Shown here piece after piece: positions 1-64,000 of a DNA stretch of 64,000 bases. Within the stretch, counting starts at the first letter, position 1; each line of letters opens with the position of its first letter. The translations under genes were made by a program, and so were the position numbers. Under the pieces are notes generated by a model, which saw nothing but the letters and a program-made list of their open reading frames with translations, was not told the DNA's origin and did not search any database. The stretch is from Beroe forskalii (lineage: Eukaryota > Ctenophora > Nuda > Beroida > Beroidae): positions 46,207-110,206 of the forward strand of contig WFMF01000549.1 in assembly GCA_011033025.1 (NCBI GenBank), read 5' to 3'.

Positions 1-3000
1 GGGGGGGGCATTTGAACATGATAAACCCACCCATATACGATCGATCTTTCTGCATAGCTTCCAGTGCATCCTCGTGGGTATTAAAGAAAACATACCCGTC
101 GCCCGAGGGGCGCCCGTCATCCCCCACACCCAGCTCAATGTGTTTGGGCATGAGGGGGGAGAAGAATTTGATGACATCCCCTTGGGACGCCTTAAAGGGG
201 ATCCCCCGGATAAAAACTTTATGTTCTTTTATCCCACCCCTGAGGAATGAGGGGTGTTTGAATCTTGGGGCTTCATGAAGAGGGGGGGGGATTGAAGAAG
301 ACCACATTTGAAAAATTTATGACAAAAAGACGCGCCACTCAAATTCATAGCGACGTTCGACGAGGGTCATCTGGGCATTTCGAAACTAGAGCCAACTGGA
401 GCATGAAACCCACATAAAAATGAACTTACTTCATAGTGGGCCAGCTGCTGGGATCCTTCTTTGGTTTCTGTGTATCCAGAGGTTGTTGGTGCTGCATTTC
501 CTTGAAGTTCGCTTTGAAAATCTCAATGTACCTAAGACATGAGAATGATTACGCCGACATTTTCTGATTTTTAATCTACACTTTCATAATACATAGCCCG
601 TATGTCAAAACCTTATAACTCGATTTGTACAGTTCCTTACAATATATAATTTTAATCAATATCGGGGTCGTTAAAATCACACAATACCTCTTTCCTATGG
701 CCTGCATGTGTTTCTCCAGAGCTGCAGTGGCTTCTTCCTGCCTGGAAAACTGAACATACGCCTCCCCCGTCATACGTCCTTCATTCTCTCTAAACTGGGG
801 ATTTTATTTGATCAATGAAAATTAAAATCTGTTTATGTGGTCTCTTCTGCAATAAATGGACGCCACGGTCATCTGGACGAAACAAATTTTGCGTACCATC
901 TGCACTGAACCATTGACCATTGACCAAGTTGTATCTTGATGTTAGTAACAATGTACCTTGATACTAGTAACTGACAGACCAGTAAAGAACTCCTTGACAT
1001 CATCCTCCGTCACGCTGAAAGGGAGTCCCCTCATCTTGACAACAGGAGAGTCCTTACCCCCGTAGGCTCGTTTGTTAATAGCACCCTTTTTCAGGGCACG
1101 AGCCAAGTCATTCTCATCGGACTCGTATATCTCAACGTACCTGTCAGGAGGAAGTCAGCGGATCTTTACTTTTAGTAGTTCAGTAGGTACCATTACGGCG
1201 GAAAAAGGATTGGTTACCTTAGTACATGAAATTAAGTAAGCAGAAAATTAAGCACTCCAGCCGCCAAAAATGCTTAATTTGATGTAACGTAGTAATGTGC
1301 TTTCTTAATTAAATGGTCCGACATTAAATGCGTTCTTAATTTATTTCAGAATCAAATCAAAACGTGCACCGTGCATATTTAACCATGTCATGAGATAATC
1401 AGACACATAAATATGATGTAGAAGAGATACACCAGTAATCGATTTAGGATAGTATGATTAATAATCAATGGGTGGAAGGGAGCTGGTATTTTCAGAGAGA
1501 TTTAGGAGTGTAGGAGTCCATTAGTAGACCAGCTACTAGACCTGTTCTCAAACATTCAAATTTGTGATTATTAAGAATTTAAGAAGCGTTGTAAAGTTTA
1601 TCAAAACTTTACAACACTACTTTGGGTATTTTATTCAATCAAATTTGAGACCTAAAGATGTCGTAGAACGACGAAATTGATTGTCATTAAAGAACCACAT
1701 CGTTTAGATTAGTACTTGTACCATTGAGTCAAGAGAGAATAAATAAATTACTCATCAATTGTAATCATGCGACTCTTATTCAACGACCCGATCCGTGAAA
1801 TCAATTTAAGAAGCCCAATGGATCATAATATTTACTTTTGTTATTTCCCTTAAATGAAAATGGTCTCATTCTTACTGCCTAAATTTAGCTCGAATCAATT
1901 ACTCAATCAGGTGAGGTGCAGGAAATTAAGAAAGCATTAAATTAAGTAGCATAAAATTAAGCACTGGGGTCACAAAAAATGCTTAATTTGGTGCTGCGTA
2001 ATATTGTGCCTTCTTAATTTTCGGAGTTCTTAATTTCCTGTACTAAGGTATTCTCCCTTTTCAGGTCTTTAATTAGGGTTTGAGTCATATAATTTTCTTG
2101 GGAGGTGAATGTATGAATGATATTAACTTGTAAAAGAATGGCTGCATTTCTTTACAGTATCTATTCATAATCACGTGAAAAGGGCCTCGTAGCCGAAGTC
2201 CAATAAGGCATACCCAGCGTTTACAGTGTTACAATGTGCGCATTGCGCTGACTTTTGATTTTACCACCCAATGGATCATATACCTTAACGTTGATGGAAA
2301 TGATTACATAATAATACAGATCATTAGAATAATTGTGTGTAATTATTAATTACACACAAGCTTGCAACAAAACATTGTGTGTATAGCAGCACAAATCCCT
2401 ATATAATTAGTATACTGTACACAAAACAAAAACCAGTGATCCAGTGGTTAATATCACATGGGAACCATTGTACCCCGGGTACCTGTTAACATGGCATAAT
2501 AATATGTACCTGGTGTACCTAGCATTGGGTTTTGTGCATGCATCTTATTAACCTCTTGTAGTTGTATGTAGTTGTATGTATGCGAACTTTGTTATGTAAT
2601 GAATTCATGGCCTGGTTACAGGATTGATTTACTTAAGCCGCTTGAATCTGCGTGATATTTTGACAGTTAATTCTGCAGATTGAACAGATAGCGATGCTAA
2701 TGCAAGTGACGAATGATTCGACAGTTTTTGGTGGAATTTGAATTCTTTTTAGATTATCTTCTTTTTTTCTACTGAATCTCTAACTTTCATTTGTGATTCA
2801 CTTCTTTTCTGTAATTTCGTTTTATACTATCGTTTCCACTAGCAAGCATAGAAGCATCAATAGAACATTCCAGTAACCGCCTTGTGACTTGCTGTATACG
2901 AGCCATGCAGCAAAAGTAAGCAGTTGTGAGTGATGTCATCATCAAGGTTTAACATGGCCTATAAATAACATCAAAAAGCAAATTTTTGCTTTCAAATCTC

Positions 3001-6000
3001 GTCATGTTAGGACGGTTACAAAGATTTAATCTGGTCGGATCTAGCACAGAAAATTGGCGTACGTTTAAATTTGAAAAGCTATCAAGTGATCTTGTATATT
3101 GGCATGACGGAAAAAATCAAAAATTTTAGCTCATCAAGAATAAAGACAGGGTTTTAATAATCGACAAATTTCGAACCAAAAAACATAAGTTCTGCGCAGT
3201 GCGAAGTATAAATTACATCACAATTCTATCAATAATAAGTGTAAATTTGTTATTGTCTTTAATTTTATCGTGATTATATTCTAATACTGATGCTTATTTG
3301 AGGAACACTCTTTTTAAAATACGAGCAAAAGTGTGTCTTGTATAATTTCGAAACGTCACTGTAACTCGTGTCGACTTGTAGCTTTAAAGATAGCCTTACT
3401 TACGACAGGAAAAGTCATATATTAAAAGATTCATCAAGTTTTGATTTTATAATTTCAATTATTTTCTTTGCTTTGTACATCGTTTATGGGAACAGTTGTC
3501 TTTGATAATATTTGTTGACAAATCCAAGCTGTAAACCGTAACATGACTCATTCAGGTACTAAGCAGTAATCGATATAACGTACACATGACCAGTGACCAC
3601 AAATATATCATAATTACTAAATTACTAATTAACTAACGAAACATACGATCATTATTCTTTATCAGTCGGTCCATGAGCCAATTATCATATTATGGAAAGT
3701 TCTCGATGTTTCCACTTTTAGAGATGTTCGTAGTTGGATTTCTCTAGTTGAGTCACATATGTAAACATTATGCAAATTGTAAGACGGCTATAACGTCATG
3801 AAACATTTCTAAGACGCCCATTTGACGTGGAAATTGCCTGATTGACTGAGAATTAGAGATAATCATTTATCATCCAAGGAGATAGTGTCTGACGATTATT
3901 TTTGGACTTCGTTTCGATAAATGCTAAGCTCATGAGTGCATAAGCTCATGTTCTTTGAATTTGATAAATTAAATTTGAATGTAAATGGTCACAATCCAAG
4001 CTATTTTTGTGGTCAATTTGCCGATGATATCAATATTAGTAATACTCATTATAAATACTTTAAATCCCGGAATCCTTCCAGAGAGTTTAGAAATGTAACC
4101 ATTATCCCCATGAACTGCAGTACTTTAGTACCAGTGGAGTGGGAAGTTTAACAAGAGTTTTAATGGTCTAGAAGAAGTGATAGTTCTCAGATAACCAACA
4201 TCTCAGAAAAATTTTTATTTCGTGGAGTCTAAAGATCTCAGGAAACAAGTCTGAAGATCACCATTCGAAAACACAGAAAAAGTAACCCAAACCCAGTGAG
4301 AGCGATAAAACGACCTCCTTAGATTGAACCCCACCAAATCAGATCCAAACCAGCAGCACATCACCATGATTCTCTCCCTCTTCCTCCTCCTTCTAACACC
4401 CCCAACACAGTCCCTCCAGTGTGAAATGTGCTCGGAGTACGAGATTTACGGGTACACCACCTTCATTGCTGATGTGGAGGACGATGATGGAGCTATTCTC
4501 CCACGATGTTCAGAGGTATTGATATTTAAACACGTACTTATTGGGTCAATTTGGGAAGCTTCCTATGGGTTGTATTCTGTTAAGACCAGCAGCCCGAGGG
4601 TCTAAACAAAACAACCCAGCATTTCCAGATTAGGGCGGAATAAGGATTGTTAAATAAGGATAACTTTGACACTTTGAAAATGATGAGAATGAACTTGCTA
4701 TCTGGGCCATTTCCATACACCAATTAACCTATCTAACTTTTCAGTATAAGAATTGAAAATAGTGACACTTTTCACTTTTTTCATTTCTCACGCCCCCATT
4801 TCTCTCTAAAACGTCACTTTCCCCACATCAGAGCCAGGCACAGAAGTGTGTCGTGACTCGGGTGGGAGCTCGTGTGTGTACTACGTGGTGAACACGGTCT
4901 ACCTGAAGGACAGGTTCACTCACCTCGAGAAGTACATCGTGAAGGGGTGCGCTAACGTAAGTCTTACATCGTCAAGGGGTGCGCAAACGTAAGTCTTACA
5001 TTGTCAAGGGGTGCGCTAACGTAAGTCTTACATCGTCAAGGGGTGCGCTAACGTAAGTCTTACATCGTCAAGGGGTGCGCTAACGTAAGTCTTACATTGT
5101 CAAGGGGTGCGCTAACGTAAGTCTTACATCGTCAAGGGGTGCGCTAACGTAAGTCTTACATCGTCAAGGGGTGCGCTAACGTAAGTCTTACATCGTCAAG
5201 GGGTGCGCTAACGTAAGTCTTACATCGTCAAGGGGTGCGCTAACGTAAGTCTTACATCGTCAAGGGGTGCGCTAACGTAAGTCTTACATTGTCAAGGGGT
5301 GTGCTAACGTAAGTCTTACATCGTGAAGGGGTGCGCTAACGTAAGTCTTACATTGTCAAGGGGTGCGCTAACGTAAGTCTTACATCGTCAAGGGGTGCGC
5401 TAACGTAAGTCTTACATTGTCAAGGGGTGCGCTAACGTAAGTCTTACATCGTCAAGGGGTGCGCTAACGTAAGTCTTACATTGTCAAAGGGTGCGCTAAC
5501 GTAAGTCTTACATCGTCAAGGGATGCGCTAACGTAAGTTTTACATCGTCAAGGGGTGCGCTAACGTAAGTCTTACATTGTCAAGGGGTGCGCTAACGTAA
5601 GTCTTACATCGTCAAAGGGTGCGCTAACGTAAGTCTTACATTGTTAAGGGGTGCGCTAACGTAAGTCTTACATTGTCAAAGGGTGCGCTAACGTAAGTCT
5701 TACATTGTCAAAGGGTGCGCTAACGTAAGTCTTACATCGTCAAGGGGTGCGCTAACGTAAGTCTTACATCGTCAAGGGGTGCGCTAACGTAAGTCTTACA
5801 TTGTCAAAGGGTGCGTAACGTAAGTCTAACATCGTCAAGGGTGCGCTAACGTAAGTCTTACATCGTCAAGGGGTGCGCTAACGTAAGTCTTACATCGTCA
5901 AGGGGTGCGCTAACGTAAGTCTTACATCGTCAAGGGGTGCGCTAACGTAAGTCTTACATTGTCAAGGGGTGCGCTAACGTAAGTCTTGCTCATTGTCAAG

Positions 6001-9000
6001 GGTGCGCTAACGTAAGTCTTACATTGTCAAGGGGTGCGCTAACGTAAGTCTTACATCGTCAAGGGGTGCGCTTAATCGTCAAGTCTTACATCGTCAAGGG
6101 TGCGCTAACGTAAGTCTTACATCGTCAAGGGGTGCGTGTGCGCTAACGTAAGTCTAACATTGTCAACGGGTGCGCTAACGTAAGTCTAACATCGTCAAGG
6201 GGTGCGCTAACGTAAGTCTTACATCGTCAAGGGGTGCGCTAACGTAAGTCTTACATTGTCAAGGGGTGCGCTAACGTAAGTCTTACATTGTCAAGGGGTG
6301 CGCTAACGTAAGTCTTACATTGTCAAGGGGTGCGCTAACGTAAGTCTTACATCGTCAAGGGGTGCGCTAACGTAAGTCTTACATCGTCAAGGGGTGCGCT
6401 AACGTAAGTCTTACATCGTCAAGGGGTGCGCTAACGTAAGTCTTACATCGTCAAGGGGTGCGCTAACGTAAGTCTTACATCGTCAAGGGGTGCGCTAACG
6501 TAAGTCTTACATCGTCAAGGGGTGCGCTAACGTAAGTCTTACATCGTCAAGGGGTGCGCTAACGTAAGTCTTACATCGTCAAGGGTGCGCTAACGTAAGT
6601 CTTAACGTAAGTCTTACATCTTCAAGGGGTGCGCTAACGTAAGTCTTACATCGTCAAGGGGTGCGCTAACGTAAGTCTTACATCGTCAAGGGTGCGCTAA
6701 CGTAAGTCTTACATCGTCAAGGGGTGCGCTAACGTAAGTCTTACATCGTCAAGGGGTGCGCTAACGTAAGTCTTACATCGTCAAGGGGTGCGCTAACGTA
6801 AGTCTTACATCGTCAAGGGGTGCTCGCGCTAACGTAAGTCTTACGTAAGTCTTACATCGTCAAGGGGTGCGCTAACGTAAGTCTTACATCGTCAAGGGGT
6901 GCGCTAACGTAAGTCTTACATTGTCAAGGGGTGCGCTAACGTAAGTCTTACATCGTCAAGGGGTGCGCTAACGTAAGTCTTACATCGTCAAGGGGTGCGC
7001 TAACGTAAGTCTTACATCGTCAAGGGGTGCGCTAACGTAAGTCTTACATCGTCAAGGGGTGCGCTAACGTAAGTCTTACATCGTCAAGGGGTGCGCTAAC
7101 GTGAAGTCTTGTCACATCGGGGTGCGCTGTCAAGGGTGCGCTAACGTAAGTCTTACATCGTCAAGGGGTGCGCTAACGTAAGTCTTACATCGTCAAGGGG
7201 TGCGCTAACGTAAGTCTTACATCGTCAAGGGGTGCGCTAACGTAAGTCTTACATCGTCAAGGGGTGCGCTAACGTAAGTCTTACATCGTCAAGGGGTGCG
7301 CTAACGTAAGTCTTACATTGTCAAGGGGTGCGCTAACGTAAGTCTTACATCGTCAAGGGGTGCGCTAACGTAAGTCTTACATCGTCAAGGGTGCGCTAAC
7401 GTAAGTCTTACATTGTCAAGGGGTGCGCTAACGTAAGTCTTACATCGTCAAGGGTGCGCTAACGTAAGTCTTACATCGTCGGGGCATCAAGGGGTGCGCT
7501 AACGTAAGTCTTACATCGTCAAGGGGTGCGCTAACGTAAGTCTTACATTGTCAAGGGGTGCGCTAACGTAAGTCTTACATCGTCAAGGGGTGCGCTAACG
7601 TAAGTCTTACATTGTCAAGGGGTGCGCTAACGTAAGTCTTACATCGTCAAGGGGTGCGCTAACGTAAGTCTTACGGTAAATTGAGCGCGCCAGTATCAGG
7701 CCAGTACCACGCCAGTATCGCGCCAGTATCAGGCCTACCTCACGCCGTTATCACGCCAGTATCGCGCCAGTATCTCGCCAGTAGCACGCCAGTAGCGCGC
7801 CAGTAGCACGCCAGTAGCGCGCCAGTAGCACGCCAGTATCGCGCCAGTATCGCGCCAGTCGGAACTAACTTTAAGCCAGGACGCCAGTAACACGCCAGTA
7901 TATGATCTGAAACTGACGTGCTACTGGCGTCCTGGCTATGTTGTCGACTGGCGTGATACTGGCGCGATACTGGCGTGCTACTGTCAGCCAACTACTGGCG
8001 TGCTACTGGCGCGCTACTGGCGTGCTACTGGCGCGATACTGGCGTGATACTGGCGCGATAACGGCGTGAGGTAGGCCTGATACTGGCGCGATACTGGCGT
8101 GGTACTGGCGTGGTACTGGCCTGATACTGGCGCGATACTGGCGTGATACTGGCCTCGACGGATCGCTCAATTTACCAGTCTTACTTATTATTTAGCTCAC
8201 GGCCCGTTCGCCGAGTTTGAGATCCAGTTTACGGAGCGGCCTCGTAACTGAGAGAATGACTCTGAAATTTCCTGTCGTGCGCCATTCGTACGTGCGTGAT
8301 TATATGATTCAACCGTGTAATCACTAATCACGTACAAACAACTCAAAATTTCAGACAATGATTCTCATTTCTCACCATGGCGACCCCAGCAGTCCGAGAC
8401 TAAACTCTCTTCAGAATATCCTTAAATTCCAGGTATCGTGTGAACCAATCGCAGCTATGACAAGATCCGAAGTGGAGTCGTCTGGCAACACAACAGTGGT
8501 AATTTCAGCGTCGTGCGACGTACTGGCACATTGCCAGACAGATTACTGTAACCATGGCAACGATAGAGACCCAAATATGGGGGTGGTTCTTAGTGCGATA
8601 GTGTTTGGGGTTTTGGGGGTGGTTTGGGATTGATCGATATACACGGTGGTTTTATGATAGGGTAATTTGATGTTTGGGAGTTTTTCAATTAAAACAAAAA
8701 AGATAAGTTCGAAAATAACATGTCACATTTATTATCTATGAACGATCATGTGTTACTTTTTATTGTATTACGTGGCAGTGCCAATTGTTATTCAAAAGAT
8801 TTTAATCGAAGTATATTGTATGATTATTATCAATACTATTTATTTAATTGAGAGGATTTAGTTTATGATATTAATTGTTTATCAAAAAATTGCCTTAGTT
8901 CAAAACTTTTAATCAATTTTGTAAAACTGTGTTTCTTTACGTTTATTTTTATTAGTGATATTGTGAAATTAATTTAAAATAATGAAAATAAATTTCAGAA

Positions 9001-9934
9001 TACACTATAACCAAGTTTTACTGCCTCTACCTTGATTCCATGTATTCATGATTCTTTCTAAGAGCGTTCCAGTAACTGTCTTCATCAGCAAATATCACGA
9101 AACATTCGCCAGATGGTCGCCCTGGAAAGAGAGTGGAGGGGTTAGAGAAGCTGAGATTTGGTTTTAAATGTGGCGGAAGGTTACATTCATTTGACATTCA
9201 TTTGGTCGCCCTGGGAAGAAAGAGGGGTTAGAGGAGATGAGGTTTCGTTTTAAATGTGGCGGAAGGTTACATTCATTTGACATTCATTTGGTCGCCCTGG
9301 GAAGAAAGAGGGGTTAGAGGAGATGAGGTTTCGTTTTAAATGTGGCGGAAGGTTACATTCATTTGACATTCATTTGGTCGCCCTGGGAAGAAAGAGGGGT
9401 TAGAGGAGATGAGATTTGGTTTTAAATGTGGCGGAAGGTTACATTCATTTGACATTCATTTGGTCGCCCTGGGAAGAAAGAGGGGTTAGAGGAGATGAGG
9501 TTTGGTTTTAAGTGAGCCGGAAAGTAACAGTCAATTGACAAACTGGAATCAATCAGCTCATTTGAAGGTATTAAATATTAATGAACTATAATCTAGTTGC
9601 TATGATGATAGCTATAGAAATCCACTGAGATGCGAGCGCTTCTTTAAAATATGTTCCCTCTAGCATTCTTCTGTTCTCTATTTTCTCAAGGAATTCCCCC
9701 ACTCATAACTCAGGACTTACCCTCATCGTTGTATGTGATGTGAATGCTTTCCTCCAGTAAATCCCTCACCCTCAACACTTACCCTCATCGTTGTATGTGA
9801 TGTGAATGCTTTCCTCGAGTGGCCCCCACAGCAGACTGTTGTTAAACCAAGCCTCCAGCTGTGCTTTGGTCGCCTTGAAGGGGATACCCCGACATCGCAA
9901 TATCCACCGGGGTTCCCACATGACACATTGAGAC
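1..9934 (-). CDS. hnRNP H/F-GRSF1-like RNA-binding protein, three qRRMs (3' end outside window)
   Basis: Six exons can be spliced in phase on the minus strand: 9934-9783, 9121-9031, 1140-957, 794-688, 531-430 and 239 to below 1. Three quasi-RRMs follow. qRRM1 starts with WILRCRGIPFKATKAQLEAW and runs through GRPSGECFVIF to YVEIYESDENDL. qRRM2 has VVKMRGLPFSVTEDDV, then GRMTGEAYVQF, then YIEIFKANF. qRRM3 has KVFIRGIPFKASQGDV and GRPSGDGYVFF. These are the hallmarks of hnRNP H/F, GRSF1 and related factors, which bind G-rich RNA and act in splicing or mitochondrial RNA handling. All inner junctions are GT-AG with matching phase. The first visible Met is in exon 9934-9783, but an earlier exon above 9934 is possible. 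The 7.9-kb intron hosts the Ly6-like gene on the other strand. Four of the splice junctions are tandemly duplicated. I cannot choose between hnRNP H/F and GRSF1. Confidence 0.9.
929..978 (-). repeat. Two-copy tandem duplication across a splice donor
   Basis: A unit of about 24 bp is present twice. One copy spans the donor of exon 1140-957 (exon end ...ATCAAG, then GTACAT on the minus strand). The second, diverged copy lies just inside the intron and has ATCAAG followed by ATACAA, so its GT is lost. Confidence 0.6.
1215..2050. mobile_element. TA-flanked MITE with TACCTTAGTACA termini
   Basis: The ends are inverted repeats: TACCTTAGTACATGAAATTA at the left and the complement of TACCTTAGTACAGGAAATTA at the right. 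Blocks rich in GCTTAATTT and AAATTAAGCA form a nested palindrome inside. A second member at 58243-59037 has near-identical ends and a recoverable empty site showing a TA target. No transposase ORF is present, so the element is non-autonomous. It lies in the large intron of the hnRNP H-like gene. Confidence 0.75.
2051..4323. other. Intronic AT-rich stretch, no feature recognised
   Basis: This is part of the 7.9-kb intron of the hnRNP H-like gene. I see no exon, RNA gene or clear repeat; short ORFs here lack codon structure or homology. Confidence 0.5.
4366..8633 (+). CDS. Ly6/uPAR-like small secreted or GPI-anchored protein, nested gene
   Basis: Three exons join in frame: 4366 to about 4515, 4834-4956 and 8433-8633. 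The product is about 157 residues. It starts with signal peptide MILSLFLLLLTPPTQS and then LQCEMCSEY, a typical LxCxxC opening of Ly6/uPAR three-finger domains. About ten cysteines follow, including a CDVLAHCQTDYCNHGN stretch that matches the closing C..C...CN signature. The tail VVLSAIVFGVLGVVWD is hydrophobic and fits a GPI signal. The start ATG has accATGa context. Exon 2 uses the second AG of CAGAG to stay in frame. The gene lies antisense inside the hnRNP H-like intron. Intron 2 is swollen by a 2.7-kb minisatellite built from the exon 2/donor junction. AATAAA lies near 8987. Ligand and function are unknown. Confidence 0.8.
4933..7674 (+). repeat. 32-bp minisatellite, about 85 copies, each carrying a splice donor
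   Basis: The unit is GTAAGTCTTACATCGTCAAG plus GGGTGCGCTAAC. The first copy overlaps the last 24 bases of Ly6-like exon 2 (4933-4956) and its donor, so every unit repeats the exon end ...GCTAAC and the donor GTAAGT. GTAAGTCTTAC is itself an 11-bp palindrome. The commonest variant changes ATCG to ATTG, which is what deamination of a methylated CpG would produce. Several units are truncated or scrambled (near 6071, 6593, 6824, 7100 and 7480). The period is not a multiple of three. Confidence 0.95.
7675..8176. mobile_element. 502-bp foldback MITE of 11-bp repeats with 8-bp target duplication
   Basis: The ends are inverted (GGTAAATTGAGCG at the left and its complement at the right) and are flanked by a direct duplication AGTCTTAC at 7667-7674 and 8177-8184. 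The left half is a run of 11-bp units such as AGTATCGCGCC and AGTAGCACGCC; the right half is the same run inverted. An 8-bp target duplication fits the hAT superfamily. The element landed inside the last unit of the 32-bp minisatellite, so it is younger than that array. Confidence 0.85.
9114..9512 (-). repeat. 86-bp minisatellite across the acceptor of exon 9121-9031
   Basis: About five copies of an 86-bp unit occur. Each contains, on the minus strand, the polypyrimidine tract and CCCAG followed by GGCGACC, the first seven bases of the hnRNP H-like exon. The true acceptor is the copy at 9121; the rest are decoy acceptors upstream of it. Confidence 0.85.
9717..9843 (-). repeat. 62-bp two-copy duplication across the donor of exon 9934-9783
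   Basis: The last 37 bases of the exon and its GTAAGT donor are repeated 62 bp further into the intron. Use of the distal donor would add 62 nt, which shifts the frame and meets a TGA at once. Confidence 0.8.
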
Positions 9935-10297
9935 CTAGTGTGAATAGGGAGGGTTAACGGGGTATTTTCTTACATTGGGACCTAGCGTGAATAGGGGAGG
10001 GTTAGAGGGGTACCTAAGAGTACATGACACATTGAGACCTAGTGTGAAGAGGGGAGGGTTAACGGGGTATTTTCTTACATTGAGACCTACTGTGAAGAGA
10101 GTTGGGTTAGGATGGGTGTTTTCTTACATTGAGACCTAGTGTGAAGAAGGGAGGGTTAGAGGGGTGTTTTCTTACATTGAGACCTAGTGTGAAGAAGGGA
10201 GGGTTAACGGGGTATTTTCGTACATTGGGATAGGGGAGGGTTAAAGGGGTACCTAAGAGTACATGACACATTGAGACCTAGTGTGAAGAGGGGTGGG
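9915..10297 (-). repeat. Minisatellite of about 50 bp across the acceptor of exon 9934-9783
   Basis: Seven to eight copies contain the plus-strand words ACATTGAGACCTA and GAGGGTTA. Read on the minus strand, each carries CTAG followed by GTCTCAATGT, the acceptor and exon start. Some units keep a longer exon piece (GTCATGT). Unit length varies from about 45 to 60 bp. Confidence 0.8.
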
Positions 10298-10931
10298 TTA
10301 GATATAAATTTAAGGTTTTAAGGTTAGTTTATACGTTTAATGCTTTTGAATAAGAAACCAATGATTAAATAAATCAACGGGTTGTGATATATTGGTGATT
10401 TCTCGGTATAAATTATACAATTACAAATAGCGTTAGAGTACAAAACAAAATCCTAATTCTCATCAAATCAACATAATACTTTCCTAAGGTCAGTCATGAT
10501 ATAAATTAACAATTGAGATAATTAATTGGCGATTTTGGTTGGACAAATCTTAAATTAAAACAGAATCAAATGTTTCTTAATTCGGAGAGGTGTTAGATCC
10601 AGATTTATGATCTTCAAGACGTCTAAACAAAAATTTCATGCTTATTAATTATTGTCTTAGGCTAGTAAAATGGTTAGCCAGTTGATCAGAAAGAATTGAA
10701 AACATTAAGCAGCGTTCATTTCAGTCAGTGCAAAATGGGCACTTGAAAACATTAAGCAGCGTTTAGTTCCTCAGTCTACAACCTACAACCCTTTGCTAGC
10801 ATAACAAACTTACATTAGTCGCTGGGAAAATATTACTTCAGAAATTACTCACTCAGAAAAACCCCTTATCAGGGCATTATATGTACAGATTACAGAACAA
10901 CTCAAGATTCACTCAACTCCCCCCACTACAT

Positions 10932-13900
10932 TTAAGCTCGTATCTTCCTGCATATCTCTGCAGTGTACTCAGGATTGGTAGCACGGCCTCCTATGTCACC
11001 CGTTACCACTTTCCTTTCCTGGAATGAAGGAGGTGTAGTGAGTAGTGATTGCTTTAGTTGCAAAGCATGAAATATTGGAGCTTGATGATTACCCCTAGGA
11101 CCCAGTTATAATCACAAATAATCATGGACCGATTCGAATAACTGATGACTACCCCTCGGGTAATGGAAAAGAATCACAAATAATCAAGGACCCAATTTTA
11201 GAAGAATATTAAAATTTATCATCTCTATTCCGTCTAGAAGGATCTCCTACCATGAGAGTTGAGAGGACAGCCTTCTCGATGAGATCAGCCTGAGACTTGA
11301 GTTCCAGGTGACGTAACATCATCAGACCTGACATCAGCAGAGCCGTGGGGTTGCCTTTATTCTGAAACATTTGATTTGAAGATTCTAGAGAAAAAATGAA
11401 CTTCCTTTATTCTGAAAGCATTGCAAAATAAATCGTTTTTGAAGATTCCAGAGAAGATTCCAGAGAAAACATGAACAAAAGTTCATTTCATTCTTAATTG
11501 TTTGATAACAGTTACGAGACGCCATTTAACTGGATTTTCTCACAGGAAAATTTCAGTTTTTTACAAAATGGAGGCCACAGGGCAAAATTGCATTTAAATT
11601 CATTCTAACTCGATTACTTTCACAACATGGCGCTCAGATAATCTGATCATGACAGCTGGTAAAACTTGGACCAATCAGGACTGACTTCATGACCAAATCC
11701 ACCAATAGAACTCGAACCTTGTCACGAAATTTGATTTTAATGAACCTGGTCGTTAATAAGAATGGGAGTTTGTTCACTAATAACCAGGTTTCGAATCATG
11801 AGTTGCAGGATGTAAAACTCATGGCAAAAGTGACGTCATTATCATCATCTAGAATGGTGTATTGATAACGTAAAATATCCCGTTACTGGTGAGCAGCAAT
11901 CCTGTGATAGCCAGGAACTTACCATACCTTACCATTAACAGCTGTGTTCATTGTAACTCCATTTTAACATTTCCCACGTACGGCAAAATCCAATCAACAC
12001 CAAATAATAAGGTGACATGATTACGGGGTGACTTAATCCAATAACCACGAAACAAATCACGCCATGTTGTCCAGCAAAACCAATATAAAAGTCCTCCGCT
12101 CTCTGCAGAACCACTTCTACCGAACTCAAGTCTACCACGCACAACAACACCAAATCTCTCTCTCAAGTGTTCTCGCTGTTGTCACTCTCCTACACCGATA
12201 TGCAGCTGACAACACTCCTGCTCTCCCTGACACTGCTGACAACAGCTGCTCACGCCAGTGTGGGCATGTGTATCCATGACAACAAGATCTACCTGGAGGG
12301 CGAACAGTTCACGGATCAGTGCAGCATGTGCGAGTGCGAGGCTGATGGAAAAGTCACGTGCGACGGTACGTGAAATACAATGATTTCAATTTAATTTAAA
12401 CGAGTTAATGATCATTTTGTTTTCCAATAGCATCTACCCCGATGTGTATACGTATCAAGTCATAATATCTTTGAATCAATGTTGTCAAATCGTCAACAAT
12501 GTACATGCTCCAAATCGGTCAAGAACAGTTTCATGAATCTGATACTCTTTACTCCCCCTAAACCTTCTCTCTCAGTTAAACTCTAAACACCCCTAAACCA
12601 TATCTCCTTCCTCAGGTAAACTCTGTCCTCCCTGCACCTACATGGGACCTACAGGAAGACCATCAGTACCACCGGACAGTATAACGACGGGTGTAACAAC
12701 TGTATCTGCACCATCACTGGCGAGGCTCTCTGTACGGACATCTACTGCCCCTCACAAGTGTCATGCTACCAATGACGAGGGGATCATGGGATGGATCCCC
12801 TTCGATGCATCCCTGACTCTAAAGTCGGAGAAGGAGGGGTGTGTCAAGGTGTGCACGTGCAAACCTAACAGGTTCTGGTTGGGATCAGCGCTGTATGAGT
12901 GTGAGGATAAGTGCGAGTAAAGGGCGTCAAATGGGGACATTGTTGAGAAACAGGACATTGTTGATTATGAGTATGCAGCATTATAGCATCCAGGTTCCAA
13001 GACTTTATTGGAGTTTTGATAATGTTTTTTGATCTGAAGTTAACTTAGCGTTCGGAGTGCATGTATTAAAAAAATATTGAGCAATCACTGAGCAATTAAC
13101 AATGACACCGAAGGACGAGTTGTTAATTGACACTCCCGGGCGATTATCAACTTTATTCATTCATGAGCCAGATGCTTAGATCGTACCACACAATTTTGTT
13201 TGTAATTATCCCGACGATAAATAATGTTATATTTACATTTGTACGGTATTAGAAATGCCATTGTTTAAAAAATGTTTAAGACGCTGTGTTTCTTTTTGAT
13301 ATTCCAGAAATTGAAATATGAATTAAATCGATTGAAAAGCAAGTTAAAATACTGTAGACTTATGCACTATAAAAACCTCAGGACTTGAGGCATAATGCAT
13401 ATTGCATATAATTTCCTTACGTCTATTTTACGAGTCCCTCATTTCAGCACGAGAAGCTGTTATGGCGTTAATGCGTTATTTTTTAACATTTTCATTCGCT
13501 TTGAGAGCAAATATGTTCCCAGGCACTTGTTCATTTGTTCAAGCATTCTTAAAAACGACAAAAACAACCCCATAGCCTGGTCATTGGCCTACCTTAAATA
13601 CGAATAATTAAAATACTCGTCTGTGTAACCTGAAACAGCCCTGAACTTCGCACAGCAGACAATAGAAGAATAAAGTGGGTATCGAATGACACTCGGTGTC
13701 GCTGCTAAATGCGGCTAACATCTGTGCACTATTTCATACAACTACACAAGATTCCTACGCACAAATATAGCTGATTCTTATACATAATTTATTATAGTAT
13801 GTTGTGGGACGTTGTTATCTCTGATCTATGAATGTTATACTTATCTTTTTGTATTTTCTCGTAACAACGTTAACCTCAACTCATTGCGTCATTAATTTGT

Positions 13901-16900
13901 TTGGTTATCAGGCTTTTCGTTTTCCTGGCGAATCTTGGTTCTAATTATATTTCATCATTTCTTTATTTCGCTTTTTGAATTTTATGAATTAAATTACGCC
14001 TTACTAATGGTTGGTTGTCTGACTGGTAGTCAGTACAACCAAATTATTCTTTAGTGTCAGACTGGTTGTCCATGCAACCAAATTACTCGTTAGTCATTCG
14101 ATATTAGAGGCCTTATGAATGACGTCCCAAGGTTATTATTCTGAATAATACTATGATGCGTTTCTTTACTTTTGTGTTTCATTCAAACCAGAACATAGAA
14201 TCCCGGACAGATTGCTTCTTTAATTTTCATAGCATGCTAACGTATATCTCACTATACAAAATACATCATGTACAAGCTATAGAATATACAATACATTATA
14301 CAATATACAGTACACAGCAGCAACTTTTCAAACAACAGTTGCAGCTTCATAGCAATAACCAGTATTAGCTTTCTAAGACAACGAATGAAGTGTGGTATAC
14401 AGTGTCACCATGGTGACTCGACCTTTCAAGAGCAGAGTTTTACGCCGCGCAAGATCAATTTCTGTGGCGCGTGATAGCGCTCAAATGTGCTTTACTGAGT
14501 GAACTACGCAAAAATAACATTTGTGCGCACTGTCAAGTACCACAAAAAGCATGGCGTAATACGCCGCGCCTAAAAAGGTAAAGACACTACAGCTAGTGTT
14601 CAGTATTTTATGTGGTGACGTGTGTTGCTCACAGTAGACAGTACCTTCTTCGTGGAATGGATAATTTTGACTTCCAATTTGAATTGTGTAGTGAGTAGAT
14701 GCCCATATTTGTGACATTTCATAATCTATATTCTCCTTAGTTCTAATATATAATCTCTATAAATTTGAAGTGGGTACTGAGTAGCATAAGTAGGAAAATG
14801 TCGACTCGAATTCTCCTCCCATTTTCATTCTTCCAATAACTTCCCTTTATTCTATGCTTGTGAGGTTGTGACATGCTGATCTCCTTTATATTTACAGTAC
14901 TCAATTTGACGTACGACTTGACAGTGTTTTAAATTCACTGCAAATCTCAGTTAAACGTTGTAGATTGTAAAATCGGGACAGTTATTTCAACCATTTTCAA
15001 TATTAGCAAAACCTTTATGAGTTGATTCCGACCGTCAACCTCTCAATGGTGATAGATCATTGAACCTACAACGCTAGTCACATGGCCTTTAAAATAACTT
15101 AATTAAATTCGACAATTATGTGTGAATTTGCACTATAACCACACAGACTTCTACTGAATACCCCTATTGAGTGCATTTCTGCGGTAATTGCAGCCGCCTT
15201 GTAACATGTTCTATGTTCGAGTATCTTTGTGCTTATGTGATGTTGTAACTACATTTTTAACTTTTCGACCATTTTCTACAAGTACATGTTATTGTTCAAT
15301 GTTCAAGAACGTTTTGTGAAAAGGTTTTGTTTATTCGATAGTTTATAACAGATACTACACAGTACATTTACGAAGTTTTTCTTTGCATTCATGAATTCTT
15401 AGTTTCAACGAATCGAAAAGCCTAGAAAGCTATTTTCGTCTCTATCACCTGGCGCCAAAACGTACACTGAACTAGTGCACTATAATTCAGTGATTTTTGA
15501 GCGTGATGATCTTTTTCATTAAAGTTGTACGGTATAAAAAGTCAGTGGACCAGGTGGCCAGTGAATTGAATTCCAAGTGAAATCATATATGATCTGATTT
15601 TAACTCTATATCATGTCAAAATCCAATCAAATGGTGAATTTTCGGGAAGCCAATGTATTTACAATAATAAAAAGTTTGCTACCATTAAAATCATGTTGCT
15701 TACGTGTTCCGTAAGATCATCAGCAGTTCCGTGGACTGCTTCGTAAATAGCGATACCACCACTTCCCATGTTACCACTAGGAGCGAGGCCCAGTCCACCG
15801 ATCAAACCTGAAAGTATATTGAATCCAATTTAAAGAAATACCTTTCGAATGTTTGATAAAGGAGTAGTTTAACCAATGTTCAGGACCAGTTGTACAATGT
15901 ACAACACAACGTGATACATAAAGCCTTTGCAATTTGAGGCTACTTAGTTCAGACAGGAACATATGACGCATACCAGGTAGATGCACGAATTCCTGAACTA
16001 AAGAGTCGCTCAGTAACGATATATCAGTTGCTGTCAGCAGGACTTTTCCTACTTCGCGATTATAGTACAACTACAACTCTACAAGTTGCATAGATACGTT
16101 TTCATGTGTTGTTGTTACTGATGAAGCGGGCTAGGATAAAGTTCGATTCAAGCACCTTGTTCTCAAAATGGGCCAAACCACGGATTTTCGGGTCTGGAGA
16201 ACTTTACAGAGTAACCATGGAGACGAGTGAAGAACAGTGGAATCAGCGTGGACCCTCCCTAGTAGGCTACCACCCAGCCCTTGCAACGCTGCTGGGTTCC
16301 GTCATGGACAAATACTACAACCCCACTCATCTGACTTACAAACGGAAGTTGGTTAACTTGACGGACGGAGGGATGGTGGCGGTGGACGAGATAACGGACC
16401 ACACCGCCACGCCAAACCCCGCCCTCCCCAACATCCTCCACCTGCCGGGCGGCGGGATGCACACCTTCTCCCCGCGAACCCGCCGGATCTCCGACTGGTT
16501 CCTGCAGGCGGGGTTCCCCGCCGTCTACATCGCTAACAGGCGGGGCTGCTGTCACGTGCCCCTCTACACTCCCCGTATCTCCTTGTTTGTAAAGGAGTAT
16601 AACGACACCCCCCAGATAGTGGACCGTTTAGTCGCAGATCAGCCTCACAAGAAGTGGATACTGATTGGGAGTTCTCTGGGGGCTGCTCAAGCACTCGACT
16701 ACCTGTCTCACGCGAGTTCAGACAGAGATGAAGTGATCGGAGGTGTGTTTGATAGTTCGGTCTTCAATGGGGCCCGGTGGCTGAATACCATGCTGAACGA
16801 CAACTGCTACACCATCCGTAAAATCATCGAAATAAACATTAAATTGTGGGCCCGGGAAGTTTTTAAGAACCCAGCAAATGATCAGGTTAGAGAAGAAATA

Positions 16901-19900
16901 GCCCGACTTGTAGATAAGGACAAGTTCACGGAGAAAAACATAAAATCCCTGAATCGGGATGAGTTGGTACACCTCCTCTATTACGACCTTATGGCCAACA
17001 TGTGTCGAGACAGCTCAATACCCCTCAAAACACCGGAGGACTTCCACATGAACGCTTTCCCCTACTACACCAACGCCACGCGGTCCTTCATGAAGATCAA
17101 CAAGCCGGTTGTCATGGTGATCAGCCAGGATGACCGCATGGCAGAGGTGGTGGAGGAGGATCTCAGTGTCATGATGGAGAACCCTAATCTGTGTCTGTGG
17201 ATGTATGCGGGGGGCGCGCACATGCGGTACACCGCCTCCTACTTTCCTTATCACTCGTTTCTCAAGGAAGTGTACTTGGAAAACGTTAATTTGTTAGCTA
17301 CATCACAGTTATAATCGAATGTTCTAGTGTGTGTGATTGATTTCATAGATTTTTGAATTGTGTTTGAAACCTTCTCAGAAATAACTGACAGTATAGCAAG
17401 AATCATTTTGTATCATCAAACAACTATTTAATTATTCATATATGAAAAGTATTATAACCATGGTGTCTCGACCTTTAGCTTTTGAGGCATAACATAAAAG
17501 AGCACGTTTGCGTGATATCACTCGCCGTGAAAAAAGTGCACAAGCTTGTCGTGATACGCCGCGCCTCAAAAGGTTGCGACAAGACGGCCAATTTAATGGT
17601 CAGTCTGAATACCTGAGGTGAGGTCGCTGAGGATGTCCCCGTAAAGGTTCGGCATGACCATCACATCGAACTGGGAGGGGTCTTTGACGATCTTCAGAAC
17701 GGCAGAGTCTAGATACATCTCCCGGTACTTGATTTGAGGGTACTGAGATGAAAAGGCGGTTGAGATGACGTCATCATCATAGCTCAAAGTAGTAAGATGA
17801 TGACGTTAAAATTCCCATTTATTTACGCACAGGCTTTTTTTCAACTTCTCAATGAGGGGTTAATGTGTGGGAAATATCTAACGAACGGGAGCAAGACTTC
17901 TAAAAGTTTAAACTTTGTTATTTCATCCGGTGCTGTCAAGAAAAGAACCTAAATATAACGTACCTTCTCTGCAACTAATCTGCACTGTTCAAGGAACATT
18001 CCATCTGACATTGACATGATGTTAGCTTTATGTAGCGCGACAACGTTCGACCGATCGTTGTCAATGGCGTATTTGAAAGCGTACTCTGCTACGTTCCGGC
18101 TTGCATCTCGTGTGATAAGCTTGACACTTTGAACCACCCCAGGGACAACCTGCGAGGAATTCGGTTAAGAAGAAAACTTCGTTCATTTCTGACAGCAGGA
18201 CGCAGGTAGCCATGATCGAAGCTGAATTCTGGAACAAGACGCCATAATTGTTCAAGAAGTTTTGGAGTATGTATTAAAATCTAGGAATGATGGATTAAAC
18301 TTTACACAAACCCTCTGCTTCCACTCACCGTGTGCTCTATGCCCGAGTACTCCCCCTCAGTATTCTCCCGGACTATCACACAGTCCACCCCTTCCTTCGA
18401 GTAGGGCGTCTCCACCCCTGGTACTGTCTTGGCAGGCCTCACGTTCGCATACAGACCGAACGTGCGCCGGATCGTAAGGTTCAGGGAAACGTGACCTTTG
18501 CCGATCGCAGTCCGCATTGGGCCTTTCAGACCGATCTTGTTCTTGAATATGGAGTCGATAGCTGGCTGAGGTATCCTCGTTTTACCATTCTTCTCTGAAA
18601 ATTACAGTTTACAATATGAATTCGTTAATCACGAAATTCTCGGAAGAGGTTAAGAGTTTAGTCATAGAATCATCGGTATTGAAATAATGTACGTTTGACC
18701 ACTGCTCTGTTCCGCCCGATTTTAGTTCTTCTAAATCCGGCGGGATACCTATCGGACAATTGCAAATTTCACATACCAACTTTAAGACTTTGACACCACA
18801 CATGCACTTTGCTAGCAACCCACTATTTGCGGTAGTAATACTGCAGAATCAGAGGATGGCTCGCTTGATTTGGAAGGGAATTAAAATAAATTGCGAAACG
18901 TGCGTGCGCGCCGCGCGCGCGTTCGTTCAAATTTTTCCGAGAAATTAATGTCCTATCATGACTGTGTCATCGCGCGCAACAACTCAGTCAAAATATTTGT
19001 GGACTGTCCCAAAATTGGCGCCTTTCTATTTAGAAAGGATTGCCATACCCCCACAAAACCGGTCTAAATATAATAAATTCGATTCAACAAGATACTTCTT
19101 GTTCGAACTCAACGCAAGAGGTATACAGGTATCTTGAAATTAAACCAAAAGCATTTTGATATCGTTAAATCATCCCAAAGTTGTAATAGGCCGAAACAGT
19201 GGTTCTAGAATAAACAGTGTAAAGGTAAACTCGTATCACAGTGAAAGGGTTTCCAGGTCAACTAAAACAAAGGTTCAAGGTCAATTGAAGAAGAAAAGTA
19301 AAGCATATTAGGATATTACCATGTGAAGGTGCCAACTGGTGTCAATGTGAACAGGTAAACAAGTAAATTTCTAGCGTTGTAGTCAATGGTGTGAGGACTG
19401 AGGGCCAACTTGAGATACAGAAAACTAGTTTCGTGGGTAAACTGGTGCCAGGTTGAAATGGTGCCAGCTTCAGTTGCTAAAAAGGGGACCTTAATGACGT
19501 ATCATGTGCCAACACGACGTTATTTCAATGAAGCAGTTGATTCAGTCGTATACCACAAGCTCATGTGACTCGTTCAATGAGATATTCTCTCTCATTAAAA
19601 TGAAGCTTCTAGATAAAATGAGGCACCTAGAAGTAAATTAATGTTAAGCCTCTCGCTTTTGCAAGTACGAGTTAAATGATGTCAAATTATGCTAAAAGTC
19701 ATAGGCTAGCTGGAATTTAACAGTTAGAATCAAAGGGATTTCCAAAATTCAACAAGCCTCAGCTTCCGAACTGCAAGTGGTCCTTTTTATCATATGAAAA
19801 CAAAAATTTCCAATATTTCCAGAACAACTATGACACCACACAACACAGAATTCAGTAGACATGGGCCACACCCGTCACCACTGTACCCATCTGGCCTACC

Positions 19901-22900
19901 TTTCATCTTCGGCATGTTACAAGTAGGGTGTGATGCATTTGCCGTGGCACAGCTTTGCGTGAATATGGAGGCAATCCACTCCCTACCATTCCACCACCAT
20001 TTGTGGCAGTCAATGAAGTCAGGTTTGTCAGGCCAGGTATTGCAGCCACTCCCATCACATTCCATACACTTGGCTGGGTCCTGGCAAGTCTTCCTGATTC
20101 CGCATCCAAACTTGTTACGTTCTGGCGAGTCAGGTCCATCAACAAATATCAGAGGTCGAGCGCAGCTCGCTGAGGCAATTGGCACAAAAACGCAGAGGTA
20201 AACTCTCGTACTCTTCCCTTGTTGCAGCAGTCCCTGACTTGCAGTACCTAAATTTATCAACATCATTGCATTTGGGCCCAACACAAGATCTGCACCAGTC
20301 ACTATACTGAGAACATAAGGACCGTTTAGTACCGCAGAAGCTCATTGAGGCATGGTCAGGGAGGGTAGGAGGGTGATCAGGAATCACCAGTCTACAAATG
20401 GTCCAACCTCTCCTGACTGGTGGCATGTAGTAGAATGGATCACATCTCACAGTGGCTACTTCACCCTTCCCTTTAACCCAAAGTCGGGTGGAATCGTTGT
20501 AAATGTAGTTCCAACAGCTGTAAAGCTCGTTATCACTGTTGCAATTATCATAATAGCAGTGAATACCATGGTCGAAGTGGTGTGTAACTGCACATCCCCA
20601 CATATTCTCTGCTGTTGCAATGTATCCAACAGTGGGGTGGTATCTCGGTCTTTCACAAGCCTGTGCACTGTAAGATAGGCTGCACGTTTTCGGAATCTCG
20701 TGATTATTTCTTGGCTTTATATCCATTACTTGTGTACAATTAATGTCTGTCTGTACTCCATATAGATTAACAGTCAGAAGAATCAACACACCCACTGGAA
20801 CCACTGGAACCGCTATTTCGCAATTCATCAAGTATTTCTCTTGAACAGGGGAAATATGTAGCCTGCTGGTATAAAAACGATAAGATTCTATAACATTGTG
20901 ACTAAAAGAATATGGGTAAATCTTGTAGGAATAACAAAATGTCAAAACGAACAATCTGTGCCCGAATTTCCGTAATCCGTTTGTCAGTTTTTGAGATATC
21001 TGATGAATTCAAGCACCTTATTCGCATTTGGCCTTTATGTACCTTGGGACAAAAAATCGAACCATATTTAACCGGCCCTTTGGGCACGGTTGGGCAAGAA
21101 ATTTTCAAGCAGTTTCCAAACCAAGTATTTTGTTGTTTAAAAATAACCAGTAAAACTCAGTTGACAAAGGTAACGGCAATACTTTTTGACTGTTACGCAA
21201 AATTTGACGTGGACAGGCACAACTGACGTCGAATGAGTAGAAGTAGTTAAATCATGGAGAACAAACGTGAGCGTGTGACTTTTATACACTCTGAGCCGTT
21301 TCATAAGTGCTGGGCTAATCTAACGAATTGACAAGTTATCAGTTTAACATCGTTCTCAAGAATTGAAACTTGTAAAGTTATAATCTTGCTAATTGTGTAT
21401 TATTTAGTCAAAAGAAAATCACAGATTTACAAAAGCTGACTTTTATATCATTGTTATTAGGTACTGTGCAGTATCTTACTCTATTCTTCTATGTTTCAAT
21501 TGTGTTAAATATCAAACTTCATTAAATGAAGTTTGATATTTAACATAATTAACCGTAGATACTGCACACAAGTGGGGATATAATAGTATAACGAACAACA
21601 ATGAACAAATCAAAATCTCTCGAAGAGACCTTATGAATAAGCAGCAATAAGCAGTGACTGTGGTGGTTATTATGTTTAATACTAGTAGGCCCGTTGGGCC
21701 TGGTTGATAATAAGATAATACATAATCAAATACTGAGCTCAGAAAAAAGTTTATAAAGGAGCCTAACAATATTCGGTGGTCAATTCTAGTAATGCTGGAC
21801 CCGAAAAGTTTTGATTTTTGCGATTGTAGAGTGAAATTAAATCTGAAAATTAAAACGGAGTATCGTACTCATACTGAACGTTTAATTCACGTCAGGAGCA
21901 GTCTTCCAAATTAACAATGTGTTATGCCCAAACTTGATTCAATTTTAAATAGCTCTAAATAGCTCTAAATCCACATTCATTTCCGTTTAGATATTATCAA
22001 CTCAGCATTGATTTAAAGCAACCCGACGTCTGCCACAGATTTATGAAGGGATGCTATCGGAAATAGCCTTGACGATGCTAGCCCATACTCGTTCTCTGTC
22101 TTCAGATTAAATGCAAAACAGTTAACACGTCATTCTTTCAAACGTTACAACGCAGCAGTCAAAAACGTATCAGAAAGCACTTGCATGGAACTGATAATAA
22201 TCTGCACGTGAAAAATACCTGTATCCGTAGCAACAGCGCGACTTAGCCTGGCTTAGCTTTCGTTTCTCTTGATATTTTCTTGGCAAGCTCAAATTTAATT
22301 GTGTACAGCGGCACAGACAAACATTATTCACATGTGACTTTACTTTAAATATAAGACTAGCAGGCAAATACACAGCTCACTCGGCACTGCTATGCAGCAC
22401 CTCATTCGCAAATTTCAAACCCCACAATTCAAATCAGCTAAAAACTTTTTACTGCATGAAAAAAAATCCCAGTCCAATCAAAAGTTACAGAACTTTTCGC
22501 ACTCAATACAGCCTTAAATGGAAATGCACGCATGCAATTAATCTGCACATGCATTTTACCCTTTTCGCGCGCTTGTTGCCATGGGATGTGACGTACAGAG
22601 AAACACAATCTGTGATTTTATATAAGAGACTAGCAGGCCCGTTGGGCCTGCAAATACACAGCTCACTCGGCGCTGCTACGCAGCACCTTGTTCCTAAAAT
22701 TTAAATCAACTTAATACTTTTTACCACATCAAAAAATTCCAATCATATCAAAAGTTATTAATCTCCAAAATCAAAACAACATCAAACAGAAATGAACGTG
22801 CACACAGTCAATCTGCACATGCATTTCCCCATTTCACACGCATTGCCTTGGGGGCGTGACGTCAGAGAGAAAAAACAGAATTTGTGACTTTATAAGAAAG

Positions 22901-23582
22901 ATTACTGCAAGATGCAACCTTTATGTTAGTTAAATGTACAAGGAGAAAATTGATATTGGACTAGGTATGTAACTTTCAGAGACCTATACTGTAACAGCAA
23001 TACCCAGCATGAGCATTATTTGTACACCTGACTTTATTCCAATTTAAATTGGTGATAAAGATGACTGTATTTGTTCTACAAAGAAGGTGATAAAAAATTC
23101 TAATTCTAATAACAAATGGTCCTCAATTTTATTCAATAATTTGATGGGTTGTCATTTTTTCTCTACAAATGGATACAACAAAGCAGACAAAACCAATTAT
23201 AATGTTTTTTCTGTATTTTTGGCATTTTTCAGCTTTCTGAATAACAGACTTAACAGACAAAGCGTACAAAATGGACACAACATACATGTCTATTTTGTGT
23301 GTTTTTGCTAGTTTGAACTGTTTTGTTTACCGTGTAAGTTGGGGTACATGGTCACCACTTTGACATGTAACCACTTCACATTATGATCATTCATATTCAC
23401 TAACCTAGTATAGGATAAACTTCATGTTCTTCCCATGTCACTGGAACTTCAGCTGCAGCAAATATCTCCTTTACAGACTCTGATATTTGAGGACCAATAC
23501 CATCCCCAGGGAACAATGTGATAGTATGTTGTGATCGAGACAGGGGGTGGCTTAGCAGTCTTGATATTCTCCTCATCAACAT
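10932..23582 (-). CDS. IDH3A: Isocitrate dehydrogenase [NAD] subunit alpha, mitochondrial
   Basis: Seven exons: 23582-23405, 18594-18329, 18149-17964, 17742-17613, 15807-15704, 11361-11251 and 11018-10932. They total 1062 nt, exactly 354 codons with stop, and all are GT-AG in phase. The N-terminus [18 protein letters not shown] is a mitochondrial presequence. Then come [18 protein letters not shown] (substrate/NAD loop), [65 protein letters not shown] with the metal-binding aspartates, [15 protein letters not shown], and a C-terminus [18 protein letters not shown]. The enzyme oxidises isocitrate to 2-oxoglutarate in the TCA cycle as the catalytic subunit of the IDH3 complex. Two long introns (exon 4-5 and exon 5-6) shelter plus-strand genes, and intron 1 holds a minus-strand gene. 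The alpha assignment rests on the full set of motifs. Confidence 0.95.
11350..11475 (-). repeat. Two-copy duplication across the acceptor of IDH3A exon 6
   Basis: The words CCTTTATTCTGAAA, TTGAAGATTC and AGAGAAAA followed by ATGAAC appear twice in the same order, about 52 bp apart. On the minus strand the first copy is the real TTTCAG acceptor plus the exon start AATAAAGG. The second repeats both, upstream in the intron. A short GATTCCAGAGAA duplication is added inside. Confidence 0.7.
12084..12091 (+). promoter_or_regulatory. TATA box of the VWC-like gene
   Basis: TATAAAAG lies 109 bp before the start ATG of the secreted VWC-like protein. The placement fits transcription starting near 12115 inside the IDH3A intron, so the nested gene probably has its own promoter. 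Confidence 0.55.
12200..12920 (+). CDS. Secreted von Willebrand factor C-like protein, nested in IDH3A intron
   Basis: Exon 1 (12200-12365) encodes signal peptide [19 protein letters not shown] and then [20 protein letters not shown] with [16 protein letters not shown], a VWC half-domain (CxxCxC...C). Exon 2 (12616-12920) continues in phase as [10 protein letters not shown] and ends [16 protein letters not shown]...ECEDKCE. The total is about 156 residues. The same frame is open throughout. However, between about 12645 and 12775 the convincing VWC sequence ([19 protein letters not shown]) lies in another frame. So two compensating indels, real or from assembly, seem to flank that block. VWC proteins bind extracellular ligands such as BMPs, but nothing here shows the partner. 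The gene is antisense to IDH3A and has a TATA box. Confidence 0.75.
12555..12628 (+). repeat. Two-copy duplication across the acceptor of VWC-like exon 2
   Basis: The pattern CCCCTAAACC, a pyrimidine tract, CTCAG, then (G/T)TAAACTCT occurs twice, about 41 bp apart. The downstream copy is the acceptor used at 12616. The upstream copy ends at CTCAG followed by TTAAACTCT. Confidence 0.65.
12921..15703. other. IDH3A intron 5 remainder, no gene
   Basis: AT-rich intron sequence. The only recognisable content is the 3' flank of the VWC-like gene (ATTAAA near 13065) and one MITE-like repeat at 14405-14585. Confidence 0.5.
14405..14585. mobile_element. MITE-like repeat, copy 1
   Basis: It begins ACCATGGTGACTCGACCTTT and ends TACGCCGCGCCTAAAAAGGT, with the two ends partly inverted. 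The same ends bound a shorter copy at 17457-17573 in another IDH3A intron. Confidence 0.5.
16217..17314 (+). CDS. Alpha/beta-hydrolase, ABHD1/2/3-EMB8-like, intronless nested gene
   Basis: I choose the ATG at 16217 (context aaccATGG, product METSEEQW..., 365 aa). An in-frame ATG at 16106 would add 37 residues, but its context is poor. The fold signals are [11 protein letters not shown] (oxyanion region), the nucleophile elbow IGSSLGAAQ (Ser153), acid SQDDRMAE (Asp305 or 306) and the histidine in AGGAHMRY (His335), so the triad looks complete. No signal peptide or strong membrane helix is visible in the chosen form. Members of this group act on lipids and esters; the substrate here is unknown. 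The gene has no introns and sits antisense between IDH3A exons 4 and 5, so retroposition of a copy is one possible origin. No AATAAA is seen just downstream. Confidence 0.85.
   Translation: METSEEQWNQRGPSLVGYHPALATLLGSVMDKYYNPTHLTYKRKLVNLTDGGMVAVDEITDHTATPNPALPNILHLPGGGMHTFSPRTRRISDWFLQAGFPAVYIANRRGCCHVPLYTPRISLFVKEYNDTPQIVDRLVADQPHKKWILIGSSLGAAQALDYLSHASSDRDEVIGGVFDSSVFNGARWLNTMLNDNCYTIRKIIEINIKLWAREVFKNPANDQVREEIARLVDKDKFTEKNIKSLNRDELVHLLYYDLMANMCRDSSIPLKTPEDFHMNAFPYYTNATRSFMKINKPVVMVISQDDRMAEVVEEDLSVMMENPNLCLWMYAGGAHMRYTASYFPYHSFLKEVYLENVNLLATSQL
17457..17573. mobile_element. MITE-like repeat, copy 2
   Basis: Shares ACCATGGTGTCTCGACCTTT and TACGCCGCGCCTCAAAAGGT ends with the copy at 14405-14585. 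CTTTTGAGGC near the left end is the inverse of GCCTCAAAAG near the right end. Confidence 0.5.
19790..20828 (-). CDS. Cysteine-rich secreted protein with GPI-like tail, broken by a frameshift
   Basis: The start at 20828 gives [20 protein letters not shown], a signal peptide, then a long Cys-rich ectodomain ([52 protein letters not shown]). That frame stops with TGA just before 20138. The neighbouring frame is open and continues the same style ([45 protein letters not shown]). It ends at 19790 with hydrophobic [18 protein letters not shown]. The shift lies between about 20200 and 20140. No GT-AG intron explains it, so I read a one-base indel: an assembly error or a recent loss. The intact product would be about 345 residues. 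The family is not recognised; the repeated CxxC pattern resembles Ly6/DUF-type ectodomains. A TATA-like motif lies near 20870. The gene is nested in IDH3A intron 1, on the same strand. Confidence 0.6.
21504..21544. repeat. Near-perfect 41-bp hairpin (20-bp stem, 1-nt loop)
   Basis: The left arm GTTAAATATCAAACTTCATT and right arm AATGAAGTTTGATATTTAAC are exact complements, separated by a single A. It lies in IDH3A intron 1. No function is evident. Confidence 0.85.
21682..22356 (-). mobile_element. Helitron-like non-autonomous element, long form
   Basis: On the minus strand it ends with an AGGCCCAACGGGCCT hairpin followed by CTAG, the Helitron-type 3' end. It aligns throughout with 51034-51732: shared words include AAGCTCAAATTTAATT, TAACTTGG-like blocks and GTATCGTACTCA-type sequence. 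It lies in IDH3A intron 1 and has no ORF. Confidence 0.65.
22357..22629 (-). mobile_element. Helitron-like element, short form, hairpin deleted
   Basis: Abuts the previous copy head to tail. It keeps CTAG, the CACAGCTCACTCGGC block and the TATATAAGAG-like other end, but has lost the CCCGTTGGGCCTG hairpin half (GACTAGCAGGCAAATACAC). Confidence 0.65.
22630..22890 (-). mobile_element. Helitron-like element, short form
   Basis: Third head-to-tail copy. It has the intact hairpin GCAGGCCCGTTGGGCCTGC next to CTAG at 22630, the conserved GCTCACTCGGCGCTGCTACG segment, and ends near TTTATAAGAAAG. Confidence 0.7.
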
Positions 23583-25860
23583 AGCTGATAATAAATAATA
23601 GATCTTTAAAGCAATGTCTTCAACTGATTAAAGTGGAAATTCAAGTTTGGAAAAAAAAGTAACAGGGGCGTGTCCAACTCATGTGCGTGGCTTTTCCATG
23701 CACGGCATAATTGTGCGTGGCTCACTGCCTGTTAATTACAGGCAGCGAGCTGCACACTATTACGCTGCACATCATACAAGCTGCACTTGTATGAGTTTGA
23801 CATGCCACCGTAATTCACTTCTTCCTTTCTTGTCAAATGCCAAATCCCCCCTGCCCAATAATATGTTATAGTATATAGATTCAGAAAAACTGAAGACTGT
23901 TCAATTCACTATTAATAATTAATTAATTAATTAATTACTTCTATATATACACACAATGTGTCACATACGAAAACTTAATAATTTAAAATAACTTGTAGGG
24001 AAAAATGAGATAATTGTAGGGAAAAATGAGATAAGGTAACTATTATATCCAGTTCACACAAGTTCAATTGTCTAGAGACAAATACCTCGAAATAGCACTA
24101 AATACCTCGAAATAGCACTAAAGAACCATACAATATGAAAGTTTGTTAAAAATAATTAATAGGTTGCATTACCGAAAAGGATCATGTTGGTGTTCAAGTA
24201 CAGAGTTGGAGAAAAGTCTTGCAGATTGATGTCTTGAAGAAAGATTTCTTTTTAATACAAATTAACAGAATTAATTGATTAATAAATCTACCTAGTTATA
24301 CCAACGGTATAACCTGCTCCTTATTGGGAGCTCAATGGGCAACTTAAATAATCCATTATTCATATCACTTCATGCAATTAAGCCCATAAATGTAAAACTA
24401 AATTTAAAAGTTAAAAATTTGTTAGATGAAATTAAAAACAAAATAGTATTACCTGACCATAATATACAACTATCATTGACTCAATAACTATATATACAGA
24501 AATATCATCTGATAATGTTTGGTCTTTCATTGGGTTGCTGGTTGATTGGCCATTGGAACAAGATAATTGTCCTTAAAGATCAACAAAACAAGGTCAAGAA
24601 ATAGCCTTCAGATAGTAAGGTTGTCAGTGGAAATGATTCCAAGGTGAAAGTTTACTTCCACGCAACGCAAACAAAGGTATATACATGTTTAGCAAGTCAA
24701 CGTCAAACATAACAAACAGAATTATATTTTGCGCACTCGAGCGCACCTTTTCAAGCAAAATTTTGTTTGTGACTTTTCAACGAAAAGCATGCAGCGCGCG
24801 TAAACTAACTGCAGCGGCACGTCGCGTTGCCGTCCTAACCAGGGCTGTGGTTTCGCGCACAGTGCAGAGTTGCCAGACGTTGTCTGTACTATACCGACTC
24901 TGCGAGTCGGGGCGCGCGCAGCGGGGACCAGGCAATGCAACGCCTGGCTGTGGAAAGGCTAATCCTCAAAATTGCTAAACACGTATACCCTTGGCCTTGT
25001 TTGCGTTGCGCTGCACGTACGCATACCTATGACCCAGACCTATGCGGGCATGCGGCGCGGGCCTAGGAAGCCTCAACACTCAGAAATTTGGAGGGTCGTC
25101 CCCGCGGAAAAAATGGCGCGCGGCGCGGCGGAGGGTAGGGTTAAATCCTACATGGTAAAATCCTACAGGGAAGCGCGCTGGGCTCATACCCACCTGTGCG
25201 TGCTTAGGTAACTCAACATGTGGCATGAGAAATCTGTCTATCATCTATTTGAAACTGTGCAGCTGCGCGCGGCTTAATTGGCGCCGCGCATTTGGAGTAC
25301 CTCTTAATCTAAGTTTTTAGGGCCAAAATAACAATATCGCGTTGGATAACGGAAATTGCTTTGAACAAGTCAGATCATAAACGTCACGTCGTGGGGCCAG
25401 AGGAAGGTCAAAATCAAAGTTAAAGTTCCTCAAGGAAAAACAGCTAGTGTCCGAGCACTCAATAGCTGAATAGGGGTTGCAGGCCATTGGCCAATGCTCA
25501 GTCAAGTGATATGTCGTGTCCCCATATCTCCTAGTTGCGCCACAGCTACCTTATACTCTTATAGTTCTAGCATAACTTGACTTTCACTTATATTAACTTA
25601 TTAAATAACGTGAATTTGGTGGAATGTGGATGGCTTTCGTCGAGACTAAGAAAGAATAAAGATGGTCTTCTGCTAGACACCTTAAGGTTACATTAATATA
25701 GTGAATGAGTTCATTGTGTTATTAAGCGTGGGAAAAAGGGTCATCTGACCATGGGAACTATTCAGCGAGAGAGGAGCAAGGATAGAATTGAGTAGACAAC
25801 ACCAGAACTCAGTTATCTCATCTTCTCATCTTTAAGCGGATCAAATAGCATTTGTTTCCC
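23583..25860. other. Intergenic: IDH3A 5' flank, CpG-rich block, no gene recognised
   Basis: Mostly AT-rich. From about 24730 to 25290 it is much richer in GC and CpG, with many GCGCGC words, and could hold regulatory sequence for IDH3A or the homeobox gene. I find no credible exon. A small tandem duplication of CTCGAAATAGCACTAAATAC lies near 24090. Confidence 0.4.
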
Positions 25861-25915
25861 ACACTACCCGACCACCTCCCCTGTCACTGTCTCAGATCGC
25901 ATCACTTGAGACGGG

Positions 25916-25923
25916 TATATAAG
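25916..25923 (+). promoter_or_regulatory. TATA box of the homeobox gene
   Basis: TATATAAG in GC-richer context (gacggg before it), 211 bp before the start ATG. It predicts transcription starting near 25945 and a 5' UTR of about 180 nt. Confidence 0.6.
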
Positions 25924-26126
25924 TCTCGTGTTAGTTTCGTGATTGAACAAGATCCGATTCGTAGTGGGAATCGTCAACAGGGTCAGATTCGCGGAGTGAA
26001 ATAACCAACTTGAACCATGTTCAGCAAGGCATATCGTAATGAAACGTAAGAGAGCGAAGTGTACGAATTAGGTATAAAGAGATGGGTATCTTAGATGGAG
26101 CCATCATTTGACTTCTTCGCTTCAAC

Positions 26127-27407
26127 ATGTTCCAGCAACAATCTAGTACCGTCCCAGTTGACTACACTCCACGGCCAGTTATCAACTTTCCGTGGGAAAC
26201 TCCTCAGTCACAAGGAATGCCGAATGTTTGCGAGGGGGGCTCTGTAAACTTCCAATGGACTACGCAAAATGTTGTCCACCCGAATAAACCAGAAGACACA
26301 GTTTCTATCCCTTACACAAACCCTGTTACTTGTACTCCCAACAACATGCATCCCCAAGATGCAGTCTTCTCAACTCCAACCTACACATTACAAACCCCAA
26401 CCTACGCTGGATCAGTTGCTTCCTCCCCAGTTCCACAACACACTATCCAACCCTCCCCAGATCCTAATCTACTTCTCCCACCCTCAACTTTCCACTGTTC
26501 CTCCTCTTCAACCCCGGAAAGTCAGTGCTACAGTACCTTTGAAGAGCACCCAACACTTGGCTCATCGCCCAGATACCAACCTGCCACGGCAGACTCCACT
26601 ACACCGGACCTTGTGCCGGCTGATGGACAGCCCTCAAATCCACCAACTGCCTGTTCCTACATGTCTTACCCTGGCTACCAGCCAGCCACATCAACCAGTT
26701 ACCAGCCTGTCACATCAACCAGCTACCAGCCTGCCACATCAACCAGTTACCAGCCTGCCACATCAACAGGCTACCAGCCTGTCACCTCAATAAGCTACCA
26801 GCTCCCAAGTTACTGCCAATACCAAGCGAACACCATACATCCGACCAGCTACAGCTCTCCTTCCACCCTTACAGAGACTAGAACCCCTGACAATCCAATG
26901 CCTGGTACCATCAGTAACCAAAGTGCTGGGTACTTCCAACCAGCCATATCAACCAGCAGCTATCCCTCATTCCAAATTCCACCAGTGCCTGCTCCTGCTA
27001 CAGTTCACTACACTCCGACACAGCCATCTTCAGACGATAAACTCCTCGCAAACCACCAACCTCCTCTACCCACCACTGCTCCCTGCCCAACAGATGTCTC
27101 TCCATTCCCCTACCACCTCTTCCAGTATCCAGACCCGCACCAAGGTGGCGGCAAGATCAAACGAAAGGAGAAGAAACGGACTGAGTTCTCCCCGGCAGAT
27201 GTCAAGGTTTTGGAAGCTGCTTTTGCGGAGAGTGACTTCGCTCGGGGAGCAAAACGAGACGAACTGGCGACGTCTCTAGGCGTACCACTGCGGAGTATCA
27301 CGGTGTGGTTCCAGAACAAGAGAGCTAAGCTGAGAAAGGACAAGAAGAGGATGGAACTGTTAGAGCAGGCTGCGAAGACAGGGGTTGTTACCAGTGAGAA
27401 ACTGTGA
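26127..27407 (+). CDS. Homeobox transcription factor, single exon, C-terminal homeodomain
   Basis: The product is 426 residues, with no intron. Residues 1-340 are low complexity, rich in Pro, Ser, Thr, Gln and Tyr. They include a run of YQPATSTS octapeptides (about residues 182-225) and look like a disordered activation region. A basic KIKRKEKKR leads into the homeodomain at about 347-406. Invariant positions are present: R5, F8, L16, F20, W48, F49, N51 and R53. Position 50 is Gln and helix 3 reads SITVWFQNKRAKLRK. Gln50 with VWFQNKRAK suggests a PRD-like or orphan class; there is no paired, POU, LIM or hexapeptide motif. It should act as a nuclear DNA-binding regulator on TAAT-type sites. 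A TATA box at 25916 and AATAAA at 27675 bracket the transcript. I cannot name an orthologue. Confidence 0.92.
   Translation: MFQQQSSTVPVDYTPRPVINFPWETPQSQGMPNVCEGGSVNFQWTTQNVVHPNKPEDTVSIPYTNPVTCTPNNMHPQDAVFSTPTYTLQTPTYAGSVASSPVPQHTIQPSPDPNLLLPPSTFHCSSSSTPESQCYSTFEEHPTLGSSPRYQPATADSTTPDLVPADGQPSNPPTACSYMSYPGYQPATSTSYQPVTSTSYQPATSTSYQPATSTGYQPVTSISYQLPSYCQYQANTIHPTSYSSPSTLTETRTPDNPMPGTISNQSAGYFQPAISTSSYPSFQIPPVPAPATVHYTPTQPSSDDKLLANHQPPLPTTAPCPTDVSPFPYHLFQYPDPHQGGGKIKRKEKKRTEFSPADVKVLEAAFAESDFARGAKRDELATSLGVPLRSITVWFQNKRAKLRKDKKRMELLEQAAKTGVVTSEKL
26683..26808 (+). repeat. 24-bp in-frame coding repeat in the homeobox gene
   Basis: Five to six copies of a 24-bp unit (TACCAGCCTGCCACATCAAC plus CAGT) encode the octapeptide YQPATSTS. 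The unit is a multiple of three, so copy-number change preserves the frame. Confidence 0.85.
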
Positions 27408-27674
27408 GGATATCATTGAATGATCGGAACAGAAAGTAACCAGTAAAGTAGGATATTGTGATTTTAGTATCAGAGATCAGTGAATTTGAGGATTCGTAAT
27501 TTATTTATTTATTTGTTATTTTATACAGTATTTGATATTTATTATACAATTCATATAGAGCAGTTTCATGTTATTATTCATAAAAATTGCGAATGGTAAT
27601 TTTACAATTAATTTTCAAAACGATTCGTCATAACCACATTTTATTGGTCAGACTTTTAATGCCACTTTAATTTC

Positions 27675-27680
27675 AATAAA
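27675..27680 (+). other. Polyadenylation signal of the homeobox gene
   Basis: AATAAA about 270 bases after the stop codon, in AT-rich 3' sequence. Confidence 0.5.
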
Positions 27681-28423
27681 TGGATAAAAGAAGATAATCA
27701 CTCATTCCCTTTTGATAAAAAGATTAAGAAAAGGCTTCTGCGATCACAAACATTATTCGCAAAATGAAAGTATGCTTGAAGGCATTCTAAGAAATGATAT
27801 TTTCCACAAAAACGTCTTCACAGGGCGCCACGAACACAAGGAGAGATCTGCGGATCATTGACACCATTCCAACTTTGATCAGAGATACGTACCCTCTTGA
27901 GCTAAACATAACTACAGATACACGCAATAATAACATTCCCATGTACATAAACCAGAGCCTTCCCCAGACATCTGCAACTTGAAGAGGAGATAAAAATACA
28001 AACATAAATATAAGAAAGAGTAGTACAATCTTTGTTCTTGAGTTTTAACAACAAGGTTCATCTTAACTTCATCAAACCGACACCATCATCATATCTTCAG
28101 GTCCTCTCATATACCGCACATTCATGTCATTATTCGGTCGGCGAAGCTCCTGCTTTGCGCGTCTTTCGCATACTTCCGACATTTGTAGGAAACCATTTGG
28201 AGCACGACCATACACGACTGTATACCTCCATCACATGATATACTTTCCGATCACAGATGAAATCTTTGCGATATATACACATGTCGAATGTACGCCAAAC
28301 ACCGACCGTCGAGCATATCTCTGTCATCGTACGTACGTATATCTTCGACTGCGCGCTTTATTTATTTTATCTCGGTAGAAAACCCCACGATTTATATAAA
28401 CAGTTCATCCCGCTACAGCCGCC

Positions 28424-30882
28424 TTAGAAGCGCCGGCCGCTCTTGTTGAGCCGAGCTCTGAATCTGGCTACAGTGTTCAATAGGTCCGTACCTGAGGGAG
28501 ATTTATATGGTCAGTAATTCAGTCAATGTTAAAACTTTTATTATATTCGGTTCTATAATTTAGAAGATTTTATATCTACATCTGAACGCCTAATTTCAAA
28601 TCTAAGTGTCTAATCATTGTGAGCGGCATCAGGGTACTGGTAGTCATGAGTCATAATTAGACCATTCTCTGGAGGAAATTATTCGCATATTCTGCGTATG
28701 TCTCAGTTCGTTAGGTCACTTGGTGATAGTATCGGAATATTTAAGAATACAATAACCATCCCAATCATTTTACGATCAGACCACCAATCATGTACGGGTG
28801 TAAATAAAATTTAGGCATTCTGACACGAGATTATCATCACCGTTTTGACAATTTGACTTACTAGTACTACACGTACGTATGTGGTATATCGCACAAGAAT
28901 AAGTCACGAGTTTGGGACTTTATGAGCGACTTAATCACGACTGGGGTGTGGTATCGATGTAATTGTCACGCTAAGTCTTAGTTGACAGCCAAGTTTGACT
29001 TTTCTCGTTATAAAGCTCCATGAATCTTAATCTTATTATTGCCAACCGATATTCAGGAACTGACCAATTTTTTCTCCACCATTTCATATTACAGCACTTC
29101 TGTACTGTAGTATATAGATAAAAATATAATGCTTTTGTCATAGCACAAATTTGTTCCTGCACTGCACCCACAAGCTTTTATTGCCACTTTGCTCATCCTT
29201 TAAATGTTCCAGGTGAAAAGCATCACTTCAGTTTTCACAGCTCTTTCATAAAGATGCCGCGCGCCACTATACGAAACAGCAGTTTAAGTTTTCAAGGAAT
29301 GGGACATCGAAATTTATCAGACTTGAATAAAAATTCAATGCATTGGAATTTGGAAAGTGATAATGACGTTTTACTGTTTACTCTCCCATGTGTGACAACT
29401 AACACCTGTCACAATGCGTGAGAAAATCATCAATAACAAAAACTCCCTTTCGTTAGATAATCTCTTATTTTTCTCACATTCCCAACATACCTTCCACTCT
29501 GTTGGTGAAGTACTGGAATAGGATGAAGTCAATGACGCAGGCGACGCCCAGGACGGCTGCCATCATGGTTAGCCACTTCGTGTTTTCACTGTCCACTGTC
29601 CAGTAGAGGATCAGACACAACACGACTGAGGGGGTGGTCATGGGGTGAGGAAAATTCAGGGATGATCAAGATTATAAATCTGAAGTTTCATAGGAAGGGA
29701 AGGGGCTCTGTTAATGTTTACTCCAGATGAAATTTATGAAAATGATAGACTTTTCGGACATTAACTACTTTTATGTTTCTGCAGTATTTGCGTTTCTGCA
29801 GAGAAGCTGCGGAGAAAGTTAGGTGGTACTTACTGATGGTGGGAAGGACGTACAGTAGGATCTGGGTTATTCTGTGCATCACTATGACAATCCGCCTCCT
29901 TTCCTTGGCTCGCTCTACGGCAGCTGAAAGCAAACAAGTGTCAAGATTACAAAGAGTTTAAGTTAAAGAAGGACAATAGACCGCCTCATAGAGTCTGACA
30001 GCATGTGGCTTACTTATAAGGAAAATCGTATATTGTTTCCTTTTGTTCGAATTCTTGAGTAACCTACAAAGTACAAATTTATAATTCACCTTGTCCCCCT
30101 GAAACCCCTTCAAGTACTATTGAAGTATTGACCATGTCCCCTTAAACCACAATTATTTATTAACCTTGTGCTCCTAAATCCACTTCAATCAATTATTCAC
30201 CTTGCGCCCCTTTAGACCCCCTATTACCGAGCATTATTGACCTTGAGCCCCTCGGACCCCTATTACTAATTATTATTCAGCTTGGCCCCCTTAAACCCCA
30301 ATTATTCACCTTGCGCCCCTTAAGACCCCCTATTACCGAGCATTATTCACCTTGCGCCCCCTTAGACCCCCCCTATTACTGATTATTATTCCCCTTGAGC
30401 CCCCTCGGATCCCTATTAGTATTTCTGATTATTATTCACCTTGAGCCCCCTCGGACCCCTGGTGGCTGAGGATATCAAGAGCGGAGGGTCTCCTAGACCC
30501 ACTATCGTATATCTCCATGTTAGCAACTTGGGATGACAGTCTATCCAGCTCAATATGATCGGACAGCACATTAGGGAGACACAGGTCGGGAGCCCCCATT
30601 GGCCGTTACAGGGGCACTTCGCCGCGTGTCTAGCGGAGTTTTGAGGTGGTGGCTGTTGGCTGCCGGGGAGGAACAGGACTTAGTGAGGGGTTTGGGGGTG
30701 GCGGGCAGGGAGTTGGTGGTGGTGACAGGTGTCTTGGAGACGAAGGGGATGGTGACCGCTATCTGGGGCTCCAGCTCCACCTCCTCCTCCTCTTCTTCTT
30801 CAGGGGGCACCGTGTCTATCATGGCGGGGCACGTGCCTGCGCGGCTCAATGCACGTGGAGTGCGCGCATCAGTGTTACAGAG
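28424..30882 (-). CDS. Two-helix membrane protein, C-terminal part (unrecognised family)
   Basis: Four exons join in phase: about 30882-30440, 29923-29834, 29625-29491 and 28491-28424. The first encodes a polar, Pro/Ser/Thr-rich, presumably cytosolic region with an acidic run (PPEEEEEEEVELEP) and ends RRPSALDILSHQGSEGAQ. The next two encode AAVERAKERRRIVIVMHRIT and two hydrophobic helices (about ITQILLYVLPTIIVVLCLIL and LTMMAAVLGVACVIDFILF). The last is GTDLLNTVARFRARLNKSGR then RF and stop. The frame slips once near 30590, beside a run of five G, probably a consensus indel. The acceptor at 30882 is a guess and more exons must lie upstream; the exon at 48.3 kb is a possible but unproven candidate. 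The last donor-bearing exon (30440) is followed by a minisatellite of donors. Confidence 0.6.
30063..30466 (-). repeat. Minisatellite (about 40-55 bp) across the donor at 30440
   Basis: About nine imperfect copies. Read on the minus strand, each has a G-rich exon-like piece (GGGTCCGAGGGGGCTCAAG or a variant) followed by GTGAATAAT, the exon end and donor. The true exon ends at 30440; the copies extend 375 bp into the intron. Units vary in length and sequence, so the array is older than the 32-bp one. Confidence 0.8.
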
Positions 30883-33800
30883 CTCAATGAGAGGTATAGG
30901 TGGTAATAATATGTTTTAAAGGCGTAACAATCCAGACTATACGATAGATAGGAAGGAATAGAAAAATAAAAAGACTTGGAAGAATTCATTGCGATAACAG
31001 ACACTGGCTAAACATTATTCAACAACGCACGCGCTGCAAACAGAATAATGCAGCTCATTTGAATTCGCAGCTTCAACTAAAAGTTCACCGAAAACAACTA
31101 GTACGAGTAATTCCGCCAAATTTGATGCTGCAAATACAAATAAGAAGCGGGTTTAGGCAGCTGAGCCAGGAACCTATTTCCTAATGAGAAATATCCAGCA
31201 CGGGCAGCATTAAGTAATTGTCTGGCCTAGAGCTGGTGGTATACTTCAGGTCGAGCACTAGTACACTAATGTAGTGACATCAGTGCCATAGAGGAGGATG
31301 GTAATTTAAGGTCGTTTATAAAGGGTGTTAGAGCCGCGCAGCAAATTATACTCAAACTATGTTAATGTACTGCAAATACTGAAAATACAAAAAGCTGTAT
31401 ATATTTGTGCTAGGCTACCGAATTTTCAACTTGAAATGTTGACAAGGAATCATGACATGAAAACCTTAGGGATCGTTCACATATTACGTAATCAATTTTT
31501 GGCCGATTTTAACCCCCCCCCTCCCCCTCGTAATCAAGTTTACAGTAGTTGTATTTGTTACAATAACATGTAACGTAATCATTTGGAAACACCCCTCCCA
31601 AATGTTGACATGTAATCATGAACGATCCCTTATTCAAGACTCATACGCATAGAAAGCTACGTATAAGAAAGCTGTAGGTTAGATAACAAATCCTTATTAA
31701 ACTTATAATCTTTTAATTTGTTCCCGGTATTTACTTATTTTCCTAGCCCTAGGCCTCAGGACGGGGATAAGCCTTTCATTAACTTATTAACGAACTTGCA
31801 ACCCCAAGAATATGGAGTCATTGGCGATGAAACAAATATGACCAAATCTGAAATACGCTACTTAATCAAACCCTTTTGTTGATAAGAGATAATTGAATTA
31901 ATTTATGATTCTAATAACTCTTATTCATGAAACAAATTATCTTCCATTTGGTAGTTTTATAGAATTCTGTACTTCGGCGGATTGAGGTTAACTAGCGTTT
32001 AATAGTCTATGTCAGCGACAGGTCAGTTATAACTGACTGCTAAAATAGGGTATCTGGTTTTAGATTAATTATCGTGGCACCGTGTGTCAACTTAAATCAT
32101 ATATCAATACAAAACTAGGCTTGTACACAGTACTTCTCAAAAGAAGAAGCGTCTATAAAAGCACACAAACACGCAATATCTACGCGGCAAAAGCAGCTTC
32201 AATCCCTAAAAACATCACTCAACAAATCAGGGCGGGTAGTGACCGGTTCACATGAATTTGAGGAAGGAAACTTCTCGAAGTTTAATACTCCCACAATTGG
32301 CAGTGGTCAATGACGTCACAATCTCTGCTTGGAATGTGACGTTGATGACGTCATACCTGATACCGTCCTATTTCCGGGTCGGGGGTAAAGCAGTAGCAAC
32401 TGCCAGTCTCAAACAAAACAATGCAGAAACTAGCGAGAACTCGGACTGAAGAAGTAGACACGACCATAATACAGATAATCACATGAAACAACTCCTATAA
32501 GAATAGCTGAGGAAGAGAAGACGTTAGAAATACGTCATCAACTCACCACTCTAAACCATGATAATGACGTCACTCTCGACTGCCTATCCCATAACCGTGA
32601 GCGAGCCACAAAGCAACATTATATATCATGTAATCGACGTGTATAGAGGTCAACCATCGATTATCCAGCCCGGTTAGAGTTCATGGTTAGGGTCTAATGG
32701 CCGTGGCATTCCGCCTAACTAGATCCAGTGAAATCTGGAGTTTGATGGGAGTTCATATCCCAGTGGTTGATATATTAGAATGTTTTGTATCTCGAGAACA
32801 ACGTCAGATATTAAACCTGCAGGAAACACCCAGGCCGAGGAAGGCGGCATTAACAGGGCAATTAAACGATTTATCTAAGATAAAACGCGCAGTTGACGTA
32901 ACAGAGGATATAAGCAGCTCAAGCTTTCGTGGAAAAGAGAGATAAATTTCTGACTTCCGGAGGGCAGCTTTAGGCAGAGGCTTTTTTCCGAGCTAGTTTG
33001 ATCGAGTAGTTTCCGAAAACGGTGAAATATGACGGAATAGACTTGAAACTTTGAGTAATAAGAGGATAAAGATTTGCGTAAACATTGTAATTTACGAGAC
33101 AAATATCTCGAAACTTCTCAGGATGGACGGAATGAGTCTTCAAATGATGAAATATATCCGAGCGAATGAAGTGGAAACATAGAGAATATACCCAGCGCAA
33201 TCCAACATATCCGAATATACTCATATATGCATGGTCCTCACTGGTCAACAACACGGAGCTTATGAAAGTACATGATTAAAGCGGTCCGTGCACGTAGTGC
33301 AGCGGTCCACTGAAAGCGGGATTAATATTAGTAATTGTGAGGAACTCTCCAGACCACGGCCATTGTGGAGCTTACCTACTCAACCCTTGCCGACAGAAAG
33401 TGGGCGGTGATATGTCAATAAAACACTGTTATAACGCATGATGATGACGTCATGTGGGCCCACTGGCAACTTGCTTGCAGCACATTTATAGTACATGTGG
33501 AGCAGGGAACGATAACCATTTCTATGTATTCTTCAGCTCATCATGACCGTACGGTGAGCGTGCGCTTTGTGATTAATATCATGACAAAGGCGGTATATTA
33601 CAGGCGACGCCGTATATTATTATTCACCCTCAGCGCTCCATGGATCGACCAATCAGGGCACGGTATCTTAAAAATCCAGTCCTCTGATTGGTCAAGCTTC
33701 AACGCGCCGGGGGAATGATAATTTGATGACAAAGGCAGTTTATATTATTAACGTGAGGGTAGCTAGTCTCCGAGCAGTGGTCTGTGGGAGCCTTGTAATT

Positions 33801-34271
33801 GGGGATGAAGTTCACTACCACGACCACTACAGGCCTCGTGTATACACTGGAGTAGGCTTTATACTGTACACTAAACACTGTACAAGTACTGTACTAAATA
33901 TACTGAACAGAATACACAAGCATAGGGCCTCGAGAGCCAGAATATTCTGTCTTAAAATGCACATTATGGGGCCTAACTTGGATATAGATCCCACAGGGCA
34001 CTAGGCAGCTGTTGTGGTATGGTTTAATCGTGATTATAATCTACATTATATAATCTTAGATTACCCTTGGCGGCATTGCTTATAATACACAAACAATAAA
34101 CAAGGCACCCAGCAATAGCCCACTTCAAAGCTACACGATTATCTAAGCATGATTATAATGGTATACAGACATAAGGTCGTTATGGGTTAAGATAGGGAGG
34201 CACACGGGGTATAAACAGGGCCATACCATGGATGGGATCCTGAATATACAGGACTCAGACGAACGAAGTGG

Positions 34272-34321
34272 ATTCAGGCCCTGGAACCACTAAAGATTCC
34301 TTATTGGTTCTAGGGCCTGAA
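34272..34321. repeat. Hairpin, 17-bp stem with a 15-nt loop
   Basis: TTCAGGCCCTGGAACCA pairs with TGGTTCTAGGGCCTGAA with one mismatch. The size resembles a miRNA precursor, but nothing else supports that. Confidence 0.6.
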
Positions 34322-35721
34322 ACAGAGTTTTCTGAACATCCCTAATAAGGAACCACCAGTGAACACAATAAACAGAAAACGAAAAGTAAAGTGAGACAAC
34401 TGATAACGCAAGATATGTGTTTTAATGCTATGGCGGATAAGAGAAACATCATTATCATGATTTAGAATGGTAAAATGATGAGGAAGGAAACGCCTCCACA
34501 CCCTCCAACGGCTCCAAAACGACAATGATATGAGAATTGAGGAAAGGAAAAGAAACCTTGAAAACGGTAAACGTATTTCTTCCATATGGCATATTTATGT
34601 CTGTGTGTTGGAACACTTGTACCCTGTTTTTACGTGATCTCACTACCACATCACTAGGTTGTTGAGAGATTGTGACGTCATTATCAGGGATTAGAGTGTG
34701 GAATTTACGACGTTATGAAGTGCCTACTTCTCGAGCACGTCTTTTGAACAAAGTTGTAAAGCGTGACGCACGTCTGTAATTACGCGTTTCAAACATAAGA
34801 GATATAATGGCACCAGATGTCTGTGTTGGTACAGAAACTGGGATGAGACACACACAAGAATCTTCTTAAATATACGGAAACACGACACGAGAGAGGTCTC
34901 ATCTCCCATAACGTCAGCCATGATTCCTCATTCTAAACTTTGATAATAACGTCGTCATAGTCTTGCAGCAACTCGTCATTTTGCAAGAACTTAGCTCAAA
35001 ATGCGTGGGTTGATCATTGTAAAGTGAATATGTTATGTAGACAGCATAATCATAGATATATGAAAGACATGAGTGAACAGGAGAAAACAAACGAGCTTAT
35101 ATATTAAACAATATAGAGAAGATATGAAACGGAATGAAATCAAATCGTCTAAACCGTATCGGTACGGTCAAAGTAAATTGGCGCAGTGTGCATTTGTAAC
35201 TTCTATGTGTAATTCAAAAATACGATATATATCGCTCGAAGATATTCAGATAGTTGGAGATGGATGCTTGCAAATGCACATTTTAACGGAATGAATCCAA
35301 ACAAGAATATCCATTCCACAGCCAAGCACTAAAATCAAGTGTTAAATATCATCAGTGAAACATTAGAGGTTGCAAAATGCGCAAAATATCATCAAGTGAT
35401 CTGGATCCATGGCGTCATTATCAAATTTCAGAATTTTAAGTTAGTGACAGCAAAATGTCTATTCTGGCACGTGACCAAAAAGGAAAAAGCATGGAATCAC
35501 AGACACATGTGTGTTAAACATCAACAATTTAATTTCAAACGGTGGAAAAGAATGTCAATATATCGCACTATAAATGCTGAAAATATGTTTATAAGTTTAT
35601 AAATATAGCTATCAATTCTTTAAAACAGCTGGCATTAAACACCCCGTAGGTGTGGGAAAATGACAGACGCTTGGAAGTGCCTCAAATCACCAATTCACCA
35701 TTATAAACCATGATTATGCCG

Positions 35722-35888
35722 TCACTCCGAACTATTATATTGAGACATCTTGTGACAAGTCACAAGATGTCTCAATTCTCACAGGGCGAGATAGCTCTCA
35801 ATTTATTGTTCACTCCGAACTATTATATATAGTTTTAGGGGGACAAGATGTCTCAATTATCACTGGGCGAGATAGTTCTCAATTTATT
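35722..35888. repeat. Tandem duplication containing a perfect hairpin
   Basis: A block from CACTCCGAACTATTATA to CTCAATTTATTGTTC is present twice. The first copy contains TGAGACATCTTGTGAC and its exact complement around a 2-nt loop (35741-35774). The second copy keeps only one arm. Confidence 0.75.
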
Positions 35889-38258
35889 GTTCAGAAAGCA
35901 ATGTGGAAACATTAAGTTTACCGCGTGTCATAATAAAATTCTTTAATTTGAAATTTCGCGGAAATTCATGAATACTGTGGAAAGGAACATCTGGATGCTT
36001 GGTAACAGTTCGCACAAAAATTTGAACAGGAACATTTTAATTGGTTAAATAGTCAACTCATGAACCGACAAATGGTTGAATAGTCGACTTATGAACGACT
36101 TATGAGCAATAAACCGACAAATACTTCAAAGAGGTAACTATAACAAAGCATGGTCAACAATTCATGATGTTTGAGTTGAAAACATTGAAATATAATATAG
36201 CATCGAGTGGACCATGACATACATTAACAAATAGAGGACTCACAAACTGTAATAAATTGAATTCGTTTAACGAACTGCGCTGATGATAAGGCGAATATAT
36301 AAAACATGTGACCGATATAGAACTTATAAATACCGGATAATAATTTGGCGAGTCATCTCCGGAGGACAAGTCCAGTAAACATATGACAATATAATATGCG
36401 GAGTATGGAGGCATGTGATGATTTACCAGTGTCACAGAGGCCTGTACAGCTCTCAGGGTTCATCAGGCCACGGCTCCTCTTGTGTTTTCTTATCTCATTA
36501 TTAAAAATGTATGATTTTATTTCCAATTAAAGTATAAAAATGATTAAAGAAGTAAAAATATAATTCTATTCTTGTCCTTGTCAGCGTCAGGATTATTACA
36601 AGAATTAGAATGAAATTATGTCATCGGTTAACACCAAATCAATAGCTAGAATTCAAATTTTACATGCTAGTTATCAATGACGTTTACTGCATGGATATCA
36701 AAGATGATTAGTTTCTTGATTGTGGGAACAATAATTTTGATAATAATGACCTATAAATAAATATAACTAAATCTATTTCATGATTCAAAATATATAAAAT
36801 CATCTTCCCGGAGGAATTGAATAAAGTTCACAATTATAAAATAACTGAGCGTCACATGAAATGAATTCGACGCGAATTATGCCATTGCCATAAAATTTAA
36901 ATTTGCAAATTAAATCGCATTGACAATAGACAGGAAAATAGTCCATGCATAAAGGAGACAGAGCAGAGACGAACACACACACACACACACGCACGCCATT
37001 GTCTAGCAATACCAAATATACACCAAGATATTTCACACACCCCTCTCTCTCCCAAGCAAAAGCTGCTAACATAGCTCAGGCGGATAGCAGTCGACAACAC
37101 ACCATGTAAACCTTTGATAATCCCGTCATTCTCCCCCGTGTGGTGTGTTAGTGCACTTATACCACGATTCATCCCCGGCCCTCACATACCCCGCGCTAAC
37201 CCGTACAATACATCCCATTGAAAGCCGAACAATAGGTCTCATATACGTTCCAGGAGATTAGATAGTAATAAATTCAGACCAGCGCATACATATGTATGCG
37301 AAACCTGTGCGCGAGAAGGATGAAAGGCGGGACAGCGTCATCAAAGTACCATTTTAAACTATGATGATGACGTCATTGCATCGTAAATCGTGCGCGCGGA
37401 GAATAAATTTAAGACGGGCTTATAATAGCGAGCGCGTAAGCGACAATGGTTGCTAATTATAATAGCAGCGATTATGCTAATTCATTAAAGTATCTGGGAG
37501 GCTCGCGACGAGTGTATCATGGGAGTGCTTATATGCAAATGGAGCTGTAATTCGAATTAAGATGAAATAATAAAATGTCGAAATATCTAGAAAAGAATGG
37601 AACATAGAAAGCAGAAATTAAGGCCAAGAATTATTACGGAAGATGATTATCAAAGGTTGGGTGAGAATAAATCAATAAAACTATGGGAAATCCACGTTAG
37701 GGCCAGAAGAAATTCAGCCCTCAAACAATCATAGATCACTAGATCAGGATGTATTGTGATATAGCAGATAGCCAGTAGTAAGGCAGTATGTAGATTGTAG
37801 AATGAAGATCCCATCCATCTTGAGATGGGCTATTGTTATGTAAATCCAGGGAGGCTATTATGCAAATATCCTGCAGATGGTGTGATCTGAGAGCTAGCAA
37901 TTACAGGAACTGGGATGTGGGATGATGGGTACATGTGAAGGACAGATGACGTATATCTCTCACACTGTGTAGCAAGGTATAAGCCTCCTCCTCCTCCCTC
38001 CTCTTCCAACAACTGGATGAAGAGAGACAGCATTATAACGAACACACCGACTGAACAGGGCAGACTGGGTGCTGTTAACGTACAAATTACTAAATTGAGC
38101 GGGAGACTAACGACGGCAGAGTGCTAGATCTTGGTATTCCCTTCCTCCAAACCATGATCTGATGTCAGAAACACCACTGTTAAAACATATGATTCTTATA
38201 ATAGAGGTGGGGGAGGGGCTGCCAATCAGGCTGGGGGTTGCCAATATATCACAGCAGA

Positions 38259-38350
38259 GCCTTAGTAGGGGAATCTACATGATCTCCATGTTAGTAGGGG
38301 AAGCTACATGATCTCCATGTTAGTAAGGGAAAGGTACATGATCTCCATCG
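38259..38350. repeat. 33-bp tandem repeat, three copies
   Basis: TAGTAGGGGAATCTACATGA followed by TCTCCATGT, three times with small changes. Confidence 0.75.
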
Positions 38351-39044
38351 TCCCAGGTATCATTGCAAGCGGCTGCCTGATACCACTCTTGCCCACTCTT
38401 GATATACCTGACCATCATGGAATCACCACCTCCGATACCACTGATGCTCGGGGATCTTCCATCATAGTATCAGTAGCTTCACCACCCTGATACCACTCTA
38501 TTCCCCCACTCTCACAAACTACGAACGCCACTGCTATCACACAAAGAAATACTAATTATTGCTTTATTTGAGCAGGTATATGAAATACGAGCCAGCTTGG
38601 TCCTGAAGAATGGGTGATTGTCATTCAAGCTTCCAAAGGAGCGAATGGGGAAGAAACAGTCGGGAATCTTAATCAGAAAATGGAAAAATCGCTGCCTCGC
38701 AGACACAAAACACATCACAAGTTCAGCAACACGGAGAAATAGATTCATTGAAAACTAGACAGCTTCAAATCGAACTGGTGCAAGCTTACTATGGCAAATC
38801 TCAGCACAGTGCAGGATTGGAGTACAAACTTAAACAACAATAAACAGACTATAATATTGGGAAATAATAAATAATATTATTCACAACATACAGGAATACT
38901 AATAGGTGACGACATGTAACTACAGGATCTATAATACGGATTCAGAACATAGCCTGGCACTCGGCCTTCCACTTAGCTATACCTGCCACTAGTCTTACAA
39001 CCAGCCACTAGCTTGAAGCCTGGCACTGAGTTGAAATTCTGTCT

Positions 39045-39738
39045 GGCACAACAGTTTACACATTGTCACTCTGTCTGGCACTACAATCTACACATTGTCA
39101 CTCTGCCTGGCACTACAGTCTACACGTTGTCACTCTGCCTGGCACTACAGTCTACACGTTGTCACTCTGCCTGGCACTACAGTCTACACGTTGTCACTCT
39201 GCCTGGCACTAAAGTCTACACATTGCCACTCTGCCTGGCACTACACTCTACACAGTACACATTGCCACTCTGCCTGGCACTACAGTCTACACAGTACACA
39301 TTGCCACTCTGCCTGGCACTACACAGTACACATTGCCACTCTGCCTGGCACTACACAGTACACATTGCCACTCTGCCTGGTACTAAAGTCTACACGTTGT
39401 CACTCTGCCTGGCACTACAGTCTACACTTGTCACTCTGCCTGGCACTACAGTCTACACGTTGCCACTCTGCCTGGCACTACAGTCTACACATTGCCACTC
39501 TGCCTGACACTACAGTCTACACATTGCCACTCTGCCTGGCACTACAGTCTACACAGCACACATTGCCACTCTACCTGGCACTACAGTTTACACATTGCCA
39601 CTCTGCCTGACACTACAGTCTACACATTGCCACTCTGCCTGACACTACAGTCTACACAGTACACATTGCCACTCTGCCCGGCACTACAGTCTACACGTTG
39701 TCACTCTGCCTGGCACTACAGTCTACACAGTACACATA
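39045..39738. repeat. 32-bp minisatellite, about 22 copies
   Basis: The unit is CACTCTGCCTGGCACTACAG plus TCTACACGTTGT. CGTTGT alternates with CATTGC, and some units carry an extra CAGTACACA. The array is open in several plus-strand frames only because the unit lacks stops; there is no sign of a gene. I see no exon edge here. Confidence 0.9.
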
Positions 39739-40194
39739 ACCTACAGACTACACTTGTCACTAAAGTAACCACCACTTAGCTTCGTGCCAATCAGCAAATT
39801 GTCAGGCAGTCTCCTACCTTCTTCCACCAATAATTGCGAGCTTTTAATCGCCATTCGCATACGACTTAACTATTTGAAAATGCAAAACATAAAGCAAAGC
39901 CTTATTGTAAAGAGCAGCTATAATAAAGATTGCAGGTGTTGTCGGAAAACAAGCGAACATATTAGTGTTAGTATAATATGACCACATATTAGTGTTAGTA
40001 TATGACCAGCTGTCCGAAGATTTATTAAAATTTAGCATAGAAAGTCACAGTTTCCAGTGTCGTAGCACTACGGGTTATACGACAAACATTAGACAACTTT
40101 CTCTCGACTTCCCACGATGCTGAATACTGCTGGCAAGGGGTTTTCAGCTTTTATCTCACGATAATTTACCTCACGGTACTGATCCTCTATCCTG

Positions 40195-40357
40195 ACACTG
40201 ACCATAACCATAACTTCATCAGCCAACACCCTAACTCCAGCCTCAACCCATTATGGGGTACTTTATACATCTCTGTACAGTGTCCTGAAACTATCCATAA
40301 CCATAACCTCATCAGCCACCGCCCTAACTCCAACCTTAACCCGGCTCATAATAACCC
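40195..40357. repeat. Two-copy duplication of about 98 bp
   Basis: ACCATAACCATAACTTCATC with CAGCCAACACCCTAACTCC recurs about 98 bp later with a few substitutions. Confidence 0.6.
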
Positions 40358-43300
40358 AAACCTTGGCGTCAATAGTAGTGATGTGAAAAGACGTTTCCTG
40401 ATAATACCCTGATAGGGTGTATTTGATATTATTTCATAACGCTTTTATTCCCGTGTATTCATTGCAGTTTTTGTAGTAGTTTATAGTACCATTATGATTG
40501 GGCTGATGGAGCATTCAGGCGTGTCTCATTGAACAACTTATATTGATAGTTTTAGGAGAAAAAGTAGCAACTATTTAGATGTAGGAAGAAACGAGAAATG
40601 AGAAACTTCCAATATGTGAACATCCAGAAAGTACAGAATGCGCAATATGTAATGACTAAATGAGCGCTGTTTTGCGTAAATAATGGTTTAAAAGTTGAAA
40701 CTTAGGCATTAGTGCAAGGTTACTTTACTAAGAAAAAACGTATGTAAACGTCGGTACATAATATATAAACAAACGCCACATACGGCGCAAGATAGTTAGG
40801 CGGTTGGGATTGATGTCATTATATTATTTCATTATTTAGAATAGTTAATATATCCACGATGTCAAGTCGTCTAAGTTCCTAGCGTGGGGTATAATAGCAC
40901 AGTAACAGCATCACAAAAAGCGAACAAATGGTGAATAAAAGGAAGGAACTTCCAAGAATTTGTTTCCATGATGACATAGGGATAGAAGAGAAAAGTAACA
41001 GAAGATGAATGGGTAGAGAAGCTACACTCGCACCATAATTATAAATATGGAATTGAATAAATCCATTAGCTCATAACAATGATAATAAAGTATTACAATT
41101 AATGTCGCCCTGAAGTTACCTTGAATGGCAATTATTCCAGTAATTAAAACGAGGAACCAGGCTTAACTCAATACCTCATTTGTAGACAATAATGGATTGT
41201 TGATTATGTGATTGCTATGGGCTTATGGGTAGCGCGCGAATTAAAGGCGGTTCAGAATGTAGTAATTGATCTGATTACTTATAATAATTGGTGACGTCAC
41301 TCCAAACTTAATTGAGTAATTGAGAAATCGTCTGATAAACTGGCTTTGTGAGGGTGAGTCGGAAACGTTCTTTGATACGAAAAATCCTATTAAATATCAG
41401 GATTTTTCAAATATAATTTGATAATCGTTGTCAGCTGGGGACACATCTCTAAATGTGACATAACAAGCAATAAGCTTTTCTTAAAGCAGCATCGAATTTA
41501 AATCAACCCGCAAACGACCAACAAATCCACATTGAATAAATGAATATTTTCATTTTCACAACATATTATGGGCACACTCACACCAATCATAATTTAACTG
41601 TTACGTTGCTCATTCCTCACATTTATAATGTTGTTCCACTGCTGCTTCTAGTAGCTGCTGAGCACGCAAAAATGCAAATATTGCAGCAAAAAATGCTGCA
41701 AACGCCCCGCGCGCGCGCTAAAATATAACCCGCAAAATATTCAAATATATATATTTTAAAGTACCAACGAACAACATTCAAAATAAAATATATATTATAT
41801 TCAAACAATAATAAATAAATACGTGTATGAAGGAGGTTAAAGTGTACCTGAAGAAGGCTTTGCAGTTGTCAACGGTCCGTACACAGGCGCTGATAGGAGT
41901 TTAAAGAGAAGCGACCTATTAATACATTAATAAATATTATATAAATATAAAGTTCTAGCTTTCTAGTAATAAAAAATGAGAATATGACGTGTCAACGTGG
42001 CTTGGAACTTTCAGTTGATGACGTTAAGCCGTCTATGAATTCGGCATGGCTTGATAATATGTTAAATTGATTGTATATTGGGTGTATTTTAACATTATAA
42101 ACTCAGAAATTACTTTACATAATTAAATTTTAGGAAACTTCATCTTTTGTCGAGAAACAAGGTTTTTTATAACCCACGATGAAATGTTTTTGTGTGGTCT
42201 TTGAAATCTCCTAATAAATGACTCGTTCCAATTGGGCAACTCACAATAACAAACTCTGTAGAAAGATGAATATAATCAAGAGCAAGCAATATACTGAGAT
42301 CGAACAATATTCCACGGAGATTAGAAGTAGGAATAAAAGTAAAACCTTCACAATAAAAGAGAGAAGAGAGAAGATACATCTCTCGTATTTCTCAAGAATC
42401 GAACCAATACCCTCTCTCTCACACAGACACATTCTGATTCACCACAATCTGAGTACATTATGCAGCCATACACACGCCGTATAGATTGCACATATTATGT
42501 GGCTGTACTATAAGCCGAAATATATATAAACCTTTCGGCTTTCACATTGTACCGATAACAGGAGGCTAGAATAAAATCTGATGATGACAGAGTAATTTGA
42601 GACGACGAAAATCGCATGATTTTCGAAACTTTTCTCCGATAGCCACTCGTGTAGATGAGGAAATATATAACTTTAGCTTTAAGTAAGCGTTATGATGCAT
42701 ATCTGTGGAAATGAGGCGAGGGCCGGGGCGTAGCCGAGTCTTATAAGCACAATATGCCAATTGAGTATTGTTATAACTAATATTGTAGGGTTCAGAGAAC
42801 TTTTGTACTGCAAAAAGTAAAGGAATTTAATAAAACCAGAACAACCACCTTCGAACACTCCGTGCCGCGCGAAATTGAACTTTCAGACCATTTCAGAGCA
42901 AAGACTTTCTCGGATCTGAAATAAAATTTGGTGATAAACAGCACTTCACTTCTATAACACTGAGGTTTTTTGTCGAAAAACCGCAGGAACTCTCCCAGTA
43001 ACATAATTCATTACTACAAGCAACATGGATCGCTAATAGGAGCAATTGTTTACTGCCATATTGCTCTCTGGAGAAGTTAAAGTAGCCTCGAATCAGGAAA
43101 ACGTAGGCGGTTATAGGTGACGCCAACATCATGAGTTAGAATGGTGGTTTAAGTGACGTTTCACCGCCTGCCGGTGCGTAGAAAGCAGTGCTATTTAGCG
43201 GGGTGTACAGGGGCCAGATCATGATTCCATACTTTTACATGTAATACCCAGTGATATCATCAAAAACCAATTTAAACCATGATAGTGACATCAGAGGAAA

Positions 43301-46300
43301 GCCTAATACTTTCACTCGTACGAAAAGCAGCATATAGGGCCACAGAGCCCTTTTAAATTGGGCGGCAATATTCTATCTCAGTTATTTCGCAGCAATATTC
43401 GCAGCAATATTCTATTGATTCGATCTTCTATGGATAAATAATCTGCAGATTGATCCTTGATAATCAAAGTTCAACGATAATTCACGGTGGAGTTGGTCTA
43501 AAAGTTAATCAATCCAAGAGCCTTTATGTTAATTTGTTAATTTCGAAATGTCAAATTCAAATTAACGTCAGGAGTGGTTGATAATTCGAGTAGCAGAAAA
43601 GAGAAATTGCCTTTTTATAGCAAGATTGCCTCTGAAAGTGCCTCAAAATACTAGTTTAGTGCCTAAGGAATTCTGCTAAACAGCCAACTGTGAAAATGCA
43701 TAAGCAACGAAAACCAGCGCGTATCACTGAATAGCAACATCGCAGATGTTCTTAAAGTTTATTATTATCAAATATATGAACAAAACAAAGCTGGATATCG
43801 CTGATATAGATGCACTGGGATATTAGATATCTTACTTGCGACTCATATGACGTCATCATCATAGCTTGAAATGGTAAACTGACGACGTTGCAGCAGCTGT
43901 TTTTCGAATGCGGAGTTGCGCCACACAACATGCACGGTAGCAATATGTGTTCAGTGAAATAGAGCTATTCTTCTGGGAAATCTATGCTATTTATAACACA
44001 GTTCACTCGTATATGCCACTGTTCAGCGTGCATATTACAAGCTCTTAAAATATGCATATCTTAAGGGGTGGGCAATTTTCCGAAACCCAGATCGGAGAAT
44101 TGGGGTATTCTACAGATCTAAGAGTCAGAGACTACGGCGATGCCCACTTAGTTGGCTAAAATAAAGTCTTCTCCCACTCGCTCATGATCTCCCAAGATGT
44201 AGATACTCAGTGGTTATTGACAGGGTGTACTTGGACTTAGGAGAGGCAATCGTAGAATCTCTAATTCTCTTCAACTGCGCGATATAATTGCTGCATTTGG
44301 ATGAGAAAGAGTGCTTTTGCTCAGATTCATCATTTTTAGCCAAAAAAGGCTTATTAAACGGCCAAATAAATGAGTATTACAGCCCAATAATCTTTGGACT
44401 GTTATGAGCGCAGAAAAAGGGCTTACATAAAGAATCCAAAATTTGAGTCTCCAATCAAAGGCGAAACAGCAACGTGACTGATTCTATTTTCACGACAAAA
44501 AAAATGTGGAATGTGGATGTAACAAAAAGATATGGATGTAACAAAAAGATACGGATGGATCGGACTACAATACTTCAGTACTGTAGTTCGTAGATTAAAA
44601 TACCAGAGAGTATTTGTTATTTTTTATAGAGCAAAGGATGACACATGACACTACAGATTGCAGACAGCAGGGAGGCTGGAGACACATTATCACAGACAAC
44701 AGTGTAATCCAAATCTACTGTGCATTGCAGAGGACTCATGAGCAATGCTCAGTAGAGTCCTCGATCCTATGCAGTAGGCGTTGCTAGAGCGTGCACAGCA
44801 GTAATAAGATGTTGACATTGATGTCATTATCAAGGTTCAGAATGGGGAATTGATCACTTCGAGCGTCCCATTTTTGGGCACAGCAACGGGCAAATACACT
44901 CCATTTTGTCCCGGGAAGATCAATCATCAAGCTACATGGATGAATGGACACACTGACAATGTTGTCACACTTCAATGACTGAGACAGGCAGTACAAACAC
45001 CTTGGTGTGACGTCAAGTATAAATTAAATACTCAATTGACATCGGACAGCGATCTCGAGAATTGATCCTAAACAATATTGGATCCCCGAAGTGGTTGTCA
45101 TACTGAATTTGAAAGGGTTTAATGTCAAGATAGGAAACTTAGATCGATATCTACCCCATACTCCTATGCAGAGAAAGCATCTACCAAAGGAATACCAAAG
45201 TGGAGGGAGGGCACCCTGCACTGAACGATATCGCAGAACGAATTGGGTTTAATAGCAACGCATACACTTGAACATTGAACAACGGTGGTGTACAGCAGTA
45301 ATACAAAGTGCAAAGTACTATCTGAATAATTATCAGCTGTATAAGAAGTAATTTATTCTAATTGCGCAGGTCTATTGCTAACAATTATATATCTCTTGAT
45401 AACAAAGCAGCTTGTACCTCTGAATACTGATTAGAGAATTGGTATGAATTGAATGCCAGGTCTAAACACAGAGTTCACATCGCACATGAATGTGAAGACT
45501 CAGTTGTTGTTTGCTTGAATTGTGGCTGATCTATTGTACTGTTAAAATTAGTTAAAACAGTGCTTTCGGACTTAATTGAATTTATCAAGAGATACCGTAG
45601 ATCGATAATTTGATTATTTTGACTATTGAGTTGACAAGGCGAGGAACAATTACCAACATAATACCAGTGCACAAGAGGTGCCTACAAACATAAACGCGTC
45701 AAAACATTCCTGGCATTTCATTCCAACAGGCACATTATAAACCTACAAATGTTTTCCACGGTAGACGACTGAGATTGACGTCATTATCATGATTTAGAAT
45801 GTTAAATTGTCAATATTAAACCGCCTACATTCCGACACATCTGCCAGGTAGAGTTGTTGTATACCTCCGAAATAATACTATGTGTTGAGATGTGGCACCT
45901 GTTGAGGACCAAGACATATCCCATTTTCAACAGTTTCTATGTACATGGCCTGACACTGACCAGGACACCCCTGCTGCTTGTCCAAGTCCTAACAACTTGT
46001 CCAAGTCCTAAAAACAGCCCATTAACAAACAAAAATATATAGACAAAAATACAATAATAAAAACAAAACACTTTTTCTCAAACACTATAGTTCTGACTTC
46101 AGTGTCTCTAAGCGCCTCGAACTGAAGCAATTGTACATAATTGGTCTGCAAGGTCGACTCATACATTGGCACTCACTGTACTTTACACAGCCAGAATTGA
46201 ACGGCGGCGTATAAACTTGCCCGTACGATCTCCAAATCATCAAGACAATTGACATTGACCAATCAGTGCAGCAGTGTGCAAGTTTACGATCAACTTGAGC

Positions 46301-46785
46301 GCTGACTGGCCAATGCCGATTGCCAAATGGACCTGTTATAGGTAAGCAAATACGCCGACGATAATAAATTAGAATATTTTTTGAAACCCTACGTGTTTTC
46401 TCGTCAAGACACAGAAACATGTATATATACCCGCGTTGCTTTACATAAAAATATTAATATTAAACCTGCACGTATAACATATAAACGCGGACTTAAACTG
46501 TAAAACTACAACAGATAGCCCTGGTGTTAAATATGTTCAACTTGCTCAGCTACCCAGTGTCCAGTAGCTCTAAATTTAGAAAATATATATGTTTCAACTT
46601 ATTCAGACACCAGAGCTTTCCACATACATTATAATATATTATGATGATACAAATCTGATTTATGCTGCTGTCATCACGTGTCTATATTGCGAGTCTGGGT
46701 ATACATGGTTCAGGCGCCCATAATTGTCTGGGAGGTACGTGTATATAAAATAGACATTGTCACGACATTCATATATTGACATTCA

Positions 46786-46937
46786 ACATGGCAACATACG
46801 TGAATTGTTATGGCAACATACATGAATTGTCATGACAACACATATATGAATTGTGATGAAAACATATATGAATTTTCAGGGCAACATATATGAATTTTCA
46901 AGACAACATATTATAATATGAATTGTCATGGCACGCG
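46786..46937. repeat. 22-25-bp tandem repeat, about six copies
   Basis: TGAATTGTCATGGCAACATA is the core; copies drift (GACAACA, GAAAACA) and shorten. Confidence 0.75.
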
Positions 46938-48272
46938 CACGTTTTCATCGGCTGAAAATACGAGCTGCCAAACAGAGCGTATAATTCACTGATAGAACGC
47001 CCTCCCACGACTCGGACGTTACGAGCACGGCCCCAAAAGTGAGAAGGTATTAATTTATCATAGCTACAACATGCAATTTCCATCAATTCCCATATCAAAC
47101 GTCTTCATAGACAATAAATACGACCACCAAACGTTATGAGACTGGTAAACTGTTATCCAATGGAAAGTAGAAACCTCCAAGTTCAGCGCAGTACAGTTAT
47201 ATTGTCCAGCTCAACTAGATTGTGTCTTGTCAATGATGATATATAATTGCCTCGATAATGAAGATAATTATGATAAGTATATAAATTGAGGCCAGACTTC
47301 ATTGGTGCTCTCAACATACTACCACAGTATATCGCTGTGTTATTTATATTGGAATATACTGAGTTAGAGTATTTAGCAACAATTCATTAGTAGTAATAGT
47401 AGTAACTCGGAGCAATATATAGGGACGATAATATACGACTATAAGATTTAATAGTCCTCAATAGTAAATAGTTACTCATATTAGGGAGATCCCAGCGCGA
47501 GCAAAGGTCTAAGATTGGTACTGCGTTCGAATTAGGACTATAATTCGTTTTTCTGTTCATGAACATCATCAGTGATGATAGGCTGGATCAGAATCTTAGG
47601 ATCAATCAACAACAAGATGGCATCTATCTGTCGAGAAAGATAGGCGGTTTTAAAAAGTCCCTGCCATTTACAATCGCAAACTATGATAATGCCAGAACTC
47701 TCGGCCTCCTCTTATATTGGAGACCTATTATAAACCTGATTCCAAGAGTTAAAGCAGACAGTTATCCCAGTTGAGCGATAGAAATAGTAATACAAGGCAA
47801 GTTTACTATGCATATGGCATATGAGAATTTGGCACACAATTGAATATTCAGATGTAACACGGTGTTCATTACACCATGCCAGTGGAAAGAGTACCTCAGT
47901 ACCCATGCAATAAGAATACTTTCACCACTGGTCGTGGTGCAATCATAAGTGTACTATAATCAGCACTCGGTTCCGTCTCGAGTGATGAGTACGCTAATTG
48001 GAACGAGGAGTCAGTCGAGTGTAAATTTGTGCAACATGACCACTATGGGTCGTTGCAATACTGTATTCCCCATATCCCTTTTTCCTTATCCCTTCGTTAA
48101 CTTGTCACCTATTCCTTATTGTTTTCAAATCATTCTGACAGTCAAGAGAGGTCACCAACACATTTTCTTACAAATCACAATTCAGAAATAGATTTTCCGT
48201 AAATCCAAAACCTCGCAGAACGCAAATTCATTAAACACACGAGAAAAATACCGGAGAACCGACAAGACAAAC

Positions 48273-48406
48273 CTGTTGCACTGGTGTGTTCTAGCGACTC
48301 TGGTGACTTGTTGTTGACGACATGATCCTGTGCCAGCTCCATGAGAACTTCGTGTCGTAAATCAGAGGTGGGTCTCTGGGGTGCTTCCTCTGCCTCCATA
48401 ACCAAT
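48273..48406 (-). CDS. Isolated coding exon, gene unknown
   Basis: Between acceptor CCTCCTAG and donor CAACAG|GTTTGT the minus strand encodes LVMEAEEAPQRPTSDLRHEV, then LMELAQDHVVNNKSPESLEH and TSAT. The sequence is polar and acidic, with no known domain. The exon is 134 nt, entering with one base of a codon and leaving with one. Support is the open frame, good splice sites and the fact that its acceptor edge seeded a minisatellite, as at proven exons nearby. Partner exons are not identified. Confidence 0.5.
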
Positions 48407-48850
48407 CTAGGAGGGAGAGGGGGTTAGGGTGGGATGCCTCTGCCTCCATAACCAATCTAGGAGGGAGAGGGGGTTAGGGTGGGATGCTTCCTCTGCCTCC
48501 ATAACCAATCTAGGAGGAGGGGGTTAGGGTCCGGTGGGGTGCCTCCTCTGCCTCCATAACCAATCTAGGAGAGAGGGGGTTAGGGTGGGATGGCTCCTCT
48601 GCCTCCATAACCAATCTAGGAGGGAGGGGGTGGTCTCTGGGGCTCTGGGGTGCTTCCTCTGCCTTCATTACCAATCTATAAAAAATCAGGGTCAGGGAGG
48701 GAATCAGGGTTAGGCTTGGGTAAAATTCTGAAATGATTCCTCTTTCTTTATAGCCAGTCTAGTAGGGAGGGGGTTGGGATGGGGTGGTCTCTGGGGTGCT
48801 TACTCTTTCTCCATAGCCAATAAAGTAGGGAGGGGGTTAGGATGGAGGTG
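48383..48850 (-). repeat. Minisatellite (about 52 bp) across the acceptor at 48406
   Basis: Six good copies (48383 to about 48680) and two to three diverged ones (to 48850). On the minus strand each has CCCTCCTAG followed by ATTGGTTATGGAGGCAGAGG, the acceptor and first 20 exon bases. Unit length ranges from about 50 to 60 bp. Confidence 0.85.
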
Positions 48851-49969
48851 GGACTCTGATAGGAAATAGGAAGGAAGGAGGGAGTGAGCGATAAAGGTCA
48901 AAGGAAGCCAGGGGTTTGGCGTGAGTCAAGGGTAGTGATCACAAGAGAGAATCGTAGGAATACAAAAATGAGAAGAGTACGTGGAGGAAGCCATTCATTG
49001 ATGGGAATTTGCATGAAATGAATGTCAAAGTTGAAGGATAAGGATTCTATTGATAACGCCCGATAATATCATTCCTATTTCCAAGTAGAACGTTTGTCTA
49101 AAATTAGAATGTGAGCGACGAGTGTGGTCGAAGACTTTTTTGTAGTGATCCTAAATCTGACTCACTTCAGTACTACACACACACTGACATATTGCTATGA
49201 GGTGTAAAGTGGGAATACTATCTGTTATCAAAGGACATATCAGTCAATTTATAAACTGTACCTGATCGTTTTAATAATAAATTCGAAATTCAAAAGTTTG
49301 ACGAAAGCAGCCGAATTTCACGAACAAGTCTTCGTCGGTTGATCTGTAAACACTAGATGCTGTAATTCACCATGATGTTGCAAAGTTTGACGTTTTGAAT
49401 CATCTAACTAATCAACACTCTTATCAGCACTTGAAGATTATTTAAAAAGGTTTATTTAAAATGAAAAAAGGCCTTTTTCTACAGGCTTTCCATGCTGCAT
49501 AATATTATGTTAGGTTACGTTAAAACCACACGATCTTCTGCTTACAGCTCCACTTTGTAAATTTCAATGTTTATTAATGTTTTACTGAACAATATTAAAA
49601 CTTAGGGAAGTTCATAAGGATAAACTTGATAATTTCAATCCACAATGTGAGAATATATTTTATAGAAGCTACTTACGAATCCAAGTCCGATTCGAACATG
49701 ATTTATGCACAGCAGTCGAAGAAAAATCAACAATGATGTTTTATCAGTAAAATTTCAGTCATAGAAAAAGTAACAATATCTAATTTATTTTCATTCAACG
49801 TAAACCCATCGTTTGCAAAGCAGATAAATTAAGAAAATAAGTACGTGAGGATAATTTCTGACATAAGCACTATTTGAGTTCGGCCCAGAATAGGATCATA
49901 TGAACTTAAATCTAATTAAATGACAAGGATTAAATTTATTTTATACGTTCGTAATTTAAAATAATCGTA
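48851..49969. other. AT-rich stretch, no feature recognised
   Basis: No exon, RNA gene or repeat that I can support. The palindrome's left arm begins near its right edge. Confidence 0.4.
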
Positions 49970-50428
49970 TTAAAAACAACTTACTTAGTTATATTTAAGT
50001 TCTGAGTGCAGATCTTATAATGTCTTAAATTTCCAAGATCATTGATAACACTGATCACTTGAAGATCCAGTGACATCAATTCATACTTAGTGTCATTTTC
50101 TACAGAGAAGACTCCTAATAACTGAAATCAAGACTCCAAAATGATACACGATTTGGATTCAGTCGCAATGATTAATATTGGGTTCTTTCCCCTATCTCTT
50201 ATCATTAGAGAAAGAGCCAAGAGGCAGGTTTGAGATCGATGACCAAAGGAACCAACATAACACCACAAAGCTTCCCAAGACGCTTCAAAACCTGAATTAG
50301 AATGTGAAACACAAAACTCCACAATCAAGATTCGTGCAGCCGGCATGGAACTGCAGGATTCAGTCTCAGACTTACTCAGAACACGACTACACGTCTTGAT
50401 AAGTAGAACTAAGGCATCAGATACTATA

Positions 50429-50697
50429 TCTCTTATATAAAGTTGCATTTTCTGTTTTTCCGTACGTCACGCCCCATGGCAACGCGCGCACAATGAGGAA
50501 AATGCACGTGCAGATTATAATTGCGCGCGTTCATTTCTGTTTAATGCGGTTTTGATTTCGGTGCTTCATAACTTTTGATATGATTGGAATTCTTTGATGC
50601 GGTAAAAATATTCAATCAATGGTAGTGTAAGCGAACGAGGTACTGCGTAACGCGCCGAGTGAGCTGTCTTATTTGGCAGGCCCAACGGGCCTGCTAG
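50429..50697 (+). mobile_element. Helitron-like element, short form
   Basis: Begins TCTCTTATATAAAGTTGC and ends with hairpin GCAGGCCCAACGGGCCTGC (8-bp stem, AAC loop) running into CTAG. The mirror arm near 63626 lacks it, which gives an empty site. Confidence 0.75.
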
Positions 50698-51033
50698 TCT
50701 CTCTTATATAAAGTTGCATTTTCTGTTTTTCTGTACGTCACGTTTTTTTGTCCTTTTGTAGACACATTTTGGGGCGCCCATTGCAGTATGGGATATAGGC
50801 GCGCGCGTTGCTATGGTTACACGGTATGTTATGTTCTTTAGCACGCGCGCGTTCCATTTCTCTGTTAAATGCTGTTTTGAGTGTGTTGATCCATAACTTT
50901 TGAACGGATTAGAATGTTTGATGCGGTAAAAAGCATTTGGATTGATTTGAATTGTGGCCGGGTTTGGGTGCGAACGAGGTGCTGCGTAGCAGCGCCGAGT
51001 GAGTTGTGTATTTGCAGGCCCAACGGGCTATAG
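50698..51033 (+). mobile_element. Helitron-like element, short form, degraded 3' end
   Basis: Directly follows the previous copy with the same TCTCTTATATAAAGTTGC start. It contains GGTGCTGCGTAGCAGCGCCG and the half hairpin GCAGGCCCAACGGGC, then CTATAG in place of the usual end. Confidence 0.7.
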
Positions 51034-51732
51034 TCTTAACAATAATTTCGTAAGAGCACGAATAATGTTTGTGCTTCCGCACCGAATTAAATTTGAGCTT
51101 GCCAAGAATTATCAAGAGAAACGAAGGCTAAGCTTGAGCTAAGTCGCGCCGTTGCTATGGGATACAGATATTCTGCATTTGCAGATTATGATCATTTCTA
51201 TGCGAGTGCTTTCCTGATGCGTTGTTGACTGCCGCATTGTAGCGTTTGAAAGAACGGCCTGTTTGTTGTTTTTCATTTCAAATTCAAGATCCGAAGATAG
51301 AGGACGGGTATGACTGGCATCGTGGACTATTTCCCATAGCATTTCTTCATAAATCTTTTTGGCGGACGTCGGTCGATTTAAATTAATGCTGAGTTGATGG
51401 TAACGGAAAAATGTGAATTTAGAGCAATTTAAGATTGGAAATAGAAAAACAAATTGAATCTAATTTAGCACGTATTCAACATTGCGATTTTGGAAGACAG
51501 CTCTTGGCGTAAATCAATGCTTTAATTCAACGGTCAGTTTGAATACGATACTCAGTTTTAATTTTAAGATCATACATTCATACAATAGTAAGTTATAATA
51601 ATCAAAACTTGCCCGGTCCACTTCATTACTAAAAGTAACCAAAGAATAATGGCAAATTTGCTCCTTTATAAACTTTTTGAGAGCTTATTATTTGGTCCTG
51701 TATTATCTTGCAGGCCCAACGGGCTTTTCTAG
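51034..51732 (+). mobile_element. Helitron-like element, long form
   Basis: Same family as 21682-22356, in opposite orientation. Ends GCAGGCCCAACGGGCTTTTCTAG. The order short-short-long matches the array in IDH3A intron 1. There are no rep/helicase ORFs, so it is non-autonomous. Confidence 0.65.
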
Positions 51733-51834
51733 TCTATATATAAAGTACAACTATGGTTTATCTGATACCATTCCTACTTTTCAATACCGTCTTAACTAGC
51801 ACAAGATATCAGATTCTATATCTCTTCCTCTTGC

Positions 51835-52066
51835 CTTCAGGGAAAGAAACATGTCCAACTGCACCTCTTAGTAACTACAGCTAAGGTGCTGTATCCCTAC
51901 TATCTTCAGAGAAAGAGGTATGTCCTAGTGCACGTCTTAGTAACTACAGCTAAGGTGCCGTATCCCTACCTCTTATCGTCAGGGAAGGTAACATCAGTAA
52001 CCCGGGCTGTATCCCTACCTCTTATCATCAGGGAAGGTAACATCAGTGACCCGGGCCTGCACTCCA
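51835..52066 (-). repeat. Tandem duplications across the donor at 52019
   Basis: The block CGGGTCACTGATGTTACC, TTCCCTGATGATAAGAG, GTAGGGATAC (minus strand; exon end then donor) is repeated at about 51958-52005. Two more diverged copies lie further into the intron. The mirror exon at 63309 keeps fewer copies. Confidence 0.75.
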
Positions 52067-52152
52067 TTCTGATCCGTCCTGTCCCCTCCCACCGTCTCCA
52101 TGGGAACGGATTCTGTGCCCGCCGTAGTGTTAGATATCGTCACCCCGTTCAT
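52019..52152 (-). CDS. First coding exon of an unknown gene, left palindrome arm
   Basis: The ATG at 52152 opens MNGVTISNTTAGTESVPM, then ETVGGDRTDQNGVQARVT and DVTFPDDK, ending at donor AAGAG|GTAGGG. The mirror arm has the same exon, and the stretch from METVGG to the donor is identical in DNA while flanking sequence differs, which supports coding selection. It is polar, with no signal peptide, and the family is not recognised. Later exons are not identified. Confidence 0.55.
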
Positions 52153-55100
52153 CTCATAGCATGTTGCTGTGTGGCCGGGGACGGTTAAAAATGTTGTCTC
52201 GAAACAGTTTGAACTTTGGACGGAAAACTGATATTTTGCTTTCGGATAAAGAAAATGGGAGTAAGAACTAAGACAAAAGTGTAAGTAGTGAACACGGATA
52301 ATTTTATAATAGAAGCATAGTAAGAAATATCGGATGAGAAAATTGGATGCCGATCATACGAAGGTATATACATTCTCCTATAACCGACAAAATCGGTATT
52401 CGGGAAGGGGCGGAGTTGTCAGCTTATCCTAAATTAATTCAAAACATAGCTGGAATCTGTATAAGTATAGAAATCTTATACTGTAGTGCCAAGAGGCATC
52501 ACAACAGAAAGCAATCATCACGCGATAATCAGGAGGAATGATACGAGTACAGTGTAGAAAATTCAGAGAACAAAAGAAAATCTTAAAGTATTATACTTCT
52601 AAATTTATTGATATATCAAAAGAGCCAGATCGTGACAAATGTTTGTTATTTAAAAATAAGTAAAAACCTCATACAGAAGTACAAATTTGGCGTGCTAGAC
52701 CAATTGTTGATAGTCAAGCAATGCTATATAATGTTAGATCGGCAATATGCTTATTCATGAGTCATAAAATAATTACGAAAATTAAAAGTTTGCAGAGGCA
52801 ATGATGCACTTGATGTGGTTGTAAACACAATTGATGCAGTAGAAAGCTATGAAAGTTGGAACCACAACAAGAAATAACAAAATTTACGAAATTGCAAGTC
52901 ACAACGTTGTGTTTTACAACAATTCGAGGAATTCTGGCAAGTGGCTTGGATTTCCCTAAGTACAAACAAAAGACGATCTGACGTTCTCATCTCATCCCTG
53001 GCAAACGATCTAAGTACATCAGCAAGGTGGGCTGTGGGGGGTTGTATTCTATGGACTATAATTTACTACTATAGGTATAGACCCGTGAGTTTGATTAGCT
53101 CTGCTGGGGGTCGGGGTGTACTTTGTGCGGCAGATTTGATCAGTTTAATGAAAATTGTGATGAGAGGGTACTGATGTACCACGATGGTTTCAGGGTGGCC
53201 TTGCGGGTTGTTTAAAATATTTGGTCGATCTTAGGTTAGGTGTTTTGGGATTACAGATGAAAAAGGGAGGGAAATTATTAGCCGGGTTTAAAAATCAAAA
53301 CGCGATTCAGCTTGAAAATGGGGTATCAATAAGAACGACAAAATTGTTGCTCTGTCCGAGCTGACTGCTAGACTGCTAAGTGTGCTTACAGAGTTACTGG
53401 CTACTGCTAAACGTGATTGTATCTAAAACACTCATGAACGACAACAAAAACAAACATGAGTGAATAAAAACAAAAGACAGCAAGAAAAACGCACTAAAAC
53501 ACATATTAAAGTATTAAATGCTGGCAATCATTTGAGTACATATTAGATTATTCGGAATGTTCGAGCATGACAATTGTTTTGTAACATCAATATTGTCCCC
53601 ATGTGTATATGTCTCGAGCGAATTAAACGACCAAGATCACGTGACTATCTGCTGCTCACACTGTACATCTGGCGTTTAACGTCATCAGTTTAACATTTTA
53701 ACGTGTGAAATGAAAGCGTCGCAAACAACGCTCACTTTGACACAGTAAGGCGACGACACATCACATCAGGGGATGTATTTCACGTGATGTGTCTTTAACA
53801 GCGGAAAATAAAATTAAATCTAATAATATAGACAATGACGTAAGTGACGTCATTATCTGGGTTTAAAATGGTGAAATGATGACGGCAAACTGTCTATCCA
53901 TCGAGCATGGCTCATGGTCCGATCAATGAATACAGCCTTGAAATGACAGTCTATTATTCCAAATAATTTAGCAGCAAATTACTTGGAATTGTATTGCGTA
54001 TTGAAAATAATAATGTGACAGTGTGATTTGATAGCTTGCCAAAATACCAATTTCTGATCATCCAAAATCATGCAGAAGTCCAAACCAGAGTCCAGACATG
54101 AAGATTTCAGAAATATTTCAGTTGGATACATTATTCAAATGTGTATTATATCCCTTTATCATCAAAAACAAAAACAAAAACCCACAAAGTACAATCTACC
54201 GAGAAAGAACAAGGAACCCAGTGGTCATTGGTATAATTTCAGATACCGAAACAATGTACCAATTTCTAGAGAGGAAGGAACTACAATACAACGGTAATGA
54301 TTGAATTAATGAATTAATGGATCCCCGGATACATGTTCCTAATTTTCCATCCATATCCCAGAAATTGATTATATCTATCTTAATTAACTTCAGAGGATAT
54401 GATTGGATTTGCTAATTCATAAAACTTTAAGTGATCAGCTCGAGAGTCAAGATTGATTTTACTGAGCAAGTTTCTGAACATGAAACTTATTTGATACACA
54501 TCTCTATCCCCTATGATGCAGACGAGGGAACAGATTTGAGACGGGGCAAATTATATCATTGAAACAATTGGTGTACCTAGGAAAGTAAGACATGGCCCAA
54601 TGAGTCTTTGGCAATGACCTGGGTATCAGGCAGTTGGTCAGTTCAATCAACGATGGAGAACATGTAAAAGAAATTCCTGTTCTATTATAGTCCATAAGCA
54701 AGAATACCCTTTGAAACTCACTGGAGGAACCTAATTCCAATTAACGTAACTAACATGGAAAATAGCTTGAACTTATGAATATGTGCAAATAATAATATTT
54801 CCTCGCACAGCAGCCAAGTTGTCGGTTGATGAAAAATAATTGAATTCTAGAGTAGTTCAGCCCCAAGAAGCGAATAACGCGATGCTAAATATCGTTGATT
54901 GGATTAGTTTCATTAAGACAACTTGATAAGGTTTATGCAAAAGATCCGATAGGGTATTATAAATGTGATAACTAATTCTCTAATTAAAATGCCGATCTCG
55001 TAAGCCTACGTCCTACTGATGCACGAACGTGGGCGAAATCAGCAACATCAATTAATTGCGATAAACCGCGATAATGACGCTATTGCTATTGATAATAACC

Positions 55101-55309
55101 ACCAAAACATTGTTCACGCTTGCAATACAAACAGTAATCGGGAATAGGTAAACTTGAGAGAAATTCAAGGACAATAAGACCAATTGTAAACGTTATGAAT
55201 AGTGCAACAATACACCAATAAAATGATAATGAGTTAATAAATTATGTGACTGTTGTTTGTTTTAATGGGCAAAATCAAAATTTGTTTTTCGGAAACTATT
55301 ATTTCATCA

Positions 55310-55740
55310 TCCGTCTTTAAAATTTATTTTTTTAAAAATGAAATTTTTTTTTTTAAAAAAACAGAAAAGAAAAATTCTGCATCCGCCCCGGGTCTGCATG
55401 AGATTGATGAGTCAATTTTTTGGTAAAACATCATTTATGGAGGCCAAAAGGGGAACATAAACGTTTTAAACCCAAAAGTTTTAAAACTGCAAAAAATTAA
55501 AACAGGGGTTGTAATTCAAATTTTAATTTTTTTTTGTTTACCAAAATCCCGTTTGGGGCCCAATCCAATTTTAAAATTTTATCGGAAAAAAAACAAATTT
55601 AAAAATTAACCAATTTGGTAAAAGTGAAAAATTTTCCCCCCTGCCTTTAAAAAGATTTTAAAAAAAATAGAACTTTTTGGGAATTTTGTTTTTATAAAAT
55701 TTTTTAAAAAGGGGAAAATGGGAGGTGGCGGGGAAAAAAA
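55310..55740. other. Low-accuracy sequence at the palindrome apex
   Basis: Homopolymer runs (A, T, G and C) are inflated and the left arm tip matches the right arm only loosely (for example GGAAACTATTATTTCATCAT survives intact near 55300). This looks like raw long-read consensus rather than real DNA composition. Confidence 0.6.
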
Positions 55741-58242
55741 TTAAAAAATTATGTTTGCCAAAAATTGAACGTTCTGCATCAATAGCCCTCGTGGCAGTAA
55801 TTTCCTCTTGCATTTGAGATTTTGACACAGCATTTGGTATTACAGTCATGCATGTTCCCTTTAAAACGTATACAATTTCGAGTTTTTAAATAAAATAAAA
55901 TGTACACTAGACCCTGGATGATGGAATAATAGTTTCCTGAATTAAACAACATGCGATTGATATTTAGCCTATTCATGAAACCTATAAACAACAGTTTCAC
56001 CATAATTTATTAACTCATTATCATTTTATTGGTGTATTGTTGCACTATTCATAACGTTTACAATTGGTCTTATTGTCCTTGAATTTCTCTCAAGTTTACC
56101 TATTCCCGATTACTGTTTGTATTGCAAGCGTAAACAATGTTTTGGTGGTCATTATCAATAGCAATAGCGTCATTATCGTGGTTTCTCGCAATTAATTGAT
56201 GTTGCTGATTTCGCCCACGTTCGTGCATCAGTAGGACGTAGGCTTACGAGATCGGCATTTTAATTAGAGAATTAGTTATCACATTTATAATACCCTATCG
56301 GATCTTTTGCATAAACCTTATCAAGTTGCTCCACGAAACTAATCCAATCAACGATATTTAGCATCGCGTTATTCGCTTCTTGGGTTGAACTACTCTAGAA
56401 TTCAATTATTTTTCATCAACCGACAACTTGGCTGCTATGCGAGGAAATATTATTATTTGCACATATTCATAAGTTCAAGCTATTTTCCATGTTAGTTACG
56501 TTAATTGAATTAGGTTCCTCCAGTGAGTTTCTCATGGTATTCTTGCTTATGGACTATAATAGTGAACAGAAATTTCTTTTATACGTTCTCCATCGTTGAT
56601 TGAATCGACCAATCGCCTGATACCCATGGGTCATTGCCAAAGACTCATTGGGCCATGTCTTACTTTCCTAGGTACACCAATTGTTTTCAATGATAACAAT
56701 TTGCCCCGTCAATTTGATTCTCGTCTGCATCATAGGGGATAGAGATGTGTATCAAATAAGTTTTGCCATGTTCAGAAATCCAGCTCAGTAAAATCAATCT
56801 TGACTCTCGAGCTGATTAACGTTTAAGTGAATTTAGCAAATCCAATCATATCCTCTGAAGTTAATTGGAAGATAGATATAATCGAATTTTCTGCGTATTA
56901 TGGATGGGTACCTAGGAACATGTATCCGAGAATCCATTGATTCATTAATGCAATCATTACCGTTGTATTGTAGTTCCTTAACCTCTCCAGAAATTGGTAC
57001 CTACATTGTTTCGGTATCTGAAATTATACCTATGGCCACTGGGTTCCTTGTACTTTCTCAGTAGACGGTAGATTGTACTTTGCAGGTTTTTGTTTTTTGT
57101 TTTTGATGATAAAAGAATATAATGATATATGCTATGTGTTTACTGTTTTTACACAGTTGAATGATGTATCCAACTGAAATATTTCTGATATCTTTATGTC
57201 TAGTTTCGCAGGATTTTGGATGATTAGAAATTGGTATTTTGGCAAGCTATCAAATCACACTGTCACATTATTATTTTCAAGACGCAATACAATTCCAAGT
57301 AATTTGCAGCTAAATTATTTGGAATAATAGACTGTCATTTCAAGGCTGTATTCATTGATCAGAACATGAGATCGATGGATAGACAGTTTGCCGTCATCAT
57401 TTCACCATTTTAAACCCTGATAAGGACGTCACTCTTATCACGTCTATACTACAGATTTAAATTTTATTTTCCGCTACAGTTGACACATCACGTGAAATAC
57501 ACATCCCCTGATGTGATGTGACGGTCGCCTTACGGCACGTGTCGAACAGTGGAGCGTTGCTGGGTGACGTCATTATCACACGTTAAAATGTTAAACTGAT
57601 GACGTTAAAACGCCAGATGTATTCTGCGTGAGCAGCAGATAGTCACGTGATCTTTGGTCGTTTAAATCGCTCGAGACACACACACATGGGACACATTGAT
57701 GTTTACCAACAATTGTCATGCTCGAACATTCCGAATAATCTAATAATAATCTAATATGTACTCAAATGATTGCCAGCATTTGATACTTTATGTGTTTTAG
57801 TGCGTTTTTCTTGCTGTCTTTTGTTTTTATTCACTCATGTTTGTTTTTGTTGTCGTTCATGAGTGTTTTAGATACAATCACGTTTAGCAGCAGCCAGTAA
57901 CTCTGTAAGCACACTTAGCAGTCTAGCAGTCAACTCGGACAGAACAACAATTTTGTCGTTTTTTATTGATACCCCATTTTCAAGCTGAATCGCGTTTGAT
58001 TTTTGAACCCGGCTTATAATTTCCCTCCCTTTTTCATCTGTAATCCCAAAACGCCTTACCTAAGATCGACTACCAAATATTTTAAACAACCTGCAAGGCC
58101 ACCCTGAAACCACCGTGGTACATCAGTACCCTCTCATCACAATTTTCATTAAACTGATCAAATCAGAAGTACAGAGTACATACCGACCCCCTGCGCAGCT
58201 AATCAAACTCACGGGTCTATACCTTATAGTCCATAGAATATA

Positions 58243-59037
58243 CCTTATTACAGGAAATATCGCCTACAGAAAAATGAGCCTACATGTCATTAAGCTACAT
58301 GAAATTAAGCCCTTTTTTGAGGCCCTAGGGCTTAATTACATGTAGGCCTAATTTGATGCATTCTTAAATACATGCAGCCAAATTATCATTGTGGAGATAT
58401 AAATTTCATGAGATAGAAATTTCAGCCTTGTAAGCTTGTATGCAAATAATTAAGACTTTACATGTTACGAGTTAGGAATTTTTGGCTTTATTTGACACTT
58501 TGATAGTTTAAATTACTCTCCAATTACCACTTAAGACAATTAATTAAAATTGGGGAATTTTCAGAGACGATGATTACAATGACAAAATAACCTATAGAAT
58601 AGATTATCACAGCATCATGAGAATCTTATCAGTTACATCAAATTAATGATCGAATATGTTTCCACAAAACACCACATAATAGCTGATTATCATAATGGCC
58701 TTGATTCTTGAAAACATTGGACGCTATGTAAATTCAGGTATGAAGGTTTGAAAGTATGATGGAGTGTCAAGAAGTGAGCTCCAAGATGTGTCTATTGCAA
58801 TATTGATAGTCTTGGCAATACCAGTGGCTTTCCATCCGGCATCAATTCAAAGCTTAATCAATACTGAATAATAAATAATTGAAAAAAATCAATGTTTTCG
58901 AACTTATTATGTTCAAATTTTCTTGAAAAATTAGTCCTCATGAAATTAAGAATACATGTCATTAAGGTGCATGAAATTAAGCCCTTTTTGAGACCTTAGG
59001 GCTTAATTATATGTAAACTTAATTTCCTGTAATAAGG
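58243..59037. mobile_element. TA-flanked MITE with CCTTATTACAGG termini
   Basis: Ends TACCTTATTACAGGAAAT and its complement. The left arm has the empty site (GAATACAACCCC), matching GAATA-TA-[element]-TA-ACCCC here after one substitution, so the target is TA. Subterminal hairpins around AAGCCC/GGGCTT occur at both ends. Related to the element at 1215-2050. Confidence 0.8.
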
Positions 59038-59653
59038 TAACCCCCCACAGCCCACCTAGCTAATGTACTTAAATCGTTTGCCAGAGATGAGATGAGAACG
59101 TTAGACCCTCGTTTGTTTGTACTTTGGGAAATTCATGCCACTTGCCAGAATTCCTCGAATTGTTGTTAAAACAAAACGTTGTGACTTGTAATCTCGTAAA
59201 TTTTGTTATTTCTTGTTGTGGTTCCAACTTTCATAGCTTTCTACTGCATCAATTGTGTTTACAGCCATATCAAGTGCATCATTGCCTCTGCAAACTTTTA
59301 ATTTTCGTAATTATTTTATGACTCATGAATAAGCATTTTGCCGATCTAACATTATATAACATTGCTTGACTATCAACAATTGGTCTAGCACGCCAAATTT
59401 GTACTTCTGTATGAGGTTTTTACTTATTTTTTAAACAACAAACATTTGTCACGATCTGGCCTTTGATATATCAATAAAATTTAGAAGTATAATACTTTAA
59501 GATTTTCTTTTGTTCTTTGAATTTTCTACACTGTACTCGTATCATTCCTCTTGATTATCGCGTGATGATTGCTTTCTGTTCTGATGCCTCTTGGCACTAC
59601 CTACAGTATAAGATTTCTATACTTATAATTAGGGTCGTATATGCCCTGATCGG

Positions 59654-62600
59654 TAACACAGTGTGAAGTAAATAGTACACTAGGTCTGAGAACGTTTTTT
59701 GGTAGTTCATAGGTCCGGATGCGAAAAAAACTTTCCAAAATCGGAGTTGAGAACCCCCATTTTTGAACCCCTTTTCCTCCGTAAAGGGGCATGAACTTCG
59801 AGCGACTATATCTCGGCTTCTAATTGAGATACAGAACTCAACAAATGCATTTAACTATGCACAATGAGCACATTATAGGGGGTAGAACGTGGTTTTGAGG
59901 TCGTAACTCTTTCCGTTCTCGAGTTATCTTAAAACCCCTTTTTAGCCCTACGCTGCGTATGGCCAAAATTGCCCCTTTTCATAAAAAGAACTGAAGGTCT
60001 TACGAACTAAACAAATACACTAGGCTATGCAGAATGAGCATTATGGGGGTAGAACGTGGTTTTGAGGTCGTACCTCTTTCCGTTCTCGAGTTATCGCCAT
60101 AAAACCCCTTTTAGCCTTACAGCATTATGGCCAAAATTGCCCCTTTGTCATAAAAAAGAACTGAAGGTCTTACAGAACTAAACAAATACTAGGCTATGCA
60201 GAATGAGCACATTATGGGGGTAGAACGTGGTTTTGAGGTCGTACCTCTTTTTCCGTTCTTGAGTTATCGCCAAAAAACCTTTTTAGCCCTACACGAATGG
60301 TCGAAATCGCCCCTTTGTCATAAATAAGAACTGAAGAAGGTCTTACAGAACCTTACAAATACACCAGGCTGTGCAGAATGAGCACATCATGGGAGGTAGA
60401 TCGGTTTTGAGGTCGGGCCTCTTTTGTGTTCTCGAGTTATATCATCGAAAAAAACCCTTTTACCCCAAGCAAATGGTTGAAATTACCCTTCTCGGGTAAC
60501 GTGTTTTTATTGAATCATTTCGTTCAAAAAACCCACGGTGGGGTACCCCTAAGGGCTATGAAAATAAATATACTTATTAATGATGACAATAAAACTGAAT
60601 AAAGCAACCACATGATTCCTCGAAGGATTTGGAATCAGTACTTTTTCGCCAGATTATTCCGTAATTCCTTGTAAAGTTGTAAGTTTACCTAGATATTACA
60701 CACACGATTTTAATACTAAATGATCTTTACCTCTACTGAACTCTTTCTTTTTCCTCCCTTCCCTCTAAACTGTGTTGCTCTAAATCCAGAGTTCTGGGTG
60801 GCCCAGCCTTGCAGTAATAACTTAGTAAGCTGTGAGGGGGTACGAAATGAAACCCCTCCGTTTCCCCTGCCACCTGCTGATGATATACCTACATTGCACT
60901 ATTGCAGTATTTCCGTTATGATTGTAGTATACCCGTACACCTCTATTGATAAGACCTTGGACTAGGTTATTTTAATGATTACATGATATCATGATTTGTT
61001 AAATGAAAATACAGTTAATCTTAATTTTCAATGTTCAGGTACTGAAATTTATTATCATAGTATAAGTATTACATCATTATGATGTCCGTGACAAAAATTG
61101 TTTCCTTCATCTCTTTTTTTATTTTGAATATTTCACTTCTATTCCAAGTTCCAACAGCCACACGACAATGACATGAATCGAAGGATTCAAGTATAATCTG
61201 CCAGTGACGGTTATTATTAAGGAAGTATAATCCATACTTTCTTGCCCGAGACTTTGCTGCAATGGGCAGCTCCTCATTTAACGCTCCGTACAGTTTCCTG
61301 TATGCTCGGCTAAGTGAACCGTCAGTTGCATAGGCTCAAGACGAATTTTTTTCACCCTTAGCTCAGTGGCGCTGGACCAGAATCAAGACCCCGGACCTTT
61401 TCGATCTTGTGCTCAACTCTGATACCACTACACCACTGGCCAATAGAATCATAGAGTAAAGAGACTGGTTTGATTCAAAATTGCAGCACGGGTGGGAGCA
61501 TATTTTTTAAGAGATAAGAAGATTGAAGATTAATTAAAGCAGTTTTCAACCAATTTCTTACCTTCTGGTAAGCCATCTATCCAATAATATGATTGTTTTG
61601 AAATGCAATAATAGCATTATCGACCAATCACCAATTACTGACTCGAAGTTTGTCGTTATACTTTTAGGCTGATCAAAAATTTATAATGCTCATTCTGTAT
61701 AGCCTGGCCTAGTGTATTTGTATAGTTCTGTAAGACATTCAGTTCTCATTTACAGCAAAGGCAATTTTGGCCATTTGCAAGGGGCTAATTTTAAAGGATT
61801 TATTTGGCGAAAACTCGAGAAGGGAAAGAGGTACGACCTCAAGACCATGTTCTACCCCCATAATGTGCTCATTCTCCATAGCTTAGTGTATTTTTCATAG
61901 TTCTGTAAGACCTTCAGTTCTTATTATTTATGACAAAAGGGGCAATTTGGACATTTGCGTAGGGCTAAAAAGGGTTTTATGGCAATAACTCGAGAAGTGG
62001 AAGAGGTACGACCTCAAAACCACGTTCTACGCCCCATAATGTGCTTATTCTGCATAGCCTAGTGTATTTGTTTAGTTCTGTAAGACCTTCAGTTCTTATT
62101 ATTTATGACAAAGGGGCAATTTTGGACATTTGCGTAGGGCTAAAAAGGGTTTTATGGCAATAACTCGAGAAGTGGAAGAGGTACGACCTCAAAACCACGT
62201 TCCACCCCCCCCATAATGTGTGCTTATTCTGGGTATAGCCTAGTGTGTTGTTTTAGTTCTGTAAGACCTTCAGTTCTTTTTATGACAAAGGGGCAATTTT
62301 GGCCATAATGCGTAGGGGCTAAAAAGGGTTTTTTTGGCGATTACTCGAGAACGGAAAGAGGTACGACCTCAAAACCACATTCTACCCCCCATAATGTGCT
62401 CATTCTACATAGCCTAGTGTATTTGTTTAGTTCTGTAAGACCTTCAGTTCTTTTTTTGCGAAAAAGGGGCAATTTGTGTAGGGCTAAAAGGGTTTTTGGC
62501 GATAACTCAAGAACGGAAAGAGGTACGACCTCAAAACCACGTTCTACCCCCATAATAAAGTTTGCTCTGCATAGCCTAGTGTATTTGTTTAGTTCTGTAA

Positions 62601-62952
62601 GACCTTCAGTTCTTTTTTATGAAAAAGGGCAATTTTGGCCATACGTGGGAAGGATAAAAGGGTTTTTTGGCGATAACTCGAGAACGGAAAGAGGTAAGAC
62701 CTCAAACCACGTTCTACCCTATAATGTGCTCATTTTGCATAGTTTAATGCATTTGTTGAGTTCTGTATCTCAATTAGAAGCCGAGATATAGTCGCTCGAG
62801 TTCATGCCTTTACGGAGAAAAAGGGGGTTCAAAATGGGTTCACTGTTAACCTGATTTTGGAAAGATTTTTTTTTCGGTTAATTTAGGACCAGCTGGAACT
62901 ACCAAAACGTTCGAATACCTTTAGTGTTTACTATTTACTTCACACTGTGTTA
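59654..62952. mobile_element. 3.3-kb foldback transposon with tandem-repeat inverted arms
   Basis: The termini TAACACAGTGTGAAGTAAAT and its complement begin long inverted repeats of about 200 bp. Inside, the left arm holds about four tandem units of roughly 160 bp (59860-60480). The right arm holds about six such units inverted (61680-62740). Each unit contains AGAACGTGGTTTTGAGGTCG, then TTCCGTTCTCGAGTTATCGC, and CTGAAGGTCTTACAGAAC. The centre (60500-61680) has no transposase. The architecture recalls FB/Galileo elements. No clear target duplication is seen. Confidence 0.8.
61372..61448 (-). repeat. Possible tRNA-derived (SINE-like) segment in the foldback core
   Basis: On the minus strand, TGGTGTAGTGG fits a Pol III A box. 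About 45 nt on, GGTCTTGATTC partly fits a B box. Acceptor-stem pairing is absent, so it is not a functional tRNA. Confidence 0.25.
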
Positions 62953-63308
62953 CAGTATTTCTTACTAATCTATTATTATTATACGTGTTCACTACTCCAT
63001 TTTTGTGAATTTCTTACTCATTTTCTTTATCAAAACAAATGCCAGTTTTTCCCGAATACCGATTTTGGTTTTTGGTTCTAACCGTCCCCGGCCACACACA
63101 GCAACATTTTATGAGATGATCGCGGGGTGATCCAATTAACACACTATCCGATATTTCTTACTATGCTTCTATTATAAAATTATACGTGTTCTACTCCCTT
63201 TTGTCTTAGTTCTTACTCATTTTCTTTATCCGAAAACATGATAAGCCTGTCCAAAGTTCAAACCGTAGCACTGGACAATCTAACTGTCCATACACAGCAA
63301 CAGATGAG

Positions 63309-63436
63309 ATGAAGGGGATGACGATATTCAGTTACGGTGGGTTGCCTTCCCTCATGGAGACGGTGGGAGGGGACAGGACGGATCAGAATGGAGTGCAGGC
63401 CCGGGTCACTGATGTTACCTTCCCTGATGATAAGAG
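63309..63436 (+). CDS. First coding exon of an unknown gene, right palindrome arm
   Basis: Mirror of 52152-52019, two codons shorter but in the same phase. The first 15 residues differ (MKGMTIFSYGGLPSL), as if shifted in frame and restored. From METVGGDRTDQNGVQARVTD on, it is identical to the left copy. Ends at donor AAGAG|GTAGGG. Confidence 0.5.
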
Positions 63437-63469
63437 GTAGGGATACAGCACCTTAGCACTAGGACAATG

Positions 63470-64000
63470 GGGCATCCTCCCCGATAAAAAGGGGGGATGG
63501 GCCCGTGATTACTAGGGGGTGGAATGTCTTTCCTGAAGGCAAAGGAAAATCAGAATCTGATTCTTTCTGTTAAAACGGGATTAAAAAAATAGGAAAGGGT
63601 TTAGATATATCTATTGTACTACAGAATATAGTATCTGATTTAGTTCTTTATCAAGAGTGTAATCTTCAGGTAAGTCTGAGGCGTCTGCATTTTGCTGAAG
63701 CTTTAATCTAGATTTGGGTTTCGTTTTAAAATTCTAATTCGGTTTTGGGGCTTAAGCTTTGTGGTGTTTTTGGTTCCTTTGGTCTCGATTTAAACCTGCC
63801 TCTTTGTTTTTTAAAGATAAAAGATAGGGGGAAAACCCAAATTTCATTGGCTGAATCCCAAATTTTATCATTTGGGTTTTTTTCGTTATTAGGGTCTTCG
63901 AAAAATGACACTTACTTGTTATTCTCTGGACCTTAAATAGTTTATAATATTTGGAAATTTAAGACATTTAAGTCTGCAATAACAAATAACTTTTTTTTAA
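63470..64000. other. Right-arm end with degraded consensus
   Basis: Aligns with the complement of about 49980-50440 and 51740-51840, but with many homopolymer errors (GGGGGG, AAAAAAA, TTTTTTTT). Treat coding interpretation here as unsafe. Confidence 0.55.

Follow-up and report, generated by a model that had tools for sequence, protein, structure and literature searches.

Tandem duplications straddling splice junctions in a ctenophore genomic window, probably minisatellites of the mirage type

In a 64-kb window of Beroe forskalii DNA (the whole stretch analysed), tandem copies were found to cross the exon edge at all ten boundaries singled out beforehand, five donors and five acceptors, with units of 22-86 bp that differ between genes and extra copies that lie on the intron side of the junction. 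These arrays are probably mirage-type minisatellites, that is, the outcome of recurrent local duplication tolerated as the exon-proximal splice site still works. The phenomenon was left unnamed in a sequence-only reading of this DNA and corresponds to the "mirages" known from amphioxus; the excerpts available of the two amphioxus papers describe exon-intron boundaries, 5' or 3', repeated in tandem in the manner of minisatellites, with AG/GT kept in many copies, in the genes Adh3, globin BflGb6/BflGb9, TnC and PGBD5, with splicing reported as undisturbed (PMC3087553, PMC3902484).

Duplication was assessed by a scan in which every base boundary was checked for a local duplication across it, a score of at least 11 being taken as threshold. 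All ten edges pointed out by the sequence-only reading reach this threshold (scores 11 to 28), and the straddling it described is thus borne out. Splice-junction status is supported for six of the edges, since protein homology to RRMs, IDH3A and VWC/pacifastin domains fixes five (957, 9783, 9121, 11361 and 12616) and the edge at 4956 is placed by its ORF; the remaining four (9934, 30440, 48406 and 52019) are presumptive. Both strands are involved, as had been claimed, but the annotation gives eight transcription units instead of seven. The features concerned are as follows.

930..971, minus strand: tandem duplication, 22 bp x 1.9 (TRF), over the donor of an RRM exon, edge 957; scan score 11 at offset 22
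4933..7674, plus strand: array of 32 bp x 85 over the donor of exon 2 of a Ly6-like gene, edge 4956, placed by ORF
9114..9540, minus strand: array of 86 bp x 4.9 over the acceptor of RRM exon 2, which starts at base 9121, by homology
9715..9816, minus strand: duplication at 62-bp spacing over the donor of the 9121-9783 intron, edge 9783
9918..10298, minus strand: array, about 48 bp x 7.8, across the acceptor (edge 9934, exact position presumptive) of the first RRM exon, the exon itself being placed by homology
10932..23525, minus strand: IDH3A gene, holding 12 of the 26 test junctions, with other coding segments inside its introns
11352..11474, minus strand: duplicated acceptor of IDH3A exon 7, edge 11361, by alignment to PDB 5gre_A
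12556..12622, plus strand: branch point-pyrimidine-AG duplicated, about 40 bp x 2, at the acceptor where VWC/pacifastin exon 2 starts (base 12616)
30190..30459, minus strand: irregular array with units of 41-46 bp, crossing a donor at edge 30440 that is presumptive from ORF and consensus
48377..48678, minus strand: array of about 50 bp over an acceptor, presumptive edge 48406; degenerate copies continue to about 48843
51835..52056, minus strand: 49 bp x 2 across a presumptive donor (edge 52019), followed directly within the intron by 69 bp x 2
63282..63560, plus strand: diverged paralogue, inverted, of the exon and donor at 52019, without tandem duplications; donor after base 63436, scan score 0

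The exon at 957 matches RRM_1 in Pfam (E 1.1e-15) and hnRNP H in PDB, and the protein joined across the 9121-9783 intron matches RRM_1 (E 5e-7) with the match spanning the join. This intron is duplicated at both ends with different units; those at 9121 contain the branch-point-like sequence CTCTAAC, a pyrimidine tract, CAG and 8-9 exon bases. The IDH3A protein is identical to the human core sequence at 172 of 290 aligned columns and scores 373 bits against human, human-yeast giving 322 bits; this degree of divergence may speak against an amphioxus origin. At 12616 the joined protein matches Pfam VWC (3.4e-8, spanning the join) and Pacifastin_I (7.8e-8), and the second copy matches 82% of a 34-base probe. 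Since conserved stretches of protein are encoded by the exons at 957, 9783/9121, 11361 and 12616, the duplications would have arisen at existing junctions rather than created new introns, in agreement with the earlier interpretation, whose proposal of intron growth as an outcome is likewise supported.

The 32-bp units at 4956 consist of the exon end followed by GTAAGT. A Pfam search gave no match for the Ly6-like protein or for the one at 30440. The acceptor of the Ly6-like exon 2 is put by the reading frame after base 4833, 2 bases downstream of its position in the junction list, and the scan score is 0 at both places.

Unit sizes and copy numbers proposed from reading agree with measurement at 4956 (32 bp x about 85), 9121 (86 bp x 5), 9934 (about 50 bp x 7-8) and 12616 (about 41 bp x 2, measured spacing 40 bp). 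Elsewhere the duplications stand and the figures change. The GT is gone from the second, intronic copy at 957, given as about 24 bp x 2; at 9783, given as 62 bp x 2, about 40 of the 62 bp are common to both copies; and at 11361, given as about 52 bp x 2, a 14-base copy of the junction lies 50 bp into the intron, together with a 12-bp repeat. The array at 30440 is not the clean repeat of about 45 bp x about 9 but has seven extra copies, two of them without GT, and that at 48406 (given as about 52 bp x 6-8) has five close copies, or seven counting degenerate ones, one of which has lost the splice signal. At 52019, given as about 50-60 bp x 2-4, there are two successive two-copy duplications. The duplications at 957, 11361 and 12616 are short or weak. 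A gradient of copy age with distance from the exon looks plausible at 52019, finds no support in the 86-bp and 32-bp arrays, and was rejected.

The pair 52019/63436 offers a direct comparison. The two paralogues agree fully in the end of the exon and the first bases of the intron, and a 49-bp duplication running from exon into intron is found at 52019 alone; in the one sequence examined, the paralogues thus differ by presence of the duplications.

Splice signals are mostly intact in the extra copies. GT or AG is kept in 107 of the 110 copies found by a search that allowed only 2 mismatches and so favours kept signals, and under a generic weight matrix 101 of 110 equal or exceed the authentic site; the 32-bp array supplies 83 (all of its 83 copies found) and 82 of these, respectively, and without it the counts are 24/27 and 19/27. 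In four of the five acceptor arrays the unit combines a branch-point-like sequence, a tract and AG. In all five arrays examined, conservation is slightly higher in the splice motif than in the remainder of the unit (0.993/0.969, 0.983/0.958, 0.867/0.827, 0.953/0.935 and 0.905/0.789), a comparison confounded by a few variable columns and crude consensus units. Reading through to the nearest decoy truncated the protein at each of five junctions. In four of them a stop lies in the added sequence; in the Ly6-like gene, where the first donor gives 157 residues through exon 3, the frame shifts and stops follow after 110, 102 and 102 residues from the donors at +32, +64 and +96. This truncation favours use of the exon-proximal site, which is presumably the one spliced in RNA. 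Decoy distances are multiples of 3 in 29 of 107 cases (25/83 in the 32-bp array, 4/24 elsewhere); the lack of a bias together with the truncations argues against selection for alternative protein forms, and retention of decoys for protein diversification was rejected.

Enrichment at junctions was evaluated on 26 junctions, listed by hand from homology, ORF and splice consensus after the observation had been read; seven uncertain edges were left off (9934, 30440, 48406, 52019, 63436 and two others). The single window was chosen because it shows the feature, and all P values are post hoc. In three first-order Markov sequences 0.07% of boundaries score at least 11, vs 10.8% in this repeat-rich window. 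Six of the 26 junctions are straddled at that score, weakly at 957 and 12616 (score 11) and at 11361 (14 bases), and four at thresholds of 12 and 14. With each array counted once, the six hits compare with 2.1 expected for arrays at full length (post hoc P 0.013) and 1.2 for arrays trimmed to seed size (post hoc P 0.001); arrays under 1 kb give 5 vs 1.7 (post hoc P 0.025), and with the Ly6-like gene removed 5 hits remain among 22 junctions (post hoc P 0.024 and 0.003). Within the 16.8 kb of introns, under the seed-size null, 6 of 12 arrays straddle a junction vs 1.5 expected (post hoc P 0.0014), as do 4 of 9 at threshold 12 and 4 of 7 at threshold 14 (post hoc P 0.016 and 0.011). The enrichment proposed earlier thus holds in array-level scan tests, is marginal in a per-base binomial test (post hoc P 0.055) and loses significance when TRF arrays alone are used (3 vs 1.8 expected, post hoc P 0.27; 32 arrays after merging, covering 12.6% of the window). 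The parts of that interpretation concerning existing junctions, differing units and intron growth stand. At splice-like sites elsewhere, with the four long arrays masked, 24 of 244 donor-like and 31 of 369 acceptor-like sites reach 11; masking the junction arrays as well leaves 7/222 and 4/335, figures biased toward the finding and not relied on.

Under the mirage-type explanation, a short local tandem duplication would take in an existing splice junction, capturing either the last exon bases and the donor or the 3' end of the intron and the first exon bases. The exon-proximal copy would still join exon to intron correctly, and the extra copy would for this reason be tolerated as intron. Later slippage or unequal exchange may expand some duplications, from 2 to 85 copies, in what would be a neutral turnover.

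A competing account with a substantial, somewhat less than even chance of being right attributes the excess to survivorship and detection alone: duplications would arise equally across introns, junction-crossing pairs would diverge more slowly and stay detectable with one copy under purifying selection, and exon-internal ones would be purged. It is compatible with the mirage anatomy and overlaps with the mirage-type explanation. The excess is modest, which speaks for it: scan-based tests give about 3-5 fold and TRF arrays less than 2 fold, short of significance, while anchoring alone should yield at most about 2 fold. The 32-bp and 86-bp arrays, almost uniform and so little affected by anchoring, speak against it. 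Part of the excess could come from tolerance and from the slower divergence of copies tied to a conserved junction. It is very improbable that the pattern reflects assembly artefact or chance. Apparent one-base frame changes, noted by reading in two coding regions (12616-12920 and 30444-30840), leave room for indels in the assembly or haplotype and for errors in copy number, and the TRF-only result points the same way; against this, the Markov null gives 0.07%, and the copies of several arrays, at many loci, have diverged from one another and can be told apart.

Selection maintaining the extra donors or acceptors for splicing regulation, through dead-end or premature-stop transcripts or kinetic buffering of a weak site, is improbable. 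The retention and strength of the signals, the composite acceptor units and the motif conservation are what it predicts, but array homogenisation alone would give high identity, the signal has been lost from one copy at 957, two at 30440 and one at 48406, and decoy distances show no multiple-of-3 bias. Neither this selection nor a mutational process aimed at junctions, both suggested by the sequence-only reading, is established. Birth of the introns by AGGT-containing tandem duplication (Rogers model) or introner-like insertion is highly unlikely. There is a precedent in a potato RdRp intron, created, in the portion of the report available, by a tandem duplication across an intron-exon boundary that carried branch site, tract and 3' splice site, as most acceptor units here do; here, in contrast, no new intron is evident and existing introns grow at one end (PMC4974935). 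A new intron bounded by two duplicated AGGT copies was not found: arrays occupy a single end of introns that reach 4.3 kb in length or, as at 9121-9783, are unrelated at both, and units differ between genes. Self-comparison of the window (E 1e-8, low-complexity filter on), at which shorter shared motifs could be missed, linked no junction array of one gene to that of another except for the 52019/63436 paralogues; together with reading, this bears out the claim that unit sequences are unrelated. Rfam (gathering threshold) and ARAGORN gave no matches.

The mirage-type explanation agrees with the amphioxus cases in that tandem units span the boundary at both 5' and 3' ends and are gene-specific, and the unit lengths fall within those given in the accessible parts of the reports (10-72 and about 150-160 bp, PMC3087553; 60 and 108 bp, PMC3902484). 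Those parts treat mirages gene by gene and call the mechanism unclear (PMC3087553, PMC3902484); in the present window six of 26 listed junctions and up to ten in 64 kb are affected, both ends of one intron are involved, and copies number up to 85. Minisatellite expansion at exon-intron boundaries of paralogues is also described, in the excerpt available, for human segmental duplications (average unit 30 bp), where coding exons hold half of the internal tandem repeats and those at boundaries can give rise to new introns, whereas all extra copies appear intronic here (PMC2812944). Two further parallels were dropped on the accessible text: in earthworm metallothionein the minisatellites lie inside an intron (PMC12783039), and a paper on C. 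elegans minisatellites deals with regulatory motifs rather than boundaries (PMC4039745).

Among the open-access literature matches listed, mirages are named only in amphioxus papers, and the window probably represents dense mirage-type boundary duplication in an animal other than amphioxus. A bolder version, which we regard as unlikely, is that in such a lineage junctions are the preferred target of ongoing duplication, perhaps tied to co-transcriptional splicing, depositing whole splice-site modules in the introns at a large share of all junctions, thereby driving intron growth and providing raw material for intron sliding. Junctions may be mutational hot spots or just the sites at which duplications persist and can be recognised for the longest time; the straddled junctions and the paralogue pair that differs by the duplications turn this into a genome-wide question, and they make testable a second one, how the spliceosome picks the authentic site among dozens of equal neighbours.

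The sequence-only reading had placed tandem units across ten exon edges, and copies cross the edge in all ten: donors 957, 4956, 9783, 30440 and 52019 and acceptors 9121, 9934, 11361, 12616 and 48406. The duplications are clear at 4956, 9121, 9783, 9934, 30440, 48406 and 52019, and short or imperfect at 957, 11361 and 12616. The gene content of the window is animal-type and intron-bearing:

1-1150, minus strand: hnRNP H/F-like RRM gene (RRM_1 E 1.1e-15; hnRNP H in PDB)
4366-8633, plus strand: Ly6-like gene, a 157-aa ORF in three exons
about 9028-9934, minus strand: single-RRM gene (RRM_1 5e-7)
23525 to 10932, minus strand: IDH3A (Iso_dh 5.7e-87)
12189-12920: VWC/pacifastin gene within an IDH3A intron
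16118-17314: alpha/beta-hydrolase ORF within an IDH3A intron
about 19812-20672: cysteine-rich ORF within an IDH3A intron
26127-27407: homeobox ORF
29.5-30.9, 48.3-48.4, 52.0-52.2 and 63.3-63.4 kb: less certain coding segments

The IDH3A introns (10932-23525) host at least three coding segments apart from IDH3A itself, on both strands. IDH3A is identical in 172 of 290 aligned columns to a human core sequence and scores 373 bits against human, human against yeast giving 322; a chordate IDH3A is expected far nearer to human than this. The Ly6-like protein had zero matches in Pfam. At 12616-12920 and 30444-30840 the coding frame shifts as one-base indels would shift it, with no intron evident; an assembly error, a difference between haplotypes or decay of the gene may lie behind this.

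Edges 957, 9783, 9121, 11361 and 12616 connect conserved protein segments in frame, the 9783/9121 intron dividing the RRM between NDEG and RPSGE. An ORF and a cysteine pattern support edge 4956, where only the first of four donors tested yields the full ORF. At 9934 the exon is solid and the acceptor position presumptive; 30440, 48406 and 52019 are putative splice junctions.

In a scan assigning a local-duplication score to each base boundary, donor arrays start 13-36 bases within the exon (9783, merged there, about 32 by eye) and acceptor arrays 6-27 bases (9934, likewise merged, about 17 by eye). At 10/10 junctions the extra copies fall within the intron. Acceptor units in four of five arrays contain a branch-point-like CTAAC, TTAAC or CTAAA, a pyrimidine tract and AG; the IDH3A acceptor copy comprises only 14 bases. 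Amphioxus mirages, minisatellite-like tandem copies of exon-intron boundaries, have the same anatomy, and the window arrays are therefore classed as mirages; PMC3902484 gives PGBD5 as a further mirage gene and cites TnC. According to PMC8527503, the ctenophore Hormiphora has 13% TRF repeats and many nested genes; the window shares nested genes and a similar repeat share (12.6%, TRF), a resemblance only. Immediately following the 32-bp array at donor 4956, and within that intron, are two 11-bp repeat blocks (7688-8153) with mutually reverse-complementary consensus units.

An excess of arrays at junctions is likely but modestly supported, every P value being post hoc and the window itself chosen for showing the feature. 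The test junctions, 26 in total from the RRM, Ly6-like, IDH3A and pacifastin genes, were assembled manually on homology, ORF and consensus once the finding had been read, seven uncertain junctions being excluded. Scores of at least 11 occur at 6/26 junctions, and at 10.8% of boundaries in the window versus 0.07% in Markov sequence. Post hoc array-level tests gave 6 observed versus 2.1 expected for arrays at full length (P 0.013), 5 versus 1.7 for arrays <1 kb (P 0.025) and 6 versus 1.2 for seed-size arrays (P 0.001); with the Ly6-like gene removed, 5 hits among 22 junctions remained (P 0.024 and 0.003). Within introns (16.8 kb, seed-size null), 6/12 arrays straddle junctions versus 1.5 expected (post hoc P 0.0014), and 4/9 (P 0.016) and 4/7 (P 0.011) at stricter thresholds, with one merged array divided by hand and nested genes handled simply. 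The per-base test was weaker (post hoc P 0.055). All 33 junctions, a set containing the earlier reader's own picks, gave 9 events versus 1.5-2.7 expected. TRF arrays alone gave no significant excess (3 versus 1.8, P 0.27); at default score the two-copy cases 9783, 11361 and 12616 are absent from the TRF list.

The arrays probably reflect recurrent local duplication, which would be tolerated since the site next to the exon would remain functional, with array turnover afterwards. The junction preference may represent a hot spot; alternatively, tolerance may combine with an apparently lower rate of divergence in copies that a conserved junction anchors, and a single window fits either. That the decoys, the extra GT or AG copies, are functional is quite improbable; in each of the five arrays compared, out of ten, conservation of the splice motif slightly exceeds that of the remaining unit positions, a weak, confounded signal in favour. 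GT or AG is retained in 107/110 copies found (83 from one array) by a search tolerating two mismatches, which favours retained signals, and 101/110 equal or exceed the authentic site in score with a generic matrix. Reading through the nearest decoy meets a stop within the added sequence at the RRM donor, RRM acceptor, IDH3A and pacifastin; the nearest Ly6-like decoy shifts the frame, with a stop after 110 residues. Decoy distance is a multiple of three in 29/107.

Sections of the 50-55.3 kb region have inverted counterparts at 55.9-64 kb, with segment identities of 73-95%. The exon end at 52019 and the first 13 intron bases are identical at 63436, the donor of the inverted paralogue, which lacks the 49-bp and 69-bp duplications of 52019 and has scan score 0; by reading, the 49-bp unit extends from a point within the exon to intron base 13. 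The arms of this large inverted duplication (50007-55338 and 55883-63978) flank a gap of about 545 bp (55339-55882); the second also contains 170-175-bp repeat arrays, those at 59855-60440 and 61707-62767 being one family in opposite orientation. An inverted dispersed 1.3-kb pair (21689-22902 and 50428-51724, about 70% identity) is possibly a mobile element.

By eye, the intron positions of the two RRM genes (795-957 and 9121-9783) differ by about five codons within one shared domain, and the introns of both carry junction duplications. Such neighbouring intron positions with duplications possibly bear on intron sliding.
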